Assembly: GCF_030580915.1 (NCBI RefSeq)
Contig: NZ_JAUQTA010000001.1
Coordinates: 1,116,001 to 1,180,000 of the forward strand
Source: Nocardioides jiangxiensis
GTDB taxonomy: Bacteria; Actinomycetota; Actinomycetes; Propionibacteriales; Nocardioidaceae
DNA length: 64,000 bases
Reading direction: 5' to 3'
Shown: piece after piece, positions 1 through 64,000 of the stretch
Numbering within the stretch: the first letter of the stretch is position 1
How the letters are laid out: every line of letters starts with the position of its first letter
Notes under the pieces: model-generated
Seen by the model: the letters and a program-made list of their open reading frames with translations, nothing else
Told to the model about the DNA's origin: nothing
The model's database searches: none
Program-made: the position numbers and the translations under genes

Positions 1-1
1 C

Positions 2-1330
2 GCGGCGTTCCGCGCGGTGCAGGGCATCGGTGCAGGTGGCCTCTTCACCCTCGCGCTGGCGATCCTCGGTGACATCGTGGCGCCGCGCGAGCGCGCGAAG
101 TACACCGGCTACATGATGGCCCTGTTCGCGACCTCGAGCGTGGTCGGCCCGATCATCGGCGGACTGTTCGCGCAGGCCGACACGATCGTGGGCATCGCCG
201 GCTGGCGCTGGATCTTCCTCATCAACGCGCCCATCGGCGCGATCGCGCTGGTCGTCGTCAGCCGCACCCTCCACCTCCACCACGTACGCCGGCAGGCGCG
301 CATCGACTGGTGGGGCGCCGTCCTCCTCGTCGCGGCGCTCGTGCCGCTGCTGACCGTCGCCGAGCAGGGCCGGACCTGGGGCTGGGACTCCGGCCGCAGC
401 CTCTCCTGCTTCGCCGTCGGCGCGGTCGGCGTCCTCGGCTTCGTCTACACCGAGCACCGCATGGGCCGCGACGCCCTGATCCCGCTCGGCATCTTCAGGA
501 TCCGCGCCGCGGCCGTCACCATCGTCGGCAGCGTCGTCGTCGGTGTGGCCATGTTCGGTGGCATGACGGTGCTCCCGCAGTACATGCAGATCGTCCACGG
601 GGCCTCCCCCATGACCTCGGGCCTGATGATGCTGCCGCTGGTCCTCGGCATGATGAGCGCCTCGATGGCCTCCGGCATCGTCGTCAGCCGCACCGGCCGG
701 GTCCGGGAGTTCCCGATCATCGGCGTCGCCGTGATGAGCGTGGGCCTCTTCCTGCTCGCGACGATCAGCGCGGACACCGCGCTCTGGGTCGTGATGCTCT
801 TCATGCTGGTCACCGGCCTCGGCCTGGGCAACTGCATGCAGCCCCTGATGCTCATCGTGCAGAACGCCGTGCCCCCGCAGGCGATCGGCGTCGCCACGAG
901 CTCTGCCACGTTCTTCCGGCAGATCGGCGGCACGATCGGCGTCGCCGTCTTCCTCTCGGTGCTCTTCAGCACCGTCGGCGACAACATCTCCTCCGCCTTC
1001 AAGGCTGCGGCGCGGACGCCGGAGTTCCAGGGTGCACTCGCCGACCCGAAGGTCCTGGCGAACCCCGACAACGCCGCCGTCGCCCACGCGATGACCGGAG
1101 GCAGCTCCGGCGTGCTGCAGGGCGTCCAGGACGACTCCTCGATCATCAACCGGCTCGCCGACGTCTTCGCCCACCCGTTCAAGGTCGGCTTCGCGCAGTC
1201 GATGGACGTCGTCTTCCTCGCGGCCGGCTGCGTCGGCGTCCTCGGCTTCCTGGTGCTGCTGCTGATGCCGAAGGTGACGCTGCGCAGCCAGTCGGCCAGC
1301 GCCGCTGCGCGCGCTGCGATGGCCGAGTGA
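2..1330 (+). CDS. MFS drug-efflux transporter, DHA2 (14-TM) family, 5' partial
   Basis: A proton-coupled multidrug exporter of the EmrB/QacA type in the cytoplasmic membrane. The reading frame is open from the first complete codon of the window, so the N-terminal helices lie outside; GTG at 17 is internal. Visible features are the helix-4 RAVQGIGAGG motif and the exporter motif C (SVVGPIIGG) at about residues 40-48 of the visible part, followed by repeated hydrophobic segments up to a Ser/Ala-rich cytosolic tail. Length and segment count fit the 14-helix subfamily. The substrate cannot be read from the sequence. The next gene begins 13 bp downstream with its own promoter-like hexamer. Confidence 0.85.
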   Translation, partial: AAFRAVQGIGAGGLFTLALAILGDIVAPRERAKYTGYMMALFATSSVVGPIIGGLFAQADTIVGIAGWRWIFLINAPIGAIALVVVSRTLHLHHVRRQARIDWWGAVLLVAALVPLLTVAEQGRTWGWDSGRSLSCFAVGAVGVLGFVYTEHRMGRDALIPLGIFRIRAAAVTIVGSVVVGVAMFGGMTVLPQYMQIVHGASPMTSGLMMLPLVLGMMSASMASGIVVSRTGRVREFPIIGVAVMSVGLFLLATISADTALWVVMLFMLVTGLGLGNCMQPLMLIVQNAVPPQAIGVATSSATFFRQIGGTIGVAVFLSVLFSTVGDNISSAFKAAARTPEFQGALADPKVLANPDNAAVAHAMTGGSSGVLQGVQDDSSIINRLADVFAHPFKVGFAQSMDVVFLAAGCVGVLGFLVLLLMPKVTLRSQSASAAARAAMAE

Positions 1331-1343
1331 CTACCCTCGCGCC

Positions 1344-1619
1344 GTGACCTACCGCCACGTCGTCCTGTTCCGGCTCCACGAGGGCGCCTCCGCCGACGAG
1401 GCGGTCGCCGTCCTCGAAGCCGCCCGCCCACGGCTCGGCGCGAGCCGCTGGACGATCACGACGAGCCTCGACGACCGCAAGGGCACCGTGGTGGTCGAGG
1501 ACTCGACGTTCGACGACGAGGCGTCCTTCCAGGCATGGCGGGTCTCCGAGCAGCACGTGCGCGCGGTGGCGCACATGCGCGACCACGCCGACTGGCTGGT
1601 CGGTGACTGGGTCGAGTGA
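1344..1619 (+). CDS. Dabb (stress-responsive A/B barrel) domain protein
   Basis: A 91-residue protein that is a single Dabb ferredoxin-like domain: it opens with YRHVVLFRL and ends with the HxxH-type stretch VAHMRDHADW typical of the family. Members form dimeric barrels; most bacterial ones have no assigned reaction, so none is assigned here. The GTG start is chosen because a TACCCT hexamer (1332-1337) ends 6 bp before it with no Shine-Dalgarno sequence between, the arrangement of a leaderless actinobacterial transcript. It sits between an efflux gene and ppnP without an obvious functional link. Confidence 0.8.
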   Translation: MTYRHVVLFRLHEGASADEAVAVLEAARPRLGASRWTITTSLDDRKGTVVVEDSTFDDEASFQAWRVSEQHVRAVAHMRDHADWLVGDWVE

Positions 1620-1647
1620 GCCCGGCGCCCTGCCCTAGGATCACGCC

Positions 1648-1959
1648 GTGACCCAGTTCGACAACGTCTCCGTGACCAAGCAGGCCAACGTCTACTTCGA
1701 CGGCAAGTGCGTCTCGCACAGCATCGTGCTGGAGGACGGCACGAAGAAGTCGGTCGGCGTGATCCTGCCCTCGACCCTGCTCTTCACCACGGGCGCTCCG
1801 GAGGTCATGGAGCTCCTCGCGGGCGCCTGCCGGGTCCGCCTCGCCGGATCCGAGGAGTGGACCGAGTACACCGGCGGCCAGTCCTTCCAGGTGCCGGGCG
1901 ACTCGTCGTTCGACATCGAGACCACCGAGACCCTGCACTACGTCTGCCACTTCGGCTGA
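1648..1959 (+). CDS. ppnP: Pyrimidine/purine nucleoside phosphorylase PpnP (DUF1255 family)
   Basis: A 103-residue single-cupin protein matching the PpnP (YaiE/DUF1255) family, which phosphorolyses several purine and pyrimidine nucleosides to free base and ribose-1-phosphate in nucleotide salvage. Recognised by family landmarks: ANVYFDGKC near residue 13, KKSVGVILP near residue 33, and the C-terminal cupin strand with FQVPGDSSF. Full length for the family. The GTG start is preceded by TAGGAT (1636-1641) with a 6-bp gap and no ribosome-binding site, indicating leaderless expression. A strong hairpin terminator follows at 1976. Confidence 0.9.
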
Positions 1960-1975
1960 GACCACCTCCGTACGC

Positions 1976-2012
1976 CGAAGGCCCGCTGCTCCTCGTGAGC
2001 GGCGGGCCTTCG
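1976..2012. terminator. Bidirectional hairpin terminator between ppnP and the WXG100 operon
   Basis: A perfect 11-bp inverted repeat, left arm 1976-1986 and right arm 2002-2012, with a 15-nt loop. There is no T-tract, as is usual in GC-rich actinobacteria. It separates two convergent genes and can serve both. Confidence 0.75.
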
Positions 2013-2028
2013 TGGTTCCGGAAGCCGA

Positions 2029-2301
2029 TCAGGCGTTGGAGGTCGCCTCCTGCTGCGAGGCCTGGTTGGTGGCGTCGGTGGCCATCTGGCCGATCGCGGT
2101 GGCGGCCTGCTGGAGGGCCGCCTTGTGGGCGCTGTTCCACTCGTCGGCGAACGCCGTCGCGTCCGCGCCGTGCCAGTTCTGCTCAGCCGTCTGGATCTGG
2201 CCGTCGACGACCGAGATGACGTTGTTGAGCGCGTCCGACTGCTGGGTGAGCTGCGTGGCGACGTTCTTGATCGCCTCGATGTTCATACCGGTGAAAGCCA
2301 T
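2029..2301 (-). CDS. WXG100-family secreted protein (second of the pair)
   Basis: A 90-residue helical-hairpin protein of the EsxA/CFP-10 superfamily, exported by type VII-like systems. The turn carries WHG (in NWHGADA, near residue 44), flanked by two amphipathic helices rich in Gln, Ala and Thr. No C-terminal YxxxD/E secretion signal is present in either this protein or its neighbour, unlike mycobacterial Esx heterodimers. It is the last gene of the minus-strand operon, 60 bp after the other WXG100 gene, with AAGGAGA as ribosome-binding site upstream of the ATG. It probably dimerises with its neighbour and is a substrate or structural component of the FtsK/SpoIIIE machine encoded at 2726-7084. 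Confidence 0.9.
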   Translation of the reverse strand: MAFTGMNIEAIKNVATQLTQQSDALNNVISVVDGQIQTAEQNWHGADATAFADEWNSAHKAALQQAATAIGQMATDATNQASQQEATSNA

Positions 2302-2361
2302 GGTGCTTCTCCTTCCGAGGGCGGGTCAGCGGGACCCGAGAGATGGTGGGGGTGCCGCCGG

Positions 2362-2634
2362 TCAGCTGGCGGAGGTCTGCTCCTGCTCGTCCGCCTGCGT
2401 GGTCGCCTTGGTGGCGAGCTGGCGGAGCGCGTCCTCGGCCTGCGTCAGACCCGGCTTCTGGGCGTTGTTCCACTGGTCGATGAATGCGGTGGCGTCGTCA
2501 CCGTCCCAGTTGGTGTCCGCGTCGGCGATCTGCGCGTCGACGGCGGTGATCACGGTCTGGATCTCGTCCGCCTGGGCGGTCAGCTGCTGCGCGACGCCAC
2601 GGATGACCTCGACGTCCATTCCCATCATGCTCAT
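2362..2634 (-). CDS. WXG100-family secreted protein (first of the pair)
   Basis: A 90-residue WXG100 protein with WDG in the loop (NWDGDDATAF, near residue 43) between two helices, and an acidic Gln/Glu-rich C-terminus. It is a paralogue of the downstream gene, so the two likely form a heterodimer, as EsxA/EsxB do. Several ATGs cluster at the start (M1, M3, M4, M6); M1 is kept. A 17-bp conserved site and a plausible promoter lie in the 91 bp between this gene and the end of the secretion ATPase gene, so the pair can be transcribed separately from the rest of the operon, which fits a need for abundant substrate. Confidence 0.9.
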   Translation of the reverse strand: MSMMGMDVEVIRGVAQQLTAQADEIQTVITAVDAQIADADTNWDGDDATAFIDQWNNAQKPGLTQAEDALRQLATKATTQADEQEQTSAS

Positions 2635-2679
2635 GGATCTGTTCCCTTTCCTTGGTGGGGCGGTCCCCCAATGCCGAGA

Positions 2680-2708
2680 AACCTAATTTCGTTGTGCTGT
2701 GCAGTCGA
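2680..2708 (-). promoter_or_regulatory. Candidate promoter of the WXG100 pair
   Basis: On the minus strand, TCGACT (2703-2708) and TAGGTT (2680-2685) are separated by 17 bp, giving -35 and -10 elements 46 bp before the start codon. The surface-protein gene at the operon head has a matching arrangement (TCGACG, 17 bp, TACCTT at 18007-18035). The match is by eye only. Confidence 0.4.
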
Positions 2709-2723
2709 TGGGGAGAACTACCC
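2707..2723. promoter_or_regulatory. 17-bp conserved site upstream of the WXG100 pair, copy 1
   Basis: GATGGGGAGAACTACCC occurs here and again, identically, at 18065-18081 in the divergent control region of the same system. Its core GGGGAG-AA-CTACCC is an inverted repeat with one mismatch, as expected for a dimeric regulator. Here it abuts the candidate -35 element of the WXG100 pair. Confidence 0.6.
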
Positions 2724-2725
2724 AC

Positions 2726-5700
2726 TCACGAGGAGCGGGCGACCTGCACCATCGACGAGCGACCCGACCCGACGAGCAGTCCTCGTCCGACCGGGAAGTC
2801 GTTGCGGTTGATCCGCGGGAACGCGGTGTTGAACATGCCGGCACCGCTCTCCTGGTCCGGCTGGAGCGCCAGACCGCGCCGCGCGCTCTTGACCAGGCCG
2901 AGGTAGCCCATGCCGGTCTTCACCGTGCTCACCTCGCCCTCGGCCACGAACCACTGCTCCTCCGCGACGCACGCCTTCACCAGCTGCTGGAACGCCGCGT
3001 CGGCCGGGGTGTTGACGAAGTCACCGGCCGCCTCCACGACGACCATCACCGGCGGGGCACCCGCCGCGCGGGCCTGGAGCTGCGCGGTCAGCTCGTTGGC
3101 GTTCTTGACGGTCTCCTCGACGGTAGTCGACGACGACGCCCAGAACGGCTGGCCGGCGAGCGCGGAGCGACGCGGGCCGAACCAGTGCAGCTCTGCCTCC
3201 GGATGCGTGCGCCGCATGGACGCGACCAGCGTCGCGAGGGCCGTCGAGCGGCCGCTGCCCGGCGGGCCGATGAGCAGGAAGGCCCCGGTCGGATCGATGT
3301 CGGCCGGCGCGAGGGTGTCGCCCGCGAGGCCGACCGTGACCAGGCCGTGCGCCGGCACCGGCAGGTCGGCGAGCGCGACCTCGGACTGCAGGCTCACGAT
3401 CGGAGGCGCTGTCGCCACGCCGGCGTCGCGCATGGCACTGGCCAGCGCCCGGACCTGCTCGGCCTGGCTGAGCGCGTCGGCCTTCTCCCCGAGCACCGCG
3501 ACCTGGACCTGGCGGTCGCCGTCGATCCCCCGGCCGGCAGGCGTGGTCTCGTCGAGGACGTCGTTGGCGACCCCGAGCATCGCGTAGTCGTCGGGCGTCG
3601 CCATGCGGAGCACGACGCGACGCTGCACCGCCGACGACATCGCCGTCGTGAGGCCGGTGCGGATCTCGGCCGCCATCACCACGTGGACGCCGACCGGGCG
3701 GCCCTCGCTGGCGATCGCGGTCAGCAGGTCGACGTACTTGAGGCGGTCGGCGGTCTCGTAGGCGGACCGGAACGCCGCGATGCCGTCGACCAGCAGCAGG
3801 ATCCGGGTCTCGTCGGGTGCACCGGCGAGACGGCGGTAGTCGGTGATCGTCGCCGCGTTGACGGCTGCGTAGCGGCCCGCGCGCTCGTCGACGACCTGGC
3901 GCAGCCAGGTGAGCAGGCGGACGATCCGCTCGTGGTCGGAGCCCGGGATGATGCTGCCCACGTGGGGCAGGTCCTCGAGCATCGCCAGGCCCCGCGAGCC
4001 GACGTCGATGCCGTAGACGTGGCACGGTCCGCCGCGGTGCGAGAAGCCCGCCGCCAGGGCGAGCGACCGCAGCAGCGTGCTCTTGCCGGAGCCACCCGTG
4101 CCGTAGACGGCCAGGTTGCCCTCGCGGTCGGGCCGGAAGGCGACGGCCGGCTGCGACTGCCGCTCGGGGTCGTCGGCGATCGCGAAGGTCAGCTCGTCGT
4201 CGCGGCGGCGCGTGGGCAGCGTCGCGATGTCGTAGACGGGACGCAGCTCCGGAAGCCAGGCCTTCCGCGGAGGGCGGAGCTCGGCGAGCTCGTTGGCCGC
4301 GATGATGTTCTGGACCAGCTTCTTGATGTCGGTCTCGGCGCGGTCCTTGTGGGCCGCGGGCGGCTTCTCCACCTCCCAGCGACGGCGCGAGCCGAGGCCG
4401 AGCTCCTCGACCACGATCTCGGGCGGCTCCGGCTCCGACGACGTCCAGCCGCCGGCGTACGCGGTCTGGAAGGAGGTGAGGCGGCGCGGCCCGGACTTCG
4501 ACATCGCGCGGCCCGGGATCGCCGGGTCGAAGTGCGCGGCGGCGTCGGTGCCGAGGACGTCGGTGGAGTCCATCTCGTCGGCCATGCGCAGCGCGACGCG
4601 GAGGTTGGTGTTGGCGCGGAGGTTGTCCTTGATGACACCGGCCGGTCGCTGGGTGGCGAGGATCAGGTGCAGGCCGAGCGACCGGCCGCGCTGGGCGACG
4701 TTGACGACGCCGTCGACGAACTCCGGCACCTCCTTGACCAGCGCCGCGAACTCGTCGACCACGATCACCAGCGAGGGCGGTGCGCCGACGATGCCGTGCT
4801 TCTCCATCTCCTGGAGGTCCTTGACGCCGTGCTCGGCGAAGAGCTCCTCGCGGAAGTGCAGCTCGGCGCTGAGCGACGTCAGCGCGCGCCGCACCATCGC
4901 CGGCGAGAGGTCGGTGACCAGGCCGATCGTGTGCGGCAGCTCGGTGCAGTCGGCGAACGCCGCGCCGCCCTTGTAGTCGACCAGCAGGAACGTGACGCGC
5001 TCCGGGCTGTGGGCCGCTGCCAGCGAGGTGATCCACGACTGCAGCAGCTCGGACTTGCCGGCACCCGTCGTGCCGCCGACCAGCGCGTGTGGGCCGTCGG
5101 CACGCAGGTCGAGCGCGTGCGGCCCTGCGGCCGTCTGGCCGAAGACCGCGCGGAGGTTGCCGGCACGCTTCGGGCGCTCGGCGGGGGCCTTGGGGCCGGA
5201 GAGGAGCGAGTTGTTCTCCAGCCAGCGCTCGACGATGACCTCGGGGTGGTCCTTGAGCTCGTGGCCCAGCAGGGCGAACTGCGTGACCGATCGCGGCAGG
5301 TCGCTGGCGTCCTCCGAACGTGCGCCCGCGTCGACCACCGGCGCGAGCGTGCGCGCCACGGTCATCGCCGACGCGGCGTCGAGGCCCTCGGCGGTCACCG
5401 GGCTGACCGTGTCGCCCTCGACGACGAAGCCCACGTGCGAGGTGCCGTCGGACGGGATGAGCTCGAGGAAGACCCGGCACGCCGCGGGCAGCGTGCGCGC
5501 CGAGGTGGCCAGCCAGATCACGTGGACGCCGAGCTCCGGGCCGCGCTCGGCCAGGTGGACCAGGCGCGCGTGGTCGGCCGTCGTGCCGGGCTCGACGAGC
5601 ACCACGACCGCGGGGCGCTTCTCCTCGTCGGTCCGGGCACCGGTGCGGCTCTCCAGCAGCGACTCGAGCTCGGCGAGCAGGGTGCCCGTGCCGACCGGGG

Positions 5701-7084
5701 TGCTGGCCAGGTGGTCGCAGCTGAGCGGGCTGCTGGCCGGCATCGTGTGCGGGAGCCAGGTCATCCAGGACCAGTCCGCGGCGTTCTCCGCAGCGAGGAA
5801 GCCGGTGACGACCAGCTCCGAGGGCGCGTGGAGGGTGACTGCCTGCACCATGAGCGCGCGGACCACCTCGAGCAGTCGCTGGCGCGGCCCGGCGACGCCG
5901 ATCGCGGTCTCGCCGAGCACACCCACGACGGGAACGCCGCCGACCAGCCGGTGCTCCTCGACGAGATCCTCGTACTGCTGCACGAGCTCGTACGGCGCCC
6001 GGCCGACGCGCGCGGTGGCGAACGACGAGCGGGTCGCGAGCGCCCCGACACCGAGCCGCAGCTCGGCGAACCGGGGCTGGTCGGGGCGGCGCGACCAGAC
6101 CAGCGGGCCGAGCTCGCGGACCGCCTCGGTGCAGTCGACGACCGAGGGGTGCTCGGCCAGCCGGGAGGCGACCTCCTCGGCCTGCACCCCGTCGATGTGC
6201 GCGGCCAGTGCCGCGAGCTCGGAGGCGAACTGCGCCTGGAGGTTCCGCCACTCCCGCTTGGCCGAGATCCTCGACTCGATGACCGACAGCGTCGCCATGA
6301 GCGGCGACATCACGATGAAGATCAGCGCACTGACCCGGTGGGTGACCAGGTAGAGCAGGGGGCCCATCAGCAGCGGTGCGACGTAGATGATCGGCGACAG
6401 CTTGCGCGGCGAGGGCTTCTCGGGCGCCTCGACGACGTCGAAGGTGTGGCCCTCGTGCACCTTCAGCACGACGGGCGACCGGATGAAGTCGACCTGGCCG
6501 GCGGTCTGCGCCGGCGTGACCAGCTGCGTGACGGTGAACTCCGTGTCACCGACCCGCACCCGGTCGGTCGGGCCGAGGATTGCGCGGACCGACGGGTCGC
6601 CGTCGATGTGGAGTCCGTTGGCGGAGCCCTGGTCGATCACCTCGATGACGTCGGAGACGTTGACGCGGACGTGGCGCCGGGAGACCAGCGGGTCGGACAG
6701 CACGATGTCGCAGTCGGCCTCGCGCCCGATCATCACCGAGCCGACCGCCAGCGGGAACTCCCGGCCGGCGTCGGGACCGGCGACGACCTTCAGCTTCGCG
6801 GCGGCGTTCTGCACCGTGGCCGCGGAGTAGCGGTCGCTGGCCGGAGCCAGCGTGAGGGTGACGCCCGAGGCCAGCCCGGCCTCGCCCACGTGGAGGGTGG
6901 GGTCGAGCAGCCGGCCGTGGTCGGCGAGCGCGAGCGTCACCGCGCGGTCGGAGACCCGCCCGCCCTGCGGGTCGGAGGCCGCGAGGTGGTTGGCGAGGTC
7001 GCCGATGGTGGCCGTCGCGTCGAGGTGCGCGACGAGGTCGGTCGCCGACCCTCCGGGGCGTCGCAGGGTGAACTTGAGCTTCAC
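2726..7084 (-). CDS. FHA-FtsK/SpoIIIE type VII-like secretion ATPase (EccC/EssC-like)
   Basis: A 1,452-residue membrane-anchored motor that should drive export of the WXG100 proteins. Residues 1-80 look like a ubiquitin/YukD-type beta-grasp domain; about 97-190 is an FHA domain (IGRE, SRRH, SANG); two hydrophobic segments lie near 231-268; three FtsK/SpoIIIE ATPase domains follow. Domain 1 is intact (GGTTGAGKS near 670, Walker B VIVVDEF). Domain 2 keeps a Walker A (GTGGSGKS near 994) but has VDG instead of an acidic Walker B pair, and domain 3 has Arg for Lys in Walker A (GPPGSGRST near 1272). The start is GTG at 7084, overlapping the previous stop codon as GTGA; an upstream in-frame extension to 7504 would lie inside the neighbouring gene and is low-complexity. 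The layout resembles firmicute EssC more than mycobacterial EccC; no EccB, EccD, EccE or mycosin gene is nearby. Confidence 0.88.
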   Translation of the reverse strand: MKLKFTLRRPGGSATDLVAHLDATATIGDLANHLAASDPQGGRVSDRAVTLALADHGRLLDPTLHVGEAGLASGVTLTLAPASDRYSAATVQNAAAKLKVVAGPDAGREFPLAVGSVMIGREADCDIVLSDPLVSRRHVRVNVSDVIEVIDQGSANGLHIDGDPSVRAILGPTDRVRVGDTEFTVTQLVTPAQTAGQVDFIRSPVVLKVHEGHTFDVVEAPEKPSPRKLSPIIYVAPLLMGPLLYLVTHRVSALIFIVMSPLMATLSVIESRISAKREWRNLQAQFASELAALAAHIDGVQAEEVASRLAEHPSVVDCTEAVRELGPLVWSRRPDQPRFAELRLGVGALATRSSFATARVGRAPYELVQQYEDLVEEHRLVGGVPVVGVLGETAIGVAGPRQRLLEVVRALMVQAVTLHAPSELVVTGFLAAENAADWSWMTWLPHTMPASSPLSCDHLASTPVGTGTLLAELESLLESRTGARTDEEKRPAVVVLVEPGTTADHARLVHLAERGPELGVHVIWLATSARTLPAACRVFLELIPSDGTSHVGFVVEGDTVSPVTAEGLDAASAMTVARTLAPVVDAGARSEDASDLPRSVTQFALLGHELKDHPEVIVERWLENNSLLSGPKAPAERPKRAGNLRAVFGQTAAGPHALDLRADGPHALVGGTTGAGKSELLQSWITSLAAAHSPERVTFLLVDYKGGAAFADCTELPHTIGLVTDLSPAMVRRALTSLSAELHFREELFAEHGVKDLQEMEKHGIVGAPPSLVIVVDEFAALVKEVPEFVDGVVNVAQRGRSLGLHLILATQRPAGVIKDNLRANTNLRVALRMADEMDSTDVLGTDAAAHFDPAIPGRAMSKSGPRRLTSFQTAYAGGWTSSEPEPPEIVVEELGLGSRRRWEVEKPPAAHKDRAETDIKKLVQNIIAANELAELRPPRKAWLPELRPVYDIATLPTRRRDDELTFAIADDPERQSQPAVAFRPDREGNLAVYGTGGSGKSTLLRSLALAAGFSHRGGPCHVYGIDVGSRGLAMLEDLPHVGSIIPGSDHERIVRLLTWLRQVVDERAGRYAAVNAATITDYRRLAGAPDETRILLLVDGIAAFRSAYETADRLKYVDLLTAIASEGRPVGVHVVMAAEIRTGLTTAMSSAVQRRVVLRMATPDDYAMLGVANDVLDETTPAGRGIDGDRQVQVAVLGEKADALSQAEQVRALASAMRDAGVATAPPIVSLQSEVALADLPVPAHGLVTVGLAGDTLAPADIDPTGAFLLIGPPGSGRSTALATLVASMRRTHPEAELHWFGPRRSALAGQPFWASSSTTVEETVKNANELTAQLQARAAGAPPVMVVVEAAGDFVNTPADAAFQQLVKACVAEEQWFVAEGEVSTVKTGMGYLGLVKSARRGLALQPDQESGAGMFNTAFPRINRNDFPVGRGLLVGSGRSSMVQVARSS

Positions 7085-9333
7085 GAGGATCCCTCCATGC
7101 GGCGGAAGCTGGCCAGGTTGAGCGCGACCTTCCAGCGGGCCAGGCGCGAGAGCGGAGCGTCCATCCGGGCGCGCTGCTCGTCGACCTGCCTCCACAGGTG
7201 CTCGGCCTGCTCGTCGGTCGGCTCGGTGCGCCCGAAGACGCCGGCGTCGGCGCTGCGGGCGACGTCGCCGAAGCCCTCGACCGGGATGGCGGCTGCCTGC
7301 TCCCGCCGGGTCGCGCGGCCGCTCACGGCGTGGCCGTGGTCGCGGGCGTGGTCGAGCAGGTCGCGCCAGGCGGCGGCCACGCGCGCGGCGGCCGTGCCCG
7401 TCGTACGCCGCAGGCGGGTGCGGCGGCGCTTGAGGAAGAGCACCAGGCCGACGAGGGCGGCGGCCACCAGCAGCGGCAGCACGACCCACTTGAGGATCCA
7501 CCACACGAACCCGGGCACCTGGAACGACGAGCCGTGGTGCTGGTCGAGGCGGTCGAGGCTGTCCTCGACCGGGTCCCCCGCGCTGGACGGCGGGCGCACC
7601 GGGGCCGGCGGCGGGATCACCTTGCCGGCGACCAGCTTCTGCAGCTGTGGCGCCTCCTGCTGCGGCGGCGTGTCGCTCATGAACCGGTCCTGGGGCAGCG
7701 TGCGCCAGGTGCCGTCGGCCGCCCGGAGCTCGACCCAGGCGTGGACGTCGCTTCCCTTGATGATGCCGCCGGGAGGGACCTTCGCGCCCATCACGACGCG
7801 TGCGGGCACACCGGCCTGGTTGGCCAGGATCGCCATCATCGCGGCGTACTGCTCATCGTCGCCGGCCATCTGCCGGTCGGCGGCGGTGAACTCGGTGAGG
7901 CGCGACAGCGAGTGGCCGGGGCGGAACTGCTCCGCGCCCGCTCCCCCGTCGGTGTACTTGCCGGTCGTCTTCATCTCGTCGGCGATCGCGAGCACCCGCT
8001 CGAGGGGCGAGGTGGCGGACTGGCCCGCCATCTGCGCCGCGAGGCTCTGGAAGCGGCTGGCGGCCTCGACGCCGGGCAGCGAGCCGGACCACGTGGTCAG
8101 CCCCTTGTCGAGCCCGTCGTCGGGCAGGACCGCCTGGAACGTGTAGGTGTCGCCCGGCGCGATGCCGCCCGGCACCACACCGGTGTTGGTGGCCAGGTTG
8201 TAGCGGAAGGAGTCGGTCTGGTCGGCCAGGCCCGTGCCGAGCCTGATGCCGGTCAGGGCGCCCGCCTCCGGGAGCCAGACGCCGCGGTAGCCGTCGAGCA
8301 CCTTGACCCGGGCGGTGACCTTGCGGCCGGTGGCCGGGTTGGCGATCACCGAGCCGACCTTCTGGAAGGTGTCGGCGTTGCCCGGCTCCAGGCCGGAGTC
8401 GTTGGCCGCGCCGAAGACGATGCCGTTGTAGCTGTCCATGCCGGCGAACCGGATCCGGGTGCCCTCCGGCAGGCCCTTCACGTCGAGCAGCGGCTTGTCG
8501 TTGAGCTTGTACTGCGGGGGGCCGTCGTAGCCCTTCGTGTACTTCCGGAACGACGCCAGCGGCGACGGGTACTGCCCGACGTCGAACGGCGGCTCGACCC
8601 AGGTCCGCAGGACCGTGCGCTCCTCCGACGTGCCCGGGAGGTGCGGGCCGACCGCGACGGCGCCGAGCGCCGCGAGCCCGCACAGGCCGGCGCCGAGGAG
8701 GACGCGGCTGCGGTTGCGGCTGCCGATGGTGACCGTGGCCGAGCGCCACCGGGCCCGGATGACCACCCAGGCGACGCCGAGGACGGCGACCAGGAGCCCC
8801 GTGACGGCCAGGTGGCTGGCGTCCTTGACGCCGAGCAGGATCACGGCGGCGACGAGGGCGAGCGCCCCCACCGGCGGCACCCATGCCGAACGCAGCCGGC
8901 GCGCGAGGGTCAGCGTGCCGGCGCCCGCGACGAGGCCGAGGAGGTAGGGCAGGGCGAGGAGCGGTCCGCCGTCGACCGGCGGAAGCGTGGTGAGCAGCTC
9001 CTTCCAGCCGTGCACGGACTTGTCAGCGAGGTCGACGAGGGTGCCCGGCAGCGGCAGCGCCGAGGCAGCGCTGTCGGGCCCGGCGACCGCACCGCCGAGC
9101 AGGAAGAACGCGACGACCACGAAGAGCGCCAGCACCACCACCGGCTGGGCGAGCTCGACCGCCAGGTGGGCCAGCAGGGCACCGAGCAGCAGGCCGAGCA
9201 CGCCGGCGAGCAGGAAGGACCAGCCGTGGAAGGTGTCCTTGAACCCGTACATCGCGATGGTGCCGAGGCCGAGCACGAAGAGCAGGTCGACGAGCGCGCG
9301 ACCGGTCGGGACGAGCGATGCCTTGCGCGCCAT
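7081..9333 (-). CDS. Transglutaminase-fold membrane protein, catalytic Cys replaced
   Basis: A 750-residue protein with about six N-terminal membrane helices (to about residue 200), a large extracytoplasmic region containing a transglutaminase-like fold, one more membrane helix (WWILKWVVLPLL, near 610) and a basic cytosolic tail of about 120 residues. In active members the core reads G-x-C-E-x-F/Y-A; here it is GDDEQYA (codon GAT at the Cys position), so the nucleophile is absent. The His motif (DVHAWVE) and a possible Asp (LPQDRF) remain. It is probably a binding or assembly factor rather than a cross-linking enzyme. It belongs to the MoxR-DUF58-transglutaminase module common in actinobacteria and overlaps the secretion ATPase gene by 4 nt, which argues for tight coupling of translation. 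Confidence 0.85.
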   Translation of the reverse strand: MARKASLVPTGRALVDLLFVLGLGTIAMYGFKDTFHGWSFLLAGVLGLLLGALLAHLAVELAQPVVVLALFVVVAFFLLGGAVAGPDSAASALPLPGTLVDLADKSVHGWKELLTTLPPVDGGPLLALPYLLGLVAGAGTLTLARRLRSAWVPPVGALALVAAVILLGVKDASHLAVTGLLVAVLGVAWVVIRARWRSATVTIGSRNRSRVLLGAGLCGLAALGAVAVGPHLPGTSEERTVLRTWVEPPFDVGQYPSPLASFRKYTKGYDGPPQYKLNDKPLLDVKGLPEGTRIRFAGMDSYNGIVFGAANDSGLEPGNADTFQKVGSVIANPATGRKVTARVKVLDGYRGVWLPEAGALTGIRLGTGLADQTDSFRYNLATNTGVVPGGIAPGDTYTFQAVLPDDGLDKGLTTWSGSLPGVEAASRFQSLAAQMAGQSATSPLERVLAIADEMKTTGKYTDGGAGAEQFRPGHSLSRLTEFTAADRQMAGDDEQYAAMMAILANQAGVPARVVMGAKVPPGGIIKGSDVHAWVELRAADGTWRTLPQDRFMSDTPPQQEAPQLQKLVAGKVIPPPAPVRPPSSAGDPVEDSLDRLDQHHGSSFQVPGFVWWILKWVVLPLLVAAALVGLVLFLKRRRTRLRRTTGTAAARVAAAWRDLLDHARDHGHAVSGRATRREQAAAIPVEGFGDVARSADAGVFGRTEPTDEQAEHLWRQVDEQRARMDAPLSRLARWKVALNLASFRRMEGSS

Positions 9334-9334
9334 G

Positions 9335-10654
9335 TCAGAGACCCCACTTCAGCAGGCCGGGGAGCTCGGACAGGGCGCCGAGCGTGAGCAGCGGCAGGTC
9401 CGCGACCGCCTTCAGCGACGCGGTGGCCTGCGGGTCGATGATCATCGCGATCTTGCCGACCTCGATCGGGAAGTGGGCGGCCGCCCGCTGCAGCGTGGTG
9501 AACGGCGCGTGGGGGCCGGTCACGAGGCAGACCAGGCTGGTGTCCGGGGCCAGGCGCGCACCGCGGCCGGCGACGTCCATGATCCGGTCGCCGGACAGCT
9601 CGGCGCGCGAGCAGGCGTCGAGGGCCGAGCGGCCCGTGCCCCGCGTCATCGCGTGCTGTCCGCTCAGGAACGTCGCGTCGAAGCCGTCCATGATGGCGCG
9701 CACCAGCAGGGAGGCGGCGGCGCTGATCGCGAGCTCGTAGTCCTCCGGGTCCCGGTACGACGCAGGGTCGCTGTCGACGATCACGTTGATGTGGGAGCGC
9801 CGGGTGTCGAGGAACTGCCGCACGAGCAACTGGCCGTGGCGGGCCGACGAGCGCCAGTGGATGTGGCGGAGGTCGTCACCGGGGAGGTACTCGCGCAGGG
9901 CGTGGAAGGCGAGGTCGGACTGCGAGACGTTCTCGGAGACGTTGCCCTCGAGGTCCCGGATCAGTCCCGCCCCCAGCGGCTCGAGCGGTGTGATCACCGG
10001 GTGCACGAAGATCTCGTGCACGTCGGACCAGGTCACCTCGCGGCGGAACAGGCCGACCGGGTCGCCGCGGCCGGTCGTCACGGGGCCCACCTCGATGACG
10101 CCACGACGCTCGGTCGGCACGACGAAGAGCTCGGCGTGCGTGCTGCCGGGACGCAGTGCGGGCAGATCGAAGGCGACACCGCCCTGGCCCACCGGCAGGT
10201 CCAGCCGGACCGGTAGCAGCGGCGACTTCGCCTTGTTGCGGACCTCGACCTCGCCCGTGACCGGGTTGCCCACGGTCACCCGCGGCGGCTCGGTGGTCAG
10301 CCGGACCTCGAGGTGGGTGTGGCCGATCATGAAGAGGGCGGCGAGGACCAGCAGCGTCAGGATGCCGGCGGCAACGACCGCCATCTCGCGCCAGCCACCC
10401 CACGCGGCAGCGAGCCAGGCGATCGCGCCGATGACCAGCAGCGCCCGCGCGGCCGGGGTGAACGTCGCCCACGCCGGCCCGACCCTGCGGGCCACCGGTG
10501 CGGCGACCTCGGTCGCACGCTCCCGCGCCGTGCCGAGGAGGGGCACCACCCTGCCCGCCGCCGTGCGCAGCGCGTCCGTCATGCCGCGCGCGGCACCGGC
10601 CGCCCGGCGTTCACCGGACGGCGCCTCCGCGCGCCTTCGCTTCACTCGGGCCAT
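9335..10654 (-). CDS. DUF58 membrane protein
   Basis: A 439-residue DUF58 protein: a basic N-terminus, a pair of membrane helices near residues 70-115, a beta-rich region, the family signature YLPGDDLRHIHWRSSARHG near 240-260, and a VWA-like C-terminal domain. The metal-site motif of the VWA fold (DxSxS) reads DSDPA at VIVDSDPAS, so the third and fifth positions are changed and the metal site is doubtful. DUF58 proteins are normally partners of MoxR ATPases, encoded directly upstream here, and the start codon of the transglutaminase-fold gene follows 1 nt after this stop codon. The role within the secretion system is inferred from operon position only. Confidence 0.85.
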   Translation of the reverse strand: MARVKRRRAEAPSGERRAAGAARGMTDALRTAAGRVVPLLGTARERATEVAAPVARRVGPAWATFTPAARALLVIGAIAWLAAAWGGWREMAVVAAGILTLLVLAALFMIGHTHLEVRLTTEPPRVTVGNPVTGEVEVRNKAKSPLLPVRLDLPVGQGGVAFDLPALRPGSTHAELFVVPTERRGVIEVGPVTTGRGDPVGLFRREVTWSDVHEIFVHPVITPLEPLGAGLIRDLEGNVSENVSQSDLAFHALREYLPGDDLRHIHWRSSARHGQLLVRQFLDTRRSHINVIVDSDPASYRDPEDYELAISAAASLLVRAIMDGFDATFLSGQHAMTRGTGRSALDACSRAELSGDRIMDVAGRGARLAPDTSLVCLVTGPHAPFTTLQRAAAHFPIEVGKIAMIIDPQATASLKAVADLPLLTLGALSELPGLLKWGL

Positions 10655-10658
10655 GGGT

Positions 10659-11627
<969 letters not shown>

Positions 11628-11681
11628 CGGTTTCTCCTGAGGTGAGCGACGAGGGATGGCTGTTCGGGGTGGGGGCCTGGG

Positions 11682-14600
11682 TCACCAGGCGTTGGCAGAT
11701 CTGGCGTACTCGCCGGAGCGTGAGCAGGTGGCGTAGAACCCGTTGGTCTTGCCGTTCCAGGCGCCGCTGTTCGCGGTGGTGTTGCCACCCTGCGACCAGC
11801 TCCACCAGACGGATCCGTCGGAGACGTTGTGCAGGTCGCACGAGACGCCGCCACTGAAGCCGCTGGTCGTGACGTCGATCCACCAGCAGGTGGCGGCACA
11901 GGCGCTCTGGGCGCCCGGGCAGCCCGAGCCGGAGCACGACGCGCCCTTGCTGACCGACACGCTCAGGGGCGGCGGTGGGTTGGCGCCGGTGCGTGCCCCG
12001 TCGGAGTCGCTCCTGCCGGCACGTCCGTGGCCGCTCGCGTCGGTGACCGTCACGGTGTAGGTCACGCTCTGCGAGTAGCCGAGGGTCTCGCCGCCGGACT
12101 TGTTGAACGGGCCGTTGCCCGAGTCGCCCTGCGCGATCACGCCGTTCACCGAGCTGCGGACGGTCCAGTGCACGGGAGCACCGTTGGGATCCACCGAGAT
12201 CGACCAGTTGGTGGTCCGGTCGCCGGTCGCCGGGCTGTCCGGGGTCGCGTTGATCGACACCGCACCGATCGGCCCGTACGTGACCACCTGCGCGGAGTTC
12301 GAGGTCGCGCACATGTTGGCCGCGCCGCCGTTGCACTCCCGCAGCGTCACCGTCGTGGTGCTGCCGTCCGGGAATCCGCTCAGGGTGCGGGTGACACCGC
12401 TCTGGCCGGCGGTCGGGAACGTCCAGGTGCCACAGGCGCCCGCGCTCGACTCACACGTGACCGTGTTGGACCTGCCGTGCGAGGCACCGACGTCGAAGGT
12501 GATCGTCGCCGTGCCGTCCTGGCCGGTCGGCTTGAGGCTGGTGATCACCGGTGCGTTGGGCGGGGCCGAGGCCTCGATCTGCGAGGCGTTGCCCCAGTCG
12601 GAGATGTGCGTGGCCTTGCCGGCTGCCGTGGTCTCCCGCGGGGAGTCGGCCTCGGCGTTCTTGGCCTGGACCCGGTAGCTGTAGACCGTGCCGTCGTTGG
12701 CGACCTCGTCGTTGCAGGAGGTGCCGGTGGCCCAGGCACAGACGATCGTGGTGCCGGGGCCACCGCTGCGCTCGACCTGGTAGGCGACCGGACCGGGGCC
12801 GTTGGCTCCGACCGGGGACCACGAGATGTTGATCGCCTTCGACGCGTTGCCCGGGCGGTTGGTCGGCGACAGCGAGGGGGCGCCCGGCGCGGCCGGCTTG
12901 CCGGCACCGGTGCCCGTGACGCTGGTCGACGGGCCGTTGTTGGTCTGGATGCCCTTCTTGTTGAGCGCCATGATCCTGACCGTGATCACGTCCCCGTTGG
13001 GGGCCGGGACGGTGGTCTGGAGCGTGCCCGCGGACAGGTCGCGCACGCCGCCGGGCCACGAGACGCGGTACTTCTGCACGTCGGAGCAGTCACAGGGAGC
13101 CGGCTTCGACCACTTCACCGTCAGCGCGTTGTCGCGCTGCAGGACGACGGCCGGGTCGAGCGGCGGGCCGGTCAGCGCGTCGGGCGTCGCCTTGGCGGTG
13201 TTGCTCCACTCCGACCAGCCGCCGTTCTGCTGCGTGGCGTTGTGGGCGCGGACCTTGAACGTGTAGGGGTCGCCGTTCTTGAGCCCGGTGACGCGGCACG
13301 GCGTGCCGGAGCAGTGGAACGTGCCGCTGGAGGGTCCGGAGTACTGGACCTCGTAGCCGTCGATCCGCTTGCCGTTGTTGTCGGGGGTGTGCCACGTGAG
13401 GGCGACCGTGTTGGCGAGCATCTCCTGTCCGGCCGCGAGACCCGACGGTGCGTCGGGGCGGGCGACGACGGCGAGCTCGACCTCGCCGGTCGCCTTCGGA
13501 CGGCCGCTCGTGGTGCTGCCGCCGACGTCGCTGACCTCGAGGCGGTAGCGCATGACGCCATCGGTGTCGGGCTGCGGCGTGAAGGTGACCTTGCTTCCCT
13601 CGACGGAGCTCGTCGCGGAGGCACCGCCCTGGGCGGACACGGACGTGACCTTGATGTCCCGGCTGCTCGACGGCAGCGGCGAGGTGACGTAGCGCGCGAC
13701 GTCGACCGTGACCGGCTTGCCGGCCTCGGTGTCGAGCTGGATCGGGGCGAGCTTCGGTGCCGGCAGGGCGACCACCCGCACCAGCAGCTTGCCGGAGGCG
13801 CTGTATCCCTTGGCGCCCACGGCGATGACGCCGGTGTCGCCACGGTGCGCATCGGCGCTCGCCTTCAGCTGCACGGAGCCGCCGTCGGTCGAGACGTCGA
13901 CGCCCGTGACCTCCTGCTTCCAGTCGGCCGTGAAGGTCAGGTCGCGGGCCTGGCGCGGGTCGCTCGTCCACACGTGGCAGACCGAGGCGATGTCGATCGA
14001 CTTGCTCACCCCGCCCTCGGGGACGTCGATCGGCAACGACGGACAGTTGATCACCGGCTTCAGCTCACCGACCTGCACCGGCACCGAGATGAACGCCGTG
14101 TGCGCCTCGGGGTCCGTCAGCTTCGCCCGGTCCGACACCTCGAACACCACCGAGCCGGGGCCCTCGCTCTTCGTCGAGGTCAGCGTCAGCGTGTCCTTGT
14201 CCTTGCCCTTCACCGACAGGCGGTCGGCCGGCGACGCGCTGATGCCGTCGACCGTGGTCAGCACCACCGGGTCACCCTCGGGATCCTCCACCAGGTCGCT
14301 CAGGTCGACGTCCGTGGTCGAGGAGGGATCCATGGAGATCGACGCACCCGGCTTCAGGTACGGAGTGCCCGTCGGCTTCGCCGGCACGTAGATCGCACCC
14401 GCCGCAGCGGCACCCTCGTCGTCCAGCACCCGGTAGGCGAGCACCTGCGCCACGTCCTTGACGGGGATGGTGACCTTGCCGTCGTGGATGGGCGGCTTCT
14501 CGCCGTCCTTCGACTCGCCGACGCCGGTGACCTCGTCGAGCTTCATCTTGTCCTCGGGTCCGTCCACGTCGAAGACGGCAGCGAGGACGTTGACCTCGAC

Positions 14601-17600
14601 GGTGTCCGCGCCCGCCTTGGGGGTGGCGAAGAGGTCCCGGGTGACGGGCGGGTTGTCGTAGCCCTTGCGTCCCTCGATGGAGACGACACCGCGCGACTCG
14701 GCGAGGCCGTTGCTGATCGTGTAGATGACGTTGCGGGTCTTGCCGTCGTCGGGAGCGTGCACGCTCACGGGGCCCTGGTCGGACTGCAGCTTCGCGTCGG
14801 TGCCGTGGTCCTCGAGGGGCAGGATGTCGACGCGCGTGCCGGGCGTGCGCAGGTCGTTGCCGAGGGCGTCGACGTCGACGGTGCGCGAGGGGTCGGCCAG
14901 CCAGGAGTCGTTGACCGCCACCGGGGCCTGCGGCTCGCCGGCCTGCACCACGCCCACGCGGGCATGGCCGATGGCGGACTCGCCGAACTGGTCGGTCACC
15001 TCGTAGGTGAAGTCGTCGGTGCCGCTCGCATCCGGATACGCCTGGTAGGTCAGCGAGTTCGCACCGAACGCCAGGATCCGTCCCAGCTTCGGCGCCGTGG
15101 CCACGCCCGTCACTGCCACGGAGTCACCATCCGGGTCCGACCCGGTCGGCGGCAGCTTCAGCGTCACCAGGTCGCCCTGCACCACACGACCCTCCAGGGC
15201 CCGCGGGGTCGGCGCCAGGTCCGGGTTCTTCGCCGACGGCGCCGGCGTGATGTGCACCTTGAGCGTCCCCACCGCGGTCTCCGCGGTCGGGTCGCCGGTG
15301 TTCTCGACGACGTACTGGACATCGACATCCGTCGGACCGCTCACGTCAGCCGGGGCGACGTAGCGGACCTGGCGGCCCGACACGTACGCCGTGCCCACCT
15401 TCGGCAGCACCCGGAGCTCACCGATCGGCTCGACCGACGCGTCCAGCACCAGGCCCACCGGGTCACCCGACGGCGTCGCGTCGTTGTCGAGGACCGGCGC
15501 GGCCGCCGTGTCGCCGGCCCGCACCGTGATCCGGTCCGTCTGCGGGATCGGGGCGTTCTCCTTGCCGGAGAGGGCGTCGCGCTGGGTGACGTTGATCGAC
15601 CCCTCAGCGGTCGCGTCGCCGTTGCTGATCGTGTAGGTCACCGACTGGCTCTTCGGCGACATGGTGCCGTCGACGGCGTTGACCCGGACCCAGCGGCCGT
15701 CGATGACAGCCACCTCGAGCTGGCTGTCGGGGCTGGACGGCTCGGCGTTCTGCACGACGAGCATGCGGCCGCGCGGGTCGAAGTCGTTGGCGAGCACGTC
15801 GATCGTCACCGGCGACAGGCCGTGCACCGCTGAGACGTCGGGAGTGGCCACCGGGCGGTTGCCCTCGGGGGTCGGGGCGGTGATGTCGACGCGGATCTTG
15901 CCGTCGGCGCGCGCGGCCGCCCCGAAGCCGGCGCGGTAGTCGAGGAAGTACGTGCCGGGCCGCGAGCCGGTGATGGTGACCTCGCCGGACTCCAGGTCGG
16001 TGTCGACGTCGAGGCCACCGGTCGGCGCGACGCGTCCGGCGAGCGCGAGCTTCGCCCCGGCATCGGAGCCGTCGGCACCCGGGATGTCGTTGTCGAGCGG
16101 CTTGAGCGTGATCGGGCCGCCGGCCTCGCCGGAGACGACGTCCGGCTCCGCCGTCGCCGGCTCGGTGCGGGTGCCCGCCGGGACGACGTCGACCTTCACC
16201 GAGCCGGGCACGGTCACCCCACCGGTGGTGACGGAGTAGCTGATCGTCTGGACGCCGCCCTTGCTTCCCGCCGACGCCTCGGCGCGGATCAGGCCCAGCG
16301 CGGTGGTGCTCACGTCGAGGTCACCACTCGCCTTCACGGACTGGACGACGACCGGGTCGCCGTACTGCTTGTCGCGCCAGTCGGGGGTCACCGCCATCTC
16401 CACCACGCCGCCGGCTGCGACGGGGTAGGTGTGCGCCTCGGCGTGCTCACGGAGCGCGGGCTTGCCGCTGCCGTTGTCGTTGCGCAGGGTCAGCCTGACC
16501 TCGCCGTCGTCCTGCGAGGTCTTCTTCCCGGTGCCGTCGCTGATCGTGTAGCGGAAGCTCGCGACGCCACTCGCGCCCGGGTCGACCGTCGCGAGCAGCG
16601 ACTGGCGGTCCGGAGCGATGCGCACGTGGACGTCATCACGGGTGACGCCCTTGACGTCGACGATCGAGAGGATCCCGTCGGAGGCGATCAGGTCGTTGTC
16701 GAGGACGTTGAGCACCGTCGTACGGCCGTCGCGGGCGCCGAGCTCGTCGGTCTTGGCCTGCGGTGGCTGCGTGGTCTTCGACTCGGTCTTGTGCGACTTG
16801 TCGTCGTCCTTCTTGCTGGTCTCCTGGCGGAACGCCTCCCAGTTGGAGATCAGCTGCGGCTCGGAGTCGGTGACCGTCCAGGTCATGCCGCTCTTCTCGT
16901 CGTTGAGGACGATCTGGTTGCGGTTCACCCGGAAGACCAGCTCGGAACCGTCGTGGATGTCGAACGTGTTGACCGACGCCTTGGCGTCACCGCACGCCGA
17001 GACCAGCGTGCCGGTCTCGCCGCTCCCCCAGGCCGCGAACGCGCACCCGTTGGCCATCTCGACAGGGGCCGCGACGGAGGTCTGGGCACCGACCTTGGCT
17101 ACCTCGCGCTTGCCGCCGCCGTCGACCGCGACGGCGACCAGCGCGTCGGGCGTCGCCACGAGCACGTCGTCGCTCCCCGGACCGGACTGCTGGAGGCGGG
17201 CGCCGGCGCCGACGTTGCCGAGGGAGTCGGAGGGCGTGAGCAGGTTGCCCTTCTCGTCGACCAGCACCGGCGTGCCGCCGACCACCGTCATCTGTGCGAG
17301 GCCACCCTCGTGGTCGCCGGAGAGGTCGTCGACCTCGGGCTTCTCGAACGTGTCCGCCGCGCGGCGCAGCGTGACGACCTTGCCGTCCTCGCCGGACGCG
17401 GCGTAGAGGGTGCCGTCGGTGCCGGCGGCACCGATCGCTCCGCCGCCGACGGTGGCCACCGGCTTGGCGTCCTTGGTGAGTCCCGTGAGCTGGGCGGTGC
17501 CACTGTCGGGGTCGACCGTCGAGGCCCAGAGCGTGCCGGTGGAGGGGTCGAGGGCACCGATGCTGCCGCCGCCGAAGAGGGTGTCCGAGCCGGCGGACGT

Positions 17601-17972
17601 GACCGCCTGCTCGTCGAGGCCCGTCGCCATCGCAGCGTCGATGGGGAGCAGCAAGCTGGAGGCCCGGTTCACCGAGATGACCGCCGAGCCGTCCTGGAGG
17701 ACGTCGAGGTTGGGGTTGGAGGTGAACTCGCTGCCGTCGAAGACGCGCCCGTCGATCTGCGCGACCGGCACGTTCTGCCGACCGACCGCGCCCATCGCCT
17801 GGTTGGTCACCCAGACGCCGCCGTCGTTCAGCTCGGCCTTGTGCACCGGGTAGCCGTCAGCGTTGACCGCGTAGGTGACCAGGACGCCCGAGACGACCGC
17901 CAGCGCCGTCCACGACGCGACCGTCACCCTGTGGCGGCGAAGAAATGCCCGAGTACCAGCCCGAGAGCGCAC
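11682..17972 (-). CDS. Giant membrane-anchored Ig-like/fibronectin type III surface protein
   Basis: A protein of about 2,096 residues and the first gene of the secretion operon. After a basic N-terminus there is one membrane helix (about 15-35), then an extracytoplasmic region: about 40-390 with repeated Gly-rich propeller-like strands, about 400-1500 with tandem Ig/cadherin-like modules each carrying a VLxND-type turn (DNA near 16695, 16090, 15780, 15480 and 14860), about 1500-1990 with five fibronectin type III-like domains, and a Cys-rich, Trp-rich C-terminal domain of about 100 residues. GTG at 17972 is preferred as start because AAGGGGG lies 6 nt upstream; ATG at 17978 abuts that sequence and TTG at 18008 is also possible. 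It may form an adhesive or scaffold structure of the machine. The exact role is unknown. Confidence 0.82.
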   Translation of the reverse strand: MRSRAGTRAFLRRHRVTVASWTALAVVSGVLVTYAVNADGYPVHKAELNDGGVWVTNQAMGAVGRQNVPVAQIDGRVFDGSEFTSNPNLDVLQDGSAVISVNRASSLLLPIDAAMATGLDEQAVTSAGSDTLFGGGSIGALDPSTGTLWASTVDPDSGTAQLTGLTKDAKPVATVGGGAIGAAGTDGTLYAASGEDGKVVTLRRAADTFEKPEVDDLSGDHEGGLAQMTVVGGTPVLVDEKGNLLTPSDSLGNVGAGARLQQSGPGSDDVLVATPDALVAVAVDGGGKREVAKVGAQTSVAAPVEMANGCAFAAWGSGETGTLVSACGDAKASVNTFDIHDGSELVFRVNRNQIVLNDEKSGMTWTVTDSEPQLISNWEAFRQETSKKDDDKSHKTESKTTQPPQAKTDELGARDGRTTVLNVLDNDLIASDGILSIVDVKGVTRDDVHVRIAPDRQSLLATVDPGASGVASFRYTISDGTGKKTSQDDGEVRLTLRNDNGSGKPALREHAEAHTYPVAAGGVVEMAVTPDWRDKQYGDPVVVQSVKASGDLDVSTTALGLIRAEASAGSKGGVQTISYSVTTGGVTVPGSVKVDVVPAGTRTEPATAEPDVVSGEAGGPITLKPLDNDIPGADGSDAGAKLALAGRVAPTGGLDVDTDLESGEVTITGSRPGTYFLDYRAGFGAAARADGKIRVDITAPTPEGNRPVATPDVSAVHGLSPVTIDVLANDFDPRGRMLVVQNAEPSSPDSQLEVAVIDGRWVRVNAVDGTMSPKSQSVTYTISNGDATAEGSINVTQRDALSGKENAPIPQTDRITVRAGDTAAAPVLDNDATPSGDPVGLVLDASVEPIGELRVLPKVGTAYVSGRQVRYVAPADVSGPTDVDVQYVVENTGDPTAETAVGTLKVHITPAPSAKNPDLAPTPRALEGRVVQGDLVTLKLPPTGSDPDGDSVAVTGVATAPKLGRILAFGANSLTYQAYPDASGTDDFTYEVTDQFGESAIGHARVGVVQAGEPQAPVAVNDSWLADPSRTVDVDALGNDLRTPGTRVDILPLEDHGTDAKLQSDQGPVSVHAPDDGKTRNVIYTISNGLAESRGVVSIEGRKGYDNPPVTRDLFATPKAGADTVEVNVLAAVFDVDGPEDKMKLDEVTGVGESKDGEKPPIHDGKVTIPVKDVAQVLAYRVLDDEGAAAAGAIYVPAKPTGTPYLKPGASISMDPSSTTDVDLSDLVEDPEGDPVVLTTVDGISASPADRLSVKGKDKDTLTLTSTKSEGPGSVVFEVSDRAKLTDPEAHTAFISVPVQVGELKPVINCPSLPIDVPEGGVSKSIDIASVCHVWTSDPRQARDLTFTADWKQEVTGVDVSTDGGSVQLKASADAHRGDTGVIAVGAKGYSASGKLLVRVVALPAPKLAPIQLDTEAGKPVTVDVARYVTSPLPSSSRDIKVTSVSAQGGASATSSVEGSKVTFTPQPDTDGVMRYRLEVSDVGGSTTSGRPKATGEVELAVVARPDAPSGLAAGQEMLANTVALTWHTPDNNGKRIDGYEVQYSGPSSGTFHCSGTPCRVTGLKNGDPYTFKVRAHNATQQNGGWSEWSNTAKATPDALTGPPLDPAVVLQRDNALTVKWSKPAPCDCSDVQKYRVSWPGGVRDLSAGTLQTTVPAPNGDVITVRIMALNKKGIQTNNGPSTSVTGTGAGKPAAPGAPSLSPTNRPGNASKAINISWSPVGANGPGPVAYQVERSGGPGTTIVCAWATGTSCNDEVANDGTVYSYRVQAKNAEADSPRETTAAGKATHISDWGNASQIEASAPPNAPVITSLKPTGQDGTATITFDVGASHGRSNTVTCESSAGACGTWTFPTAGQSGVTRTLSGFPDGSTTTVTLRECNGGAANMCATSNSAQVVTYGPIGAVSINATPDSPATGDRTTNWSISVDPNGAPVHWTVRSSVNGVIAQGDSGNGPFNKSGGETLGYSQSVTYTVTVTDASGHGRAGRSDSDGARTGANPPPPLSVSVSKGASCSGSGCPGAQSACAATCWWIDVTTSGFSGGVSCDLHNVSDGSVWWSWSQGGNTTANSGAWNGKTNGFYATCSRSGEYARSANAW

Positions 17973-18006
17973 GTCCATCCCCCTTGTGCGTTGCAAGTTC
18001 TGGGTC

Positions 18007-18035
18007 AAGGTATCTGCAAGCGGACTAGACGTCGA
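18007..18035 (-). promoter_or_regulatory. Candidate promoter of the secretion operon
   Basis: On the minus strand TCGACG (18030-18035) and TACCTT (18007-18012) are 17 bp apart, the same pattern as the WXG100 promoter candidate. A GGACTAGACG element (18022-18031) lies within the spacer and is repeated beside the divergent promoter. Confidence 0.35.
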
Positions 18036-18064
18036 TGGCGGAACGGTGAATTCGCCACGATCCG

Positions 18065-18081
18065 GATGGGGAGAACTACCC
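18065..18081. promoter_or_regulatory. 17-bp conserved site, copy 2
   Basis: Identical to 2707-2723 (GATGGGGAGAACTACCC). Here it lies about 30 bp upstream of the candidate -35 of the surface-protein gene, about three helical turns further out than in copy 1, and about 22 bp upstream of the candidate -35 of the divergent PP2C operon. Confidence 0.6.
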
Positions 18082-18102
18082 GGTCGCCCCGCGGCCCACG
18101 TG

Positions 18103-18144
18103 TGTCATGCAAGGCTCAGGCCCACATATAGTCCAACTGGACTA
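18103..18144 (+). promoter_or_regulatory. Candidate promoter and overlapping operator of the PP2C-kinase operon
   Basis: TATAGT (18127-18132) is a good -10 hexamer; TGTCAT (18103-18108) is a weak -35 with 18-bp spacing. The inverted repeat TAGTCCA-AC-TGGACTA (18129-18144, 7-bp arms, perfect) overlaps the -10, the position of a repressor site. Confidence 0.45.
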
Positions 18145-18233
18145 GACGGCGGTGGGGTGAGCACGGAAGCCTGTCTGTCCCGAACGGACGAACGACGGGG
18201 ATCCGCACCGGCCGGTGCATCACGGGAGAGCAG

Positions 18234-19028
18234 GTGGCTGTGCAGCTGGAGATGGGGGCGGCGTCCCACGTCGGCGCGGTCCGGGCCCTCAACGAGGACG
18301 CCTGCCTGGCCGCCACGCACCTGGCCGTGGTCGCCGACGGCATGGGCGGGCACGCGCGCGGCGACGTCGCGAGCCGACTCACCGTCGACGCGTTCCGTCC
18401 CCTCGCCGGTCGCCGCGACCTCTCCGCCGACGACGTACGCCGTGCGGTCGTCGCCGCCAACGCGGCCCTCCTCGCCGACGCCCGGACCAACCCGGAGCAC
18501 GACGGCATGGGGACGACGCTGACCGGCATCGCCCTGATCGACCACTTCGGCTCTCCGCACTGGCTGGTCTTCAACGTCGGCGACTCGCGGGTCTACCGCC
18601 TCGGCGACGGCGGCATCCGGCTGCTCACCCACGACCACTCCGAGGTCCAGGAGCTCGTGGACGCCGGCCGGCTGACCGATGAGCAGGCGCGCATCCACCC
18701 GCTCCGCAACATCGTGACCCGGTCCCTGGGCTCCGACCCCGCGCCCGAGGTCGACGTCTGGATCTTCCCCCCGGCCGCGGGCGACACGTTCCTGCTGTGC
18801 TCGGACGGCCTCACCAACGAGCTCGACGACGCCACGATCCTGCAGATCGGCCGCGACTCCGCCTCCCCCGAGTCGGGAGCGGCACGGCTGGTCGCAGCGG
18901 CGGTCGAGGCCGGCGGCCGCGACAACGTCACGGCAGTCATCGTGCGCCTGCCCGGCACCGACCTCGCCGACGACGCCGCACTGGCGACGACCGGCCCACG
19001 CGCCCGCTTCCTGGAGGACGAGCGATGA
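18234..19028 (+). CDS. PP2C-family Ser/Thr protein phosphatase (PstP-like)
   Basis: A 264-residue soluble PPM/PP2C phosphatase that removes phosphate from Ser/Thr residues using two metal ions. Metal-binding motifs are all present: NEDA near residue 21, DGMGGHARG near 37, GTTLTG near 92, SDGL near 190 and GRDNVT near 230. Unlike mycobacterial PstP it has no membrane helix or extracellular part. The GTG start has GGGAGA about 8 nt upstream. Its stop codon overlaps the start of the FHA gene (ATGA), and the kinase follows, so it most likely resets the phosphorylation set by that kinase, including on FHA-bound partners of the divergent secretion operon. Confidence 0.92.
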   Translation: MAVQLEMGAASHVGAVRALNEDACLAATHLAVVADGMGGHARGDVASRLTVDAFRPLAGRRDLSADDVRRAVVAANAALLADARTNPEHDGMGTTLTGIALIDHFGSPHWLVFNVGDSRVYRLGDGGIRLLTHDHSEVQELVDAGRLTDEQARIHPLRNIVTRSLGSDPAPEVDVWIFPPAAGDTFLLCSDGLTNELDDATILQIGRDSASPESGAARLVAAAVEAGGRDNVTAVIVRLPGTDLADDAALATTGPRARFLEDER

Positions 19029-20635
19029 CCACCACGTTCACGCCCGGCGAGGCCGTGGCGATCTGCGGCGAGAGTGCCCGGATGCTCGTCGGCATCCGGA
19101 TCGACGACCCGCGCCTCCCCCAGCTCTGGGACGCCGTCCGGCCGTCGTCCGCGACCGCCGTCGACGGTGTGCTCGGGCTGCTGCTCGACGAAGGCTTCGG
19201 CGCGATGCCGGCCTTCGCGGTCGTCACCGGTGACGCCGCGACCGCCCGGGTCGTGGTCCGCCACCCCGCGGTGGTCGAGGCGGTCGTGGACGGCACGCCC
19301 GTCACGCTGACCGCGACCCCCGGTGGGACCTGGGCCGACGTGACCCTCGAGGGCGCCACGTCGTTCGTGCTGCGGGCGGACGCGGGGGTCGGCACCACGG
19401 TCCAGCTGCCGCTTCACGTCGGTGTCACGCCTGCGGGCGCGGTCACGGTGGCGGTGGCCTCTGCGGATGCCGCGCTCGCGCCGGACGAGGCCGCCCCGAT
19501 CGCATCCCCGACCGTCGATGAGGAGCGCTCACAGGGCGAGGTCGCAGCGGCGACCCCTCCCCGGGCGACCACTCCCGGTGCCCCGCAGCGTGAGCCGGTC
19601 ACCGCGCCGGCCGAGGACGTGCCCGACGACGTGGCCGACGAGCTCGACGAGCCGACCGGCGACGCGGCCGACGACCCCGACCCACTGGCGGCGCGGGCGC
19701 AGACGTTCCATGCACTGCTGACCTCGGACACCTCCGACCGTGATGCGCTCCTGGCCCAGCTGGCCGAGGAGCCCGCGGAACCCGACGCACCTGCAACCAC
19801 CGCGGTCGACGAGGAGGTGTCCGCGCCGGCGACCTCGCTGACGGCGGTGTGGAAGGCCGACGACCCGGTCGCGTCCGATGACCAGACGGATGAGGCGGAC
19901 GAGCCCGAGGAGGCGGCCACGCCGGCCGCCGGCTCAGCTCCCGCTCCTGCTCCTGCTCCCAGCAACGGACTCATCGACGGTGTCCCGTGGCTCAGGGGCG
20001 ACTGGACCCCTCCGCCGGCCGAGGAGCGTCGTGCGCCGTCGTTCGAGACTCCGGCGCGGCCGGCCCCGCCGCCCGCTCCCGCCGCGAAGCAGCCGGAGCC
20101 GGCGGCCGAGGGACGCGAGCAGCAGACGCTCAACCGTGCCGACCTGCTCAAGGAGCTCGGGTCGGCTGGCATCGTCGGACCGAGCGTGCTCGCGGTCGAC
20201 TGCCCGGCCGGGCACCCCACGCCTGCGCACGAGCCGACCTGCCGGCTGTGCGGCACGCCGGTGAGCGACAGCCAGGAGCCCCGCCAGATCCCGCGGCCCG
20301 CGCTGGGTGCGCTGGTGCTGGCCAACGGTGACCGCCTCGTGCTCGACAAGGACGCGGTCCTGGGCCGTGCGCCGTTCGAGCCGGAGGGGTCAACCGAACG
20401 CCCCCACCTGCTCCGCGTCGGCGAGTCCGGCGAGATCAGCCGCCAGCACGCCCGGATCACCCTCGACGGCTGGCACGTCATCGTGCGCGACCTGGGCACG
20501 GCCAACGGCACGACGCTGACCCTGCCCGGCGGCTCGCCGCAGCAGCTGCGGGCCCACGAGGACTACCAGCTCGAGAACGGCGCCGAGATCGGCATCGCCG
20601 ACATCGTGACGCTGCGCTACGAGGTGAGGCCGTGA
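19025..20635 (+). CDS. FHA-domain protein with zinc-ribbon-like motif
   Basis: A 536-residue protein. The first 140 residues form a folded region of unknown type (ICGESARMLVGIRIDD at its start). A long acidic, Ala/Pro-rich and probably disordered linker follows (about 150-370), then a C4-type or C3H zinc-ribbon-like motif (CPAGH at 393, CRLCG near 406), then a C-terminal FHA domain (about 425-536; LGRAPFE, ISRQHARI, TANGT) with the residues needed to bind phosphothreonine. ATG at 19025 is used because it overlaps the phosphatase stop codon; an upstream in-frame start would lie within that gene. It is probably a phospho-dependent adaptor linking the kinase to the secretion ATPase. The partner is not visible from sequence. 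Confidence 0.85.
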   Translation: MTTTFTPGEAVAICGESARMLVGIRIDDPRLPQLWDAVRPSSATAVDGVLGLLLDEGFGAMPAFAVVTGDAATARVVVRHPAVVEAVVDGTPVTLTATPGGTWADVTLEGATSFVLRADAGVGTTVQLPLHVGVTPAGAVTVAVASADAALAPDEAAPIASPTVDEERSQGEVAAATPPRATTPGAPQREPVTAPAEDVPDDVADELDEPTGDAADDPDPLAARAQTFHALLTSDTSDRDALLAQLAEEPAEPDAPATTAVDEEVSAPATSLTAVWKADDPVASDDQTDEADEPEEAATPAAGSAPAPAPAPSNGLIDGVPWLRGDWTPPPAEERRAPSFETPARPAPPPAPAAKQPEPAAEGREQQTLNRADLLKELGSAGIVGPSVLAVDCPAGHPTPAHEPTCRLCGTPVSDSQEPRQIPRPALGALVLANGDRLVLDKDAVLGRAPFEPEGSTERPHLLRVGESGEISRQHARITLDGWHVIVRDLGTANGTTLTLPGGSPQQLRAHEDYQLENGAEIGIADIVTLRYEVRP

Positions 20636-22401
20636 GCGCCGACGAGCGGGGCCCCGAGCTCCCCGGCCTGGAGTTCCAGCACAAGCTGGGATCGGGCGGG
20701 TTCTCCGACGTCTACCTGTACGAGCGGCAGCGGCCGCGCATGCAGGTCGCGGTGAAGGTACTCAAGGCCGACATCATGGACGCCGCACAGCGGGCCCAGT
20801 TCGTGGCCGAGGCGGACACGATGGGCGAGCTCGCCGAGCACCCCTACATCGTCCCGGTCCTCGGCGCCGGCACGGCATCGGACGGCCGGCCCTACCTCGA
20901 GATGCGCTACTACCCCGGGCCCGACCTGGCCGAACGGGTCAAGGCGCAGCCGCTGTCGGTGCCCGACGCGCTGAAGATGGGCATCCAGCTGGCGAGCGCG
21001 ATCGAGACCGCGCACCGGGCCGGGATCATCCACCGCGACATCAAGCCGCAGAACGTCCTGATCAGCTCCTACGGCGTGCCCGGCCTGACCGACTTCGGCA
21101 TCGCCGGCCGCCCCGGTGACGCCGACGAGGACGAGAACGTCGGCGTCTCGATGCCGTGGTCCCCTCCCGAGGTCCTCACCGGCGCCTCCAACGGCTCGCA
21201 GGCCTCCGACGTCTACTCCCTCGGCGCCACGCTGTGGAACCTCCTGGTCGGGCGGTCGCCGTTCAGCATCCCGGGCGACGACAACTCGCAGCGGGCGCTC
21301 TTCACCCGCATCGTGCACTCCAAGCCGCCGATGACCGGCCGCGCCGACGTGCCGAGCAGCCTCGAGCGGCTGCTGGCGCAGGCGATGGCGAAGAAGCCGG
21401 AGCACCGTCCGCGCAGTGCGATGGACCTGGCCCGCCACCTGCAGCGGGTGGAGCAGGAGCTGCGGCTGGCCCGCACCGAGATCGTCGTCCTCGAGCACAC
21501 CCACGACGCGGTCCGGGGCGCGGGCAGCGAGCCGTTCTCACAGACCCCGACGCAGACGCTTCCCGAGACGACGCCCGAGGGTGCCGAGCGGACGACCCTG
21601 CGTGTGCCGGTGGCCCCGTCCACCCCCGTTCAGGGACCACCGTCGGGCGGCAGCGCACCGACGGCCCGCCGGCCCGTGCGGGCCACGACGGGCGACGCGC
21701 CGACGACCGCCCGACCGACCCGGGCCGCACCGGGAACGGCACCGGGAACGGCGCCGGGAGCGGCGTCGCGGGCTGCGTCGGGAGCGGCGCCGACGACCGC
21801 CCGGCCGACGCGGCCCACCGGCGCGCCACCTGCCAGCGTGGGCGCAGGAGCTGCATCCGGGGCCGCCCCGACCATGGCCCGGCCGGCCCGAGCCGCAGCT
21901 CCTGCCGCTGCCCCGACGGCCGCGCGTCCGGTGCGTGCGGACGAGCGGCCGCGCGGCGACGGGTCCGAGGGCGCCACCGGAACCGGCCGCTGGCTCGCGA
22001 TCGGCGCAGCCGTGGCGCTGCTCGCGGCGTCCGTCGCGATCGGCGCTTTCCTCTCCCGCGGCGGTGACGCGGACGAGCCGAAGCCCGGCACGCTCACGCA
22101 GGGCGGCGGGGCGAGCGGCCCGGCCGACGTCAACGTGGACCTGGACCCGGCCATCCCCGTGGTCCGGGTGGTGAAGGTCGCCGGCGACAAGGTCACCTTC
22201 GCCTGGGACCGTGAGCAGAAGGGCGACTGGTTCCAGTACGAGGTCGTCTCGAGCAACGGCGCGGTCGCCCGCCAGTGGAAGCGCACGGACAAGACGTCCG
22301 CGACCGTGACCGCGCTCCCCGACGGCGTCACCTGCATCGCGGTGCAGGCCCGCCGGGGCACGTCCGGTTCCACCGACGCCGGCCGAAAGTGCGCGAGGTG
22401 A
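20632..22401 (+). CDS. Transmembrane Ser/Thr protein kinase with FN3-like ectodomain
   Basis: A 589-residue PknB-type (Hanks) kinase. The N-terminal catalytic domain (about 12-275) has GSGGFSDVY, catalytic Lys42 (VAVKVLK), HRDIKPQN with Asp136, and DFG. A long Ala/Pro/Thr linker (about 300-450) contains degenerate PTTARPTR-type repeats. One membrane helix (about 453-475) is followed by a fibronectin type III-like extracellular domain of about 90 residues instead of PASTA repeats. FN3 domains also occur in the giant surface protein of the divergent operon, so the sensor may contact it. The GTG start overlaps the FHA gene stop codon (GTGA). Confidence 0.92.
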   Translation: MSADERGPELPGLEFQHKLGSGGFSDVYLYERQRPRMQVAVKVLKADIMDAAQRAQFVAEADTMGELAEHPYIVPVLGAGTASDGRPYLEMRYYPGPDLAERVKAQPLSVPDALKMGIQLASAIETAHRAGIIHRDIKPQNVLISSYGVPGLTDFGIAGRPGDADEDENVGVSMPWSPPEVLTGASNGSQASDVYSLGATLWNLLVGRSPFSIPGDDNSQRALFTRIVHSKPPMTGRADVPSSLERLLAQAMAKKPEHRPRSAMDLARHLQRVEQELRLARTEIVVLEHTHDAVRGAGSEPFSQTPTQTLPETTPEGAERTTLRVPVAPSTPVQGPPSGGSAPTARRPVRATTGDAPTTARPTRAAPGTAPGTAPGAASRAASGAAPTTARPTRPTGAPPASVGAGAASGAAPTMARPARAAAPAAAPTAARPVRADERPRGDGSEGATGTGRWLAIGAAVALLAASVAIGAFLSRGGDADEPKPGTLTQGGGASGPADVNVDLDPAIPVVRVVKVAGDKVTFAWDREQKGDWFQYEVVSSNGAVARQWKRTDKTSATVTALPDGVTCIAVQARRGTSGSTDAGRKCAR

Positions 22402-22405
22402 CGGC

Positions 22406-23095
22406 GTGAAGGCGACGGTCGACTACTGCGGCGAGATCCACGAGGTGACCGCCGACGCCCAGGTCTGCGTCGGTCGCGAGGGCGACCTCGTGATCGACGA
22501 CAACCCCTACCTGCACCGACGCTTCCTGGAGTTCACCTACGTCGACGGACTGCTGTGGCTCGCCAACGTCGGCAACGCACTGACGGCGACGATCGCCGAC
22601 GGCCACGGCCTGGTGCAGACGTGGCTCTCCCCCGGCGCCCGCGTGCCGCTGGTCTTCCCGCACTGCGTCGTGTGGTTCACGGCCGGCCCGACGACCTACG
22701 AGCTCGACGTCTCGCAGGACGCGGCGCCGTTCGCCACCGCCGTGGAGGAGCAGCCCGGCGACGGCGCCACGACCATGGGCCGGGTCAGCTTCACCCCTGA
22801 CCAGCGCCTGCTGATCCTCGCCCTGGCCGAGGACATCCTCCGTCGGGGCAACCGGGGCGCGGGCGCCATCCCGCACTCCCGCACCGCCGCGGAGCGGCTC
22901 GGCTGGACGACGACGAAGTTCAACCGCAAGCTCGACAACGTCTGCGAGAAGCTCGCGAAGATGGGCGTCCGTGGTCTGGTCGGCAGCACCGAGCGCACGG
23001 CGAGCAACCGCCGCGTGCGGCTGGTCGAGTACGCCCTTGCGGCACGGCTGGTGACCATGGACGACCTGGTCTGGCTGGACTCGATCGACGCCTGA
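22406..23095 (+). CDS. FHA-like/helix-turn-helix protein
   Basis: A 229-residue protein with an FHA-like N-terminal half (VGREGDLVI, then YLHRR) and a C-terminal helical region (about 125-229) that looks like a helix-turn-helix domain: SRTAAERLGWTTTKFNRKLD followed by an Arg-rich wing. The Ser that normally contacts phosphothreonine in the SxxH motif is replaced (PYLH), so binding of phosphopeptides is uncertain. The GTG start is 4 nt after the kinase stop, with GAGGTG as ribosome-binding site over that stop codon. As the last gene of the kinase operon it could be the transcription factor that recognises the conserved sites at 2707 and 18065; that is inference. Confidence 0.8.
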   Translation: MKATVDYCGEIHEVTADAQVCVGREGDLVIDDNPYLHRRFLEFTYVDGLLWLANVGNALTATIADGHGLVQTWLSPGARVPLVFPHCVVWFTAGPTTYELDVSQDAAPFATAVEEQPGDGATTMGRVSFTPDQRLLILALAEDILRRGNRGAGAIPHSRTAAERLGWTTTKFNRKLDNVCEKLAKMGVRGLVGSTERTASNRRVRLVEYALAARLVTMDDLVWLDSIDA

Positions 23096-23120
23096 GGTCA
23101 CCCTCAGGCTGACCGGTCAG
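23091..23120. terminator. Hairpins between convergent operons
   Basis: CCTGAGG (23091-23097) pairs with CCTCAGG (23102-23108) around a 4-nt loop, followed directly by the 12-bp palindrome CTGACCGGTCAG (23109-23120). They lie at the meeting point of two convergent genes. Confidence 0.5.
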
Positions 23121-23129
23121 AGTTCCCGC

Positions 23130-24290
23130 TCAGCGAGCCCGGCGGCCGCGGAGCACCGGCCGCTCGACGTACCTCCAGGTGAGGGCGGCGAGCACGTAGG
23201 TGACCGCGACGACTGACGCGACGTTGGCCAGGAAACCGACCGTCGTCTGGGGCGCGGTCCAGCCGAGGCGGCCGAACAGCAGGATCACCGGCAGGTGCCA
23301 GAGGTAGACGCTGTAGGAGATCTCGCCGGCCCAGTGCACGGGAGGCGCCGCGAAGAAGCCGGCGACCCGGCCCAGGCCCCGACCCGGCGGCCGTGTCGCG
23401 ATGAGCAGGACGACGCCTGCCCAGAAGAGTCCCCAGCCGGTGTCGTACCAGGTGGGCAGCAGGGCAGCGACGGCCAGCCCACCGAGCACGAGAGCGGCGA
23501 TGGCGCCGAGCCGCGCCACCGTGCGCGAGGTACCTCGCCAGCGGACGAACAGCACGGCACAGCCCATGCCGATGCCGAGCAGGTCCGCCTGCACGAGCAC
23601 CGAACGGGCGAAGACGGCCTGCCAGGTCGGTCCCCAGTCGGCGAAGAACGCCTCGACCGGGTTCATGCCGGCCAGCACGAGGTGGACGTGCACCCACTTG
23701 GCCACGAGGCCGGTCGCGACCAGCAGCACCGGGCCGGTCCACGCCACCACCGGAGCGGGTACGCCGAGGCGGCGCGTGCCCAGCGCGAAGGCCAGCCCGG
23801 CGAGCGCCGGCAGCAGCAGGTAGAAGCAGAGCTCGACCGTCAGCGTCCATGCCGGCCCGATGCCGGTCATCACGGTGCCGGGCAGCAGGGTCTGCAGCAG
23901 CGAGCCGTTGACGACGGTGAGGACCGGGTGGGTCCAGAGCCAGCCGGTCTCCGGGAGCGTCGGAGGCATGCCAGCGTCGACGCGGAACGGCGCGACCGTG
24001 GCGACGCCCAGCACGAATCCCGACGCCCCCAGCACCAGGAGGTACGCCGGCACGATGCGCCGCACCCGGTTGGCGGCGTACCGACCGACGCGCGCGGGCT
24101 GTCCGGCGAAGCCGGCCGCCACGAAGGGGCGGTAGAGCAGGAACGCCGACAGCACGAAGAACATGACCAGGAAGAGCGGTGCCCGCTGGATCAGCGACGG
24201 CAGCGGACCCAGCGGCGCCGCGGTGCCGAGGTTGAGCCAGACGTGGGCGATGACGATCGCCAGGGCACCGAGGCCCCGCAGGCCGTCCAT
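23130..24290 (-). CDS. Acyltransferase-3 family membrane protein
   Basis: A membrane acyltransferase of about 386 residues from the acyltransferase-3/OafA family, with about ten helices, opening MDGLRGLGALAIVIAHVW, where the first His corresponds to the family's catalytic H. Such proteins move acyl groups onto extracytoplasmic sugars, peptidoglycan or antibiotics. No SGNH domain is fused at the C-terminus. An earlier GTG at 24371 is in frame but would place the strong hairpin at 24335-24367 inside the coding region, so ATG 24290 is preferred with moderate confidence. The acceptor is unknown; the polysaccharide made by the downstream locus is one option. Confidence 0.8.
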   Translation of the reverse strand: MDGLRGLGALAIVIAHVWLNLGTAAPLGPLPSLIQRAPLFLVMFFVLSAFLLYRPFVAAGFAGQPARVGRYAANRVRRIVPAYLLVLGASGFVLGVATVAPFRVDAGMPPTLPETGWLWTHPVLTVVNGSLLQTLLPGTVMTGIGPAWTLTVELCFYLLLPALAGLAFALGTRRLGVPAPVVAWTGPVLLVATGLVAKWVHVHLVLAGMNPVEAFFADWGPTWQAVFARSVLVQADLLGIGMGCAVLFVRWRGTSRTVARLGAIAALVLGGLAVAALLPTWYDTGWGLFWAGVVLLIATRPPGRGLGRVAGFFAAPPVHWAGEISYSVYLWHLPVILLFGRLGWTAPQTTVGFLANVASVVAVTYVLAALTWRYVERPVLRGRRAR

Positions 24291-24334
24291 GCCGGCGAGG
24301 CGCCCGGCTCCGACGGCGTCGGGGGAAATGCGGT

Positions 24335-24367
24335 GCGGGCCCGGACCGGCAACCGGTCCGGGCCCGC
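24335..24367 (-). terminator. Strong hairpin terminator after the cupin gene
   Basis: A perfect 15-bp stem (24335-24349 with 24353-24367) around a CAA loop, 26 bp after the cupin stop codon. It precedes the preferred acyltransferase start and argues that the two genes are separate units. Confidence 0.7.
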
Positions 24368-24393
24368 TCACGAAGGTCAACGCGGGTCGTCCG

Positions 24394-24819
24394 TCAGGCG
24401 GAGGCAGACGCAGCCTGGACGGCGACCGTGCCGTCGCCGTGGTCGTCGTCGCACTCGCAACGGCCGTAGTCGTCCTCGAGCCGGACGATGTCGTCCTCAC
24501 CCGTGTAGGCACCGCGCTGGACCTCGATGATCACGAGCTCCTCGGCGTGCTGGTTGGTGATGCGGTGGGCGGCACCCTGGGCGACGTCGATCGACTCACC
24601 CGGGCCGGCGATGACGTCCTTGCCGTCGACGACGCAGGTCGCGATGCCGAAGATGACCACCCAGTGCTCGGAGCGGTGCTTGTGCGTCTGGTAGCTCAGC
24701 CGCTGGCCGGGCTTCACGTGGATTCGCTTCACCTTGTAGCCGGCGGCCTCGTCGATCGTGTGCCACGAACCCCACGGGCGCTCGGCGTAGTCGGTCACCA
24801 TCGCGGTGTTTTCCTCCAC
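24394..24819 (-). CDS. Cupin protein, mannose-6-phosphate isomerase type II C-terminal-like
   Basis: A 141-residue stand-alone cupin matching the C-terminal isomerase domain of bifunctional mannose-1-phosphate guanylyltransferase/phosphomannose isomerases: RPWGSWHTID near residue 14, KRIHVKPGQRLSYQTHKHRSEHW, then the second cupin motif ending in PHRI-like HRITN. Metal ligands (His pair, Glu/His) are present. It could interconvert fructose-6-phosphate and mannose-6-phosphate and so feed GDP-mannose, the substrate of the epimerase at 40356, but stand-alone members are not all isomerases. A Cys/Asp/His-rich tail (RCECDDDHGDG) is unusual. GTG 24819 is used; ATG 24801 with GGAGG 11 nt upstream is an alternative. 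Confidence 0.75.
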   Translation of the reverse strand: MEENTAMVTDYAERPWGSWHTIDEAAGYKVKRIHVKPGQRLSYQTHKHRSEHWVVIFGIATCVVDGKDVIAGPGESIDVAQGAAHRITNQHAEELVIIEVQRGAYTGEDDIVRLEDDYGRCECDDDHGDGTVAVQAASASA

Positions 24820-24953
24820 TGTCTTCCCCGTCCTTCTGAACGCGCCAAGCGTACGCGCAGAACGTGACCGTTGGTCGCGGCTCTGCCGAACGTTCGCGGT
24901 CTTGTCACGTTACCCCGCGCCGATAACCGGGACATTTCAGACAGGGACGGGGC

Positions 24954-25940
24954 TCAGCGCAGGTTCGGGCGGACGTGAAGGCCGATCTCCGGGTCGACGA
25001 CGACCTCCTGGGCGGCCGGCATGCCGTCGACGCTCAGCACCGCGTCGACCGGGACGTTGCGCTTGACCAGGGCCAGCGCGATCGGCCCCAGCTCGTGGTG
25101 GCGGGCCGAGGTGCCGACGACGCCGACCTCCTTCTCGCCGTGCAGCAGGGGCGTGCCGACCGCGGGGAGCCGGTTCTCCGAGCCGTCGAGGTGGAGCAGC
25201 ACGAGGCGGCGCGGCGGCCTCCCGAGCGTGTGCACGCGGGCCACGGTCTCCTGACCGCGGTAGCAGCCCTTCTCCAGGTGTACCGCCGCCTCGCCGAGCT
25301 CACCCGGCACCGAGGACGCCGGCACCCAGCCGACCTCGTTGGGGATCGTGCGGTGGTCGGTGTCGAGCCCGAGACGCGGCTCGCCGCGCTCGATGCGGAG
25401 GGCCTCGAAGGCCCACAGGCCCGCGGCAGGGCCGGCCGCCTCGGCGTACGACGCGAGGCGCTCGCGCGGCACGAACTCGTACTTGCCCTCGCCGGCCCCC
25501 GTGGCCCGCCAGGCGACCGCGAGCTCGTCGGTGGCGTCGGCGACCTCGACCCGGGTCATGAAGACCATGCGGCCGAGGAAGGCGCGCAGCGCCTCGCCGG
25601 CACCCGGCTCGGTGTGCGCGAGGAACGCCTCGCCGTCGTCGACTCCGGTGAAGGCGTGCTCGACGTGCCCCTGCGGGCTGAGGATCAGTGCCGTGACCCA
25701 GCGCCCGGCCGGCAGGTCGGTGAAGTGCTGGGTGGTCAGGTTGTGCAGCCACGAGAGCCGCTCGGGTCCGGAGATCCGGACGACGTCACGGTTCGACAGG
25801 TCGACGAACCCCTCGCCCCCGGCGAGCAGGCGCTGCTCGCCGTTGAAGGACCCGTAGTGCGCCGCGACGGGCGCGTCGATGCCGTCGCCGGCGACCGCGC
25901 CGGGGAGGTCGAGGAGGGGGCTGCGCCGGATGTCACTCAC
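24954..25940 (-). CDS. ygfZ: Folate-binding YgfZ-family protein
   Basis: A 328-residue protein related to GcvT aminomethyltransferase with the diagnostic KGCYRGQETVAR motif near residue 225, in which Cys is essential in the family. YgfZ proteins use tetrahydrofolate in assembly or repair of some iron-sulfur enzymes. Length and C-terminal beta-barrel are normal. The GTG start lies 6 bp after TAGTCT (minus strand, 25947-25952) without a ribosome-binding site, so the gene is probably leaderless. A hypothetical gene ends 15 bp upstream, and the Fur and nitrobindin-like genes follow further upstream, an association seen in other actinobacteria. Confidence 0.9.
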   Translation of the reverse strand: MSDIRRSPLLDLPGAVAGDGIDAPVAAHYGSFNGEQRLLAGGEGFVDLSNRDVVRISGPERLSWLHNLTTQHFTDLPAGRWVTALILSPQGHVEHAFTGVDDGEAFLAHTEPGAGEALRAFLGRMVFMTRVEVADATDELAVAWRATGAGEGKYEFVPRERLASYAEAAGPAAGLWAFEALRIERGEPRLGLDTDHRTIPNEVGWVPASSVPGELGEAAVHLEKGCYRGQETVARVHTLGRPPRRLVLLHLDGSENRLPAVGTPLLHGEKEVGVVGTSARHHELGPIALALVKRNVPVDAVLSVDGMPAAQEVVVDPEIGLHVRPNLR

Positions 25941-25955
25941 CCGACAAGACTACGG

Positions 25956-26597
25956 TCAGGCCGGAACGACGAGCTGGTCGGCCGCCGCGAGCGGGGCCGC
26001 GACGCGCAGGTGCTCCGGCATCCAGTGGAGGGCGAAGTCACCGGCCTCGTCTGCCAGCCGTGCGGCTGCGGCCATCGTCCGCCAGCGCTCGACCAGCGGG
26101 CTCGAGGCAGCGGTCGCGAGCCAGTGGTGCGCCGTGCGACGGGCGATGTCCTGGGCCAGCTCGTGCACGTCGACGTCGGTGTCGAAGGTCAGGGTGAGCA
26201 CGGTGTAGTCGCCGTCATCGAGCTGGATGACGAGGCGCAGCGCGTCGCCGCGGAGGAAGCCGTGCCCCGCAGAGGCGCCGACGGCGACGATCCAGTCGAG
26301 GCGGACGTGGCCGGCCAGGATGCAGTCGGCGGCCGGTCGGCCGCCCGTGAAGACCACGCGCGCATCCGTGACGAGGACGTCGACACCGCCGCGGCGTACG
26401 ACGATCCCGTCGCGCACGTGCCCGTCGCGCTGGGTGCGGATCGCCAGCGAGCGGGCCTCGAGGTCACGCACGGCGCCGTCCTCGTCGCGCAGCACGACCG
26501 GGAGCTCGGAGCCGGCCGGGTTCACGACCGGGTAGAGCTCGTCGGCCATCAGGCGGTGGGACCGGAGGGCGACAGGGAACGGCACGGCAGAACTCAC
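25956..26597 (-). CDS. Hypothetical protein upstream of ygfZ
   Basis: A 213-residue soluble protein that I do not recognise. It has a beta-rich first half (several short V/I strands, residues 30-120) and a helical second half with many Ala and His residues. There is no signal peptide, membrane helix or obvious catalytic motif. Codon use is like its neighbours, which supports a real gene. It lies 15 bp upstream of ygfZ on the same strand, so it may be linked to it, though ygfZ seems to have its own promoter. GTG 26597 is the first start; ATG 26549 (MADELYPVV) is an alternative. Confidence 0.65.
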   Translation of the reverse strand: MSSAVPFPVALRSHRLMADELYPVVNPAGSELPVVLRDEDGAVRDLEARSLAIRTQRDGHVRDGIVVRRGGVDVLVTDARVVFTGGRPAADCILAGHVRLDWIVAVGASAGHGFLRGDALRLVIQLDDGDYTVLTLTFDTDVDVHELAQDIARRTAHHWLATAASSPLVERWRTMAAAARLADEAGDFALHWMPEHLRVAAPLAAADQLVVPA

Positions 26598-26753
26598 TCA
26601 CGTGGGACGGAAGCGTCCCCCGATGGACACCTTGGCGATGCCCGCTATCCAACTTTTCCGACACGTGCCGTGCAAGGCACAAGCGCTGTGAGACCGCGCA
26701 CATCGGACATCCCGGACCAGGCTCGCTGATCGCGGCGATCGCCGGGCGACCGC

Positions 26754-27158
26754 TCAGCGGCAGTCCCGGCAGGTGCCGAAGACCGTCAGGTGGCCGACGT
26801 CCGGCACGAACCCGTGGTCGGTGTCGAGTCGGTCGAGCAGCGGGCCGAGCAGCTCGGGCCCCACCGAGATGACCGTCCCGCAGGTGCGGCACACGAGGTG
26901 GAAGTGCTCGTGGTCTCCGACGGAGTGGTACGTCGGGGCGCGGTCGCTGAGGTGCGCGTGCCGCACGAGCCCGAGCTCCTCGAGGACCTCGAGGTTGCGG
27001 TAGACGGTCGACAGGCTGAGCGACGGCTGGGCCTCACGGGCGGCGACCAGGACCTCGTCCGGCGTCGCGTGCCCGAGTCGCTCGACGGCGTCGAGGACGA
27101 GGCGGCGCTGCGGGGTGAGCCGCTTGCCGGCCCCCTTGAGCCGGTCGCCGAGGTCCAT
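26754..27158 (-). CDS. Fur-family metal-responsive repressor
   Basis: A 134-residue Fur-superfamily regulator. The N-terminal winged helix contains LTPQRRLVLDAV and STVYRNLEVLEELGLV. The C-terminal dimerisation domain has HEHFHLVC and two CxxC pairs (CRTCG and CRDC at the very end) for structural zinc. Which metal it senses (Fe, Zn or Ni) cannot be decided here. ATG 27158 is chosen because it overlaps the stop of the nitrobindin-like gene (TGATG) and aligns with the family; an upstream GTG at 27188 is possible. Co-transcription with a haem-binding protein suggests a role in metal or oxidative stress control. Confidence 0.9.
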   Translation of the reverse strand: MDLGDRLKGAGKRLTPQRRLVLDAVERLGHATPDEVLVAAREAQPSLSLSTVYRNLEVLEELGLVRHAHLSDRAPTYHSVGDHEHFHLVCRTCGTVISVGPELLGPLLDRLDTDHGFVPDVGHLTVFGTCRDCR

Positions 27159-27673
27159 CAGCCCTTGGCGCGCTGCAACCGCGCCCACAGGTGCGGGGTG
27201 AGCGGCTGGTCCATGGCGGCCATGTCATAGGCGTAGAGCAGGTCACCCTCGACGTTGCCGTAGAGGCGCTTGCCGCCCTGGACCGGCTTGGCGGTCTCGG
27301 TGGCACCGACCGCGTCGGTCACGATCTCGAGCTTGCCGCCCTCGGCGTTGCCGACGTAGATCTCCACGAGGCCGGTGTTGTGCGCCAGCACGAGCTCGAC
27401 CTTCCCGACACCCATGCCGGTCTGCTTGCAGCGCAGGAAGCCGGTCTCGATGGCCGCCTTGCGCACCTCCTCGCCCGTCTCGGGGTCGATGATCCAGCTG
27501 CGCGCCATGTAGTGGAAGAACGGGCGCCCGTCGTGCGTGAAGATCAGCTCCTGGCCGAACTGGAAGCCCTCGATCGTCGGGAAGTCACCGTGGCCGTTGC
27601 CGCGCCACGTGCCGAGCATCCAGGCCACGGGGCCCATGTCGGGGTGCAGGTCGGAAGGAAGCTCGAACACCAT
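27158..27673 (-). CDS. Nitrobindin-like haem-binding beta-barrel protein (THAP4/FABP-like)
   Basis: A 171-residue protein of the nitrobindin family: a ten-stranded barrel that binds ferric haem and isomerises peroxynitrite or stores NO. The family signature GTWRGNGHGDFPTI is at residues 21-34, and the C-terminal PLTPHLWARL contains the His that is the axial haem ligand. ATG 27673 is 7 bp after a TACACT hexamer (minus strand, 27681-27686), so it is likely leaderless. It leads a two-gene unit with the Fur-family regulator, which overlaps its stop codon. Confidence 0.85.
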   Translation of the reverse strand: MVFELPSDLHPDMGPVAWMLGTWRGNGHGDFPTIEGFQFGQELIFTHDGRPFFHYMARSWIIDPETGEEVRKAAIETGFLRCKQTGMGVGKVELVLAHNTGLVEIYVGNAEGGKLEIVTDAVGATETAKPVQGGKRLYGNVEGDLLYAYDMAAMDQPLTPHLWARLQRAKG

Positions 27674-27771
27674 GGCGCGCAGTGTAGTTCGCGGGCCACC
27701 CGCACCCGCGGCCGGCAGGCGCAGACCCGGGCCGTGGCTCCGATCCGACCCGGCGCGCCTACGCTTGGCGC

Positions 27772-28131
27772 ATGCGAGCGCTGAGGATCAAGGTCACCTG
27801 CGGCCCGGAGGACCCCGAACGCTGCAACCAGGCGTTCACGGTCGCGGCTACCGCCGTCGCCGCCGGCGCCGACGTGGGCCTCTGGCTCACCGGCGAGGCC
27901 GCATGGTTCGGCGTGGCGGGGCGCGCCGAGGCATTCGAGCTCCCGCTCGCCGCTCCCCTCGCCGACCTGCGCGACGCGGTGCTCGCGGGCGGTCAGGTGA
28001 CGGTGTGCACGCAGTGTGCCGACCGTCGCGGCATCACCGCCGCCGACCTGATCCCCGGCGTCCGGGTGGCCGGCGCCGCCGTGTTCACCGAGGAGATCCT
28101 CGGCGACGGCGTCCAGGCACTCGTCTACTGA
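27772..28131 (+). CDS. DsrE-family-like protein
   Basis: A 119-residue protein resembling the DsrE/DsrF sulfur-relay fold: an alternating alpha/beta pattern with VTVCTQCADRRG near residue 78, where a Cys-x-x-Cys pair occurs in the position of the family's functional cysteine region. Function in this organism is unknown; sulfur carrier or peroxide-related roles are possible. It starts 6 bp after TACGCT (27760-27765) and is therefore probably leaderless. It is divergent from the nitrobindin-like gene and convergent with the polysaccharide initiator gene. Confidence 0.75.
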   Translation: MRALRIKVTCGPEDPERCNQAFTVAATAVAAGADVGLWLTGEAAWFGVAGRAEAFELPLAAPLADLRDAVLAGGQVTVCTQCADRRGITAADLIPGVRVAGAAVFTEEILGDGVQALVY

Positions 28132-28141
28132 CGACCCCGCC

Positions 28142-28163
28142 CCCGGCGAGCGAGCCTGCCGGG
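28142..28163. terminator. Weak hairpin between convergent genes
   Basis: CCCGGC (28142-28147) pairs with GCCGGG (28158-28163) around a 10-nt loop, between the stop codons of the DsrE-like gene and the WbaP-like gene. Confidence 0.3.
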
Positions 28164-28176
28164 CGGACAGCTCCCG

Positions 28177-29649
28177 TCAGTACGCGCCGCGGCTCATGAC
28201 GACCGCGCGGGCGGTCTTGAGCATGATGATGACGTCGCTGACGATCGACCAGTTGTCGACGTAGTAGAGGTCCATGCGGACCGCCTCCTCGAAGGGGAGG
28301 TCCGAGCGCCCGGAGATCTGCCACAGGCCGGTGAGGCCGGGGCGCACCAGCATGCGGCGGTGCATCTCGGGCGGATAGAGCTCCACCTCGCGAGCCAGCG
28401 GCGGGCGCGGCCCGACGAGCGACATGTCGCCGCGCAGGACGTCGAAGAGCTGCGGAAGCTCGTCGAGGGACCACTTGCGGATCGGCCCGCCGACCTTCGT
28501 CACGCGCGGGTCGTTGCGCATCTTGAAGAGCACGTCGTCGACGTCGTTGAAGTCGCTGAGCTCCGCCAGCTTCTCGTCGGCGTCGACCACCATCGAGCGG
28601 AACTTCGTCATCTTGAACGTCGTGCCGTTGCGGCCCATCCGCTCCTGGCGGAAGAAGACCGGGCCGCGGTCGCCCAGCTTCACCGCGAGAGCGATGGCGA
28701 TCATCAGGGGCGACAGCAGGAGCAGCATCAGCGACGCCACGACGATGTCGAAGGCCCGCTTGGCGAGGCCACCGGCACGACGTACGCCGGGCTCCTCGAT
28801 GTGGACCAGCGGCAGGCCGGCCAGGTGCCGCATGTGGACGCGCGGACCCGCGACGTCGATCAGCGAGGGGACGACGACCAGGTCGACGTTGCGGCCCTCG
28901 AGCTCCCAGCCGATCTGGCGCAGCGCGCGGGACGTCGACGTGCCGCCGCCGCCCACGAGGACGGTGTGGGCGTCGGTGAGCTCGCACGCCTCGACGATCG
29001 ACTCGACACCACCGAAGAGCGGGACGGGGAGGCTGACGTCGGCGGCCTCGCGGCCGAGGCCGGGCACACAGGTGCCGACGACCTGGAAGCCGAGCTGGGG
29101 GGTGCGCCCGAGCTGGGTCATCAGCTCGTCGAGCGCCCCGGGCTCGCAGACGGCGACCACGCGGGTCAGGAGGTGGCCGCGCCGACGGGCACCGTGCACC
29201 ACCTTGCGCACCGCGTAGCGGCCGGCCAGGAGGCCGAGCACCCCGCAGCCGAAGTAGAGGACCACGAACGCACGGTCCATGTGCTGGTCGCCCAGGAAGG
29301 CCACCGCACCCAGCAGCCCCGCCGCGACGCAGCTGCTGGAGACGACGAGCTGGAACTCCTCGTAGCCCGCCCCGAGGACCCGTCGGCGGTAGGCGCCCCG
29401 GAAGCAGAGCGTGCCGAGCCACAGGAGAGCGATCCACGGCGTCACGACGATGTCACGGATGTCGGCGACCGGCCCGTCGGGCAGGTACGGCTCGACGAGC
29501 CCGGTGAACGTGTGGGCGAGGAGGCCCGCTGCGGCCAGGACGGTGACGTCGAGGCCGGCGGCAGCCAGCATGACCAGGCGCAGCTGGCGCACGAGCGACA
29601 CCTGTCGCTGCGCCACCACCGCACTCGGTCGCTCGGCGAGATAGGTCAC
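28177..29649 (-). CDS. Polyprenyl glycosylphosphotransferase (WbaP/ExoY-like initiator)
   Basis: A 490-residue membrane enzyme that transfers a sugar-1-phosphate to undecaprenyl phosphate, the first step of exopolysaccharide repeat-unit synthesis. Four to five N-terminal helices (about 25-150) and a Rossmann-like middle domain (CoA-binding-like, about 150-280) precede the catalytic sugar-transferase domain (about 290-490). This has KRAFDIVVAS at its start, then FRQERMGRNG, KFRSM, LDELPQL, LVGPRPP and RPGLTGLWQ. The sugar is not predictable. The GTG has GAAGGG 12 nt upstream; TAGGCT (29696-29701, minus) is a plausible -10. It is divergent from the Wzz/kinase gene. Confidence 0.93.
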   Translation of the reverse strand: MTYLAERPSAVVAQRQVSLVRQLRLVMLAAAGLDVTVLAAAGLLAHTFTGLVEPYLPDGPVADIRDIVVTPWIALLWLGTLCFRGAYRRRVLGAGYEEFQLVVSSSCVAAGLLGAVAFLGDQHMDRAFVVLYFGCGVLGLLAGRYAVRKVVHGARRRGHLLTRVVAVCEPGALDELMTQLGRTPQLGFQVVGTCVPGLGREAADVSLPVPLFGGVESIVEACELTDAHTVLVGGGGTSTSRALRQIGWELEGRNVDLVVVPSLIDVAGPRVHMRHLAGLPLVHIEEPGVRRAGGLAKRAFDIVVASLMLLLLSPLMIAIALAVKLGDRGPVFFRQERMGRNGTTFKMTKFRSMVVDADEKLAELSDFNDVDDVLFKMRNDPRVTKVGGPIRKWSLDELPQLFDVLRGDMSLVGPRPPLAREVELYPPEMHRRMLVRPGLTGLWQISGRSDLPFEEAVRMDLYYVDNWSIVSDVIIMLKTARAVVMSRGAY

Positions 29650-29836
29650 CCTGATCGAGTCCCTTCACGAAGACCCCCCGGTCACAACGAAAACGAGCCT
29701 ATGCCGCCGGGGTCACGTGTGTATCGCGAATGTCCGTGTTCAAGACATCGTGGCGGGGCGCGGCGTCACGACGTGGACCGCCCCACGTCTAGACTGCGAC
29801 CCGTCTCGGAACGATCCGCCTCAGCAAAGGGTGAAC

Positions 29837-31237
29837 GTGGACTTCAAGGAACTTCTCCGCACTCTCCGACGTCGATGGAAGACCATCGCCGCGATCACGC
29901 TCGTCGCGGTCATCGGGAGTCTCACCCTGTCGCTGCGCGCGACGGAGATCTACCAGTCGACGGCGCAGGTCTTCATCACGACCGACAGCAGCAACGTCCA
30001 GGAGACGGCCCTCGGCAACACCTACACCCAGCAGCGCATGGACACCTATGCGCAGCTGGCCACCCACCGGGTCCTGCTGGCCCAGGTCATCGACCAGCTC
30101 AACCTCGAGCTGTCGCCCACCGACCTGGCTGGCCGGATCCACGCCGAGGTGCAGCCCAACACCACCATCCTCCGGATCACGGTCTCCGACACCGACCCGA
30201 AGAACGCGCAGAAGATCGCGCAGGTCGAGGCGGACCAGCTCGTGGAGTTCCTCCGCAAGCTCGAGACCCCCTCGACCTCCGAGGTGTCGCAGATCCAGCC
30301 GACGGTGACCGACCCGGCCACCTTCAACCCGGTCAAGGTCTCGCCGCAGACCTCGCTGAACCTCGTCGTCGCCCTGCTGATCGGCCTCACGACCGGTATC
30401 GCCGTCGCGATCGCCCGCGAGCTCCTCGACCAGACGGTCAAGTCGGCCACGGACGTCGAGAAGGCTGCCGATGTGCCGCTGATGGCGGCCATCGGCTACG
30501 ACCCGTCGGTCGAGAAGAGCCCCCTCGTGCTCGACATCTCGTCGTTCTCGCCGCGTGCCGAGGCGTTCCGCCTGCTGCGCACGAACCTCCAGTTCCTCGA
30601 CCTGGACCACCCGCCGCGCGCCATCGTCATCACCTCGTCGGTCTCCGGCGAGGGCAAGACGACCTCCTCGACCAACCTCGCGCTCGCCCTGGCCCAGGCC
30701 GGTCGCCGCGTCCTGCTCGTCGACGGCGACCTCCGTCGTCCGCGCGTCGCGCAGCTCATGGGCATGGACGGCTCCATCGGCCTCACCACGGTGCTCGTCG
30801 GCCGGACCAAGCTGGAGGACTCCATCCAGCGACACAAGGAGTCCGGCGTACACGTCCTCGCGTCCGGCCCGACCCCGCCGAACCCGTCGGAGATCCTGCA
30901 GGCCAACGCCACGCACGACCTGCTCGGCCGTCTGCGCGACGCCTACGACATCGTCATCATCGACGCCCCGCCGCTCCTGCCGGTCGCCGACGCGGCGCTG
31001 CTGGCCACGGCCGCTGACGGCGCCATCATCGTCACGCGCCACGGCAAGACCACCCGCGACCAGCTCGAGGGTGCCGCCCACCGCCTGGCGGCCGTCGGCG
31101 CCCGCACCTTCGGCGTCGTGCTCAACATGGCGCCGAAGCGGTTCGGCGAGATGAACTACTACTACTACTACGCCGAGGAGGCCGAGCCGTCCGCCAAGGG
31201 CTCCGGCAAGCGCTCCTCCGGTTCCCGCCGCGCCTGA
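29837..31237 (+). CDS. Wzz-type chain-length regulator fused to a bacterial tyrosine kinase
   Basis: A 466-residue polysaccharide co-polymerase. The N-terminal Wzz domain is bounded by membrane helices at about 19-38 and 177-197. The cytosolic BY-kinase domain carries Walker A (SGEGKTTSS, about 268-277), Walker A' (LLVDGDLRRP, near 293) and Walker B (IVIIDAPP, 373-380). Five consecutive tyrosines (441-445) near the C-terminus form the autophosphorylation cluster that controls oligomer state and polymer export. GTG 29837 is chosen: AAAGG lies 6 nt upstream. TAGACT (29790-29795) is a plausible -10. It heads an operon with the ligase/polymerase and GT61 genes. Confidence 0.93.
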   Translation: MDFKELLRTLRRRWKTIAAITLVAVIGSLTLSLRATEIYQSTAQVFITTDSSNVQETALGNTYTQQRMDTYAQLATHRVLLAQVIDQLNLELSPTDLAGRIHAEVQPNTTILRITVSDTDPKNAQKIAQVEADQLVEFLRKLETPSTSEVSQIQPTVTDPATFNPVKVSPQTSLNLVVALLIGLTTGIAVAIARELLDQTVKSATDVEKAADVPLMAAIGYDPSVEKSPLVLDISSFSPRAEAFRLLRTNLQFLDLDHPPRAIVITSSVSGEGKTTSSTNLALALAQAGRRVLLVDGDLRRPRVAQLMGMDGSIGLTTVLVGRTKLEDSIQRHKESGVHVLASGPTPPNPSEILQANATHDLLGRLRDAYDIVIIDAPPLLPVADAALLATAADGAIIVTRHGKTTRDQLEGAAHRLAAVGARTFGVVLNMAPKRFGEMNYYYYYAEEAEPSAKGSGKRSSGSRRA

Positions 31238-31248
31238 CGCGGCCACCG

Positions 31249-32571
31249 ATGCAGTCCCGCGGTCTGGTCCTCAACGCCGCCGGAGCGATCTTCGCGCTCG
31301 GGCTGGTGTACCTCAGCTTCGGCAACCTGCTGTACGGCGAGGTCGCGATCGTCGTCTGCCTCGGCCTGGGGCTGCTGGTCCTCCTCGGGCCGGACCGCCT
31401 CGGGCTCGGGCTGATGGTGCTCGGCTACTTCCTCGCGCCGCAGGACAACTGGCGACCCTCGGCAGCGGCACCCATCGCGTTCTCGGACGTCGTCATGGCC
31501 CTGGGCTTCGCCCTCATGGCGCCGCGACTGCTGGCCAACCGGATCCGCCTGCCCCTGCTGTTCACGGTCGGCGCGTTCGGCGTCATCGTGACGACCCTGG
31601 CCACCTCCGCCCTCGCCGCCTCGCCCTCGGCCAGCATCAGTCCCGGGATCCGGCTGATCTTCGCCTCGGTCCTGCTGCCGGCGGTGATCGTGCTCTGGGG
31701 TCCGTCGACGGTCTGGGTCAACCGGCTGCTCGGGGCGTACGTCGTGGGCCAGGTCTTCTCGACGATCTACGGCCTGGCCCAGGGCGCGCTGCTCAACAAC
31801 CGCTACCAGGGCACCACCACGCACCCGAACTTCTTCGGCATGTGCGGCCTGCTCTCGGTCGCCGCCTGCTTCCACCTCTACTTCACCGTGCGTCGTGAGT
31901 ACCGCTGGCTCGTGGTGCTCGGCGGCCTCGTCGCGCTGTACTCGATCACGCTGAGCGGCAGCCGGGGCGCCCTGCTCGCGGCCGTCCTGATCATCGCGCT
32001 CTTCCCGTTCGCCGAGCGCTCGGCCCTGTCCATCTGGGGACTGATCATGGCCGCCGTCCTCGCGGTGCCCGGCCTCAACTGGCTGGTCAGCAACTTCCCC
32101 GACAACCCGCTCGTGTCGCGTGTCTTCGGCGGCGAGGACAAGTCCGTCGGCTACTCCGACGACGTCCGCACCAACGCCCTGCACCAGGGCTGGGACCGCT
32201 TCCTGGGGCATCCCATCATCGGCAGCGGCTACGACCAGCTGCTCGAGACGCACAACATCTACCTCCAGGTCGCGATCGCGATCGGAGCGCTGGGCCTCGG
32301 CGCCTGGCTGGTCATGGTCTTCCCGTTCGTGTCCGTCCTGACCACGAGCCACCCGCTCCACCGCCTGGGCTACATCAGCCTCGCCTACCTGGCCATCGGC
32401 ATGACCGAGCCCAGCCTGTGGGAGCGGATGACCTGGGCGCCGATGAGCCTCGCGCTGCTCGCCGCGCTCCCCGGTTCCCACGGGTCCGACGACGAGCCGT
32501 CGCCGGCCCCGGATGCATCGGACGCCTCCGACGCGCAGCCGCCGCGTCGTACTCTCCGCCTGGAGGTCTGA
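31249..32571 (+). CDS. O-antigen ligase/Wzy-like polymerase family protein
   Basis: A 440-residue integral membrane protein with about ten to twelve helices and the Wzy_C/O-antigen-ligase signature in the central region (LSGSRGALLAAVLI near residue 238), followed by a large periplasmic-type loop containing the conserved HNIYLQ stretch near 335. It most likely polymerises lipid-linked repeat units outside the membrane (Wzy) rather than acting as a lipopolysaccharide ligase, since the organism is Gram-positive. It lies 11 bp after the BY-kinase gene and 4 bp before the next gene. Confidence 0.85.
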   Translation: MQSRGLVLNAAGAIFALGLVYLSFGNLLYGEVAIVVCLGLGLLVLLGPDRLGLGLMVLGYFLAPQDNWRPSAAAPIAFSDVVMALGFALMAPRLLANRIRLPLLFTVGAFGVIVTTLATSALAASPSASISPGIRLIFASVLLPAVIVLWGPSTVWVNRLLGAYVVGQVFSTIYGLAQGALLNNRYQGTTTHPNFFGMCGLLSVAACFHLYFTVRREYRWLVVLGGLVALYSITLSGSRGALLAAVLIIALFPFAERSALSIWGLIMAAVLAVPGLNWLVSNFPDNPLVSRVFGGEDKSVGYSDDVRTNALHQGWDRFLGHPIIGSGYDQLLETHNIYLQVAIAIGALGLGAWLVMVFPFVSVLTTSHPLHRLGYISLAYLAIGMTEPSLWERMTWAPMSLALLAALPGSHGSDDEPSPAPDASDASDAQPPRRTLRLEV

Positions 32572-32575
32572 GACC

Positions 32576-33793
32576 GTGCCCCGCCTGCCCGCAGCGCTCG
32601 AGCCTGCCTTCCCGCTGGTGAAGCGTGCGCACCGCGCCGCGACCCGCTCCACCGGGCGCGCGACCCGACGCCTGGCCGCCGCCTCGCCCGGTCCGCGGCG
32701 CCTGCCCGCCACCGGCACCGAGTCCTCGCTGCTGACCGCGCGCCTCGAGCCGGACGCCGTGACCTACCACCCGGCCGGCCCGGCACAGCACGTCGACCGG
32801 GGCGTCGCGGTCGGGTGGCCGGCGGACCACCCCGTCTTCCGTGCCCGTCGCACCTCGGACGTGCCGGCCCGGTTCGTCCTCGACATCGCCGACGGCACCG
32901 TCGTGGGGACCTACGCCGCCCACATCACGCCCGGCGGCATCCTCGACTACGAGACCAGTGACTACTTCGGCATCAAGGGCTGGAAGGAGCACCCGCTCTA
33001 CCTTCGCCCGCGCCTCCCCGAGGCGGAGTACGTCGACGGCACCGTGGCGTCGCTCGGCACGCGCGGCACCTACGGCAACTACTACCACGCGCTCTTCGAC
33101 ATGATCCCGCGCTGGGGCATCCTCCAGGACGCGATGCCCGGGGTCGTGCCCGACGTCCTCTACGCCAACCGCAACACCCGGTTCTCCCGGGAGCTCCTCG
33201 AGATGATCGGGCTCGGCGACGTCCCGGCGCTGGAGCCGACCAAGCACGCGTGCTACCGGGCCAGGCGCCTGCTGGTGCCCTCGCAGCCCAACTACGGCAA
33301 CACCGCTCCCCCGGACACCATCGACTGGCTGCGTACCCACCTGCCGGCCACCCGGCGCACCGACCTGCCGAAGCGCATCTACGTCTCGCGCGGAGCGGGC
33401 CGGAACACCCGTCGCGTGAACAACGAGGACGAGGTGCTGGCGGTGCTCAAGCCGCTCGGCTTCGAGGTCTTCGATCCGGGTGCCGTGTCCGTCCGGGAGC
33501 AGCACGACCAGTTCGCCACCGCCGAGGCCATCGTGGCCCCCCACGGTGCGGCCCTGACCAACCTGGTCTTCGCCAGCCCCGGCGCGAAGGTGCTGGAGTT
33601 CTTCGCGCCGCGTTACGTCGAGACGGTGTACTGGGCGATCACCTCGCAGCTGCCGGACGTGACCTACCGCTACCTGCTCGGCCGCCCGTATGACACCCGT
33701 CCCGCGGGTGCACCGATGGACCGGGTCATGGAGGACATCACCGTCGACCTCGACGACCTCCGGATCGCACTCGAGGACCTCGGCCTGCACTGA
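32576..33793 (+). CDS. Glycosyltransferase family 61 (DUF563) protein
   Basis: A 405-residue predicted glycosyltransferase of the DUF563/GT61 group. The conserved C-terminal half includes IYVSRGAGRNTRRVNNEDE near residue 270, FEVFDPGAVSVREQ, and APHGAALTNLVFA near 320, the nucleotide-sugar-binding part of the family. The N-terminus is basic and has no signal peptide, so it acts in the cytosol on the growing lipid-linked unit. GTG 32576 is set by GGAGG 9 nt upstream; frame extension further 5' overlaps the previous gene. A strong terminator follows at 33818. Confidence 0.85.
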   Translation: MPRLPAALEPAFPLVKRAHRAATRSTGRATRRLAAASPGPRRLPATGTESSLLTARLEPDAVTYHPAGPAQHVDRGVAVGWPADHPVFRARRTSDVPARFVLDIADGTVVGTYAAHITPGGILDYETSDYFGIKGWKEHPLYLRPRLPEAEYVDGTVASLGTRGTYGNYYHALFDMIPRWGILQDAMPGVVPDVLYANRNTRFSRELLEMIGLGDVPALEPTKHACYRARRLLVPSQPNYGNTAPPDTIDWLRTHLPATRRTDLPKRIYVSRGAGRNTRRVNNEDEVLAVLKPLGFEVFDPGAVSVREQHDQFATAEAIVAPHGAALTNLVFASPGAKVLEFFAPRYVETVYWAITSQLPDVTYRYLLGRPYDTRPAGAPMDRVMEDITVDLDDLRIALEDLGLH

Positions 33794-33817
33794 GTCCCCG
33801 GCTGCGCGTCCCGACGA

Positions 33818-33853
33818 CGAAGGCCCGTCACCCCTGCGGGTGACGGGCCTTCG
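33818..33853. terminator. Strong bidirectional hairpin terminator
   Basis: A perfect 16-bp stem (33818-33833 with 33838-33853) and a CTGC loop, between the convergent GT61 and DUF1416 genes. Its outer arm CGAAGGCCCG is shared with the terminator at 1976-2012. Confidence 0.85.
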
Positions 33854-33867
33854 TGGCTGCTGTCAGG

Positions 33868-34164
33868 TCAGAGAGCGATCTCGACCTCGGCGATCGAGCC
33901 GACCGCCGCGATGACCTTGCGGTCGACGGTCTCCGCACCCGGCGCGAGCGTGCGCAGGGTCCACTCGCCGTCACCGGCGAAGAAGCGGAAGTGGCCGGTC
34001 GCGGACACCGGGACCTCGGCCGTGAACTCGCCCGACTTGTCGAGCAGGCGCACGTAGGCGACGCCGACGGGCGAGCCGTCCTTGGTCACCTGGCCCTGGA
34101 TGATGGCCTCGATCTTGGTGTTGATGCCGTCGAGCGGCAGGCCACCCTCAGTAGCTCCACACAT
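33868..34164 (-). CDS. DUF1416 protein, SseC-like, partner of the sulfurtransferase
   Basis: A 98-residue protein of the DUF1416 family, annotated SseC in mycobacteria, with a transthyretin-like beta-sandwich pattern (GQVTKDGSPVGVAYVRLLD, then FRFFAGDGEWTLRTLAPG). Cys2 is conserved in the family. Its biochemical role is not established; it is consistently encoded with a thiosulfate sulfurtransferase, as here (45 bp upstream). It is the last gene of the leader-peptide-controlled operon. Confidence 0.88.
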   Translation of the reverse strand: MCGATEGGLPLDGINTKIEAIIQGQVTKDGSPVGVAYVRLLDKSGEFTAEVPVSATGHFRFFAGDGEWTLRTLAPGAETVDRKVIAAVGSIAEVEIAL

Positions 34165-34209
34165 GTTGCTTGTCTCCTAGAAGTCTCGAGAAGGCGCGAG
34201 CGGTGAGGC

Positions 34210-35058
34210 TCAGGCCTCGCCCGGCTCGTCACCCAGAGCGATCGGAACGCCGACGAGCGAACCGTACTCGGTCCAGGAGCCGTCGTAGTTCTTCACGTTC
34301 GGGGCACCGAGGAGCTCCTGCAGGGCGAACCAGGTGTGCGACGAGCGCTCACCGATGCGGCAGTAGGCGATGGTGTCCTTCGAGAAGTCGACGCCGGCCT
34401 CCTCGTAGATGGCCTTGAGCTCCTCGTTGGAGCGGAAGGTGCCGTCGTCGTTGGCAGCCTTGGACCACGGGACCGACGCGGCGGTCGGGACGTGGCCGGC
34501 GCGCTGGGCCTGCTCCTGCGGGAGGTGGGCCGGGGCGAGGAGGCGACCGGCGAACTCGTCGGGCGACCGGACGTCGACCAGGTTCTGCACGCCGATGGCG
34601 GCGACGACGTCGTCACGGAAGGCGCGGATCGAGAGGTCCTGGTCCTGCGCGGTGTAGGTCGTGGCCTCACGCTTGACCGGCTCGTCGGTCAGCTCGCGGG
34701 CGTCGAGCTCCCACTTCTTGCGGCCGCCGTCGAGGAGCTTGACGTCCTGGTGGCCGTAGAGCTTGAAGTACCAGTAGGCGTAGGCCGCGAACCAGTTGTT
34801 GTTGCCGCCGTAGAGGACGACGGTCGAGTCGTTGGCGACGCCCTTGTCGGACAGGAGCGCCTCGAACTGCTCCTTGTTGACGAAGTCGCGACGGACCTGG
34901 TCCTGGAGGTCGGTAGTCCAGTCGAGCTTGATCGCACCACGGATGTGGGAGCGGTCGTACGCCGAGGTGTCCTCGTCGACCTCGATCAGGACGACCTGCG
35001 GGTTGTCGAGGTTGTCCTCGACCCACTGGGCGGTGACCAGCACGTCTTCGCGAGCCAT
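34210..35058 (-). CDS. Thiosulfate sulfurtransferase (rhodanese, CysA2/SseA-like)
   Basis: A 282-residue two-domain rhodanese that moves sulfane sulfur from thiosulfate or a related donor to a thiol acceptor. The first domain is the inactive copy; the second carries the active-site loop CRIGERSSH with Cys233. Length and loop match the actinobacterial CysA2/CysA3 enzymes. It sits between DUF4395 and DUF1416 genes downstream of a cysteine-containing leader peptide, which indicates control by cysteine supply. Despite the mycobacterial name it is not a sulfate-transport ATPase. Confidence 0.92.
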   Translation of the reverse strand: MAREDVLVTAQWVEDNLDNPQVVLIEVDEDTSAYDRSHIRGAIKLDWTTDLQDQVRRDFVNKEQFEALLSDKGVANDSTVVLYGGNNNWFAAYAYWYFKLYGHQDVKLLDGGRKKWELDARELTDEPVKREATTYTAQDQDLSIRAFRDDVVAAIGVQNLVDVRSPDEFAGRLLAPAHLPQEQAQRAGHVPTAASVPWSKAANDDGTFRSNEELKAIYEEAGVDFSKDTIAYCRIGERSSHTWFALQELLGAPNVKNYDGSWTEYGSLVGVPIALGDEPGEA

Positions 35059-35099
35059 GTTCTCTCTCTTCTCTACTACGGGGATTGGGGTGAAGGGTG

Positions 35100-35567
35100 T
35101 CAGTTGGTGGGGGCGGGCCGGTAGGTCAGGCGCTTGAACAGCAGGTAGACCTCACATCCCAGGCAGAAGCCGAACAGCGCGTTGAGCAGCGCTGCGGCCA
35201 GCGCGAACCCGACGGCGATCGCACCGACTGCGTCGAAGCCGAGCGGCCAGAAGACCAGGGCGATGAGCGCGAAGGTCAGGCCGACCTGCTGGGCGAAGCG
35301 CGGCGGGGCCGCGTCCTCGAGATGGGCGGGCGGGGCCAGCCGCGGCCGGATGAAGCGGCGGAACGCCCAGGCGTGCGGCGTACGGCTGACGCCGAGGAGG
35401 GCACCGATGCCGAAGAGGACGGTCTGGAGCGCCAGCAGCGCGATGCCGTACGGCGAGGGCGACAGCAGCAGCGCGCCGGCCAGGATGACGACGGTGACGG
35501 CTGCCGCGAACTGCGGGCCGCGCGGGTCGACCTGCGCGCGCTGCGCGACAGTGGTGGCGGTGCTCAT
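35100..35567 (-). CDS. DUF4395 membrane protein
   Basis: A 155-residue protein with four hydrophobic segments and a conserved CLGC motif near residue 135 at the end of the last helix pair (FGFCLGCEVYLL). DUF4395 proteins are usually encoded with thioredoxin-like or rhodanese genes, so a role in thiol or sulfur transfer at the membrane is likely but unproven. ATG 35567 has GGAGC 6 nt upstream. It is the first full gene of the operon, 131 bp after the stop of the leader peptide. Confidence 0.85.
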   Translation of the reverse strand: MSTATTVAQRAQVDPRGPQFAAAVTVVILAGALLLSPSPYGIALLALQTVLFGIGALLGVSRTPHAWAFRRFIRPRLAPPAHLEDAAPPRFAQQVGLTFALIALVFWPLGFDAVGAIAVGFALAAALLNALFGFCLGCEVYLLFKRLTYRPAPTN

Positions 35568-35624
35568 GTTCTTGCTCCTGTGCCCCGGAGACGAGGCGGA
35601 CGGTTCACATCACGGACGAGAAGG

Positions 35625-35682
35625 CGGTCCCGGCGGACCGGGGACGTCGTGGGGGCGGTCGAGCGCCTGCGCCGAAGGGCGC
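35625..35682 (-). promoter_or_regulatory. Hairpins between leader peptide and DUF4395 gene, candidate attenuator
   Basis: Two short hairpins lie downstream of the leader stop codon: GCGCC/GGCGC with a 4-nt loop (35669-35682) and CGGTCC/GGACCG with a 4-nt loop (35625-35640). Bases of the second can also pair with a neighbouring GGGAC, so alternative structures are possible, as needed for attenuation. Confidence 0.4.
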
Positions 35683-35698
35683 GGAAGGGGACGTCCCG

Positions 35699-35776
35699 TC
35701 AGGACATTCGACACAGCGACGACGCAACGCGCAGGAGATCCACCGCGCGGCGCTCGGTCAGCATGGTCGTGAACAT
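35699..35776 (-). CDS. Leaderless cysteine-type leader peptide of the sulfurtransferase operon
   Basis: A 25-codon frame whose peptide contains LTERRAVDLLRVASSLCR, the pattern (TxRxxVDLxRVAxxLCR) of short actinobacterial leader peptides found before sulfur-metabolism genes. Its single Cys is fourth from the end. The start ATG at 35776 is 7 bp after TAGAGT (minus strand, 35784-35789), so translation would begin at the 5' end of the mRNA. Stalling at the Cys/Arg codons when cysteine is short could change folding of the downstream hairpins and raise expression of the three operon genes. The peptide family is known; the mechanism here is inferred. An internal ATG at 35764 is an alternative start. 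Confidence 0.75.
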   Translation of the reverse strand: MFTTMLTERRAVDLLRVASSLCRMS

Positions 35777-35783
35777 GTGCCCG

Positions 35784-35813
35784 ACTCTAGGAGTCGCCGA
35801 AAACGTCCTCCAA
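35784..35813 (-). promoter_or_regulatory. Promoter of the leader peptide/sulfurtransferase operon
   Basis: TAGAGT (35784-35789) and TTGGAG (35808-35813) on the minus strand with 18-bp spacing. The -10 is 7 bp from the leader ATG. Confidence 0.5.
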
Positions 35814-35817
35814 ATCG

Positions 35818-35861
35818 TCATCTCGCCATATGAGATGCCTGTCCGCAAAATGAGACGCCTG
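35818..35861. repeat. Inverted and direct repeats between the sulfur operon and the SGNH genes
   Basis: CATCTC and GAGATG form an inverted repeat around GCCATAT (35819-35837). ATGAGATGCCTG (35830-35841) recurs as ATGAGACGCCTG (35850-35861), a 20-bp period with one mismatch. The stretch is less GC-rich than its surroundings and lies just upstream of the sulfur operon promoter, so it may be a regulator site. Confidence 0.5.
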
Positions 35862-35909
35862 AGACGAGGCCGCGCATCCGGTCTGGACCACTGGCTACAC
35901 TCACGGACT

Positions 35910-36908
35910 GTGCGTCGCCTCCTGCTCCTGATTGTGGCCGTCCTGCAGCGGACCCCCGTCATCGAGTGGCTGCGGACCGCCCGCGGCTGGCGCGACCAGT
36001 ACCTCGACCCCCAGGTGCGCCAGCTCCGCTCGGTGGTCCGCCAGATGGAGCGCGGTCAGGTCGACATCCTCTTCCTGGGCGACTCCAGCGCCACCTTCTT
36101 CGGACCCGGCGACGTCGACCGGCGTCGGTTGCCGGAGATGCTCGGGGCCGAGCTCGGGCAGCGCGTGGCCGTGATCGCGGGGCCCGGCTACAACCCGCCC
36201 CTCTACAGCGAGCTCGTGCGGATCCTGGGCACGCTCCCCCAGCGCCCGCGGGCGGTCGTCCTCTCGCGCGCGGTCCGGACGAGCTGCGCGACCCATGTCC
36301 GCCAGCACCCCGAGTACGGCTACCGGCGATCGATCGCGACGCTGCGGCGTGCCTCGGGGGCGCACGGCCTGCGGGCGTTCTCCCGCAGCAACCGCCGCAC
36401 ACCGCAGGAGTACGCCGCCTTCGAGGCGCTCCCGGTGCGCACGCGCTGGGAGCGTGCCTCGACCATCGGTGGCTTCCTGGCGCTCGTCCGGGGGCGTCGC
36501 ACCGCGGGCGGCGACCTGGCCACCCAGCAGGCACTCTTCGACTACTTCCACGGCGAGCTGCTCGACCCCGGCATCGCCACGGTCGGCGAGCTGACGGAGC
36601 TGGCCGCCCGGCTGCGGGCCTACGGCGTGCCGGTGGTGCACTACTACCCGCCGATCCCGGTCGAGCGCGGCGAGCAGTACTTCCCCGGCGAGTTCGAGGC
36701 CCAGGTACGCGCGTCGTACGCAGTGGTCGACGGCGTCCTCGAAGCCGGGCTCGGCGACCTCGGCGCGCTCGTCGAGACGCCCTTCGACACCCCCGACGAC
36801 GAGTTCATCGACCCGACCGACGGCTCCGAGCACTGGAACGAGAAGGGCCGGGCCCGGATCGCGCGGCGGATCGCCGAGCTCGTGCAGCAAGCACGCGTCG
36901 ACGCCTGA
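35910..36908 (+). CDS. SGNH-hydrolase-like protein, tandem paralogue 1
   Basis: A 332-residue protein that looks like an SGNH/GDSL-type hydrolase: GDSS with Ser59 (block I, in LGDSSATFFG) and a C-terminal block with Asp and His308 (DGSEHWN). Between them are conserved stretches shared by all three neighbours: LPEMLxAELG, YNPPLYSELVR, HPEYGYRRS and LFDYFHGE. No signal peptide is evident; the hydrophobic N-terminus (LLLLIVAVL) may only contact the membrane. The GTG start is 8 bp after TACACT (35896-35901) without a ribosome-binding site. A role in acylating or deacylating the polysaccharide is plausible from location, not shown. Confidence 0.75.
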   Translation: MRRLLLLIVAVLQRTPVIEWLRTARGWRDQYLDPQVRQLRSVVRQMERGQVDILFLGDSSATFFGPGDVDRRRLPEMLGAELGQRVAVIAGPGYNPPLYSELVRILGTLPQRPRAVVLSRAVRTSCATHVRQHPEYGYRRSIATLRRASGAHGLRAFSRSNRRTPQEYAAFEALPVRTRWERASTIGGFLALVRGRRTAGGDLATQQALFDYFHGELLDPGIATVGELTELAARLRAYGVPVVHYYPPIPVERGEQYFPGEFEAQVRASYAVVDGVLEAGLGDLGALVETPFDTPDDEFIDPTDGSEHWNEKGRARIARRIAELVQQARVDA

Positions 36909-36981
36909 CCCTCCAGGTCCTCCTGCCCACCGACGGCAGCGGCGTCCGGGCGGGCCGTCCGGCTCACTACATTGGGGAGTT

Positions 36982-37977
36982 GTGCGACGTTTTGTGATGT
37001 TCCTCGTGCGGCTGCTCAACCACACGCCGATCATGCGCTGGTTCCGGACGGCGCGTGGCCTGCGCGACCAGTACGTCGACCCGCAGGTGCGGCAGCTGCG
37101 CGGCGTCATCCGGCAGATGGAGCGCGGTGAGATCGACGTGCTCTACCTCGGCGACTCCAGCTCGACGTTCTTCGGCCAGGACGATGCCGACCATCGCCGG
37201 CTGCCGGAGATGCTCGAGGCCGAGCTCGGCCGACGGGTCACCCTCCTCGCGGGCCCCGGCTACAGCCCCGAGCTCTACGCCGAGTTCGTGCGCCTGCTGG
37301 CCACGCTCCCGCAGCGCCCGAAGGCCGTCGTCCTCACCCGTGCGGTGCGGATCTGCTACGCGGTCCATGTGCGCCAGCACCCGGAGTACGGCTACCGGCG
37401 CTCGGTCGAGACGCTGCGTCGGGTACCCGACGCGCAGCACCACCTGCGCGCCTTCGACCGGCGCAACCGCCGCACGCCGGCCGACATGGAGCGCTTCCGC
37501 GCGCTGCCGGTCACCACCCGCTGGGGTCGCGCGAGCACGGTCGGCGGATTCCTCGACCAGGTCCGCGGACGCCGGGGCGGCCCGGAGGTGCTGGAGCGCC
37601 AGCAGGCCCTGTTCGACTACTTCCACGGCGAGCCGGTGACGCCGGACCACCCCGAGCTCGTCCACCTCCGGATCCTCGCCGAGCGGCTGCGCGACTACGG
37701 CGTGCCGGTCGTGCACTACTGGCCGCCGATCCCGGTCCACAAGGGCGAGCAGTACTTCCCGGGAGAGTTCGCCGGGCACGTCCACGCCGCCTACGACGTG
37801 TGCCGGGCGCCGTTCGAGGAGGTGCTGGGCGGGCAGGCTCTCCTGGTCGAGTCGCCCTTCGAGACCCCGGACGACGAGTTCATCGACAGCGCCGACGGTT
37901 CCGAGCACTGGAACGACGCCGGCCGGCTGCGGATCGCCCGGAGGATCGCTGAGCTGCTGCGCGACGTCGGGCTCTGA
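36982..37977 (+). CDS. SGNH-hydrolase-like protein, tandem paralogue 2
   Basis: A 331-residue paralogue of the previous gene. Ser59 (LGDSSSTFFG) and His309 (DGSEHWND) occupy matching positions, and the motifs LPEMLEAELG, HPEYGYRRS and LFDYFHGE are kept. The N-terminus (RRFVMFLVRLLNHTP) aligns with its neighbours, which supports GTG 36982 as start. TACATT (36968-36973) lies 8 bp upstream; GGGGAG is only 2 nt from the GTG, too close to act as a normal ribosome-binding site, so leaderless expression is likely. Each of the three genes appears to have its own promoter rather than forming one operon. Confidence 0.75.
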   Translation: MRRFVMFLVRLLNHTPIMRWFRTARGLRDQYVDPQVRQLRGVIRQMERGEIDVLYLGDSSSTFFGQDDADHRRLPEMLEAELGRRVTLLAGPGYSPELYAEFVRLLATLPQRPKAVVLTRAVRICYAVHVRQHPEYGYRRSVETLRRVPDAQHHLRAFDRRNRRTPADMERFRALPVTTRWGRASTVGGFLDQVRGRRGGPEVLERQQALFDYFHGEPVTPDHPELVHLRILAERLRDYGVPVVHYWPPIPVHKGEQYFPGEFAGHVHAAYDVCRAPFEEVLGGQALLVESPFETPDDEFIDSADGSEHWNDAGRLRIARRIAELLRDVGL

Positions 37978-38069
37978 CGCACCCGCGCAGCCCGCCCGCA
38001 CGACGCGGGCAGGGCACAATCTTCCCGAAACCGGCACACGCCACCCCGGGCGCTGACTACCTTGACGCC

Positions 38070-39077
38070 GTGCAGCAACTGAAGCACCACCTCGTGGGAG
38101 TCCTCAACCGCACCCCGGCCATGGACGCGTTCCGCACCGCCCGCGGCGTGCGCGACGAGTACGTCGACCCCCAGGTCCGCCAGCTCCGTTCGGTCGTGGC
38201 CGAGATGCGCGCCGGCCAGATCGACGTGCTGATCCTGGGCGACTCGACCACCACCTTCTTCGGTCGCGACGACGCCGACCCGCGCCGCCTCCCCGAGATG
38301 CTGCAGGCGGAGCTCGGCCGCGACGTCCGCCTGCGCCTCGTCGCCGGGGCCGGCTACCACCCGGGGCTCTACGCCGAGTTCGTGCGCGTGCTGGGCACGC
38401 TCGAGCAGCGCCCACGAGCGGTCGTGGTCAGCCGAGCGATCCGCACCTCCGGGCGGGTAACGCACGTGGCCCGCCACCCGGAGTACGGCTACGAGAGGTC
38501 GATCGCCGCCCTCGCCGCCATCCGCGACGCAGACAGCAGGATGCGCGCCTTCAGCCGTGCCAACCGCAGGACCGAGGCCGAGACGGCCGCCTTCCACGCG
38601 CTCGAGGTCGAGACGCGGTGGCAGCAGGCACGCACGATCGGCGAGTTCCTCGAGAAGGTCCGGGGCCGGAGGGGCGGCGCCGAGGACATCGACCAGCAAC
38701 GAGCCCTCTTCGACTACTTCCACGGCGAGACGTTCACCGAGCGGCACGTCGACCGTGCCCGGCTCCTGGGCGAGCGGTTGCGCGCGTACGGCGTCCCGGT
38801 CGTGCACTACTGGCCGTCGATCCCCTGGCAGCGGGGGGAGACGTACTTCCCGGGTGAGTTCCGCGCCCACTGCGAACAGAACTTCGCCGTGCTCCGTCCC
38901 GCCTTCGACGACGCCCTCGGGGACCTCGGCCTGACCGCGGAGGGTCCCTTCGACACCCCGGACGACGAGTTCATCGACGCCGCCGACGGCTCGGAGCACT
39001 GGAACGACAAGGGACGGGCACGCATCGCGAAGCAGCTCGCCGCATGCCTGCACGAGACCGGAGCCCTCGGCCGCTGA
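38070..39077 (+). CDS. SGNH-hydrolase-like protein, tandem paralogue 3
   Basis: The third copy, 335 residues, with Ser59 (LGDSTTTFFG, so GDST rather than GDSS) and His310 (DGSEHWNDKG). It shares the framework motifs of the other two. TACCTT (38058-38063) is 6 bp before the GTG, again a leaderless layout. The three genes read in the same direction and are separated by 73 and 92 bp. Keeping the Ser, Asp and His in all copies suggests that all remain active with different substrates or regulation. A transcription terminator follows at 39095. Confidence 0.75.
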   Translation: MQQLKHHLVGVLNRTPAMDAFRTARGVRDEYVDPQVRQLRSVVAEMRAGQIDVLILGDSTTTFFGRDDADPRRLPEMLQAELGRDVRLRLVAGAGYHPGLYAEFVRVLGTLEQRPRAVVVSRAIRTSGRVTHVARHPEYGYERSIAALAAIRDADSRMRAFSRANRRTEAETAAFHALEVETRWQQARTIGEFLEKVRGRRGGAEDIDQQRALFDYFHGETFTERHVDRARLLGERLRAYGVPVVHYWPSIPWQRGETYFPGEFRAHCEQNFAVLRPAFDDALGDLGLTAEGPFDTPDDEFIDAADGSEHWNDKGRARIAKQLAACLHETGALGR

Positions 39078-39094
39078 CGCCGTACGACGCGACG

Positions 39095-39122
39095 CGGCCC
39101 CCGTCCCGGAGGACGGGGGCCG
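39095..39122. terminator. Bidirectional hairpin terminator
   Basis: A perfect 12-bp stem (39095-39106 with 39111-39122) and a CGGA loop between the convergent SGNH paralogue 3 and glycosyltransferase genes. Confidence 0.8.
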
Positions 39123-39141
39123 ACGTACGACGTGCAGCAGG

Positions 39142-40332
39142 TCAGCGCGCGGCAGACCGAAGGATCGCCTCGAACCTGTCGACGCAGCCCTCGAGCTCGA
39201 ACTCCCGCTCGGCGAGCGCACGCGAGTCCTTGCCGATCTGCTGGGCACGGGCATGGTCGGCGAGCACCTCACGGACCCAGGCGGCAGCCGCCGGGACCGA
39301 GTCGTCGGACGGCGGGAGCACGCAGCCCCCCACCTGGTCGACGAGCTTCGCGGCGAGATTCTCCGACGGCATCAGGCCCAGGATCGGCCGGCCCGCACAG
39401 AGGTAGGACAGCGTCTTGGACGGCACGGAGAACGCGCCCGCCGACTGCTCGAGCAGCACGACGAGGACGTCGCCGGAGCCGAGCACCTCGGGCAGCCGCT
39501 CGTAGGGCTGGAACGGCAGCAGGGTCAGCGGGACGCCGAGGCGCTCGGCCTCCGCCTGCACGACAGGCGCCGCCGGGCCCTCGTTGACCACCACGAGCCG
39601 CACCGGGGTGCCGGCGTCGATCACGGCCCGGGCCACGTTCGGCAGCAGCTCGGGGTTGTGCTTGAGACCGAGCGTGCCGGAGTACAGCAGCGTCTGCACG
39701 GCGTCGACGCCTTGTTCGCGGGCCCACGCGTTGTCGCGCGCCACCGGGTAGATCTCGTCGAGCGGCGCCCAGTTGGTGATCACGGTGGTCTTGTCGGCCG
39801 TGCCCCAGGAGCGGTGCACGTCGACGAAGGCGTCGGTGATCACGACGATCGCCGCCGCGCGTCGCGAGCACCAGCGCTCCGCCCAGCCGATGACCTTGCC
39901 GACCAGCTTGAACGCCGGCGACAGCTTGTCACCCGCGAACGAGGTGATCGCGACCGCCTGGACGTCCTGGTGCCACAGCACCCATGGCTTGCGCAGCACC
40001 AGCAGGATCAGCGTCACGACCGCGAGCGTGGGGATCGGCACGTTGGAGAAGAGCACCACGTCGGGCCGCAACCGGCGTACCTGCCGGGCCAGCTCGAAGC
40101 CGAAGCCGAGCTCCTGGAGGAGCCGGGGGCCGAAGCTCGTCTTCTTCACCGAGCGCCCGACGGCGATCGGCTCGAAGCGGATCGTCTCCCCCGGCTCCGC
40201 CCGCAGGTGCCCCTTGCCGGAGGCATAGGCGTCGCAGTAGGAGTGGGTCACCTGGTGCCCACGACCTGCGAGCGCCCGGCTCAGCTCGACCTGGAAAGGA
40301 TGCCCGCTGTAGTCGTGGACCAGGATCTTCAT
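39142..40332 (-). CDS. Glycosyltransferase, GT4-type (WecA-independent, GT-B fold)
   Basis: A 396-residue GT-B glycosyltransferase. The N-terminal domain starts KILVHDYSGHPFQVELSRAL with the acceptor-side Gly/His loop; the C-terminal donor domain has LLYSGTLGLKHNPELL near residue 225, then FQPYERLPEVL and the nucleotide-sugar E-x7-E region as PSKTLSYLCAGRPILG. A hydrophobic stretch near 125-145 probably docks it on the membrane. The ATG at 40332 is used; the frame is open further upstream but only through the neighbouring gene. It lies 23 bp after the GDP-mannose epimerase gene in one operon. Donor and acceptor are unknown. Confidence 0.87.
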   Translation of the reverse strand: MKILVHDYSGHPFQVELSRALAGRGHQVTHSYCDAYASGKGHLRAEPGETIRFEPIAVGRSVKKTSFGPRLLQELGFGFELARQVRRLRPDVVLFSNVPIPTLAVVTLILLVLRKPWVLWHQDVQAVAITSFAGDKLSPAFKLVGKVIGWAERWCSRRAAAIVVITDAFVDVHRSWGTADKTTVITNWAPLDEIYPVARDNAWAREQGVDAVQTLLYSGTLGLKHNPELLPNVARAVIDAGTPVRLVVVNEGPAAPVVQAEAERLGVPLTLLPFQPYERLPEVLGSGDVLVVLLEQSAGAFSVPSKTLSYLCAGRPILGLMPSENLAAKLVDQVGGCVLPPSDDSVPAAAAWVREVLADHARAQQIGKDSRALAEREFELEGCVDRFEAILRSAAR

Positions 40333-40355
40333 CAGACTGCGCTCAACCCTCCGGG

Positions 40356-41333
40356 TCAGCCCTGGGCGGCCTTCACCTGGTCGTAGACCCAGCGGTAGGT
40401 CTTCTCCATGCCCTCGAGCAGGGAGATCGACGGCTCCCAGCCGTAGATCTCCTTGATCAGGGTGTTGTCGGAGTTGCGACCACGGACACCCTGCGGGGCG
40501 TCCAGCTGGTAGTTGCGCTTGCACTTGATCCCGGCGAAGCCCTCGACCATCGTGTAGAGGTCGTTGATCGAGATCAGCTCGGACGAGCCGAGGTTGACCG
40601 GGATCGGGCTGTCGCCCTTGAGGAACATCTGCGAGCCCTTGACGCAGTCGTCGACGTACATGAACGAGCGGGTCTGCTCGCCGTCGCCCCAGATGTCGAT
40701 CTCGTGGTGACCGGAGATGACGGCCTCCGCGATCTTGCGACAGGTCGCCGCCGGAGCCTTCTCGCGGCCGCCGGTCCACGTGCCCTCCGGGCCGTAGACG
40801 TTGTGGTAGCGCGCGACGCGGGTCTGCAGGCCGAAGTCCTCGAGGAAGTGGCGCGCCATGCGCTCGGAGAAGAGCTTCTCCCAGCCGTAGCCGTCCTCGG
40901 GGTCCGCCGGGTAGGCGTCCTCCTCCTTGAGGGCGGTGATGTTGGGGTCGGTCTGCTTCGAGCCGTTGTAGACACAGGCGGAGGACGAGTAGAAGTAGCG
41001 CTCGACCTCGGCGGCCTTGGCCGCCTCCAGCATGTGCGTCGACGTGTTGACCGTCAGCATGCACAGCGCCTTGTTGTTCTCGATGAAGCCCATGCCGCCC
41101 ATGTCGGCGGCCAGCATGTAGACCTCGCGCGCGCCCTCGGTCTGGGCGAAGGCGTTCTCGCGCAGCGACAGGTCGGCGACGACGTTCTCCACGCCCTCGT
41201 GGACCTGGTACCACTCGTCGATCGGCTTGATGTCGACCGAACGCACGGACAGGCCCTGCTTCACGAGGTCGGCAACCAGGTGCCCACCGATGAAGCCGCC
41301 ACCACCAGCGACCAGTACGTCGACATTGCTCAC
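40356..41333 (-). CDS. GDP-mannose 3,5-epimerase (GME-like)
   Basis: A 325-residue extended short-chain dehydrogenase closely resembling plant GDP-D-mannose 3,5-epimerase, which makes GDP-L-galactose and GDP-L-gulose. Diagnostic segments are the NAD loop GGGGFIGG, ADMGGMGFI, SSSACVY with Cys120 as acid/base residue, YGWEK with Tyr149 and Lys153, GTWTGGREKAPAA and DGEQTRSF, and GVRGRNSDN. All catalytic residues known for the family are present. GTG 41333 has GGAGG 7 nt upstream. It should supply an L-sugar donor to the glycosyltransferase encoded downstream. GDP-mannose synthesis genes are not in the window apart from the possible isomerase at 24394. Confidence 0.88.
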   Translation of the reverse strand: MSNVDVLVAGGGGFIGGHLVADLVKQGLSVRSVDIKPIDEWYQVHEGVENVVADLSLRENAFAQTEGAREVYMLAADMGGMGFIENNKALCMLTVNTSTHMLEAAKAAEVERYFYSSSACVYNGSKQTDPNITALKEEDAYPADPEDGYGWEKLFSERMARHFLEDFGLQTRVARYHNVYGPEGTWTGGREKAPAATCRKIAEAVISGHHEIDIWGDGEQTRSFMYVDDCVKGSQMFLKGDSPIPVNLGSSELISINDLYTMVEGFAGIKCKRNYQLDAPQGVRGRNSDNTLIKEIYGWEPSISLLEGMEKTYRWVYDQVKAAQG

Positions 41334-41436
41334 GGAACTACCTCCAAGGAAGAAATCACAGTGGATGCGCTGCCCCCGGCGCGGTGTGATGAACGAGGCA
41401 TCACGCGAAACGTGACGATACCTTGGGTGACCCCGC

Positions 41437-42303
41437 TCACCCGACGTATCCCAAGCGGGCCATCGCGTCGCCACACATCTCCTCGATGTGTGCGACGTGC
41501 GCGGGGGCGAGCTGGCCGCGCCAGCCGTCGATGGTGCCGCTGTGGAAGGTCATCGCACCAGTGTTGAAGATACGCTCCGCGTAGACCGGCGCGACCTTCC
41601 CGGCGTCCTCGACGCCGATGTGGTCGAGGATCCGCGCCACCTGCTCGACCTGGCTGTCCGAGGCGCCGCCTCCCTGCGAGCCGACCAGGTCCTCGAATCG
41701 GACGGTCAGGACGCCGGGCTGGTCCAGCCATCCGGCGTACGCGTTGAAGAGGACCTCGATGGGCGGCGCGGAGAGCGGGTCACCGGGCTCGCCGTAGCCG
41801 TGCACGATCGCGTCCATCAGGGCCTCGTCGGTCGGGAACATGCCCAGGACCTCGTCGCGGCTGCCGACGTGCTCGGCCGTGCGCAGGTAGTTGAACGCCG
41901 AGACGGCGAGGGCTCGCGGGTCACGGATCGCCATGACGGTGCGGACGTCGGAGGCGGCCAGCACGTCCGTGATCGGCGACAGCGCAGGCAGGTGCGTCGT
42001 CATGTACGACGAGGTCCGCACGCGCCGGATGTTCTTCTGGAGCTCGCTCGCGGCCGTCTCGGGGTGCGCGAAGTGGGAAGCCTCGAGCTGCACGAACCGG
42101 CCGGAGTACCGGAAGCCTGGGAGCTGGTCGAGCAGGGCCGTGACCAGGTGCGTGCCTGCCTTGGGGATCGAGTTCGCGACCACGCGCGGGCCCGGGGGCG
42201 CCGGCCGGACACGGTCGATCGCGCGGTAGGTCGCGATCGCGGGCTTGCGCAACGTGGAGCTGCGACGGATCCGGTGCGCGAACGCGGACTCACGGAGCGG
42301 CAT
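41437..42303 (-). CDS. Sulfotransferase-domain protein
   Basis: A 288-residue PAPS-dependent sulfotransferase. The 5'-phosphosulfate loop is SIPKAGTHLV near residue 45, the 3'-phosphate motif is AIRDPRALAVSAF near 118, and the C-terminal GWRGQL...MARLGY block is typical of the family. It probably adds sulfate to a sugar of the polysaccharide or its lipid-linked precursor. ATG 42303 has a strong ribosome-binding site (GAGGAGG) and overlaps the flippase gene end by 14 nt, so both belong to one minus-strand operon with FkbM and the glycosyltransferase upstream. The acceptor is unknown. Confidence 0.87.
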   Translation of the reverse strand: MPLRESAFAHRIRRSSTLRKPAIATYRAIDRVRPAPPGPRVVANSIPKAGTHLVTALLDQLPGFRYSGRFVQLEASHFAHPETAASELQKNIRRVRTSSYMTTHLPALSPITDVLAASDVRTVMAIRDPRALAVSAFNYLRTAEHVGSRDEVLGMFPTDEALMDAIVHGYGEPGDPLSAPPIEVLFNAYAGWLDQPGVLTVRFEDLVGSQGGGASDSQVEQVARILDHIGVEDAGKVAPVYAERIFNTGAMTFHSGTIDGWRGQLAPAHVAHIEEMCGDAMARLGYVG

Positions 42304-43594
42304 GGGTGTCCTCCTCGGACGGTGCGGTGAGGTCGGGGTCGACAGGGGGCGTGACCGTCGGGACGGACACGGGCCGCTCGGGACGGCGCAGCAGCAGGGC
42401 GAGCAGGACGCAGGACAGGGCACCGACGGCGGCGAGACCGACGACCGCGCCCTCGAGGTCGGCGAGCAGGGCGCCACCGCCCACCGCAGGCACCAGCAGC
42501 ACGGCACAGAGCAGCTCGATGCTCGAGGCCGTGCCGGCGTGGCCTCGGGCCTGGACCCCGGCGGTGAGGACGAGCCGGAAGGCGAGCAGCCCCCACGCGA
42601 GGATCATCAGGCGCGCCGGCGGGATCGCGGGGATGAACTCGGGTCCCATCAGGATCCGCATCACCGGCGAGATGACCGCCTCGAGACCGAGCGTGATCAG
42701 CAGGTCGAGGGCTGCCGAGACCAGCAGCCACCTGCGCAGCCGGGCAGCGCGGGCCGCGCCGGAGACCGCGGTCAGCCGCGGCAGCAGCATGCCCGCGACG
42801 TTCGCGAGCGCGAGGGCGGCGACGTTCGTGACGGTGACGGCCGTGGCGTAGTAGCCGACCTGGACCGCCCCCAGCACGAACCCGACGATCAGGACGTCGA
42901 GCCCGAGGTTGAGGCCGTTGATGCCGCTCACGTAGCTGCGGCGGGCGAACGCGCGCGTCTCGGCGGGGTCCGCGCGCAGCGCCGGGTCACCCGTCGGGCG
43001 GCGCAGCTTCCTCCAGCCGTAGAGCAGGCTCAGGCCACGCACCGGCACCACCACGAGCAGCACCAGCGCGGCGGACCGCATCGGGTGCACGACGAAGAGC
43101 AGGACCACCATGAAGACGTACGTCGCGACCCCGAGCAGGCCGAAGACGTTGACGTCGCGCACGCGGCCCTCGCCCCGCAGCATCGCGCCCAGGATCGCCT
43201 GCCAGAAGCCCCACGTGGTCATCAGCACCGTCGCGGCGAGCAGCAGCACGTAGTGGTCGCTCCCCCGCGCCTGCAGGGCCACCACGCCGACCGCCAGCAC
43301 GGCGCCGAGGACGGAGAGCGAGACCCACGCGCGACCACGGCCGCGCATGACGTCACGCGCAGGCCCTCCGGCGCTGGCGGTGAACGCAGCGATCGTCGGG
43401 ATCACGCCACCGAGGCAGAACTGACCCACGAGGATCGTCGCCATCATGACGATCGCGAGGTGCCCGCGCTCCTCCGGCCCGAGCATGCGGGCCAGCAGCG
43501 GTGCGGAGACCACCGTGAGCAGCTGCGCCCCGACGGCCGCCGCCACGAGCGAGAGGATCTCGCCCAGTGACCGGCCCCGCAGCCGCGCCAGCAT
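42290..43594 (-). CDS. Polysaccharide flippase, Wzx/MATE-like (MVF superfamily)
   Basis: A 434-residue protein with about twelve membrane helices and few charged residues, of the oligosaccharide flippase type (GAQLLTVVSAPLLARMLGPEERGHLAIVM at the start matches the family pattern of helix 1-2). It should move the lipid-linked repeat unit across the membrane for the Wzy-like polymerase at 31249. ATG 43594 overlaps the FkbM stop codon as TGATG and fits the usual N-terminus; frame extension upstream lies within FkbM. Confidence 0.85.
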   Translation of the reverse strand: MLARLRGRSLGEILSLVAAAVGAQLLTVVSAPLLARMLGPEERGHLAIVMMATILVGQFCLGGVIPTIAAFTASAGGPARDVMRGRGRAWVSLSVLGAVLAVGVVALQARGSDHYVLLLAATVLMTTWGFWQAILGAMLRGEGRVRDVNVFGLLGVATYVFMVVLLFVVHPMRSAALVLLVVVPVRGLSLLYGWRKLRRPTGDPALRADPAETRAFARRSYVSGINGLNLGLDVLIVGFVLGAVQVGYYATAVTVTNVAALALANVAGMLLPRLTAVSGAARAARLRRWLLVSAALDLLITLGLEAVISPVMRILMGPEFIPAIPPARLMILAWGLLAFRLVLTAGVQARGHAGTASSIELLCAVLLVPAVGGGALLADLEGAVVGLAAVGALSCVLLALLLRRPERPVSVPTVTPPVDPDLTAPSEEDTHAAP

Positions 43595-44502
43595 CAGCGC
43601 GGGTCGGTGAGCGGGCCGGGCACGAGCTTCTCGATCGCGGCGAGGCCCTCGGCGTCGGAGGGATGCACCACCGCGACGTCCCAGTAGTGCTGGGCACGGA
43701 GGCCGACCTTGTGGTCGAGCACCGACGCGAGCGCGCCGATCTGGTCGACCGTCGTGCGGCCGAGCGGGAGGCCCGCGTTGTCCCAGACCGCGACGTCGCG
43801 GTAGCCCAGCGCCCCCAGCTTGCCCCATACCTCGAGCGGCTCGTTGCCCGCGAGACGCGACAGTGCGTGGTCGTACTCGAAGAAGAGGACCGGGGGCTGG
43901 TCCTTCCAGGCCTCCGCGATCATCGGGATCAGCGCGACGTCGTAGCCGTCCGTGTCCGACTTGGCCAGGCGCAGCGTCGCGAAGTCGGCGTACCGCTCGC
44001 GGAGCTGCTCGGCGGTGACGAAGACGATCGCGTCGGCGCTGTCGACCACCTCGAAACGGGTCGTGCCGCCGGACCGGACCGCCTGGACAGGCGTCGAGGT
44101 GCCGTCCGTCGAGAGCAGCGCCTCGACGACGGTGACGCGCTGGTCGCGGTCGGTGTTGATGTGCAGGAACTCCAGGTACGCCGAGTCGCCCTCGACGCAG
44201 AGGACCTTGCCGTCGACCGCGTCGAGGATCTGCAGCGTCGAGTCGCCCACGTTGGCGCCCACGTCGAGGACCGTGAGCGGCGTGGACCCGGCACCGAGCT
44301 CCTTGGCGAGCTCGACGAGGTTCTGTCCGTAGACCGACCCCTCACCGGTGTAGTCGGGCAGGCGGTGCGACCAGGGCAGGACCATGTAGGTGCCCTGGAC
44401 GTTGCGCACGACCTTGCGGTTGGGGAACCGGTCACGCACCGCCCACGAGGCGTGCTGCCGGACCTTGCGCGGAAGGGTCTTGATGTCCATGCGGCGGCTC
44501 AC
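43594..44502 (-). CDS. FkbM-family SAM-dependent methyltransferase
   Basis: A 302-residue methyltransferase of the FkbM family, which O-methylates sugars or polyketides. The SAM-binding motif I is LDVGANVGDSTLQIL near residue 78, followed by the acidic strand end CVEGD and LAKSDTDGYD near 180. It probably methylates a sugar of the repeat unit. The GTG start overlaps the stop codon of the upstream glycosyltransferase (GTGA), and its own stop overlaps the flippase start, so translation is coupled. Confidence 0.87.
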   Translation of the reverse strand: MSRRMDIKTLPRKVRQHASWAVRDRFPNRKVVRNVQGTYMVLPWSHRLPDYTGEGSVYGQNLVELAKELGAGSTPLTVLDVGANVGDSTLQILDAVDGKVLCVEGDSAYLEFLHINTDRDQRVTVVEALLSTDGTSTPVQAVRSGGTTRFEVVDSADAIVFVTAEQLRERYADFATLRLAKSDTDGYDVALIPMIAEAWKDQPPVLFFEYDHALSRLAGNEPLEVWGKLGALGYRDVAVWDNAGLPLGRTTVDQIGALASVLDHKVGLRAQHYWDVAVVHPSDAEGLAAIEKLVPGPLTDPR

Positions 44503-45530
44503 GCGCCCTTTCGGTTGGCGATGGAGGAGAGGCGGTGGAGCTGGCGCATCAGCCAGACCACGTGGGGACCGGTGCCCAGCCAGCGGACGACCGTGCGGGC
44601 GCGGCCCTGCGGGATCAGCCGACGCAGCGTGCGGGCCAGGCGGCCGTTCGCGCGGACGATCACGCCCTCGATCTCCCGCGCCACCTCGACCGACAGGGCC
44701 ACGTCGGCGTGGACGACCGGGTCGGGGGCCGGCATGGCCTTCGGCATGGTGCGCGTGGAGTTGGTGGTGGTCGCGTCGGCACCGAAGCCGACGTTCTCGA
44801 CCATGTTGACCGCCGGCGTGGCGGCGTACGTGCCGAGAGCGCCCATGGTGGCCCAGAGGTGGCTGTCCCAGTTGAACTGGCGCACGTCGCGGGAGTCCAT
44901 GACCTCCTGGAAGTACGCGCGGCCGCCGGCGGTCACGAACCGGGAGGCGTCGTGCGGGTGCAGCCGGACCGGGACGCCGGCCACCTCGCCCTCGGGCCCG
45001 CCGGCCTGCCAGGTGCGCGGGAAGACAGCGCGGTGCTGCTTCCAGGCCCGCGCCCAGGTCGCCCAGCCCCAGATCGAGGCGTAGTGCGAGAAGCCGTAGG
45101 ACCTGCCGTCGAAGAACCGCTGGGGCACGAACATCGAGTTGCCGCCGATGTAGGCGACCCGCTCGTCGTCCTCGAAGTGGTCGAGCATGACGTCGGCGTA
45201 GTCGAAGAAGGAGAGGTCGGGGAAGCAGTCGTCCTCGAGGATCACGGCGCGGTCGACCTGGTCGAAGACCCAGTCGAGGCCGAGCTCCACGTTCTGGTCG
45301 ACGCCGACGTTGTGCTCCCAGTACTTGCGGTGCACCTCGCAGGGCCAGTCGATGTCCTCGAGGACGCTGCGCACGGCGGCCGTTCCGACGGCGTCGTCCT
45401 CGCGTCCCTCACGCGGGCCGTCGCACAGCAGGAACAGCTGCGAGGGCTTCGCGGAGCGGATCCGGTCGAGCGTCGCAGCGGTCTTGTCGGGTCGACTGAA
45501 CGAGATCAGGACCACAGGAGGGGTCGGCAC
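44499..45530 (-). CDS. GT-A-type glycosyltransferase
   Basis: A 343-residue cytosolic glycosyltransferase with a GT-A fold: VVLISFSRPDKTAATLDRI at the N-terminus, NVGVDQNVELGLDWVF, and the metal-binding ILEDDCFPD motif near residue 97. C-terminal basic and hydrophobic segments may hold it at the membrane. GTG 45530 is chosen because TAGGCT (minus strand, 45538-45543) ends 7 bp before it, making it leaderless; upstream in-frame codons lie outside this promoter. It begins the operon GT-FkbM-Wzx-sulfotransferase. Donor sugar unknown. Confidence 0.85.
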   Translation of the reverse strand: MPTPPVVLISFSRPDKTAATLDRIRSAKPSQLFLLCDGPREGREDDAVGTAAVRSVLEDIDWPCEVHRKYWEHNVGVDQNVELGLDWVFDQVDRAVILEDDCFPDLSFFDYADVMLDHFEDDERVAYIGGNSMFVPQRFFDGRSYGFSHYASIWGWATWARAWKQHRAVFPRTWQAGGPEGEVAGVPVRLHPHDASRFVTAGGRAYFQEVMDSRDVRQFNWDSHLWATMGALGTYAATPAVNMVENVGFGADATTTNSTRTMPKAMPAPDPVVHADVALSVEVAREIEGVIVRANGRLARTLRRLIPQGRARTVVRWLGTGPHVVWLMRQLHRLSSIANRKGA

Positions 45531-45690
45531 GGCGCGCAGCCTAGCAACGGGTGAGGGCCAGTTCGTCCGGATGGACACGCCTGTAACGAACTGGCAACCC
45601 GGTCCTTGTACGGTGAGCCACGTCACCCGGTCCGCGCCGGGGGTTCTAGGGTGCGGGCCGGCTCATTCACGCTTTGAAGGGAACCCACAC

Positions 45691-46785
45691 GTGACCGACT
45701 TCTGGTTCGGCAAGCGCGTCCTGATCACCGGTGGAGACGGCTTCGTCGCCTCCAACCTGACCGAGGCGCTCATGCGCCGGGGTGCCGTCGTCACCATCAC
45801 GGTGCGCCACCAGCGTCCCGCTCCGACCTCGGTCCTGCTCAACAGCGAGCTGCGCCCCGACGTCGAGGTCACCGAGATGCGTGACTACTCCGAGGTGCAG
45901 CGGATCATCAACCGCCACCAGATCGACACGATCTTCCACCTCGCGGCGTCCGCGATCGTCTCGGACTCGGCCCGCTCGCCGATGTCGACGTACCAGAACA
46001 ACATCGAGCCGACCCTCAACCTGCTGGAGGCCGCCCGCATCAACGGCGTCGAGCGCGTCCTGCTCGCCTCGACGGACAAGTCGTACGGCGACCACGCCGA
46101 CGTCGACGACACCGAGCCGCTGCCGTACCTGGAGACGCACGCGCTCCGCGGCATGGACGTCTACTCGTCCTCGAAGGCCTGCGCGGACATGATGGCGCAG
46201 TCGTACTCGTTCCAGTACAAGCTGCCGGCGCTCATCGTGCGCTCGTGCAACATCTACGGCCCGGGCGACCTGAACTTCACCCGCCTGATCCCGCGCACCA
46301 GCCTGCGGATGATGGCGGGCAAGGCCCCCGTCATCAACCTCGGCAACGCGGACGTGCTGCGCGAGTACATCTACATCGACGACCTGTGCGACGCGTACAT
46401 GTTCCTCGCCGAGAACATGGAGCGTCACTACGCCCAGGAGATGCCGACCCGCGGCCGCGCGACGTACGGCTGGTCGTCCTACAACGTGGGCGCCTTCACC
46501 TCCGGCCTGGGCCTCGAGCCGCGCGAGTTCTCCAACATCCGCTCGGTCACGCAGGTCATCGACACCATCGGCAAGGTCGTCGGCTCGGACCTCGAGCCGG
46601 TCACCATCCCGAAGCCCGACAACTTCATCGAGATCCCGGACCAGTTCCTGGACTCCAAGAAGCTGCACGACTTCGGCTACACGCCGAAGATCGACTTCGA
46701 AGAGGGTGTCGAGCGCTCCGTCGAGTGGTACCGCAACCACTCCGCGCTCTTCAACAAGCTGGGCGCCAAGTACGTCCTCAGCTGA
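45691..46785 (+). CDS. NAD(P)-dependent nucleotide-sugar dehydratase/epimerase (RfbG/GMD-like)
   Basis: A 364-residue extended short-chain dehydrogenase. It starts FWFGKRVLITGGDGFVASN, the N-terminal pattern of CDP-glucose 4,6-dehydratases and relatives, then has STDKSYGDH, YSSSK with Tyr158 and Lys162, RSCNIYGPGD and REYIYIDDLCDAY. It converts a nucleotide sugar in the same pathway as the surrounding glycosyltransferases, but whether it is a 4,6-dehydratase or an epimerase is unclear. The GTG has GAAGG 10 nt upstream, and TAGGGT at 45646-45651 could be its -10. It is divergent from the operon at 45530 and ends in a very strong terminator. Confidence 0.83.
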   Translation: MTDFWFGKRVLITGGDGFVASNLTEALMRRGAVVTITVRHQRPAPTSVLLNSELRPDVEVTEMRDYSEVQRIINRHQIDTIFHLAASAIVSDSARSPMSTYQNNIEPTLNLLEAARINGVERVLLASTDKSYGDHADVDDTEPLPYLETHALRGMDVYSSSKACADMMAQSYSFQYKLPALIVRSCNIYGPGDLNFTRLIPRTSLRMMAGKAPVINLGNADVLREYIYIDDLCDAYMFLAENMERHYAQEMPTRGRATYGWSSYNVGAFTSGLGLEPREFSNIRSVTQVIDTIGKVVGSDLEPVTIPKPDNFIEIPDQFLDSKKLHDFGYTPKIDFEEGVERSVEWYRNHSALFNKLGAKYVLS

Positions 46786-46792
46786 GCCGACA

Positions 46793-46834
46793 GCACGAGG
46801 GCCCGCCACGGATCTCCGTGGCGGGCCCTCGTGC
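46793..46834. terminator. Very strong bidirectional hairpin terminator
   Basis: A perfect 19-bp stem (46793-46811 with 46816-46834) and an ATCT loop between two convergent genes. It is the longest perfect hairpin I found in the window. Confidence 0.9.
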
Positions 46835-46842
46835 GTCGTGGG

Positions 46843-47922
46843 TCACCGCCGGGCGGCGAGGTCCTCGCGGATCGTCCGGGCCATGCCAGCCCAGGTGAAG
46901 TCGTCGGTGTGCAGCCGCGCCGCGGCGAGCTGCTCCGGGGTCGCGGCGATCGCGGCGCGGATCCGGTCCGCGAGGGGCCCCGGCTCGATCGAGGTGGCCA
47001 CCTCGGCAAGGCCTCCGGTCACCTCGCGCAACGCCGGGTCGGCAGAGATCACGACCGGGATGCCCAGGCGCTGCGCCTCGATCGGCGGCAGCCCGAAGCC
47101 TTCGAAGTCCGAGGGGAAGACCACCAGCCCGGCACCGGAGAAGCACTCGGCGAAGGCGTCGTCGTCGAGCCACGGCATCAGCTCGACCCGGTCGGCGATG
47201 CCGAGCTCGGCGACCTTCCGCGTCGCGGCCTCGCGGTCGGCACGCCCCATGCCGATGAGGCGCAGCGTCCACAGCGCGTCCGTCGTGCAGAACTCGGCCC
47301 AGGCAGCGAGGACGGCGTCGACGTTCTTGTTCGCGAAGTGGCCGAACGCCAGGGCGTAGAGGCCCGCGCTGGCCGCCGGGCCCGACGGCGTCGGCCAGCG
47401 GTCGACATGGTCGGAGCCGAGGCGGGCCGGGATCGCCTTGCCCCGCGTGGACGGGTGGAGGCGGACGACGTCGTCGCGGGTCCGCTCGGAGATCGTGTAG
47501 ATGCCGTCGGCGAGCCGGAAGCTCAGCGCGTACGACGCGCGGCGCGCCGCCCGGCGGCGCGCACTGAACTGCTCCGGGCGCAGCTCGTGGCGCAGGTCGG
47601 TCAGGATCACGCCGCGCGGGGTCGAGCCGGTGCCCGCCAGCGCGGCAGCGACCACGCCGCACAGGAACAGGTCGGCGCCGAGACGGCGCGCGGCCCGGCG
47701 CGGTCCGGTCGTCCGCAGCCAGGCAGAACCTGCCGTGCCTCCGCGTGGCGGGGTGAGCTGGTGCAGCTCGACCCCGTCCGGAACGGCGAAGGCCGGCGCG
47801 CCTGAGACGAGCACGGTCAACCGGTCCTCGGGCGCCACCTCGCGCCAGCCCTGGAGGAGGTTCTCGAGGATGACCGCGGAGCTGCCCGCCTTGACGACGA
47901 GGGCATCGATGACGACGTGCAC
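46843..47922 (-). CDS. Glycosyltransferase, GT4-type
   Basis: A 359-residue GT-B glycosyltransferase: VVIDALVVKAGSSAVILENLLQGW at the start, ALAFGHFANKNVDAVLAAW near residue 205, and the donor-site E-x7-E region as EGFGLPPIEAQRLGIPVV near 300, typical of GT4 enzymes. It probably adds one sugar of the repeat unit. GTG 47922 is set by TAGGGT (minus strand, 47930-47935) 7 bp upstream; longer in-frame starts lie upstream of that promoter. It is divergent from the leaderless methyltransferase gene 69 bp away. Confidence 0.88.
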   Translation of the reverse strand: MHVVIDALVVKAGSSAVILENLLQGWREVAPEDRLTVLVSGAPAFAVPDGVELHQLTPPRGGTAGSAWLRTTGPRRAARRLGADLFLCGVVAAALAGTGSTPRGVILTDLRHELRPEQFSARRRAARRASYALSFRLADGIYTISERTRDDVVRLHPSTRGKAIPARLGSDHVDRWPTPSGPAASAGLYALAFGHFANKNVDAVLAAWAEFCTTDALWTLRLIGMGRADREAATRKVAELGIADRVELMPWLDDDAFAECFSGAGLVVFPSDFEGFGLPPIEAQRLGIPVVISADPALREVTGGLAEVATSIEPGPLADRIRAAIAATPEQLAAARLHTDDFTWAGMARTIREDLAARR

Positions 47923-47991
47923 GACCGGAACCCTAGCGGTGCGTGAGACCTGGACCACGCACCGTCATCCAGCGCCGCTACCCTTCCGCGC

Positions 47992-48750
47992 ATGGCCACC
48001 GACACGCGCTGCGTCCTCTGCTCCACGCCCACCGAGCTCTTCGACCGGGCGCGGATCATGCAGAAGTACGACGTGGACTTCCACCGCTGCCCCGGCTGCG
48101 GCCTGATCAGCCTCCCCGACCCGACCTGGCTCGACGAGGCCTACGGCCCCACCATCTACGCCGGCGACGAGGGCCTGCTGCGGCGCTGCCGGATCCAGGG
48201 CCTCGTGACCAGCGCGATCATCCGCTCCGAGGGGATCAGGCGCGGCCGCTTCCTCGACTGGGCCGGTGGCACGGGCCTGCTCACCCGGATCATGCGTGAC
48301 AAGGGCTTCGACTACTACCGCAACGACCCCTACATCGACAACGCGCTCGCCAAGGGCTACGACGCCGAGGTCGAGGGCCACTTCGACCTGGTCTCGGCGT
48401 TCGAGGTGGTCGAGCACCTCGCCGACCCCATCGCGGACATGAAGGCCGTGGCCGACGTCACCGACCGGATCTTCATCAGCACCCACCTGCAGCCCAAGGA
48501 CAACCCGCCGAAGGCCGACGACTGGTGGTACTACCAGCTCGACTCCGGTCAGCACATCGCCCTGCACACGGTCGAGTCGCTGACCCTCCTCGCCGAGGCG
48601 CTCGGCATGCAGCTGACCACCGACGGCGACAAGTACCACGTCTTCCACCGGGTCCCGCTCAAGCCGGGGACGAAGCTGATCCTGTCGCGCGGCCTCTCCT
48701 CGGTGCGGCGTGGCGCCACCGACCTGGCCCGCAAGGCCCTCGGCCGCTGA
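47992..48750 (+). CDS. Class I methyltransferase with N-terminal zinc-binding motif
   Basis: A 252-residue protein: an N-terminal zinc ribbon (CVLC at about residue 7 and CPGC near 32) followed by a methyltransferase-23-type domain with a variant SAM loop (LDWAGGTGLLTRIM) and EVVEHLADP. This combination resembles sugar C- or O-methyltransferases of deoxysugar pathways. It probably modifies a sugar for the polysaccharide. ATG 47992 is 7 bp after TACCCT (47979-47984), a leaderless start. It is the last polysaccharide-type gene before the conserved thiol/nitrogen block. Confidence 0.82.
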   Translation: MATDTRCVLCSTPTELFDRARIMQKYDVDFHRCPGCGLISLPDPTWLDEAYGPTIYAGDEGLLRRCRIQGLVTSAIIRSEGIRRGRFLDWAGGTGLLTRIMRDKGFDYYRNDPYIDNALAKGYDAEVEGHFDLVSAFEVVEHLADPIADMKAVADVTDRIFISTHLQPKDNPPKADDWWYYQLDSGQHIALHTVESLTLLAEALGMQLTTDGDKYHVFHRVPLKPGTKLILSRGLSSVRRGATDLARKALGR

Positions 48751-48782
48751 CCCGGACGCTCGTACAGCGAGGTCGCGTCGGA

Positions 48783-48794
48783 ATGTCGCGACAT
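48783..48794. promoter_or_regulatory. Palindrome ATGTCGCGACAT upstream of the thioredoxin-like gene
   Basis: A perfect 12-bp palindrome extending to 17 bp with one mismatched pair (GG and CC at the ends), centred 27 bp before the start codon. It fits a dimeric regulator site. Confidence 0.4.
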
Positions 48795-48814
48795 CCCCGA
48801 CCGTTGGAGACCCC

Positions 48815-49264
48815 GTGAGCACCGGAGCAGTCGTCCTCGTCATCGCCGTCGTCGGCGCCGTCGTCTTCGGACTGGTCCGCGCCGCCACCGACGGCCGCTT
48901 CCGCGGCACGCACCGGGTGCGCCACGTCCTCGACGAGCCCGTGACACCGGAGCCGGCCGAGTCCGTCCTGCACGGCACGCCGTACGAGGCGGAGCTGGGC
49001 AGGCGCGCGACGCTGCTGCAGTTCTCGAGTGCGTTCTGCGCGCCGTGCCGGGTGACCCGCCGGATCCTCGAGGAGGTCGCCGCGGTCGTCCCCGACGTGG
49101 CGCACGTGGAGATCGACGCGGAGCACCACCTCGACCTGGTCCGTCACCTCGGCGTGCTGCGCACGCCCACGACGCTCGTCCTGGATGCTGCCGGGCGCGA
49201 GGTCACCCGTGCGGCGGGAGCGCCCCGCAAGGAGCAGGTGCTCGCGGCCCTCGCCACGGTCTGA
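48815..49264 (+). CDS. Membrane-anchored thioredoxin-like protein
   Basis: A 149-residue thioredoxin-fold protein with an N-terminal membrane helix (about 4-22), the redox motif CAPC (Cys75, Cys78) and the cis-proline segment RTPT. It is a thiol-disulfide oxidoreductase, orientation unknown. GTG 48815 has GGAG 6 nt upstream. In mycobacteria a thioredoxin gene (thiX) lies in the same neighbourhood as cysA2, sseC2, glnR and mshD, all present here, so this is the likely counterpart although 13 kb of polysaccharide genes separate it from the sulfurtransferase operon. Confidence 0.85.
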   Translation: MSTGAVVLVIAVVGAVVFGLVRAATDGRFRGTHRVRHVLDEPVTPEPAESVLHGTPYEAELGRRATLLQFSSAFCAPCRVTRRILEEVAAVVPDVAHVEIDAEHHLDLVRHLGVLRTPTTLVLDAAGREVTRAAGAPRKEQVLAALATV

Positions 49265-49306
49265 GCCGGCCGGCCCCGCCGACGGCCCGCGTCGGACGCG
49301 GCCGGG

Positions 49307-49894
49307 TCAGTCGAGGTCGCCGGCAGCCAGCGGGCGGCCGAGCACGAGCTCCCAGCCGACGGTCTTGAGCTCCTTTGCCGGCATGCCGCCGACGACGGTC
49401 AGCTCGGGGACGTCCCGGGTGACCACCGAGTTGGCGCCGACCACGCAGCCATCGCCGAGGTGGCGGGGTCCGACCACCGTCGCGTTCGCACCGATCGTGA
49501 CGTGGTGGCCGACGACCGGGAAGCCCCATGCCGCCGGGTCGCCACCGCGTCCGGGCTCGCCCAGCGTGGCGCCCTGCGCCATGCGCAGGCCCCGGCCCGC
49601 CACGACTCCCCCACCGATCACCACACCGCTCGAGTGCATCAGCGCGAAGCCCGGCCCGATGCGCGCGTCGGGATGGATCTCGGCGCCCGAGATCATGACG
49701 CCCCACGCCCGCAGGACGAACGCGAGCGGACGCAGCGGGGTCCGGGCCAGCGCCTGGCCGATCCGGTAGAGCACGACCACCTGGACCTGAGGCGTGACGA
49801 CGAGCTTGCCGATCACCTTGACCCAGAAGAGCGGGCCGGGCACGCGCGTGTGGTCGACGTTGGCCTTGAGGTCGGCAGCGATCAGGCTCCACAT
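49307..49894 (-). CDS. Left-handed beta-helix acyltransferase, serine acetyltransferase-like
   Basis: A 195-residue hexapeptide-repeat protein. Turns of the helix are visible from about residue 68 on (ISGAEIHPDARIGPGF, VVIGGGVVAGRGL, VTIGANATVVGP, GDGCVVGANSVVTRDVP), with the catalytic His likely in LMHSSGVVIG. It matches the CysE family subgroup often found in polysaccharide loci, so it could acetylate a sugar or serine. ATG 49894 is preferred, with AGG 9 nt upstream; ATG 49903 abuts that site. Confidence 0.78.
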   Translation of the reverse strand: MWSLIAADLKANVDHTRVPGPLFWVKVIGKLVVTPQVQVVVLYRIGQALARTPLRPLAFVLRAWGVMISGAEIHPDARIGPGFALMHSSGVVIGGGVVAGRGLRMAQGATLGEPGRGGDPAAWGFPVVGHHVTIGANATVVGPRHLGDGCVVGANSVVTRDVPELTVVGGMPAKELKTVGWELVLGRPLAAGDLD

Positions 49895-49944
49895 GGCGCA
49901 CATCCTGCCGCAGACCGCGGTGGGACCGAGCGCGGATGCCGGAC

Positions 49945-50214
49945 TCAGCCGCCGGCGAACGGTGGCAGGAACTCCACGACGCTCCCGGGCTGGACGGCGT
50001 CCGCGCCGGGCTGCTGCCCGTCGACGAGCACCGAGCACACCGCCAGGACGCCGGCGAGCCGGTCGCTCTCCGGATGCCGTGCGAGTGCCGCCTCGCGCAG
50101 CCCCGCGACGCTCAGCGGGCCGTCGTACTGCTCCTCGGCGACGCCGGCGGCCGCACGTGCCCCGGCCCAGTAACGGACCGTGATCGTGGGCGCAACGGGC
50201 GCGGGCAAGCTCAT
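49945..50214 (-). CDS. MoaD/ThiS-family sulfur-carrier protein
   Basis: An 89-residue ubiquitin-like protein ending in Gly-Gly (LPPFAGG), the feature needed for C-terminal thiocarboxylate formation. MoaD members supply sulfur for molybdopterin; ThiS members for thiamine. Length and the VRYWAGARAAAG start favour MoaD type. No molybdopterin synthase partner is in the window. ATG 50214 is used; ATG 50241 would add nine residues. It is divergent from glnR. Confidence 0.85.
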   Translation of the reverse strand: MSLPAPVAPTITVRYWAGARAAAGVAEEQYDGPLSVAGLREAALARHPESDRLAGVLAVCSVLVDGQQPGADAVQPGSVVEFLPPFAGG

Positions 50215-50279
50215 GTCCGATATTCTGCCGGGACCGGCCATGAACCCGACCGTGGGCCCGCAGTTCGTGAGGAGGCGCG

Positions 50280-51005
50280 ATGAGCACCCTGCTGCTTCTC
50301 ACGAGCGCCCTGCAGTCGTCGGCCGAGGTGCTTCCCGGCCTCGCCCTGCTCAGCCACCAGGTGAAGGTCCTGCCGGCCGAGGGCAGCGCGCTGCTCGAGG
50401 CGCCCGACTCCGACCTCGTCCTGGTCGACGGTCGTCAGGACCTCGCCCACGCGCGTGACCTGTGCCGCCTGATGCTGGCGACCGGATCCGACGTTCCCGT
50501 GATGCTGGTGCTGACCGAGGGCGGCCTCTCCGTGGTGAGCGCCGACTGGGGCATGGACGAGATCGTCCTGACCACCTGCGGCCCCGCGGAGCTCGAGGCC
50601 CGCATCAAGCTCGCGATCGCCCGCAACGTCGCCCGGCGCAACGCCGACGACCCCGACGCCCACGTCATCCGCTCCGGTGAGGTCGTCGTCGACGACGCCA
50701 CCTACACCGCGCGCCTGGGTGGCCGGCCGCTCGACCTCACCTTCAAGGAGTTCGAGCTCCTCAAGTACCTCGCGCAGCATCCGGGCCGCGTCTTCACCCG
50801 GCAGCAGCTGCTGCAGGAGGTCTGGGGCTACGACTACTTCGGTGGCACGCGCACCGTCGACGTCCACGTGCGTCGGCTCCGCGCCAAGCTCGGCCCGGAG
50901 AACGAGAACCTGATCGGCACGGTCCGCAACGTCGGCTACCGGTTCGTCGTCCCCTCACGGGGCGCGAGCGCCGACGCCGAGGCCGAGGAGACCGCCGACG
51001 CCTGA
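50280..51005 (+). CDS. glnR: GlnR-type nitrogen regulator, OmpR/PhoB family
   Basis: A 241-residue response regulator almost matching actinobacterial Gln[22 protein letters not shown] at the start, VDGR with Asp50, [11 protein letters not shown], and the C-terminal winged helix with [22 protein letters not shown] and [13 protein letters not shown]. GlnR controls ammonium assimilation and transport genes; its receiver is atypical and it has no dedicated kinase, and none is nearby. ATG 50280 has GGAGG 7 nt upstream. TATTCT at 50220-50225 may be its -10. It is followed by mshD, as in other actinobacteria. Confidence 0.9.
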
Positions 51006-51078
51006 GGGCTCGGCCGGGCGCATCCATCGCGCCACCGGCACACGAGGGCGGCCTCGGTCGGCGACTAGGGTCGCCCCC

Positions 51079-51924
51079 ATGCGCGTGACCACGTACGACG
51101 ACACCGCGGCCGCCGCGGTCGCACGGATCGCGCGGGCCTGCCACGAGGCGGACGGCCGCGATCCCCTCGACGAGGCAGCCCGGCTGCACCTCGCCCACCA
51201 CGGCCTGCGGGCGTCCGCGCTCTGGCTCAGCGCCGACGGCTTCGCGCTCGCCCGCTCGGTCACGGGACACGTCGAGCTGGACCTGGCGGTGGCACCGGGC
51301 GGCCGGCGTACCGGCGAGGGCACCGCGCTGCTCGCGGCGGCCCTGGCCGAGGTCGGGGCGCGCGAGGTCCGGGCCTGGTCGCACGGCGACCATCCGGGCG
51401 CGGCCGCGTTGGCCGCCGCCACCGGCTTCCGGCGCGACCGCGAGCTGCTGGTCCTGGCACGCCCCCTGCCCGTCGAGGACGGACGGGAGCAAGACCTGCG
51501 CATCCGCGCCTGGCAGCCCGGCGACGCCCCGGAGCTGCTGCGGGTCAACGCTGCGGCGTTCGCCCACCACCCCGAGCAGGGCGGCATGGACGCCACGAAC
51601 CTGGCCGAGCGGATGGCGGAGCCGTGGTTCGACCCCGCGGGCCTGCTCGTCGCCATGGACGGCGAGCGCATGCTCGGCTTCCACTGGACCAAGGTCCACG
51701 GGCACGCCGGCGACGGCGAGGTCTACGTCGTCGCCGTCGACCCGCCCGCGCACGCTCGGGGGGTCGGCGGAGCCCTGCTGCGGGCCGGCCTGCGCCACCT
51801 CGCGGCGGCCGGAGCTCGTCGGGTCTTCCTCTACGTCGAAGCCGACAACGCGCCGGCCCTGGCCCTCTACCGCGGGCTCGGCTTCAGCACCGACCACGCG
51901 CACGTGCAGTACGTGCGCCCGTGA
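51079..51924 (+). CDS. mshD: Mycothiol synthase MshD
   Basis: A 281-residue enzyme with two tandem GNAT domains. It catalyses the last step of mycothiol synthesis, acetylating the cysteine amine of Cys-GlcN-Ins with acetyl-CoA. The active C-terminal domain has VDPPAHARGVGGALLRAGL (acetyl-CoA loop) and VEADNAPALALYRGLGF. Length and both domains are normal. ATG 51079 is 7 bp after TAGGGT (51066-51071) and is probably leaderless. Its presence confirms an actinobacterial host. Confidence 0.93.
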   Translation: MRVTTYDDTAAAAVARIARACHEADGRDPLDEAARLHLAHHGLRASALWLSADGFALARSVTGHVELDLAVAPGGRRTGEGTALLAAALAEVGAREVRAWSHGDHPGAAALAAATGFRRDRELLVLARPLPVEDGREQDLRIRAWQPGDAPELLRVNAAAFAHHPEQGGMDATNLAERMAEPWFDPAGLLVAMDGERMLGFHWTKVHGHAGDGEVYVVAVDPPAHARGVGGALLRAGLRHLAAAGARRVFLYVEADNAPALALYRGLGFSTDHAHVQYVRP

Positions 51925-51928
51925 TGCG

Positions 51929-51964
51929 GCGAGGCCCCGGCCGCAGGTGCGGTCGGGGCCTCGC
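51929..51964. terminator. Bidirectional hairpin terminator between mshD and pstB
   Basis: A 16-bp stem with one G-U pair (51929-51944 with 51949-51964) and an AGGT loop between convergent genes. Confidence 0.8.
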
Positions 51965-51991
51965 GGCGTACTGCTGCGCGCGGTCGCCGGC

Positions 51992-52771
51992 TCAGCCGAA
52001 GCGGCCCGAGATGTAGGCCTCGGTCGCCTCGTTCTCCGGCGTGGAGAACATCTTGGTCGTCTTGTTGAACTCGACGAGGTGACCGGGCTGGCCCGCGGCC
52101 TTCAGGTTGAAGAAGCCGGTGAACTCCGAGACGCGCGCCGCCTGCTGCATGTTGTGGGTGACGATCACGATCGTGTAGTCGGTCTTCAGCTCGTGGATCA
52201 GGTCCTCGACGGCCGCGGTCGAGATCGGGTCCAGGGCGGAGCACGGCTCGTCCATGAGCAGGACCTGCGGCTCCACCGCGATGGCGCGGGCGATGCAGAG
52301 GCGCTGCTGCTGGCCACCGGAAAGGCCCATGCCGGGCTTGTTGAGGCGGTCCTTGACCTCGTTCCACAGGTTGGCGCCGGTGAGCGCCTTCTCGACGATC
52401 GCGTCGGCGTCGGCCTTCTTCAGCTTCTTGGCGTTGAGGCGGTTGCCGGCCAGCACGTTGTCGTAGATCGACATCGTCGGGAACGGGTTGGGCCGCTGGA
52501 ACACCATGCCGACGCGACGACGGACCTGGACCGGGTCGACGTTCGCGGCGTAGATGTTCTCGCCGCCGAGGTGGATGTCGCCCTCGACGCGGGCGCCCGG
52601 GATCACCTCGTGCATGCGGTTCAGCGTGCGCAGGAACGTCGACTTGCCACAGCCGGAGGGGCCGATGAAGGCGGTGACCGAGCGCGCCTTGATGCTCATC
52701 GAGACGTCCTCGACGGCCTTGAAGTCGCCGTAGTAGATGTTGACGTTCGAGACGTCAATGCTCTTTGCCAT
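51992..52771 (-). CDS. pstB: Phosphate ABC transporter ATPase PstB
   Basis: A 259-residue ABC ATPase energising high-affinity phosphate uptake. Walker [10 protein letters not shown] near residue 37, Q-loop VFQRPNPFP, signature [14 protein letters not shown], Walker [13 protein letters not shown], and H-loop VTHNMQQA are intact; RPNPFP is typical of PstB. ATG 52771 follows pstA by 26 bp. It is the last gene of the pstSCAB operon; no phoU follows. Confidence 0.96.
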
Positions 52772-52797
52772 GTTCAGTGCTTCCTTCGGGGCCCGGG

Positions 52798-53856
52798 TCA
52801 GTGACCGGTCTTGGGGGCGAAGATCTTCCCGATGATCCGGGCGACGATGTTGAGGACGAGGACGATCAGGACGAGGACGAACGCCGCACCCCAGGCGACG
52901 TCGAAGTCCTCCGGGTGTCCCTTCGCCTGCGAGCTGTAGACCAGGACCGGCAGCGTCGTCATGAAGCCGTCGAAGACGTTCCAGTTGACCTTGGTGGTCA
53001 GGCCGGCGATCAACAGCAGCGGAGCGGTCTCGCCGACCACGCGCGCGATCGCGAGGGTGACGCCCGTGACGATGCCACCGAGGGCCGTCGGCAGGACGAC
53101 CTTCACGATCGTGCGCCACTTCGGCGTGCCCAGCGCGTACGCCGCCTCGCGCAGCTCGTTGGGCACCAGGCGCAGCATCTCCTCGGTGGAGCGGACCACG
53201 ATCGGCACCATCAGCAGCGAGAGCGCTGCTGCGCCGCCGAAGCCGGACCGGTAGGCAGCCCCGAAGAGCAGGGTGAACAGCGAGAAGGCGAACAGGCCCG
53301 CCACGATCGAGGGGATGCCGGTCATGACGTCGACGAGGAACCGGATCGCGGCGGCCAGCTTGCTGCCGGCGCCGTACTCGATCAGGTAGATGGCGGCGAA
53401 GATGCCCAGCGGCACCGACATGAGGGCTGCCGCCACCGTGATCACGAGCGTGCCGACGATGGCGTGCAGGATGCCCGTCGGCTGGTGCAGCGCGAGGATG
53501 AAGGCGTCCTGGCCAAGGAAGGTGCCGTTGATCTGCGGCGCACCGTGGCGAACCACCGTGTAGAGCAGGGAGACCAGGGGCACGAGGGCGACCAGCAGGG
53601 TGCCCCAGACGAGCGACGTCACCAGCCGGTCCACGGCCGCCCGGCGGCCCTCGACGGCGAGGTACCACAGCGGCAGCAGCACGAGGTAGGCCAGGCCGCT
53701 GAAGACGGCGGTGCCGGCCAGGCCGCCGCCGATGATGACCTCGCCCAGGAGCACGCCGATGCCCAGCGCGACGACACCCGCGATCACGGGCGCGAAGCGC
53801 GGCAGCCGACCGGAGGTCAGCTCGGAGGAGGCGAGAGGGGCGTCGACGACGTTCAT
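52798..53856 (-). CDS. pstA: Phosphate ABC transporter permease PstA
   Basis: A 352-residue permease. Residues 1-85 hold a family-variable N-terminus with two extra helices; the six core helices follow, with the ABC coupling (EAA) loop around [17 protein letters not shown] near 240 and [11 protein letters not shown] near 290, both typical of PstA. The ATG overlaps the pstC stop codon (ATGA). Confidence 0.93.
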
Positions 53857-54815
53857 CGGGTGGTGTTCCTCTCGGCGCGGGCGACGATCAGACGCGCGGC
53901 GAAGTTGACCAGGAAGGTCAGGACGAAGAGCACGAGGCCGGTGGCGATCAGGACCGCGACCTTGCCGGGGGTGCCCTCCTTGTAGTTGGAGGCGATGTTG
54001 GCAGCGATGCTGGTCGAGCTCTCGTTGCCGAGCATGTTGAAGGTGACCAGGCTCTTGCCGGCCGAGAGGACCATCGCGACGGCCATCGTCTCGCCCAGGG
54101 CGCGGCCGAGACCGAGCATCACCGCGGAGACCATGCCGGAGCGGGCGTAGGGGAAGACCGCGTACCGGATCATCTCCCAGCGGGTGGCACCGAGCGCGAG
54201 CGCGGCCTCCTGGTGGAGGCGCGGCGTCTGGGCGAAGATCTCGCGCGTGATCGAGGTGATGATCGGGAGCACCATGATCGCCAGCACGATGCCGGCGGTG
54301 AGGATCGTGCGGCCGACGGGGTTGACGCCGCCGCCCTCGTTGCCGGCGAAGAACGGCAGCCAGCCGAGGTGGTCGTTGAGCCACGCGTACGACGGCACGA
54401 TGGCCGGCGCGAGGACGAGGATGCCCCAGAGGCCGAAGACGACGGACGGAACCGCGGCCAGCAGGTCGATCACGTACGCGATCGGGGTGGCGAGCCTGCG
54501 CGGCGCGTAGTGGCTGACCATCAGCGCGATGCCGATGGAGAGCGGGACCGCGATCACGAGCGCGATCGTCGCGGCGTAGACCGTGCCGAAGACGAGGGGC
54601 CACACGTAGTGGAGGAAGTCGTTGGCGCGCGGCGGGTCGTAGAACGCGGCGTCCTGGAAGAGACCGTCCCAGCCACGCAGGATGAGGAACAGGAAGACGC
54701 CGGACAGAGCCACGACGATGGACAGGCCTGCAGCGAGGGCCAGCCCCGAGAAGATCCGGTCGCCGAGGCGACTCGGCGGTGTGTCCGCCATGGATTCTGC
54801 GGTGGTCGCAGTCAC
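53853..54815 (-). CDS. pstC: Phosphate ABC transporter permease PstC
   Basis: A 320-residue permease partner of PstA, with six core helices and the coupling loop [20 protein letters not shown] followed by [14 protein letters not shown], typical of PstC. GTG 54815 is set by GGAGG 7 nt upstream; an earlier GTG at 54887 would overlap the hairpin after pstS. Lies 101 bp downstream of pstS. Confidence 0.93.
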
Positions 54816-54854
54816 AAGCTTTCCTCCGGGTGAAGCGGGTGTGGAACGCGTGAA

Positions 54855-54882
54855 CGGCGGGCCGGTCGAAACCGGCCCGCCG
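54855..54882 (-). terminator. Hairpin between pstS and pstC
   Basis: A perfect 12-bp stem (54855-54866 with 54871-54882) and a CGAA loop, inside the pst operon. It may stop part of the transcripts, so that more binding protein than permease is made, or protect the pstS mRNA 3' end. Confidence 0.7.
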
Positions 54883-54916
54883 CACACGATGTCATGCCGT
54901 GGTCTGGCAGGTGACC

Positions 54917-56035
54917 TTACTTGGCAGCGATCTTCGCCACGATGGCCAGCGCCTTGTCGGCGACCGCCTTCGTGAGCGGGGCCGAGCCGGCCTCGTCGGC
55001 AGCGGCCTGCTGGCCGTCACCGAGGATGTAGGTCAGGTAGCCCTTCACGAGGTCGGCCTTGGCGGCGTCCTCGTAGTGCTGGCAGGCAACCAGGTAGGAG
55101 ACGAGGATCGCCGGGTAGGCGCCGGCCTCGGTCGTGGTGCGGTCGATGTCGACGGCCATGTCGGTGGCCGGGCGGCCCGCGACGGCCTTGGAGAGCTCGA
55201 CGACCTTCGCAGCGCCGTCGGCCGACGGGGCGTTGTAGGAGTCGCCGACCTTGAGGGAGGCGACACCCAGGTCGAGGCCCTTGAGCGCGGAGTCGTCGGC
55301 GTAGCCGATCGTGCCCTTGCCCTTGGAGACGGAGGCGACGACACCCGAGGTGCCCTCGGCGGCGAGGCCACCCTTGACCGGGAACGCGTCAGCGGCCTCG
55401 TACTTCCACGACTTCGAGGCCTTGCCCAGGTAGTCGGTGAAGTTCTTCGTGGTGCCCGAGTCGTCCGAACGGTGGACCGGCGTGATCGCCAGGTCGGGGA
55501 GCTTCGCGTCCTTGTTCTGGTCCGCGATCGCCTTGTCGTTCCACTTGGCGATCTTGCCGTCGAAGATCTTCGCGATCGTGTCGGAGTCGAGGTTCAGGGT
55601 CTTCACGCCGGGGACGTTGAAGAAGACCGCGATCGGGGAGACGTACGCGGGGACCTCGATGATGTCCTCGCCACCGCAGCGCTTGTTGGCGGCGGAGAGC
55701 TCGCCCTCGTCGTCCTTGAAGTAGGAGTCGGTGCCCGCGAAGTCGACGCCACCCTGGTTGAACTGGGTGCGGCCGTCGCCCGAGCCGACCGGGTTGTAGT
55801 TGACGGTCACGTTGCCGCCGGTGAGGCCCTGGAAGCCGGTGGCCCAGGCGCCCTGCGCCTTCTCCTGCGCCGAGGAGCCGGCGCCGTTGAGCTCGCCGGA
55901 GAGCGACGCGACGTCGTTGGAGGCGCCGGTCGGGTTGGTGGTGGCGTCGTCGTTCGAGCCACAGGCGGTGAGGGAAACGCCGAGCGCGAGCGCGGCGACG
56001 GCCGGGACGACCCGGCGGGCGGAAGTGGCGATCAC
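54917..56035 (-). CDS. pstS: Phosphate-binding lipoprotein PstS
   Basis: A 372-residue periplasmic-type binding protein anchored as a lipoprotein: signal peptide with lipobox LTAC (Cys25). The mature part binds phosphate; LNGAGSSAQEKAQGAW and VNYNPVGSGDGRTQF near the N-terminus and RSDDSGTTKNF near 205 are PstS signatures. GTG 56035 has GGAG 6 nt upstream. It heads pstSCAB, with a candidate PHO box and TAGCGT -10 upstream. Confidence 0.95.
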   Translation of the reverse strand: MIATSARRVVPAVAALALGVSLTACGSNDDATTNPTGASNDVASLSGELNGAGSSAQEKAQGAWATGFQGLTGGNVTVNYNPVGSGDGRTQFNQGGVDFAGTDSYFKDDEGELSAANKRCGGEDIIEVPAYVSPIAVFFNVPGVKTLNLDSDTIAKIFDGKIAKWNDKAIADQNKDAKLPDLAITPVHRSDDSGTTKNFTDYLGKASKSWKYEAADAFPVKGGLAAEGTSGVVASVSKGKGTIGYADDSALKGLDLGVASLKVGDSYNAPSADGAAKVVELSKAVAGRPATDMAVDIDRTTTEAGAYPAILVSYLVACQHYEDAAKADLVKGYLTYILGDGQQAAADEAGSAPLTKAVADKALAIVAKIAAK

Positions 56036-56109
56036 TTCGAACTCCTGATGTCTGGTTGGACTGTCGCGGAGGACGCTAGGGACGCGAAGTGTCCGAATTC
56101 GTGGGCGCA

Positions 56110-56127
56110 GGTGAACGGACGGCAAAT
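56110..56127 (-). promoter_or_regulatory. Candidate PHO box (PhoP site) of pstSCAB
   Basis: On the minus strand ATTTGCC and GTTCACC lie exactly 11 bp apart, matching the direct-repeat unit GTTCACC of streptomycete PHO boxes (7/7 and 4/7). The site ends 31 bp before the -10 hexamer TAGCGT (56073-56078), a position for activation. Confidence 0.6.
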
Positions 56128-56217
56128 GGTCGTCGCCCTTTCGGGACCATCTGGCTGTCAGCGAGACGACGATCACGGAAACTGGCCTTGCGCAGGCCCA
56201 CTCCGGCGCTTAAGGGA

Positions 56218-57105
56218 TCAGCGGACCGCGTGCCGCTCGGTGGCGACGACCTGGCCGTCGCGGTGGTGGACCACGACCATCTCCCCCGGCTCGAGGCGGG
56301 GGTCCTCCAGGCCGAGCACGTCGAAGATCGCCGGCAGCACGGGTCGGTGGCTGCACAGCACCGTGCGACGGCCGCGGTCGACGAGCTCCTGCACCCGCTC
56401 GGCGACCCCGAGGCTGGTGGCGCCCTCCTCCGAGAGGCCGTCGTCGGTGGCGATCCGCCGGCCGGTGGCGTCGGCGTACGGCACGAGGGTGGTGACGCAG
56501 CGCGTGCTGCTGGAGCTGACCAGCCTCCGGACGTCGTACGCCGCGAGGAGGGGCACGAGCCGGTCGGCCTGGTGCTCGCCCAGCTTCAACAGGGGGCGGA
56601 ACCGGTCGTCGGCCCGCCAGCGCGACCGCGCCCGTGCCCGGCCGTGGCGCAGCACGATCAGGGTGGTGGTCCGCTTGCGACGCTCGAGGGCCTGCTCGAG
56701 CGTCGCGCGGTCACGGGAGTAGCTGAGGCGCGTCGCCGCCTCCTCGAGCGGGACCCAGGCGACCTGGTCGATCTCCCGGTTGGGCACGTACGCCGACACG
56801 TCGTCGCCGTCGAGCGGCCGGGCCATCCAGTAGTGCACGACCTTGGAGCGACCGCCCTGCACGACGTAGAGCTGGTCGTCGAGCGGCCGTCCGAGCCGGA
56901 CGGCGAGGCCGGTCTCCTCCGCGACCTCGCGCACCGCGGCGACGGCGGCGTGCTCGCCGCGGTCGAGCTTGCCCTTGGGGAAGGACCAGTCGTCGTACTT
57001 GGGACGGTGGACGAGCAGCACCTCGAGGACGCCCTCGCGGCGGCGCAGCACGATCGCACCCGCCGCCACGACGGGGGCGACGGGGACCGGACGGCTGGAA
57101 GACAC
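56218..57105 (-). CDS. Nudix hydrolase fused to histidine phosphatase (MutT1-like)
   Basis: A 295-residue two-domain protein. The N-terminal Nudix domain has the Nudix box GKLDRGEHAAVAAVREVAEE TGL starting near residue 45 with the REVxEE core; the C-terminal histidine-phosphatase domain has the catalytic LRHGRAR near 153 and a second His in CSHRP. Mycobacterial MutT1 has the same fusion and hydrolyses 8-oxo-GTP/8-oxo-dGTP and diadenosine polyphosphates. It lies between pstS and ppk and is divergent from the unknown gene at 57154. Confidence 0.9.
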   Translation of the reverse strand: MSSSRPVPVAPVVAAGAIVLRRREGVLEVLLVHRPKYDDWSFPKGKLDRGEHAAVAAVREVAEETGLAVRLGRPLDDQLYVVQGGRSKVVHYWMARPLDGDDVSAYVPNREIDQVAWVPLEEAATRLSYSRDRATLEQALERRKRTTTLIVLRHGRARARSRWRADDRFRPLLKLGEHQADRLVPLLAAYDVRRLVSSSSTRCVTTLVPYADATGRRIATDDGLSEEGATSLGVAERVQELVDRGRRTVLCSHRPVLPAIFDVLGLEDPRLEPGEMVVVHHRDGQVVATERHAVR

Positions 57106-57153
57106 GGCGCTAGTCTCACATCACCGCAGCCGCTGCATGAGGGAGACCGCACC

Positions 57154-58203
57154 GTGACCGTCCGGCACGTCCTGATCGGGCGCACCCGTCGTGGCCTGCT
57201 GGTCCGGGGCGTGGCCCTTGCCGCGGCCCTCGCCCTCGTCCTCGCGTACGCCGCCTGGCCGCGCTCCACCGCGCTCTCCCGCGCCACGGAGCTGCTGCCG
57301 ACGGCGACCGAGCGCGTGCTGTGGACGGACTGGGCCGGCATCCGCGAGGCCGGCGACTGCCGCGCCTGGCCGGCCTGCGAGGGCGACCTCTCCGACGAGG
57401 ACCTGGACTCCTCCTCCGTGCTCATCACCTCGGCCGACGCTCTCCAGCAGCACTTCCGGTGGGGCCCGCAGAGCATCGGCTGGGAGCTCCTCGGCCAGGC
57501 CACCTCCGGGCAGGTGCTGGTCATCGGCGGCCTGTCGGACGACCGGATCGACGCGATCGCCCGTGCCTACCAGGAGGCCGGGTTCACGCCGCCGAAGGAC
57601 CACCGCACCGACGGCGGGGTCTGGGAGGGCGGCGCGGACCTGCTCAGCACCCTCGACATCCAGGAGCCGCTCTTCTCCGACGTCGCCTTCCTCCCGGACC
57701 GCGGTGTGCTGCTCAGCTCGGACAGCCCGGCCTACCTCGCCGACGCGGTGAAGACCGCCCGCGACGGCGACGGCCTCGACTTCGCGCTGGTACGCCGCCT
57801 CGGCGCACCCCTCGCCGCCGTCGGCCTGGCCGGCGACCGCGCCTGCGCCGAGCTCTCCTTCGCCACCGCGGACAGCGACGCCCAGGCCCAGGCGACGCAG
57901 CTGGTCGCCGACGCCGGGGGTGTGACCCCGCTGGCCGGCTACGCCGTCGGTCTCGGTGCCCGACGCGCCTGGACGGCCGCGTTCGCCTTCGAGAACGGTG
58001 ACCTGGCCCAGCACGACCTGCTCCCCCGCCGACGCCTGGCCGTGGCCGACGACCCGGGCCAGATGGTGAGCTACCCCGACCTGTTCACCGTCGACGACGC
58101 CGAGCGCGACGGCAGCGAGGTCGAGCTGTCGGGCCGCGCCCGCCCGTCGGCGTACGCGCTGTCGCAGGTGACCCAGGGCCCGGTGCTGCTGGCTTCCTGC
58201 TGA
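57154..58203 (+). CDS. Hypothetical membrane-anchored extracytoplasmic protein
   Basis: A 349-residue protein that I do not recognise. A basic N-terminus and one membrane helix (about 17-36) are followed by a soluble domain of about 310 residues with four cysteines (CRAWPAC near 70, another near 230, and the final residue). GTG 57154 has GGGAG 9 nt upstream; TAGTCT at 57113-57118 could be its -10. It is divergent from the MutT1-like gene and ends 7 bp before the convergent ppk gene. Position among phosphate genes is the only hint of function. Confidence 0.7.
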   Translation: MTVRHVLIGRTRRGLLVRGVALAAALALVLAYAAWPRSTALSRATELLPTATERVLWTDWAGIREAGDCRAWPACEGDLSDEDLDSSSVLITSADALQQHFRWGPQSIGWELLGQATSGQVLVIGGLSDDRIDAIARAYQEAGFTPPKDHRTDGGVWEGGADLLSTLDIQEPLFSDVAFLPDRGVLLSSDSPAYLADAVKTARDGDGLDFALVRRLGAPLAAVGLAGDRACAELSFATADSDAQAQATQLVADAGGVTPLAGYAVGLGARRAWTAAFAFENGDLAQHDLLPRRRLAVADDPGQMVSYPDLFTVDDAERDGSEVELSGRARPSAYALSQVTQGPVLLASC

Positions 58204-58210
58204 CCCGGCG

Positions 58211-60385
58211 TCAGCGCTTGCGGCGCTGCGCAGCGATCAGCTCGGCCTGCAGGTCGACGGTGCCGCCGTTGTGCTTCCAGGTGCCGTCGGCCGCGAGCTC
58301 CCAGGCAGAGGTGTCCTCCGCGAACGCGAGGTCCAGCAGCGAACGGACCTTCTCCACCTGCGCCTCCCCGGGCAGGCGCACCAGCGCCTCGACGCGGCGG
58401 TCGAGGTTGCGGTGCATCATGTCGGCCGACCCGATCCAGGCGACCGGCTCGCCGCCGTTCTCGAAGCAGAAGACGCGGGAGTGCTCGAGGAAGCGACCGA
58501 GCACGGAGCGGACCTGGATCGTCTCGGAGAGGCCGTGGACGCCGGGACGGAGCGCGCAGATGCCGCGCACCAGGAGCTGCACCGGCACGCCGGCCTGCGA
58601 GGCGAGGTAGAGCGCGTCGATGACGCCTTCGTCGACGACGGAGTTCGCCTTCAGCCGTACGCCGGCCGGCCGCCCCGCCTGGTGGTGGGCGATCTCGCCG
58701 TGGATCTGCTCGACCAGGCCGTCGCGCACCGAGTCGGGGGCGACCAGGAGCTCGGCGTACCGGGCGTTGCGGGAGAAGCCGCTGAGGTTGTTGAAGAGGT
58801 GGGCGACGTCCTCGCCGATCGCGTCGTCGGCCGTGAGCAGGCCGAAGTCCTCGTAGAGGCGCGCGGTCTTCGGGTTGTAGTTGCCCGTGCCGATGTGGGT
58901 GTAGCGCCGGATGCCGTCGGGCTCGTCCCGCACGACCATCGCCAGCTTGCAGTGGGTCTTCAGGCCGACCAGGCCGTAGACCACGTGGACTCCGGCGTGC
59001 TCGAGCTTGCGGGCCCACCGGATGTTGTTGGACTCGTCGAAGCGGGCCTTGATCTCGACCAGCGCCATGACCTGCTTGCCGGCCTCGGCGGCGTCGATGA
59101 GGGCGTCGACGATGGGGCTGTCGCCGGAGGTGCGGTAGAGCGTCTGCTTGATCGCGAGGACGTGCGGGTCGGCGGCCGCCTGCTCGATGAAGCGTTGCAC
59201 CGACGTCGAGAACGAGTCGTACGGGTGGTGCAGGAGGACGTCTCCGCGGCGCATGGCCTTGAAGACGTCGACCGCACCGGCGCTCTCCACGGGCGCCAGC
59301 TGGCGGTTGGTGGAGGGCACGAACGCCTCGAACTTGAGGTCGTCGCGGTCGAGGTCGGCGATGTCGTGGAGGCCCCGCAGGTCAAGCGGACCGGGGAGGT
59401 GGAAGACCTCCTGCTCGCTGATGCCGAGCTCGGAGACGAGCAGGTCGAGCACCTCCGGGTCCATGGACTCCTCGACCTCGAGCCGCACGGGCGGACCGAA
59501 CTTGCGGCGGAGCAGCTCCTTCTCGAGTGCGGCCAGCAGGTTCTCGGCGTCGTCCTCCTCGACCTCCAGGTCCTCGTTGCGCGTGACCCGGAAGGTGTGG
59601 ACCTTGAGCACCTCCATGCCCGGGAAGAGCTTCTTGAGGTGCTCGCCGATGACGTCCTCCAGCGGCACGAAGCGCTGGTTGCCGAGGGAGACGAAGCGGT
59701 CGAAGATCGGCGGCACCTTGACCCGCGCGAAGTGCTCCTTGCCGGTCTTCGGGTGGCGCACCACCACGGCGAGGTTGAGCGACAGTCCCGAGATGTACGG
59801 GAACGGGTGCGCCGGGTCGACCGCGAGCGGGGTCAGCACCGGGAAGATGCGGGCCTTGAAGAGCTTCTTGCAGTACTTCTGCTCGTCCTCGTCGAGGTCG
59901 GCCCAGCGGACCAGCTCGATGCCCTCCTCCAGGAGGGCGGGGACGACCTGCGTCTGGAAGACGGCCGCGTGGCGGTCCATCAGCTCGCGGGTGCCGGACC
60001 AGATCGTCTCGAGGACCTCCTTGGGCAGGTGGCCGCTCGCCGAGCGCACCGCCACGCCCGCGGCGATCCGCCGCTTGAGGCCCGCCACGCGGACCATGAA
60101 GAACTCGTCGAGGTTGCTGGCGAAGATCGCCAGGAAGCGGGCCCGCTCCAGCAGGGGCAGGTGGGTGTCCTCGGCCAGCTCGAGCACGCGCTGGTTGAAG
60201 CGCAGCCAGGACTGCTCACGGTCGAGGAAGCGGTCGGGGAACGCCTCGAGTGCCGAGACGGCCTCCTCGTCCGGGACGTACGGAGGCTCCACGTCGAAGG
60301 TCCCCAGGGCGCCGGCCGGGCGCTCCGCGAGCGGCCCCTCGTCGATCGAGCCGCCGGTGTGCGAGGGAAGGGCTTCGGAAGTCAC
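58211..60385 (-). CDS. ppk1: Polyphosphate kinase PPK1
   Basis: A 724-residue enzyme that reversibly adds the terminal phosphate of ATP to polyphosphate. The domains N, H, C1 and C2 are all present: [21 protein letters not shown] near residue 50, [20 protein letters not shown] near 445, KTHCKLA with His478 as candidate phosphohistidine, [19 protein letters not shown], and [14 protein letters not shown] near 650. Full length. A candidate PHO box lies 22 bp before the GTG. Linked to the Pst and Pit systems as the phosphate storage step. Confidence 0.95.
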
Positions 60386-60406
60386 GGCACGAGTGTTTCA
60401 CCTCAC

Positions 60407-60424
60407 GGTGAACGGCAGATGACG
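60407..60424 (-). promoter_or_regulatory. Candidate PHO box of ppk1
   Basis: On the minus strand CGTCATC and GTTCACC are 11 bp apart (4/7 and 7/7 matches to the PHO-box unit). GTTCACC is also half of an inverted repeat with GGTGAAA (60396-60413). It lies between the divergent ppk1 and esterase genes. Confidence 0.4.
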
Positions 60425-60449
60425 CGACGCACCCGCTACCGTCGGCGCC

Positions 60450-61475
60450 GTGCGTATCGACCTCCCCGTGCCCCTGAAGTCCGCCGCGATCCGCGGCCTG
60501 CTCGCCCTGCCACGTCCCGCGCTGCGGGCCTTCGCCGGCAAGCCGGTCGTGATCGACGGCAACACCCTCGACCTCGAGGCCCAGGCGGTGCTCCGCATGC
60601 TCGCCCTGACCCGCGAGCCCGAGTTCGGCATGGGCCCGATCGACGAGGCCCGCGCCAACACCATCGCCAACAGCCGGGCCGTGGGCGGCGCCCAGCCCAT
60701 CGGCTCGGTGCGCGACCTCGAGGTCGCGGGAGTCCCGGCCCGGCTCTACGTCCCGCGCGCCGGCTCCGAGGCACTGCTGGTCTACATCCACGGTGGCGGC
60801 TGGATCGTCGGCGACATCGACTCGCACGACTCCACCTGCCGTGTCCTGGCGGAGAAGGCCGGGGTCCGGGTCCTCTCGCTCGACTACCGGCTTGCGCCGG
60901 AGCATCCGTTCCCGGCCGCCTACGAGGACTGCATGGCGGCGTACCGCTGGGTCGCGGCGCATGCCGCAGACCTCGGCGCGGACCCGGCCCGGCTCGCGGT
61001 CGGCGGCGACTCGGCCGGCGGCAACCTGTCGGCAGCGGTGGCGCTGCAGGCCGCCGAGGAGGGCCTGCCCCTCGCCTTCCAGCTGCTGATCTACCCGGCG
61101 ACCGACCCCAGGGCCGGCACCGAGAGCCACCGGCTCTTCCGCGAGGGCTTCTTCCTCACGGGCAACCTCATGGACCGCGCGACCGCGAGCTACGCCCCCA
61201 CCCCGGAGAAGCTGGCCGACCCCCGCTACGCGGTCATCGACGCCGAGGTGCCGGCTGGACTGGCACCCGCGTACGTCTGTACCGCGGGCTTCGACCCGCT
61301 GCGCGACGAGGGTGAGGCGTACGCCGAGAAGCTGATGGCCGCCGGCGTCGAGGTCGAGTACGAGTGCTTCACCGGCCAGATCCACGGCTTCGCCAACTGG
61401 ACCGGCGCCGGCCGCTCGGGCCCCGCCGCCGTCGCGCGCCTCGCGGAGGTCCTGAAGGCCGGCCTCGCCCGCTGA
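60450..61475 (+). CDS. Alpha/beta-hydrolase esterase, hormone-sensitive-lipase (HSL) family
   Basis: A 341-residue esterase with the oxyanion-hole motif HGGGW (His114), nucleophile elbow GDSAGG (Ser188), Asp282 (FDPLRDEG) and His312 (IHGFANW), a complete catalytic triad of the HSL family. It hydrolyses short- to medium-chain esters; the physiological substrate is unknown. GTG 60450 is 7 bp after TACCGT (60437-60442), so it is likely leaderless. It lies between two phosphate genes without a functional link. A strong terminator follows. Confidence 0.9.
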   Translation: MRIDLPVPLKSAAIRGLLALPRPALRAFAGKPVVIDGNTLDLEAQAVLRMLALTREPEFGMGPIDEARANTIANSRAVGGAQPIGSVRDLEVAGVPARLYVPRAGSEALLVYIHGGGWIVGDIDSHDSTCRVLAEKAGVRVLSLDYRLAPEHPFPAAYEDCMAAYRWVAAHAADLGADPARLAVGGDSAGGNLSAAVALQAAEEGLPLAFQLLIYPATDPRAGTESHRLFREGFFLTGNLMDRATASYAPTPEKLADPRYAVIDAEVPAGLAPAYVCTAGFDPLRDEGEAYAEKLMAAGVEVEYECFTGQIHGFANWTGAGRSGPAAVARLAEVLKAGLAR

Positions 61476-61479
61476 CCAG

Positions 61480-61526
61480 ACGACGAACGCCCCGCCGGTC
61501 CGGAGACCAGGCGGGGCGTTCGTCGT
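61480..61526. terminator. Bidirectional hairpin terminator
   Basis: A perfect 17-bp stem (61480-61496 with 61510-61526) and a 13-nt loop between the convergent esterase and pit genes. Confidence 0.85.
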
Positions 61527-61541
61527 TGCACGTCCGGGCCC

Positions 61542-62543
61542 TCAGACAGGCAGGACCAGCTTCAGCACGCCGTAGGACGCGGCGGCCGCGAGGGCCGCGC
61601 ACGGGAAGGTCAGTACCCACGCCATGACGATCGTGCCGGCCATGTTCCACTGGACCGCACGACGACCCCGGGTGGCACCGGCACCCATGACCGCCGAGGT
61701 GATCGTGTGGGTGGTCGAGACGGGCGCCTTGAAGTGGATCGCCATCACGTAGAGGACGCTGGTCGCGACCGACTCGGCGGCGAAGCCCGAGGGCGGGTCC
61801 AGCTTGATGATCTTGCGACCGATGGTCCGCATGATCCGCCAGCCGCCGGAGTAGGTGCCGAGGCTGATCGCGCCGGCCGCGCCGAGGATGACCCAGAGCG
61901 GCAGGTGGTCGATGTCGTACCTGCCCGAGTCGTAGGTGACCAGGGCGATGAGGATGACGCCCATCGTCTTCTGCGCGTCCTGGAGGCCGTGGCCGAGCGC
62001 GAGCGCCGCGGCGGAGAAGACCTGGAGGAAGCGGAAGCGGCGGTTGATCACGTGCGGGTTGCGCTTCCGCAGGATCCAGGTGAAGGCCAGCATGAGCAGG
62101 AACGCGAGCGTGAAGCCGACCACCGGGGAGACGACCATCGGGACGATGACCTTCTCCTTGATGATCGACCAGTTGACCGTCGCACCGCCGACGAGGCCGG
62201 CGCCCACCAGGGCGCCGATCAGGGCGTGCGAGGAGGACGAGGGCAGACCGAAGTACCAGGTGATCAGGTTCCACGTGATGGCGCCGATGAGCGCCCCGAG
62301 GACGATCACCAGGCCGTGCGTGCCGCTGATCTCGCCGATCGTGTCGGCGACGGTGTGGGCCACCTCGGTGCCGATGAGGGCACCGATGAAGTTCATGACG
62401 GCCGCGAGGATGAGCGCGACCTTCGGCGTCAGGGCGCGCGTCGACACCGAGGTGGCGATCGCGTTGGCTGCGTCGTGGAAACCGTTCGTGTAGTCGAACG
62501 CGAGGGCGATCACCACGAGGGTGATCAGGACGGCGAGCTCCAC
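61542..62543 (-). CDS. pit: Low-affinity inorganic phosphate transporter, PiT family
   Basis: A 333-residue membrane carrier with about ten helices that imports phosphate (as metal phosphate) with protons. The two inverted PiT repeats are visible: FDYTNGFHDAANAIAT at residues 17-32 and APVSTTHTITSAVMGAGAT near 275. It lies 4 bp downstream of the DUF47 gene, the usual partner, in a two-gene operon under a candidate PHO box. Confidence 0.93.
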   Translation of the reverse strand: MELAVLITLVVIALAFDYTNGFHDAANAIATSVSTRALTPKVALILAAVMNFIGALIGTEVAHTVADTIGEISGTHGLVIVLGALIGAITWNLITWYFGLPSSSSHALIGALVGAGLVGGATVNWSIIKEKVIVPMVVSPVVGFTLAFLLMLAFTWILRKRNPHVINRRFRFLQVFSAAALALGHGLQDAQKTMGVILIALVTYDSGRYDIDHLPLWVILGAAGAISLGTYSGGWRIMRTIGRKIIKLDPPSGFAAESVATSVLYVMAIHFKAPVSTTHTITSAVMGAGATRGRRAVQWNMAGTIVMAWVLTFPCAALAAAASYGVLKLVLPV

Positions 62544-62547
62544 GAGG

Positions 62548-63165
62548 TCAGGACTCCTTGACGGCGATCTGCTCGACGATGTTGGCCACCGTCTCGAAGC
62601 CGTCGATGCCGCTCTCGAGCGACTCGATGATGTCCTTGAGCTTGAGCACCTCGAGCGCCTTGAAGTCGCCGCTGAAGAGCTCGGCGAGGGTACGCCGGAA
62701 GGTCTTGTCGCCGGTGTTCTCGAGGCGGTTGACCTCGATCCAGTACTCCGACATGTCCTTCATGGACTGGAGCTTCGGCATCGCGGCAGCGGTCACCTCG
62801 GCGCACTGCTGCAGCACCTCGACGAGCTTGGAGACACCGGCGGGGATCTCCTTGACCTCGTAGAGCAGGATCTCGTCGACTGCCTCGTCCATGAAGTCCA
62901 TGACGTCGTCGAGGCCCGAGGCGAGGGCGTAGATGTCCTCGCGGTCGAAGGGCGTCACGAAGGTGCTGTTGACGCGCCGCACGATCTCGTGGGTCGTCTC
63001 GTCCGCCTGGTGCTCGGCCTCGCGCATGCGCTGGGCCACCGCCTCGCGGTCGGCTCCGTCGGCGAGCATCTCGGCGAGCAGGCCGGCGCCCACCACGAGG
63101 TGCTGCGCGGACGCAGTGAAGAGGTCGTAGAACGTCGTGTCGACAGGACGGATGCGGAAGGCCAC
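62548..63165 (-). CDS. DUF47/PhoU-like Pit accessory protein
   Basis: A 205-residue all-helical protein of the DUF47 family, distantly related to PhoU: AEHQADETTHEIVRRVNSTFVTPFDREDIYALASGLDDVMD is the first half of the fold, with ExxxD-type metal ligands, and a second related half follows. It regulates the Pit transporter encoded next. The GTG start lies directly after a set of three PHO-box-like units, with AGGAGG 15 nt upstream as a weak ribosome-binding site. Confidence 0.92.
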   Translation of the reverse strand: MAFRIRPVDTTFYDLFTASAQHLVVGAGLLAEMLADGADREAVAQRMREAEHQADETTHEIVRRVNSTFVTPFDREDIYALASGLDDVMDFMDEAVDEILLYEVKEIPAGVSKLVEVLQQCAEVTAAAMPKLQSMKDMSEYWIEVNRLENTGDKTFRRTLAELFSGDFKALEVLKLKDIIESLESGIDGFETVANIVEQIAVKES

Positions 63166-63194
63166 GGTGAACTCCGGGTGAGGAGGAGCGGAAC
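63166..63194 (-). promoter_or_regulatory. Candidate three-unit PHO box of the DUF47-pit operon
   Basis: On the minus strand GTTCCGC (63188-63194), CCTCACC (63177-63183) and GTTCACC (63166-63172) follow one another with an exact 11-bp period, matching the PHO-box unit at 5/7, 5/7 and 7/7. The -10 candidate TAGCAT is at 63202-63207, so the box covers the predicted transcription start and leader, a position for repression. Confidence 0.6.
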
Positions 63195-63241
63195 GCGAAA
63201 CATGCTAGGGGCAACGGCGGCGTGTTGCGCAACGCGCGGGG

Positions 63242-64000
63242 TCACCGCACGGGGTGGAATCCCCGCAACCGGAGGCTGTTCGTGACGACGAACACGGACG
63301 ACAGGGCCATCGCGGCCCCCGCGAGCATCGGGCTCAGCAGGCCCGCAGCGGCGAGCGGGATTCCTGCGACGTTGTAGGCGAAGGCCCAGAACAGGTTCGC
63401 CTTGATCGTGCGCAGCGTGCGTCGCGAGAGCCGGATCGCGTCGACCGCGGTCATCAGGTCGGTGCGCACGAGGGTCAGGTCTCCCGCCTCGATCGCCACG
63501 TCGGAGCCGCTGCCCATCGCGATGCCGAGGTCGGCCTGCGCGAGAGCGGCCGCGTCGTTGACGCCGTCGCCGACCATCGCGACCACCCGGCCGCCGGCCT
63601 GGAGACGGCGTACCTCGGCGAGCTTGTCGGCAGGCAGCACCTCCGCGATCACGGTGGTGATGCCGACGCGCCCGGCGACGGCGCGCGCGCTCCCGGCGTT
63701 GTCGCCGGTCAGGAGCACGACCTCCAGCCCGAGGTCGCGGAACCGCCGGACCGCCTCGGCCGAGGAGGGCCGGACCCCATCGGCCACCCCGAGCACCCCG
63801 CGCGCCCGGCCACCCCAGGCCACGACGACCGTCGCCTCACCGCGGGAGGCAGCGGCGTCGACCGCGCCGGCGAGACCGTCACCGAGGTCGATGCCGCGTT
63901 CCTCGAGCAGCTGTCGGCGGCCGACCAGCACCGGCTCCCCGTCCACCCGCGCCTCGGCCCCGAGGCCCGGCAGCGCCCGGAAGTCCGGGGCAGGACCGAC
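63242..64000 (-). CDS. Heavy-metal (copper-type) P1B ATPase, C-terminal part
   Basis: The C-terminal 252 residues of a P-type metal exporter; the frame is open to the end of the window, so the N-terminal metal-binding domains, CPC helix and phosphorylated Asp lie outside. Visible are the end of the nucleotide-binding domain (VDGEPVLVG), VVLLTGDN, the hinge motif [16 protein letters not shown], and the last two membrane helices with [12 protein letters not shown] and [15 protein letters not shown]. The YN and MxxSS features indicate the Cu+ class. GTG at 63946 is internal. Confidence 0.9.

Follow-up and report, generated by a model that had tools for sequence, protein, structure and literature searches.

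The eleven-gene locus at positions 2029-23095 of the window (the whole stretch of 64,000 nucleotides analysed, from Nocardioides jiangxiensis) joins genes for an FtsK/SpoIIIE ATPase, two WXG100 proteins and a phospho-signalling set to the gene families of the PFNA operon of Bifidobacterium. On balance we lean towards the view that these make up one system, a phosphothreonine-controlled type VII-like exporter with the PFNA-type block as its envelope part. In such a system, a membrane ATPase with fused ubiquitin-like and phosphothreonine-binding FHA domains would export the WXG100 pair, and the phosphorylation state read by the FHA domains would be set by the PknB-like kinase and the PP2C phosphatase. 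MoxR and the DUF58 protein would serve in assembly, and a dead transglutaminase-fold polytopic protein together with the giant propeller/Ig/FN3 protein would form the envelope part, replacing EccB/D/E or EsaA/EssA/EssB. Here we infer both which protein is phosphorylated and what the envelope parts do.

Organization and conservation of the locus

The genes are arranged in two divergent units (Table 1). A Pfam scan of the open reading frames agreed with the initial annotation on the two WXG100 proteins, the FHA-FtsK/SpoIIIE ATPase, the transglutaminase-core, DUF58 and MoxR (AAA_3) proteins, the giant Big_9/fn3 protein, the PP2C phosphatase, the FHA protein and the Ser/Thr kinase. It also bore out the reported absence of EccB, EccD, EccE and mycosin, since no such Pfam domain occurs in the 17 open reading frames at and beside the locus; EssA, EssB and EsaA domains were likewise not found in the same 17 frames. 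A search for EccB over the whole genome gave no match, but its control gave none either, so that the absence applies to these frames. The kinase has the Lys, HRD and DFG motifs on inspection of its sequence, but the FN3 ectodomain ascribed to it found no fn3 match in Pfam and no match in the PDB. The label "FHA-HTH" for the 229-aa protein also failed to find support: there is no Pfam match at E<=5, and FHA-like residues are seen by eye only. As this protein has no Pfam match, it may be a very divergent part of the EssA/EssB/EsaA type; its gene adjoins the ATPase gene in many relatives. The match to the PFNA operon, the lost transglutaminase nucleophile and the ubiquitin-like domain apparently fused to the ATPase were absent from the earlier reading.

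Table 1. Features of the locus in window coordinates
Feature	Position	Strand	Basis
WXG100 protein A, 90 aa, W-x-G at NWHG	2029..2301	-	PF06013, 24.1 bits (cut-off 27.3)
WXG100 protein B, 90 aa, W-x-G at NWDG	2362..2634	-	PF06013, 35.6 bits (over cut-off 27.3)
FHA-FtsK/SpoIIIE type VII-like ATPase (TsdC-like), 1452 aa	2726..7084	-	Pfam, PDB and NCBIfam matches
FHA domain of the ATPase; phosphothreonine residues R121, S135, H138, N156	6521..6802	-	Pfam and residue alignment
Predicted ubiquitin-like (beta-grasp) domain, ATPase residues 1-81	6842..7084	-	AlphaFold and weak profile matches
Polytopic membrane protein, transglutaminase fold without catalytic Cys (GDDEQYA)	7081..9333	-	Pfam, alignment, TM prediction
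DUF58 protein, two predicted TM helices	9335..10654	-	Pfam and TM prediction
MoxR AAA+ ATPase	10659..11627	-	Pfam
Giant surface protein: N-terminal TM helix, predicted beta-propeller, Ig (Big_9) and FN3 domains	11682..17978	-	Pfam, structure and TM prediction
Predicted beta-propeller of the giant protein, residues 52-380	16839..17825	-	Predicted structure
17-bp direct repeat, copy 1, divergent intergenic stretch	18022..18038	+	Sequence repeat
17-bp direct repeat, copy 2	18139..18155	+	Sequence repeat
PP2C-type phosphatase	18234..19028	+	Pfam
FHA protein, 536 aa, C-terminal FHA, start refined to 19025	19025..20635	+	Pfam
Ser/Thr kinase, one predicted TM helix, short ectodomain	20632..22401	+	Pfam and TM prediction
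Conserved 229-aa protein, FHA-like and possible HTH by eye only	22406..23095	+	No Pfam match

That the genes form one linked set, as had been proposed, is borne out by many actinobacterial genomes in which the set recurs with its order mostly kept; a chance assembly of adjacent genes is thus ruled out by the order conserved in relatives. Relatives of the ATPase above 1200 bits were counted by eye in about 128 genomes. We sampled 60 loci by taking alternate entries of the best-scoring list together with its last one, two of them being exchanged for others owing to a contig end or to repetition, and a further set of named loci comprises the best 80 of 571 relatives; some genomes are in both sets. 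At 35 of the 53 sampled loci with a high-scoring ATPase, at least three of the giant, MoxR, DUF58 and transglutaminase-fold genes lie beside the ATPase gene on the same strand, and 33 of these 35 also have at least two of the kinase, PP2C, FHA and 229-aa genes. A MoxR, kinase, PP2C, giant or FHA protein was counted at > 150 bits and any other at > 40 bits, and the neighbourhood profiles were built from relatives of this locus, so that divergent partners are missed.

Anti-phage defence was considered and rejected, as the PADLOC matches were generic (the ATPase, the kinase and one 27-bit match for PP2C), and PADLOC gave no match for the transglutaminase-fold, DUF58, MoxR or 229-aa proteins. The locus has no obvious effector, which counts against the proposed exporter.

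The ATPase and the WXG100 pair

The start of the ATPase was refined to a GTG at 7084, overlapping the upstream stop, and two TM helices are predicted near residues 229-269. Its best PDB matches, over most of its length, are 4nh0 (EccC type, E 9.5e-110) and 9qks (YukB, E 8.5e-107). Against the EssC model TIGR03928 it scores 511 bits over residues 199-1221 (cut-off 778), against the EccCa model TIGR03924 351 bits (cut-off 509) and against TIGR03925 301 bits (cut-off 347), so that none of the cut-offs is reached; the chromosomal FtsK model gives 67 bits only. Judged by these matches, the ATPase is type VII-like and related to EccC and EssC, under the curated cut-offs of both, which rules out a plain T7SSa or T7SSb assignment. 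Like T7SSb (EssC/YukB) and T7SSa (EccC), the locus has WXG100 partners and an FtsK-type ATPase in which TM helices are combined with several ATPase domains; it differs from both in these scores and in having no EccB/D/E, EssA/B or EsaA domain in the frames scanned.

The initial annotation proposed that kinase and phosphatase gate the ATPase through its FHA domain. The residues fit this proposal for the high-scoring ATPases, of which 126 among 131 distinct sequences keep the phosphothreonine site (130/135 with identical rows), as against 4/20 of the lower-scoring ones; gating itself is a candidate mechanism. Among the five high-scoring ATPases with an altered site, those of L139, L174 and L182 adjoin block genes, which counts against it. 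EssC of T7SSb also has N-terminal FHA domains; they are reported in the account of PMC11217815 to be without a phosphothreonine site, in contrast to the intact site of the window's ATPase. If the explanation holds, the control of a type VII motor by phosphothreonine could be tested directly in harmless soil actinobacteria.

A ubiquitin-like domain is predicted to be fused to the N-terminus of the ATPase. In the AlphaFold model, the means of 10-residue blocks over residues 1-80 are 80-96 and the order is strand-strand-helix-strand. The matches to ubiquitin-like Pfam families are weak (YukD is the best, with E 0.0035, and appears in 3 of 36 members), as is a PDB match to a ubiquitin design (E 0.017). 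Because both lists of structural search results were filled by the FHA domain, the assignment draws on the strand order of the model and these weak profile matches. A similar domain in the Bifidobacterium-type ATPase was seen by eye only and is not claimed, its profile score of 0.6-1.2 bits being less than the 10.5 reached by the highest-scoring of 5200 shuffles. Among lower-scoring ATPases, 16 of 26 N-termini exceed the best shuffle, some through scattered pieces only. The predicted fusion may answer where the ubiquitin-like part hides in such systems.

With the NCBIfam model TIGR03930 (cut-off 44.85), WXG100 proteins A and B score 30 and 39.5 bits, both below the cut-off. The pair would be exported in dependence on the ATPase.

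The proposed envelope part

Cys is absent from the catalytic site in all sequences examined of the transglutaminase-fold protein (0 of 52 locus sequences and 0 of 120 bifidobacterial-type homologs among the matches listed), and therefore the protein is probably not an enzyme; its role is likely to be structural. The sequence of L041 has one Cys a few residues beyond the catalytic site. The best PDB sequence match is weak (E 0.011), to the protein-glutamine gamma-glutamyltransferase 6g49, which we take to be TgpA. TgpA of Pseudomonas aeruginosa is likewise a polytopic protein with a transglutaminase domain, encoded in a cluster with neighbours, but it is described as active, with the Cys-His-Asp triad kept (PMC3507681). 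It is plausible that the MoxR-DUF58-transglutaminase unit stands in place of the standard membrane complex.

The giant protein probably starts at an ATG at 17978, chosen from the sequence, giving 2098 aa. An EccB-like start was considered and rejected, as structure prediction gives a beta-propeller there and the 50 matches listed in the second search are propellers of many families; EccB is not among the matches listed. The giant protein has no C-terminal TM helix, and hydropathy gave none in any of 27 relatives. The 17-bp direct repeat between the divergent units may be an operator.

Known systems and alternative explanations

Type VII-like systems that do without the usual Ecc proteins were already known; Garrett, Higginson and Palmer described in 2024 the kinase-linked variants T7SSd and T7SSe, with FHA ATPases (PMC11217815). 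As characterized there, these resemble the window in the FHA-bearing FtsK-type ATPase with a conserved phosphothreonine motif, WXG100 proteins, a transmembrane kinase and a giant Ig-like surface protein, and T7SSe also in PP2C and a separate FHA protein. Of the T7SSd set, which also includes the single-TM protein TsdH, the kinase, the giant Ig protein and WXG100 were looked for and are in the window, and the part types correspond to TsdA, TsdC, TsdD and TsdI of the same account, so that the locus could be a plain T7SSd member with the extra genes mere neighbours. We regard this as improbable. In the window there are PP2C, an extra FHA protein, two WXG100 proteins and the MoxR, DUF58 and transglutaminase-fold genes, and "MoxR" and "transglutaminase" do not occur in the main text of PMC11217815. 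T7SSd was reported there without a ubiquitin-like protein; the window's ATPase has a predicted ubiquitin-like domain, fused and not a separate protein, with weak profile support. TsdI is described as having a Sec signal and, at its C-terminus, a TM helix (PMC11217815), unlike the giant protein of the window with its N-terminal anchor. In a tree without Olsenella TsdC and with weak rooting and backbone, the window's ATPase belongs to one clade (0.954) and the Bifidobacterium-type ATPases, which are taken to represent T7SSd, to another (0.987).

The PFNA operon of Bifidobacterium is described as pkb2, fn3, aaa-atp, duf58, tgm, prpC, a hypothetical gene and fha, with a proposed role as sensor of host immune signals (PMC8430577, PMC6803598). 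All five core families (kinase, fn3 protein, MoxR, DUF58, transglutaminase-fold) are in the window, and the same profiles match the Bifidobacterium-type block. Three Bifidobacterium-type genomes have them in the order of the operon, with phosphatase and FHA genes added as in the window, where the five are divided between the two divergent units. In Bifidobacterium, MoxR is reportedly a substrate of the kinase encoded in the corresponding set (PMC8430577). "WXG" and "FtsK" do not occur in the main texts of PMC8430577 and PMC6803598, and our literature search found no paper joining "PFNA" with "type VII secretion". A single system, if true, would join two separate literatures, on bifidobacterial PFNA (cytokine binding, host adaptation) and on type VII secretion variants. 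It is possible, and we offer it with more doubt than confidence, that there is a widespread unnamed class in Actinomycetes in which type VII secretion is gated by phosphothreonine, the pseudo-transglutaminase and the propeller giant form the envelope channel, the ubiquitin-like part is fused, and the PFNA "immune-sensing" operon is a version parted from its ATPase.

The block may instead be a machine of its own sharing one switch with the exporter: kinase, giant protein, MoxR, DUF58 and transglutaminase-fold protein alone would build or regulate a surface adhesin or wall structure, as PFNA, and the ATPase and WXG100 proteins would be a separate minimal exporter recruited alongside. We think this less likely than a single system. 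In three Bifidobacterium-type genomes the block and the type VII locus, with its ATPase of another clade, are 32-33 kb apart and not one operon. The ATPase is solitary at 15 of the 53 loci, with a WXG100 gene detected in 6 of the 15. Of 48 genomes that have no high-scoring ATPase, 20 also carry a block-type gene, and the block itself was seen in the regions analysed. The 20 comprise 9/14 and a further 4/14 with a lower-scoring ATPase and 7/20 with no match; the choice of lower-scoring genomes was manual, the first 14 being taken mainly for small size and the second set from the top of the table, leaving out G063 (already in the first set), G069 and G071. Because the block is present without this ATPase, it is not only a secretion part. 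In at least three of the 20 (G057, G074 and G091) no long FtsK-type open reading frame was matched, only FtsK-type frames of 622-661 aa, and the block therefore has another function too.

Against two machines, a block-type gene is commoner with high-scoring ATPases, in 49 of 53 genomes (of the other four, two are without a block-type transglutaminase-fold gene and two were outside the search for it) as against the 20 of 48 (Fisher p 2.8e-8, the genomes not being independent), and both gene sets are interleaved in one order at many loci. Of the 15 genomes with a solitary ATPase, 13 (12/14 and G045) carry a block-type transglutaminase-fold gene at another place; the separate block was found in 13 regions from 11 genomes. 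Independence of the two sets, run as a test of the initial annotation, is thus asymmetric: the block is often without the ATPase, but a high-scoring ATPase is rarely without the block. Less probable still than any of these readings is that no secretion is involved, and that an FtsK-family ATPase and kinase control the cell wall or division with WXG100 as accessory. The FtsK fold is common to DNA pumps, and Pseudomonas TgpA is reported to be required for viability (PMC3507681). However, the scores of the ATPase with the EssC and EccCa models far exceed that with chromosomal FtsK, and WXG100-like genes lie 3' of the ATPase gene in 40 of the 60 sampled loci (median downstream sequence 2.0 kb), with none found on the opposite strand.

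Gene content of the locus and its conservation

The window corresponds to contig C1, positions 1116001-1180000, of the N. jiangxiensis genome (G000), which comprises 3.01 Mb in two contigs, and the genes of the locus form two divergent units (see the table below). In the minus-strand unit, the intergenic gaps are 1-91 bases, and the transglutaminase-fold gene overlaps the gene of the ATPase. The initial annotation assigned fn3 domains to the kinase ectodomain and an FHA-HTH structure to the 229-aa protein; neither assignment was supported by profile searches. The 17-bp direct repeats between the units, of which the two copies are 117 bases apart and identical at 15 of 17 positions, are possible operators. 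By eye, the second copy overlaps a short palindrome, TAGTCC-N4-GGACTA.

Features of the locus, with positions in the window
Feature	Position	Strand	Remark
Two WXG100 proteins	2362-2634, 2029-2301	-	end of the minus-strand unit
FHA-FtsK/SpoIIIE ATPase	2726-7084	-	fifth in transcription order
Transglutaminase-fold membrane protein	7081-9333	-	fourth
DUF58	9335-10654	-	third
MoxR	10659-11627	-	second
Giant Big_9/fn3 protein	11682-17978	-	first
17-bp direct repeat	18022-18038, 18139-18155		between the units
PP2C	18234-19028	+	first of the divergent unit
FHA protein	19025-20635	+	after PP2C
Ser/Thr kinase	20632-22401	+	after the FHA protein
Conserved 229-aa protein	22406-23095	+	last of the divergent unit

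When named genomes were searched with an ATPase alignment of 18 rows, at least 571 relatives were found, and the best 80 loci were kept. At least two genes of the block (giant protein, MoxR, DUF58 and transglutaminase fold) were present on the ATPase strand in 49 of the 65 named loci with at least 8.5 kb upstream, and fewer in 16. They were nearly always upstream of the ATPase; in L073, they were downstream. Many loci (e.g. L163, L164 and L139) are fully collinear in the order giant, MoxR, DUF58, transglutaminase fold, PP2C, FHA, kinase, 229-aa, ATPase and WXG100, and L138, L155, L158 and L162 have the alternative order kinase, 229-aa, giant, MoxR, DUF58, transglutaminase fold and ATPase. In one order of bacteria, 249 of 396 genomes had an ATPase match at E<=1e-100, and we sampled 60 loci from the best-scoring part of this list, 53 of them with at least 11 kb upstream. 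Three or more block genes adjoined the ATPase in 35 of the 53, and 33 of these 35 also had at least two of PP2C, kinase, 229-aa and FHA. The finding of the initial annotation is real, and larger than was thought. Fifteen of the 53 loci had none of these genes beside the ATPase, L168 and L190 had the signalling genes alone, and L169 had two block genes. Within the genus, only 7 of 24 congeners (G001-G024) encode a strong relative of the ATPase over its full length, and thus the system is patchy.

The ATPase motor

The closest named relative of the ATPase is that of Nocardioides jejuensis (95% identical). In the PDB, the ATPase profile has matches to 9qks (YukB) and 4nh0 (EccC type). The scores of the ATPase fall short of the NCBIfam cut-offs for EssC (511 against 778 bits), EccCa (351 against 509) and EccCb (301 against 347). 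Among 109 ATPases placed in a tree with a weak backbone, that of the window belongs to an 87-member clade (support 0.954) that includes several lower-scoring ATPases, and the Bifidobacterium-type ATPases fall within a separate 15-member clade (0.987).

The FHA domain of the ATPase is similar to GarA and FhaA, which read phosphothreonine. The phosphothreonine-site residues R, S/T, H and N are all intact in 126 of 131 distinct ATPases scoring at least 1300 bits, versus 4 of 20 at 600-1300 bits (p 5.6e-14). Three of the five high-scoring exceptions (L139, L174 and L182) have adjoining block genes despite the altered site, so that an intact site and the block do not strictly go together. A beta-grasp fold is predicted for residues 1-81 (47-row alignment), and their weak profile matches are largely to ubiquitin-like families, among them YukD (best E 0.0035; matched by 3 of 36 members). 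A ubiquitin-like part thus predicted seems to be fused to the window motor, whereas T7SSd, a published kinase-linked type VII variant, is reported to have no ubiquitin-like protein, which Garrett and colleagues noted as surprising (PMC11217815). A profile-level test for such a domain in the Bifidobacterium-type motor was negative.

The transglutaminase-fold protein and the block apart from the motor

The closest PDB sequence to the transglutaminase-fold protein is 6g49, named a protein-glutamine gamma-glutamyltransferase (weak, E 0.011), of which GFCAHYA aligns with GDDEQYA of the window protein. The motif G-x-x-E-Q-[YF]-[AS], without cysteine at the catalytic site, was present in every one of the 52 locus sequences (that of the window plus 51 relatives, with matches of more than 450 residues and 250 bits) and in 120 of 120 listed bifidobacterial-type homologs; L041 has a cysteine a few residues past the lost site. 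The catalytic histidine position is histidine in 34 of the 52 and in none of the 120. TgpA, in contrast, keeps the catalytic triad and is an active enzyme (PMC3507681). Around the lost site, E494, Q495 and A497 are invariant (14 sequences), which suggests a conserved non-enzymatic role. Some homologs of the bifidobacterial protein (P0235, P0237 and P0239, 1214-1221 aa) combine DUF58 with the transglutaminase core in a single chain by precomputed Pfam matches, in line with the two proteins acting together.

A block-type transglutaminase-fold gene was found elsewhere in the genome in 13 of 15 genomes whose sampled ATPase stands alone (12 of 14 at >300 bits, and G045, found separately with the whole block); G365 and G436 had none at >300 bits. 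In a separate test, 16 genomes with named loci were searched. In 15 of them, the ATPase has no such gene next to it; of these 15, 11 gave a match of >200 bits, two a weak match and two none. All 13 regions fetched from the 11 genomes had the four block genes together, with a further FtsK-type gene behind the block in L201 and L203.

The initial annotation held that independent occurrence of the two gene sets in most genomes would speak against it. The block-type gene was present in 49 of 53 genomes with a high-scoring ATPase versus 20 of 48 others, the latter at >300 bits (Fisher p 2.8e-8, for genomes that are not independent and with two of the four exceptions checked at the locus only). Thus, high-scoring motors rarely occur without the block; the converse is false, and the block can be present where this motor is not. 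The 20 consist of 9 of 14 genomes (mainly picked for small size), 4 of 14 further ones with a lower-scoring ATPase, and 7 of 20 in which no ATPase match reached E<=1e-100. Among these seven, G057, G074 and G091 show only FtsK-type ORFs of 622-661 aa, and the other four have partially matching FtsK-type ORFs of 1262-1487 aa. No block gene above thresholds was found near the ATPase in 14 lower-scoring loci; one of these, L128, has a 38-bit giant-profile match. By eye, WXG100-like proteins with GFVTD instead of W-x-G lie near the lone ATPases of L096 and L170, and a longer helical protein lies downstream of that of L063; these are candidates for the partner and the substrate of such ATPases.

Relation to the bifidobacterial PFNA operon and possible function

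In three small genomes (G190, G136 and G311), the gene order kinase-giant-MoxR-DUF58-transglutaminase fold is that of the published PFNA core, pkb2, fn3, aaa-atp, duf58 and tgm (PMC8430577, PMC6803598). The G190 transglutaminase-fold protein is 90% identical to named proteins of the Bifidobacterium asteroides group, and among the 120 listed of its 253 matches, Bifidobacterium is the only organism name given. All three Bifidobacterium-type genomes (L098-L103, L118-L123) have a type VII-type ATPase with its own kinase gene, 32-33 kb from the PFNA block and on the opposite strand; the G136 and G311 ATPases differ little from the G190 one. The terms WXG and FtsK do not occur in the main texts of PMC8430577 and PMC6803598, nor MoxR and transglutaminase in the main text on T7SSd (PMC11217815), and the open-access literature searched, which excludes subscription papers and preprints, had no paper with both "PFNA" and "type VII secretion" and a single one with "T7SSd". 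The absence of the usual Ecc partners from the 17 ORFs scanned at and beside the locus is not itself novel, since such kinase-linked variants are already published (PMC11217815); what is new is the loss of the nucleophile, the predicted fusion of a ubiquitin-like domain and the link to PFNA.

One possible mechanism is that the kinase senses an outside cue and then phosphorylates a partner protein; in Bifidobacterium, the kinase of the matching gene set is reported to phosphorylate MoxR (PMC8430577). The FHA domains of the ATPase and of the separate FHA protein would bind this mark, and PP2C would remove it. MoxR and DUF58 would help to build an envelope structure out of the giant protein and the pseudo-transglutaminase, and the ATPase would pass the WXG100 pair through this structure. 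The 229-aa protein could use the 17-bp repeats as its operators.

Elsewhere in the genome, a second WXG100 pair and, in divergent orientation, a shorter FtsK-type ATPase (958-aa ORF) lie at C1:1313582-1316704 (about 8582-12083 of the fetched region L218); this ATPase had no FHA match, and the six ORFs scanned had no EccB/EccD-type Pfam match. Furthermore, a 395-aa protein beside glnE-like and glutamine synthetase genes (L219:8197-9384, minus strand) has an N-terminal WXG100 match of 23 bits, below the cut-off, and may be an exported protein whose gene lies outside the locus.
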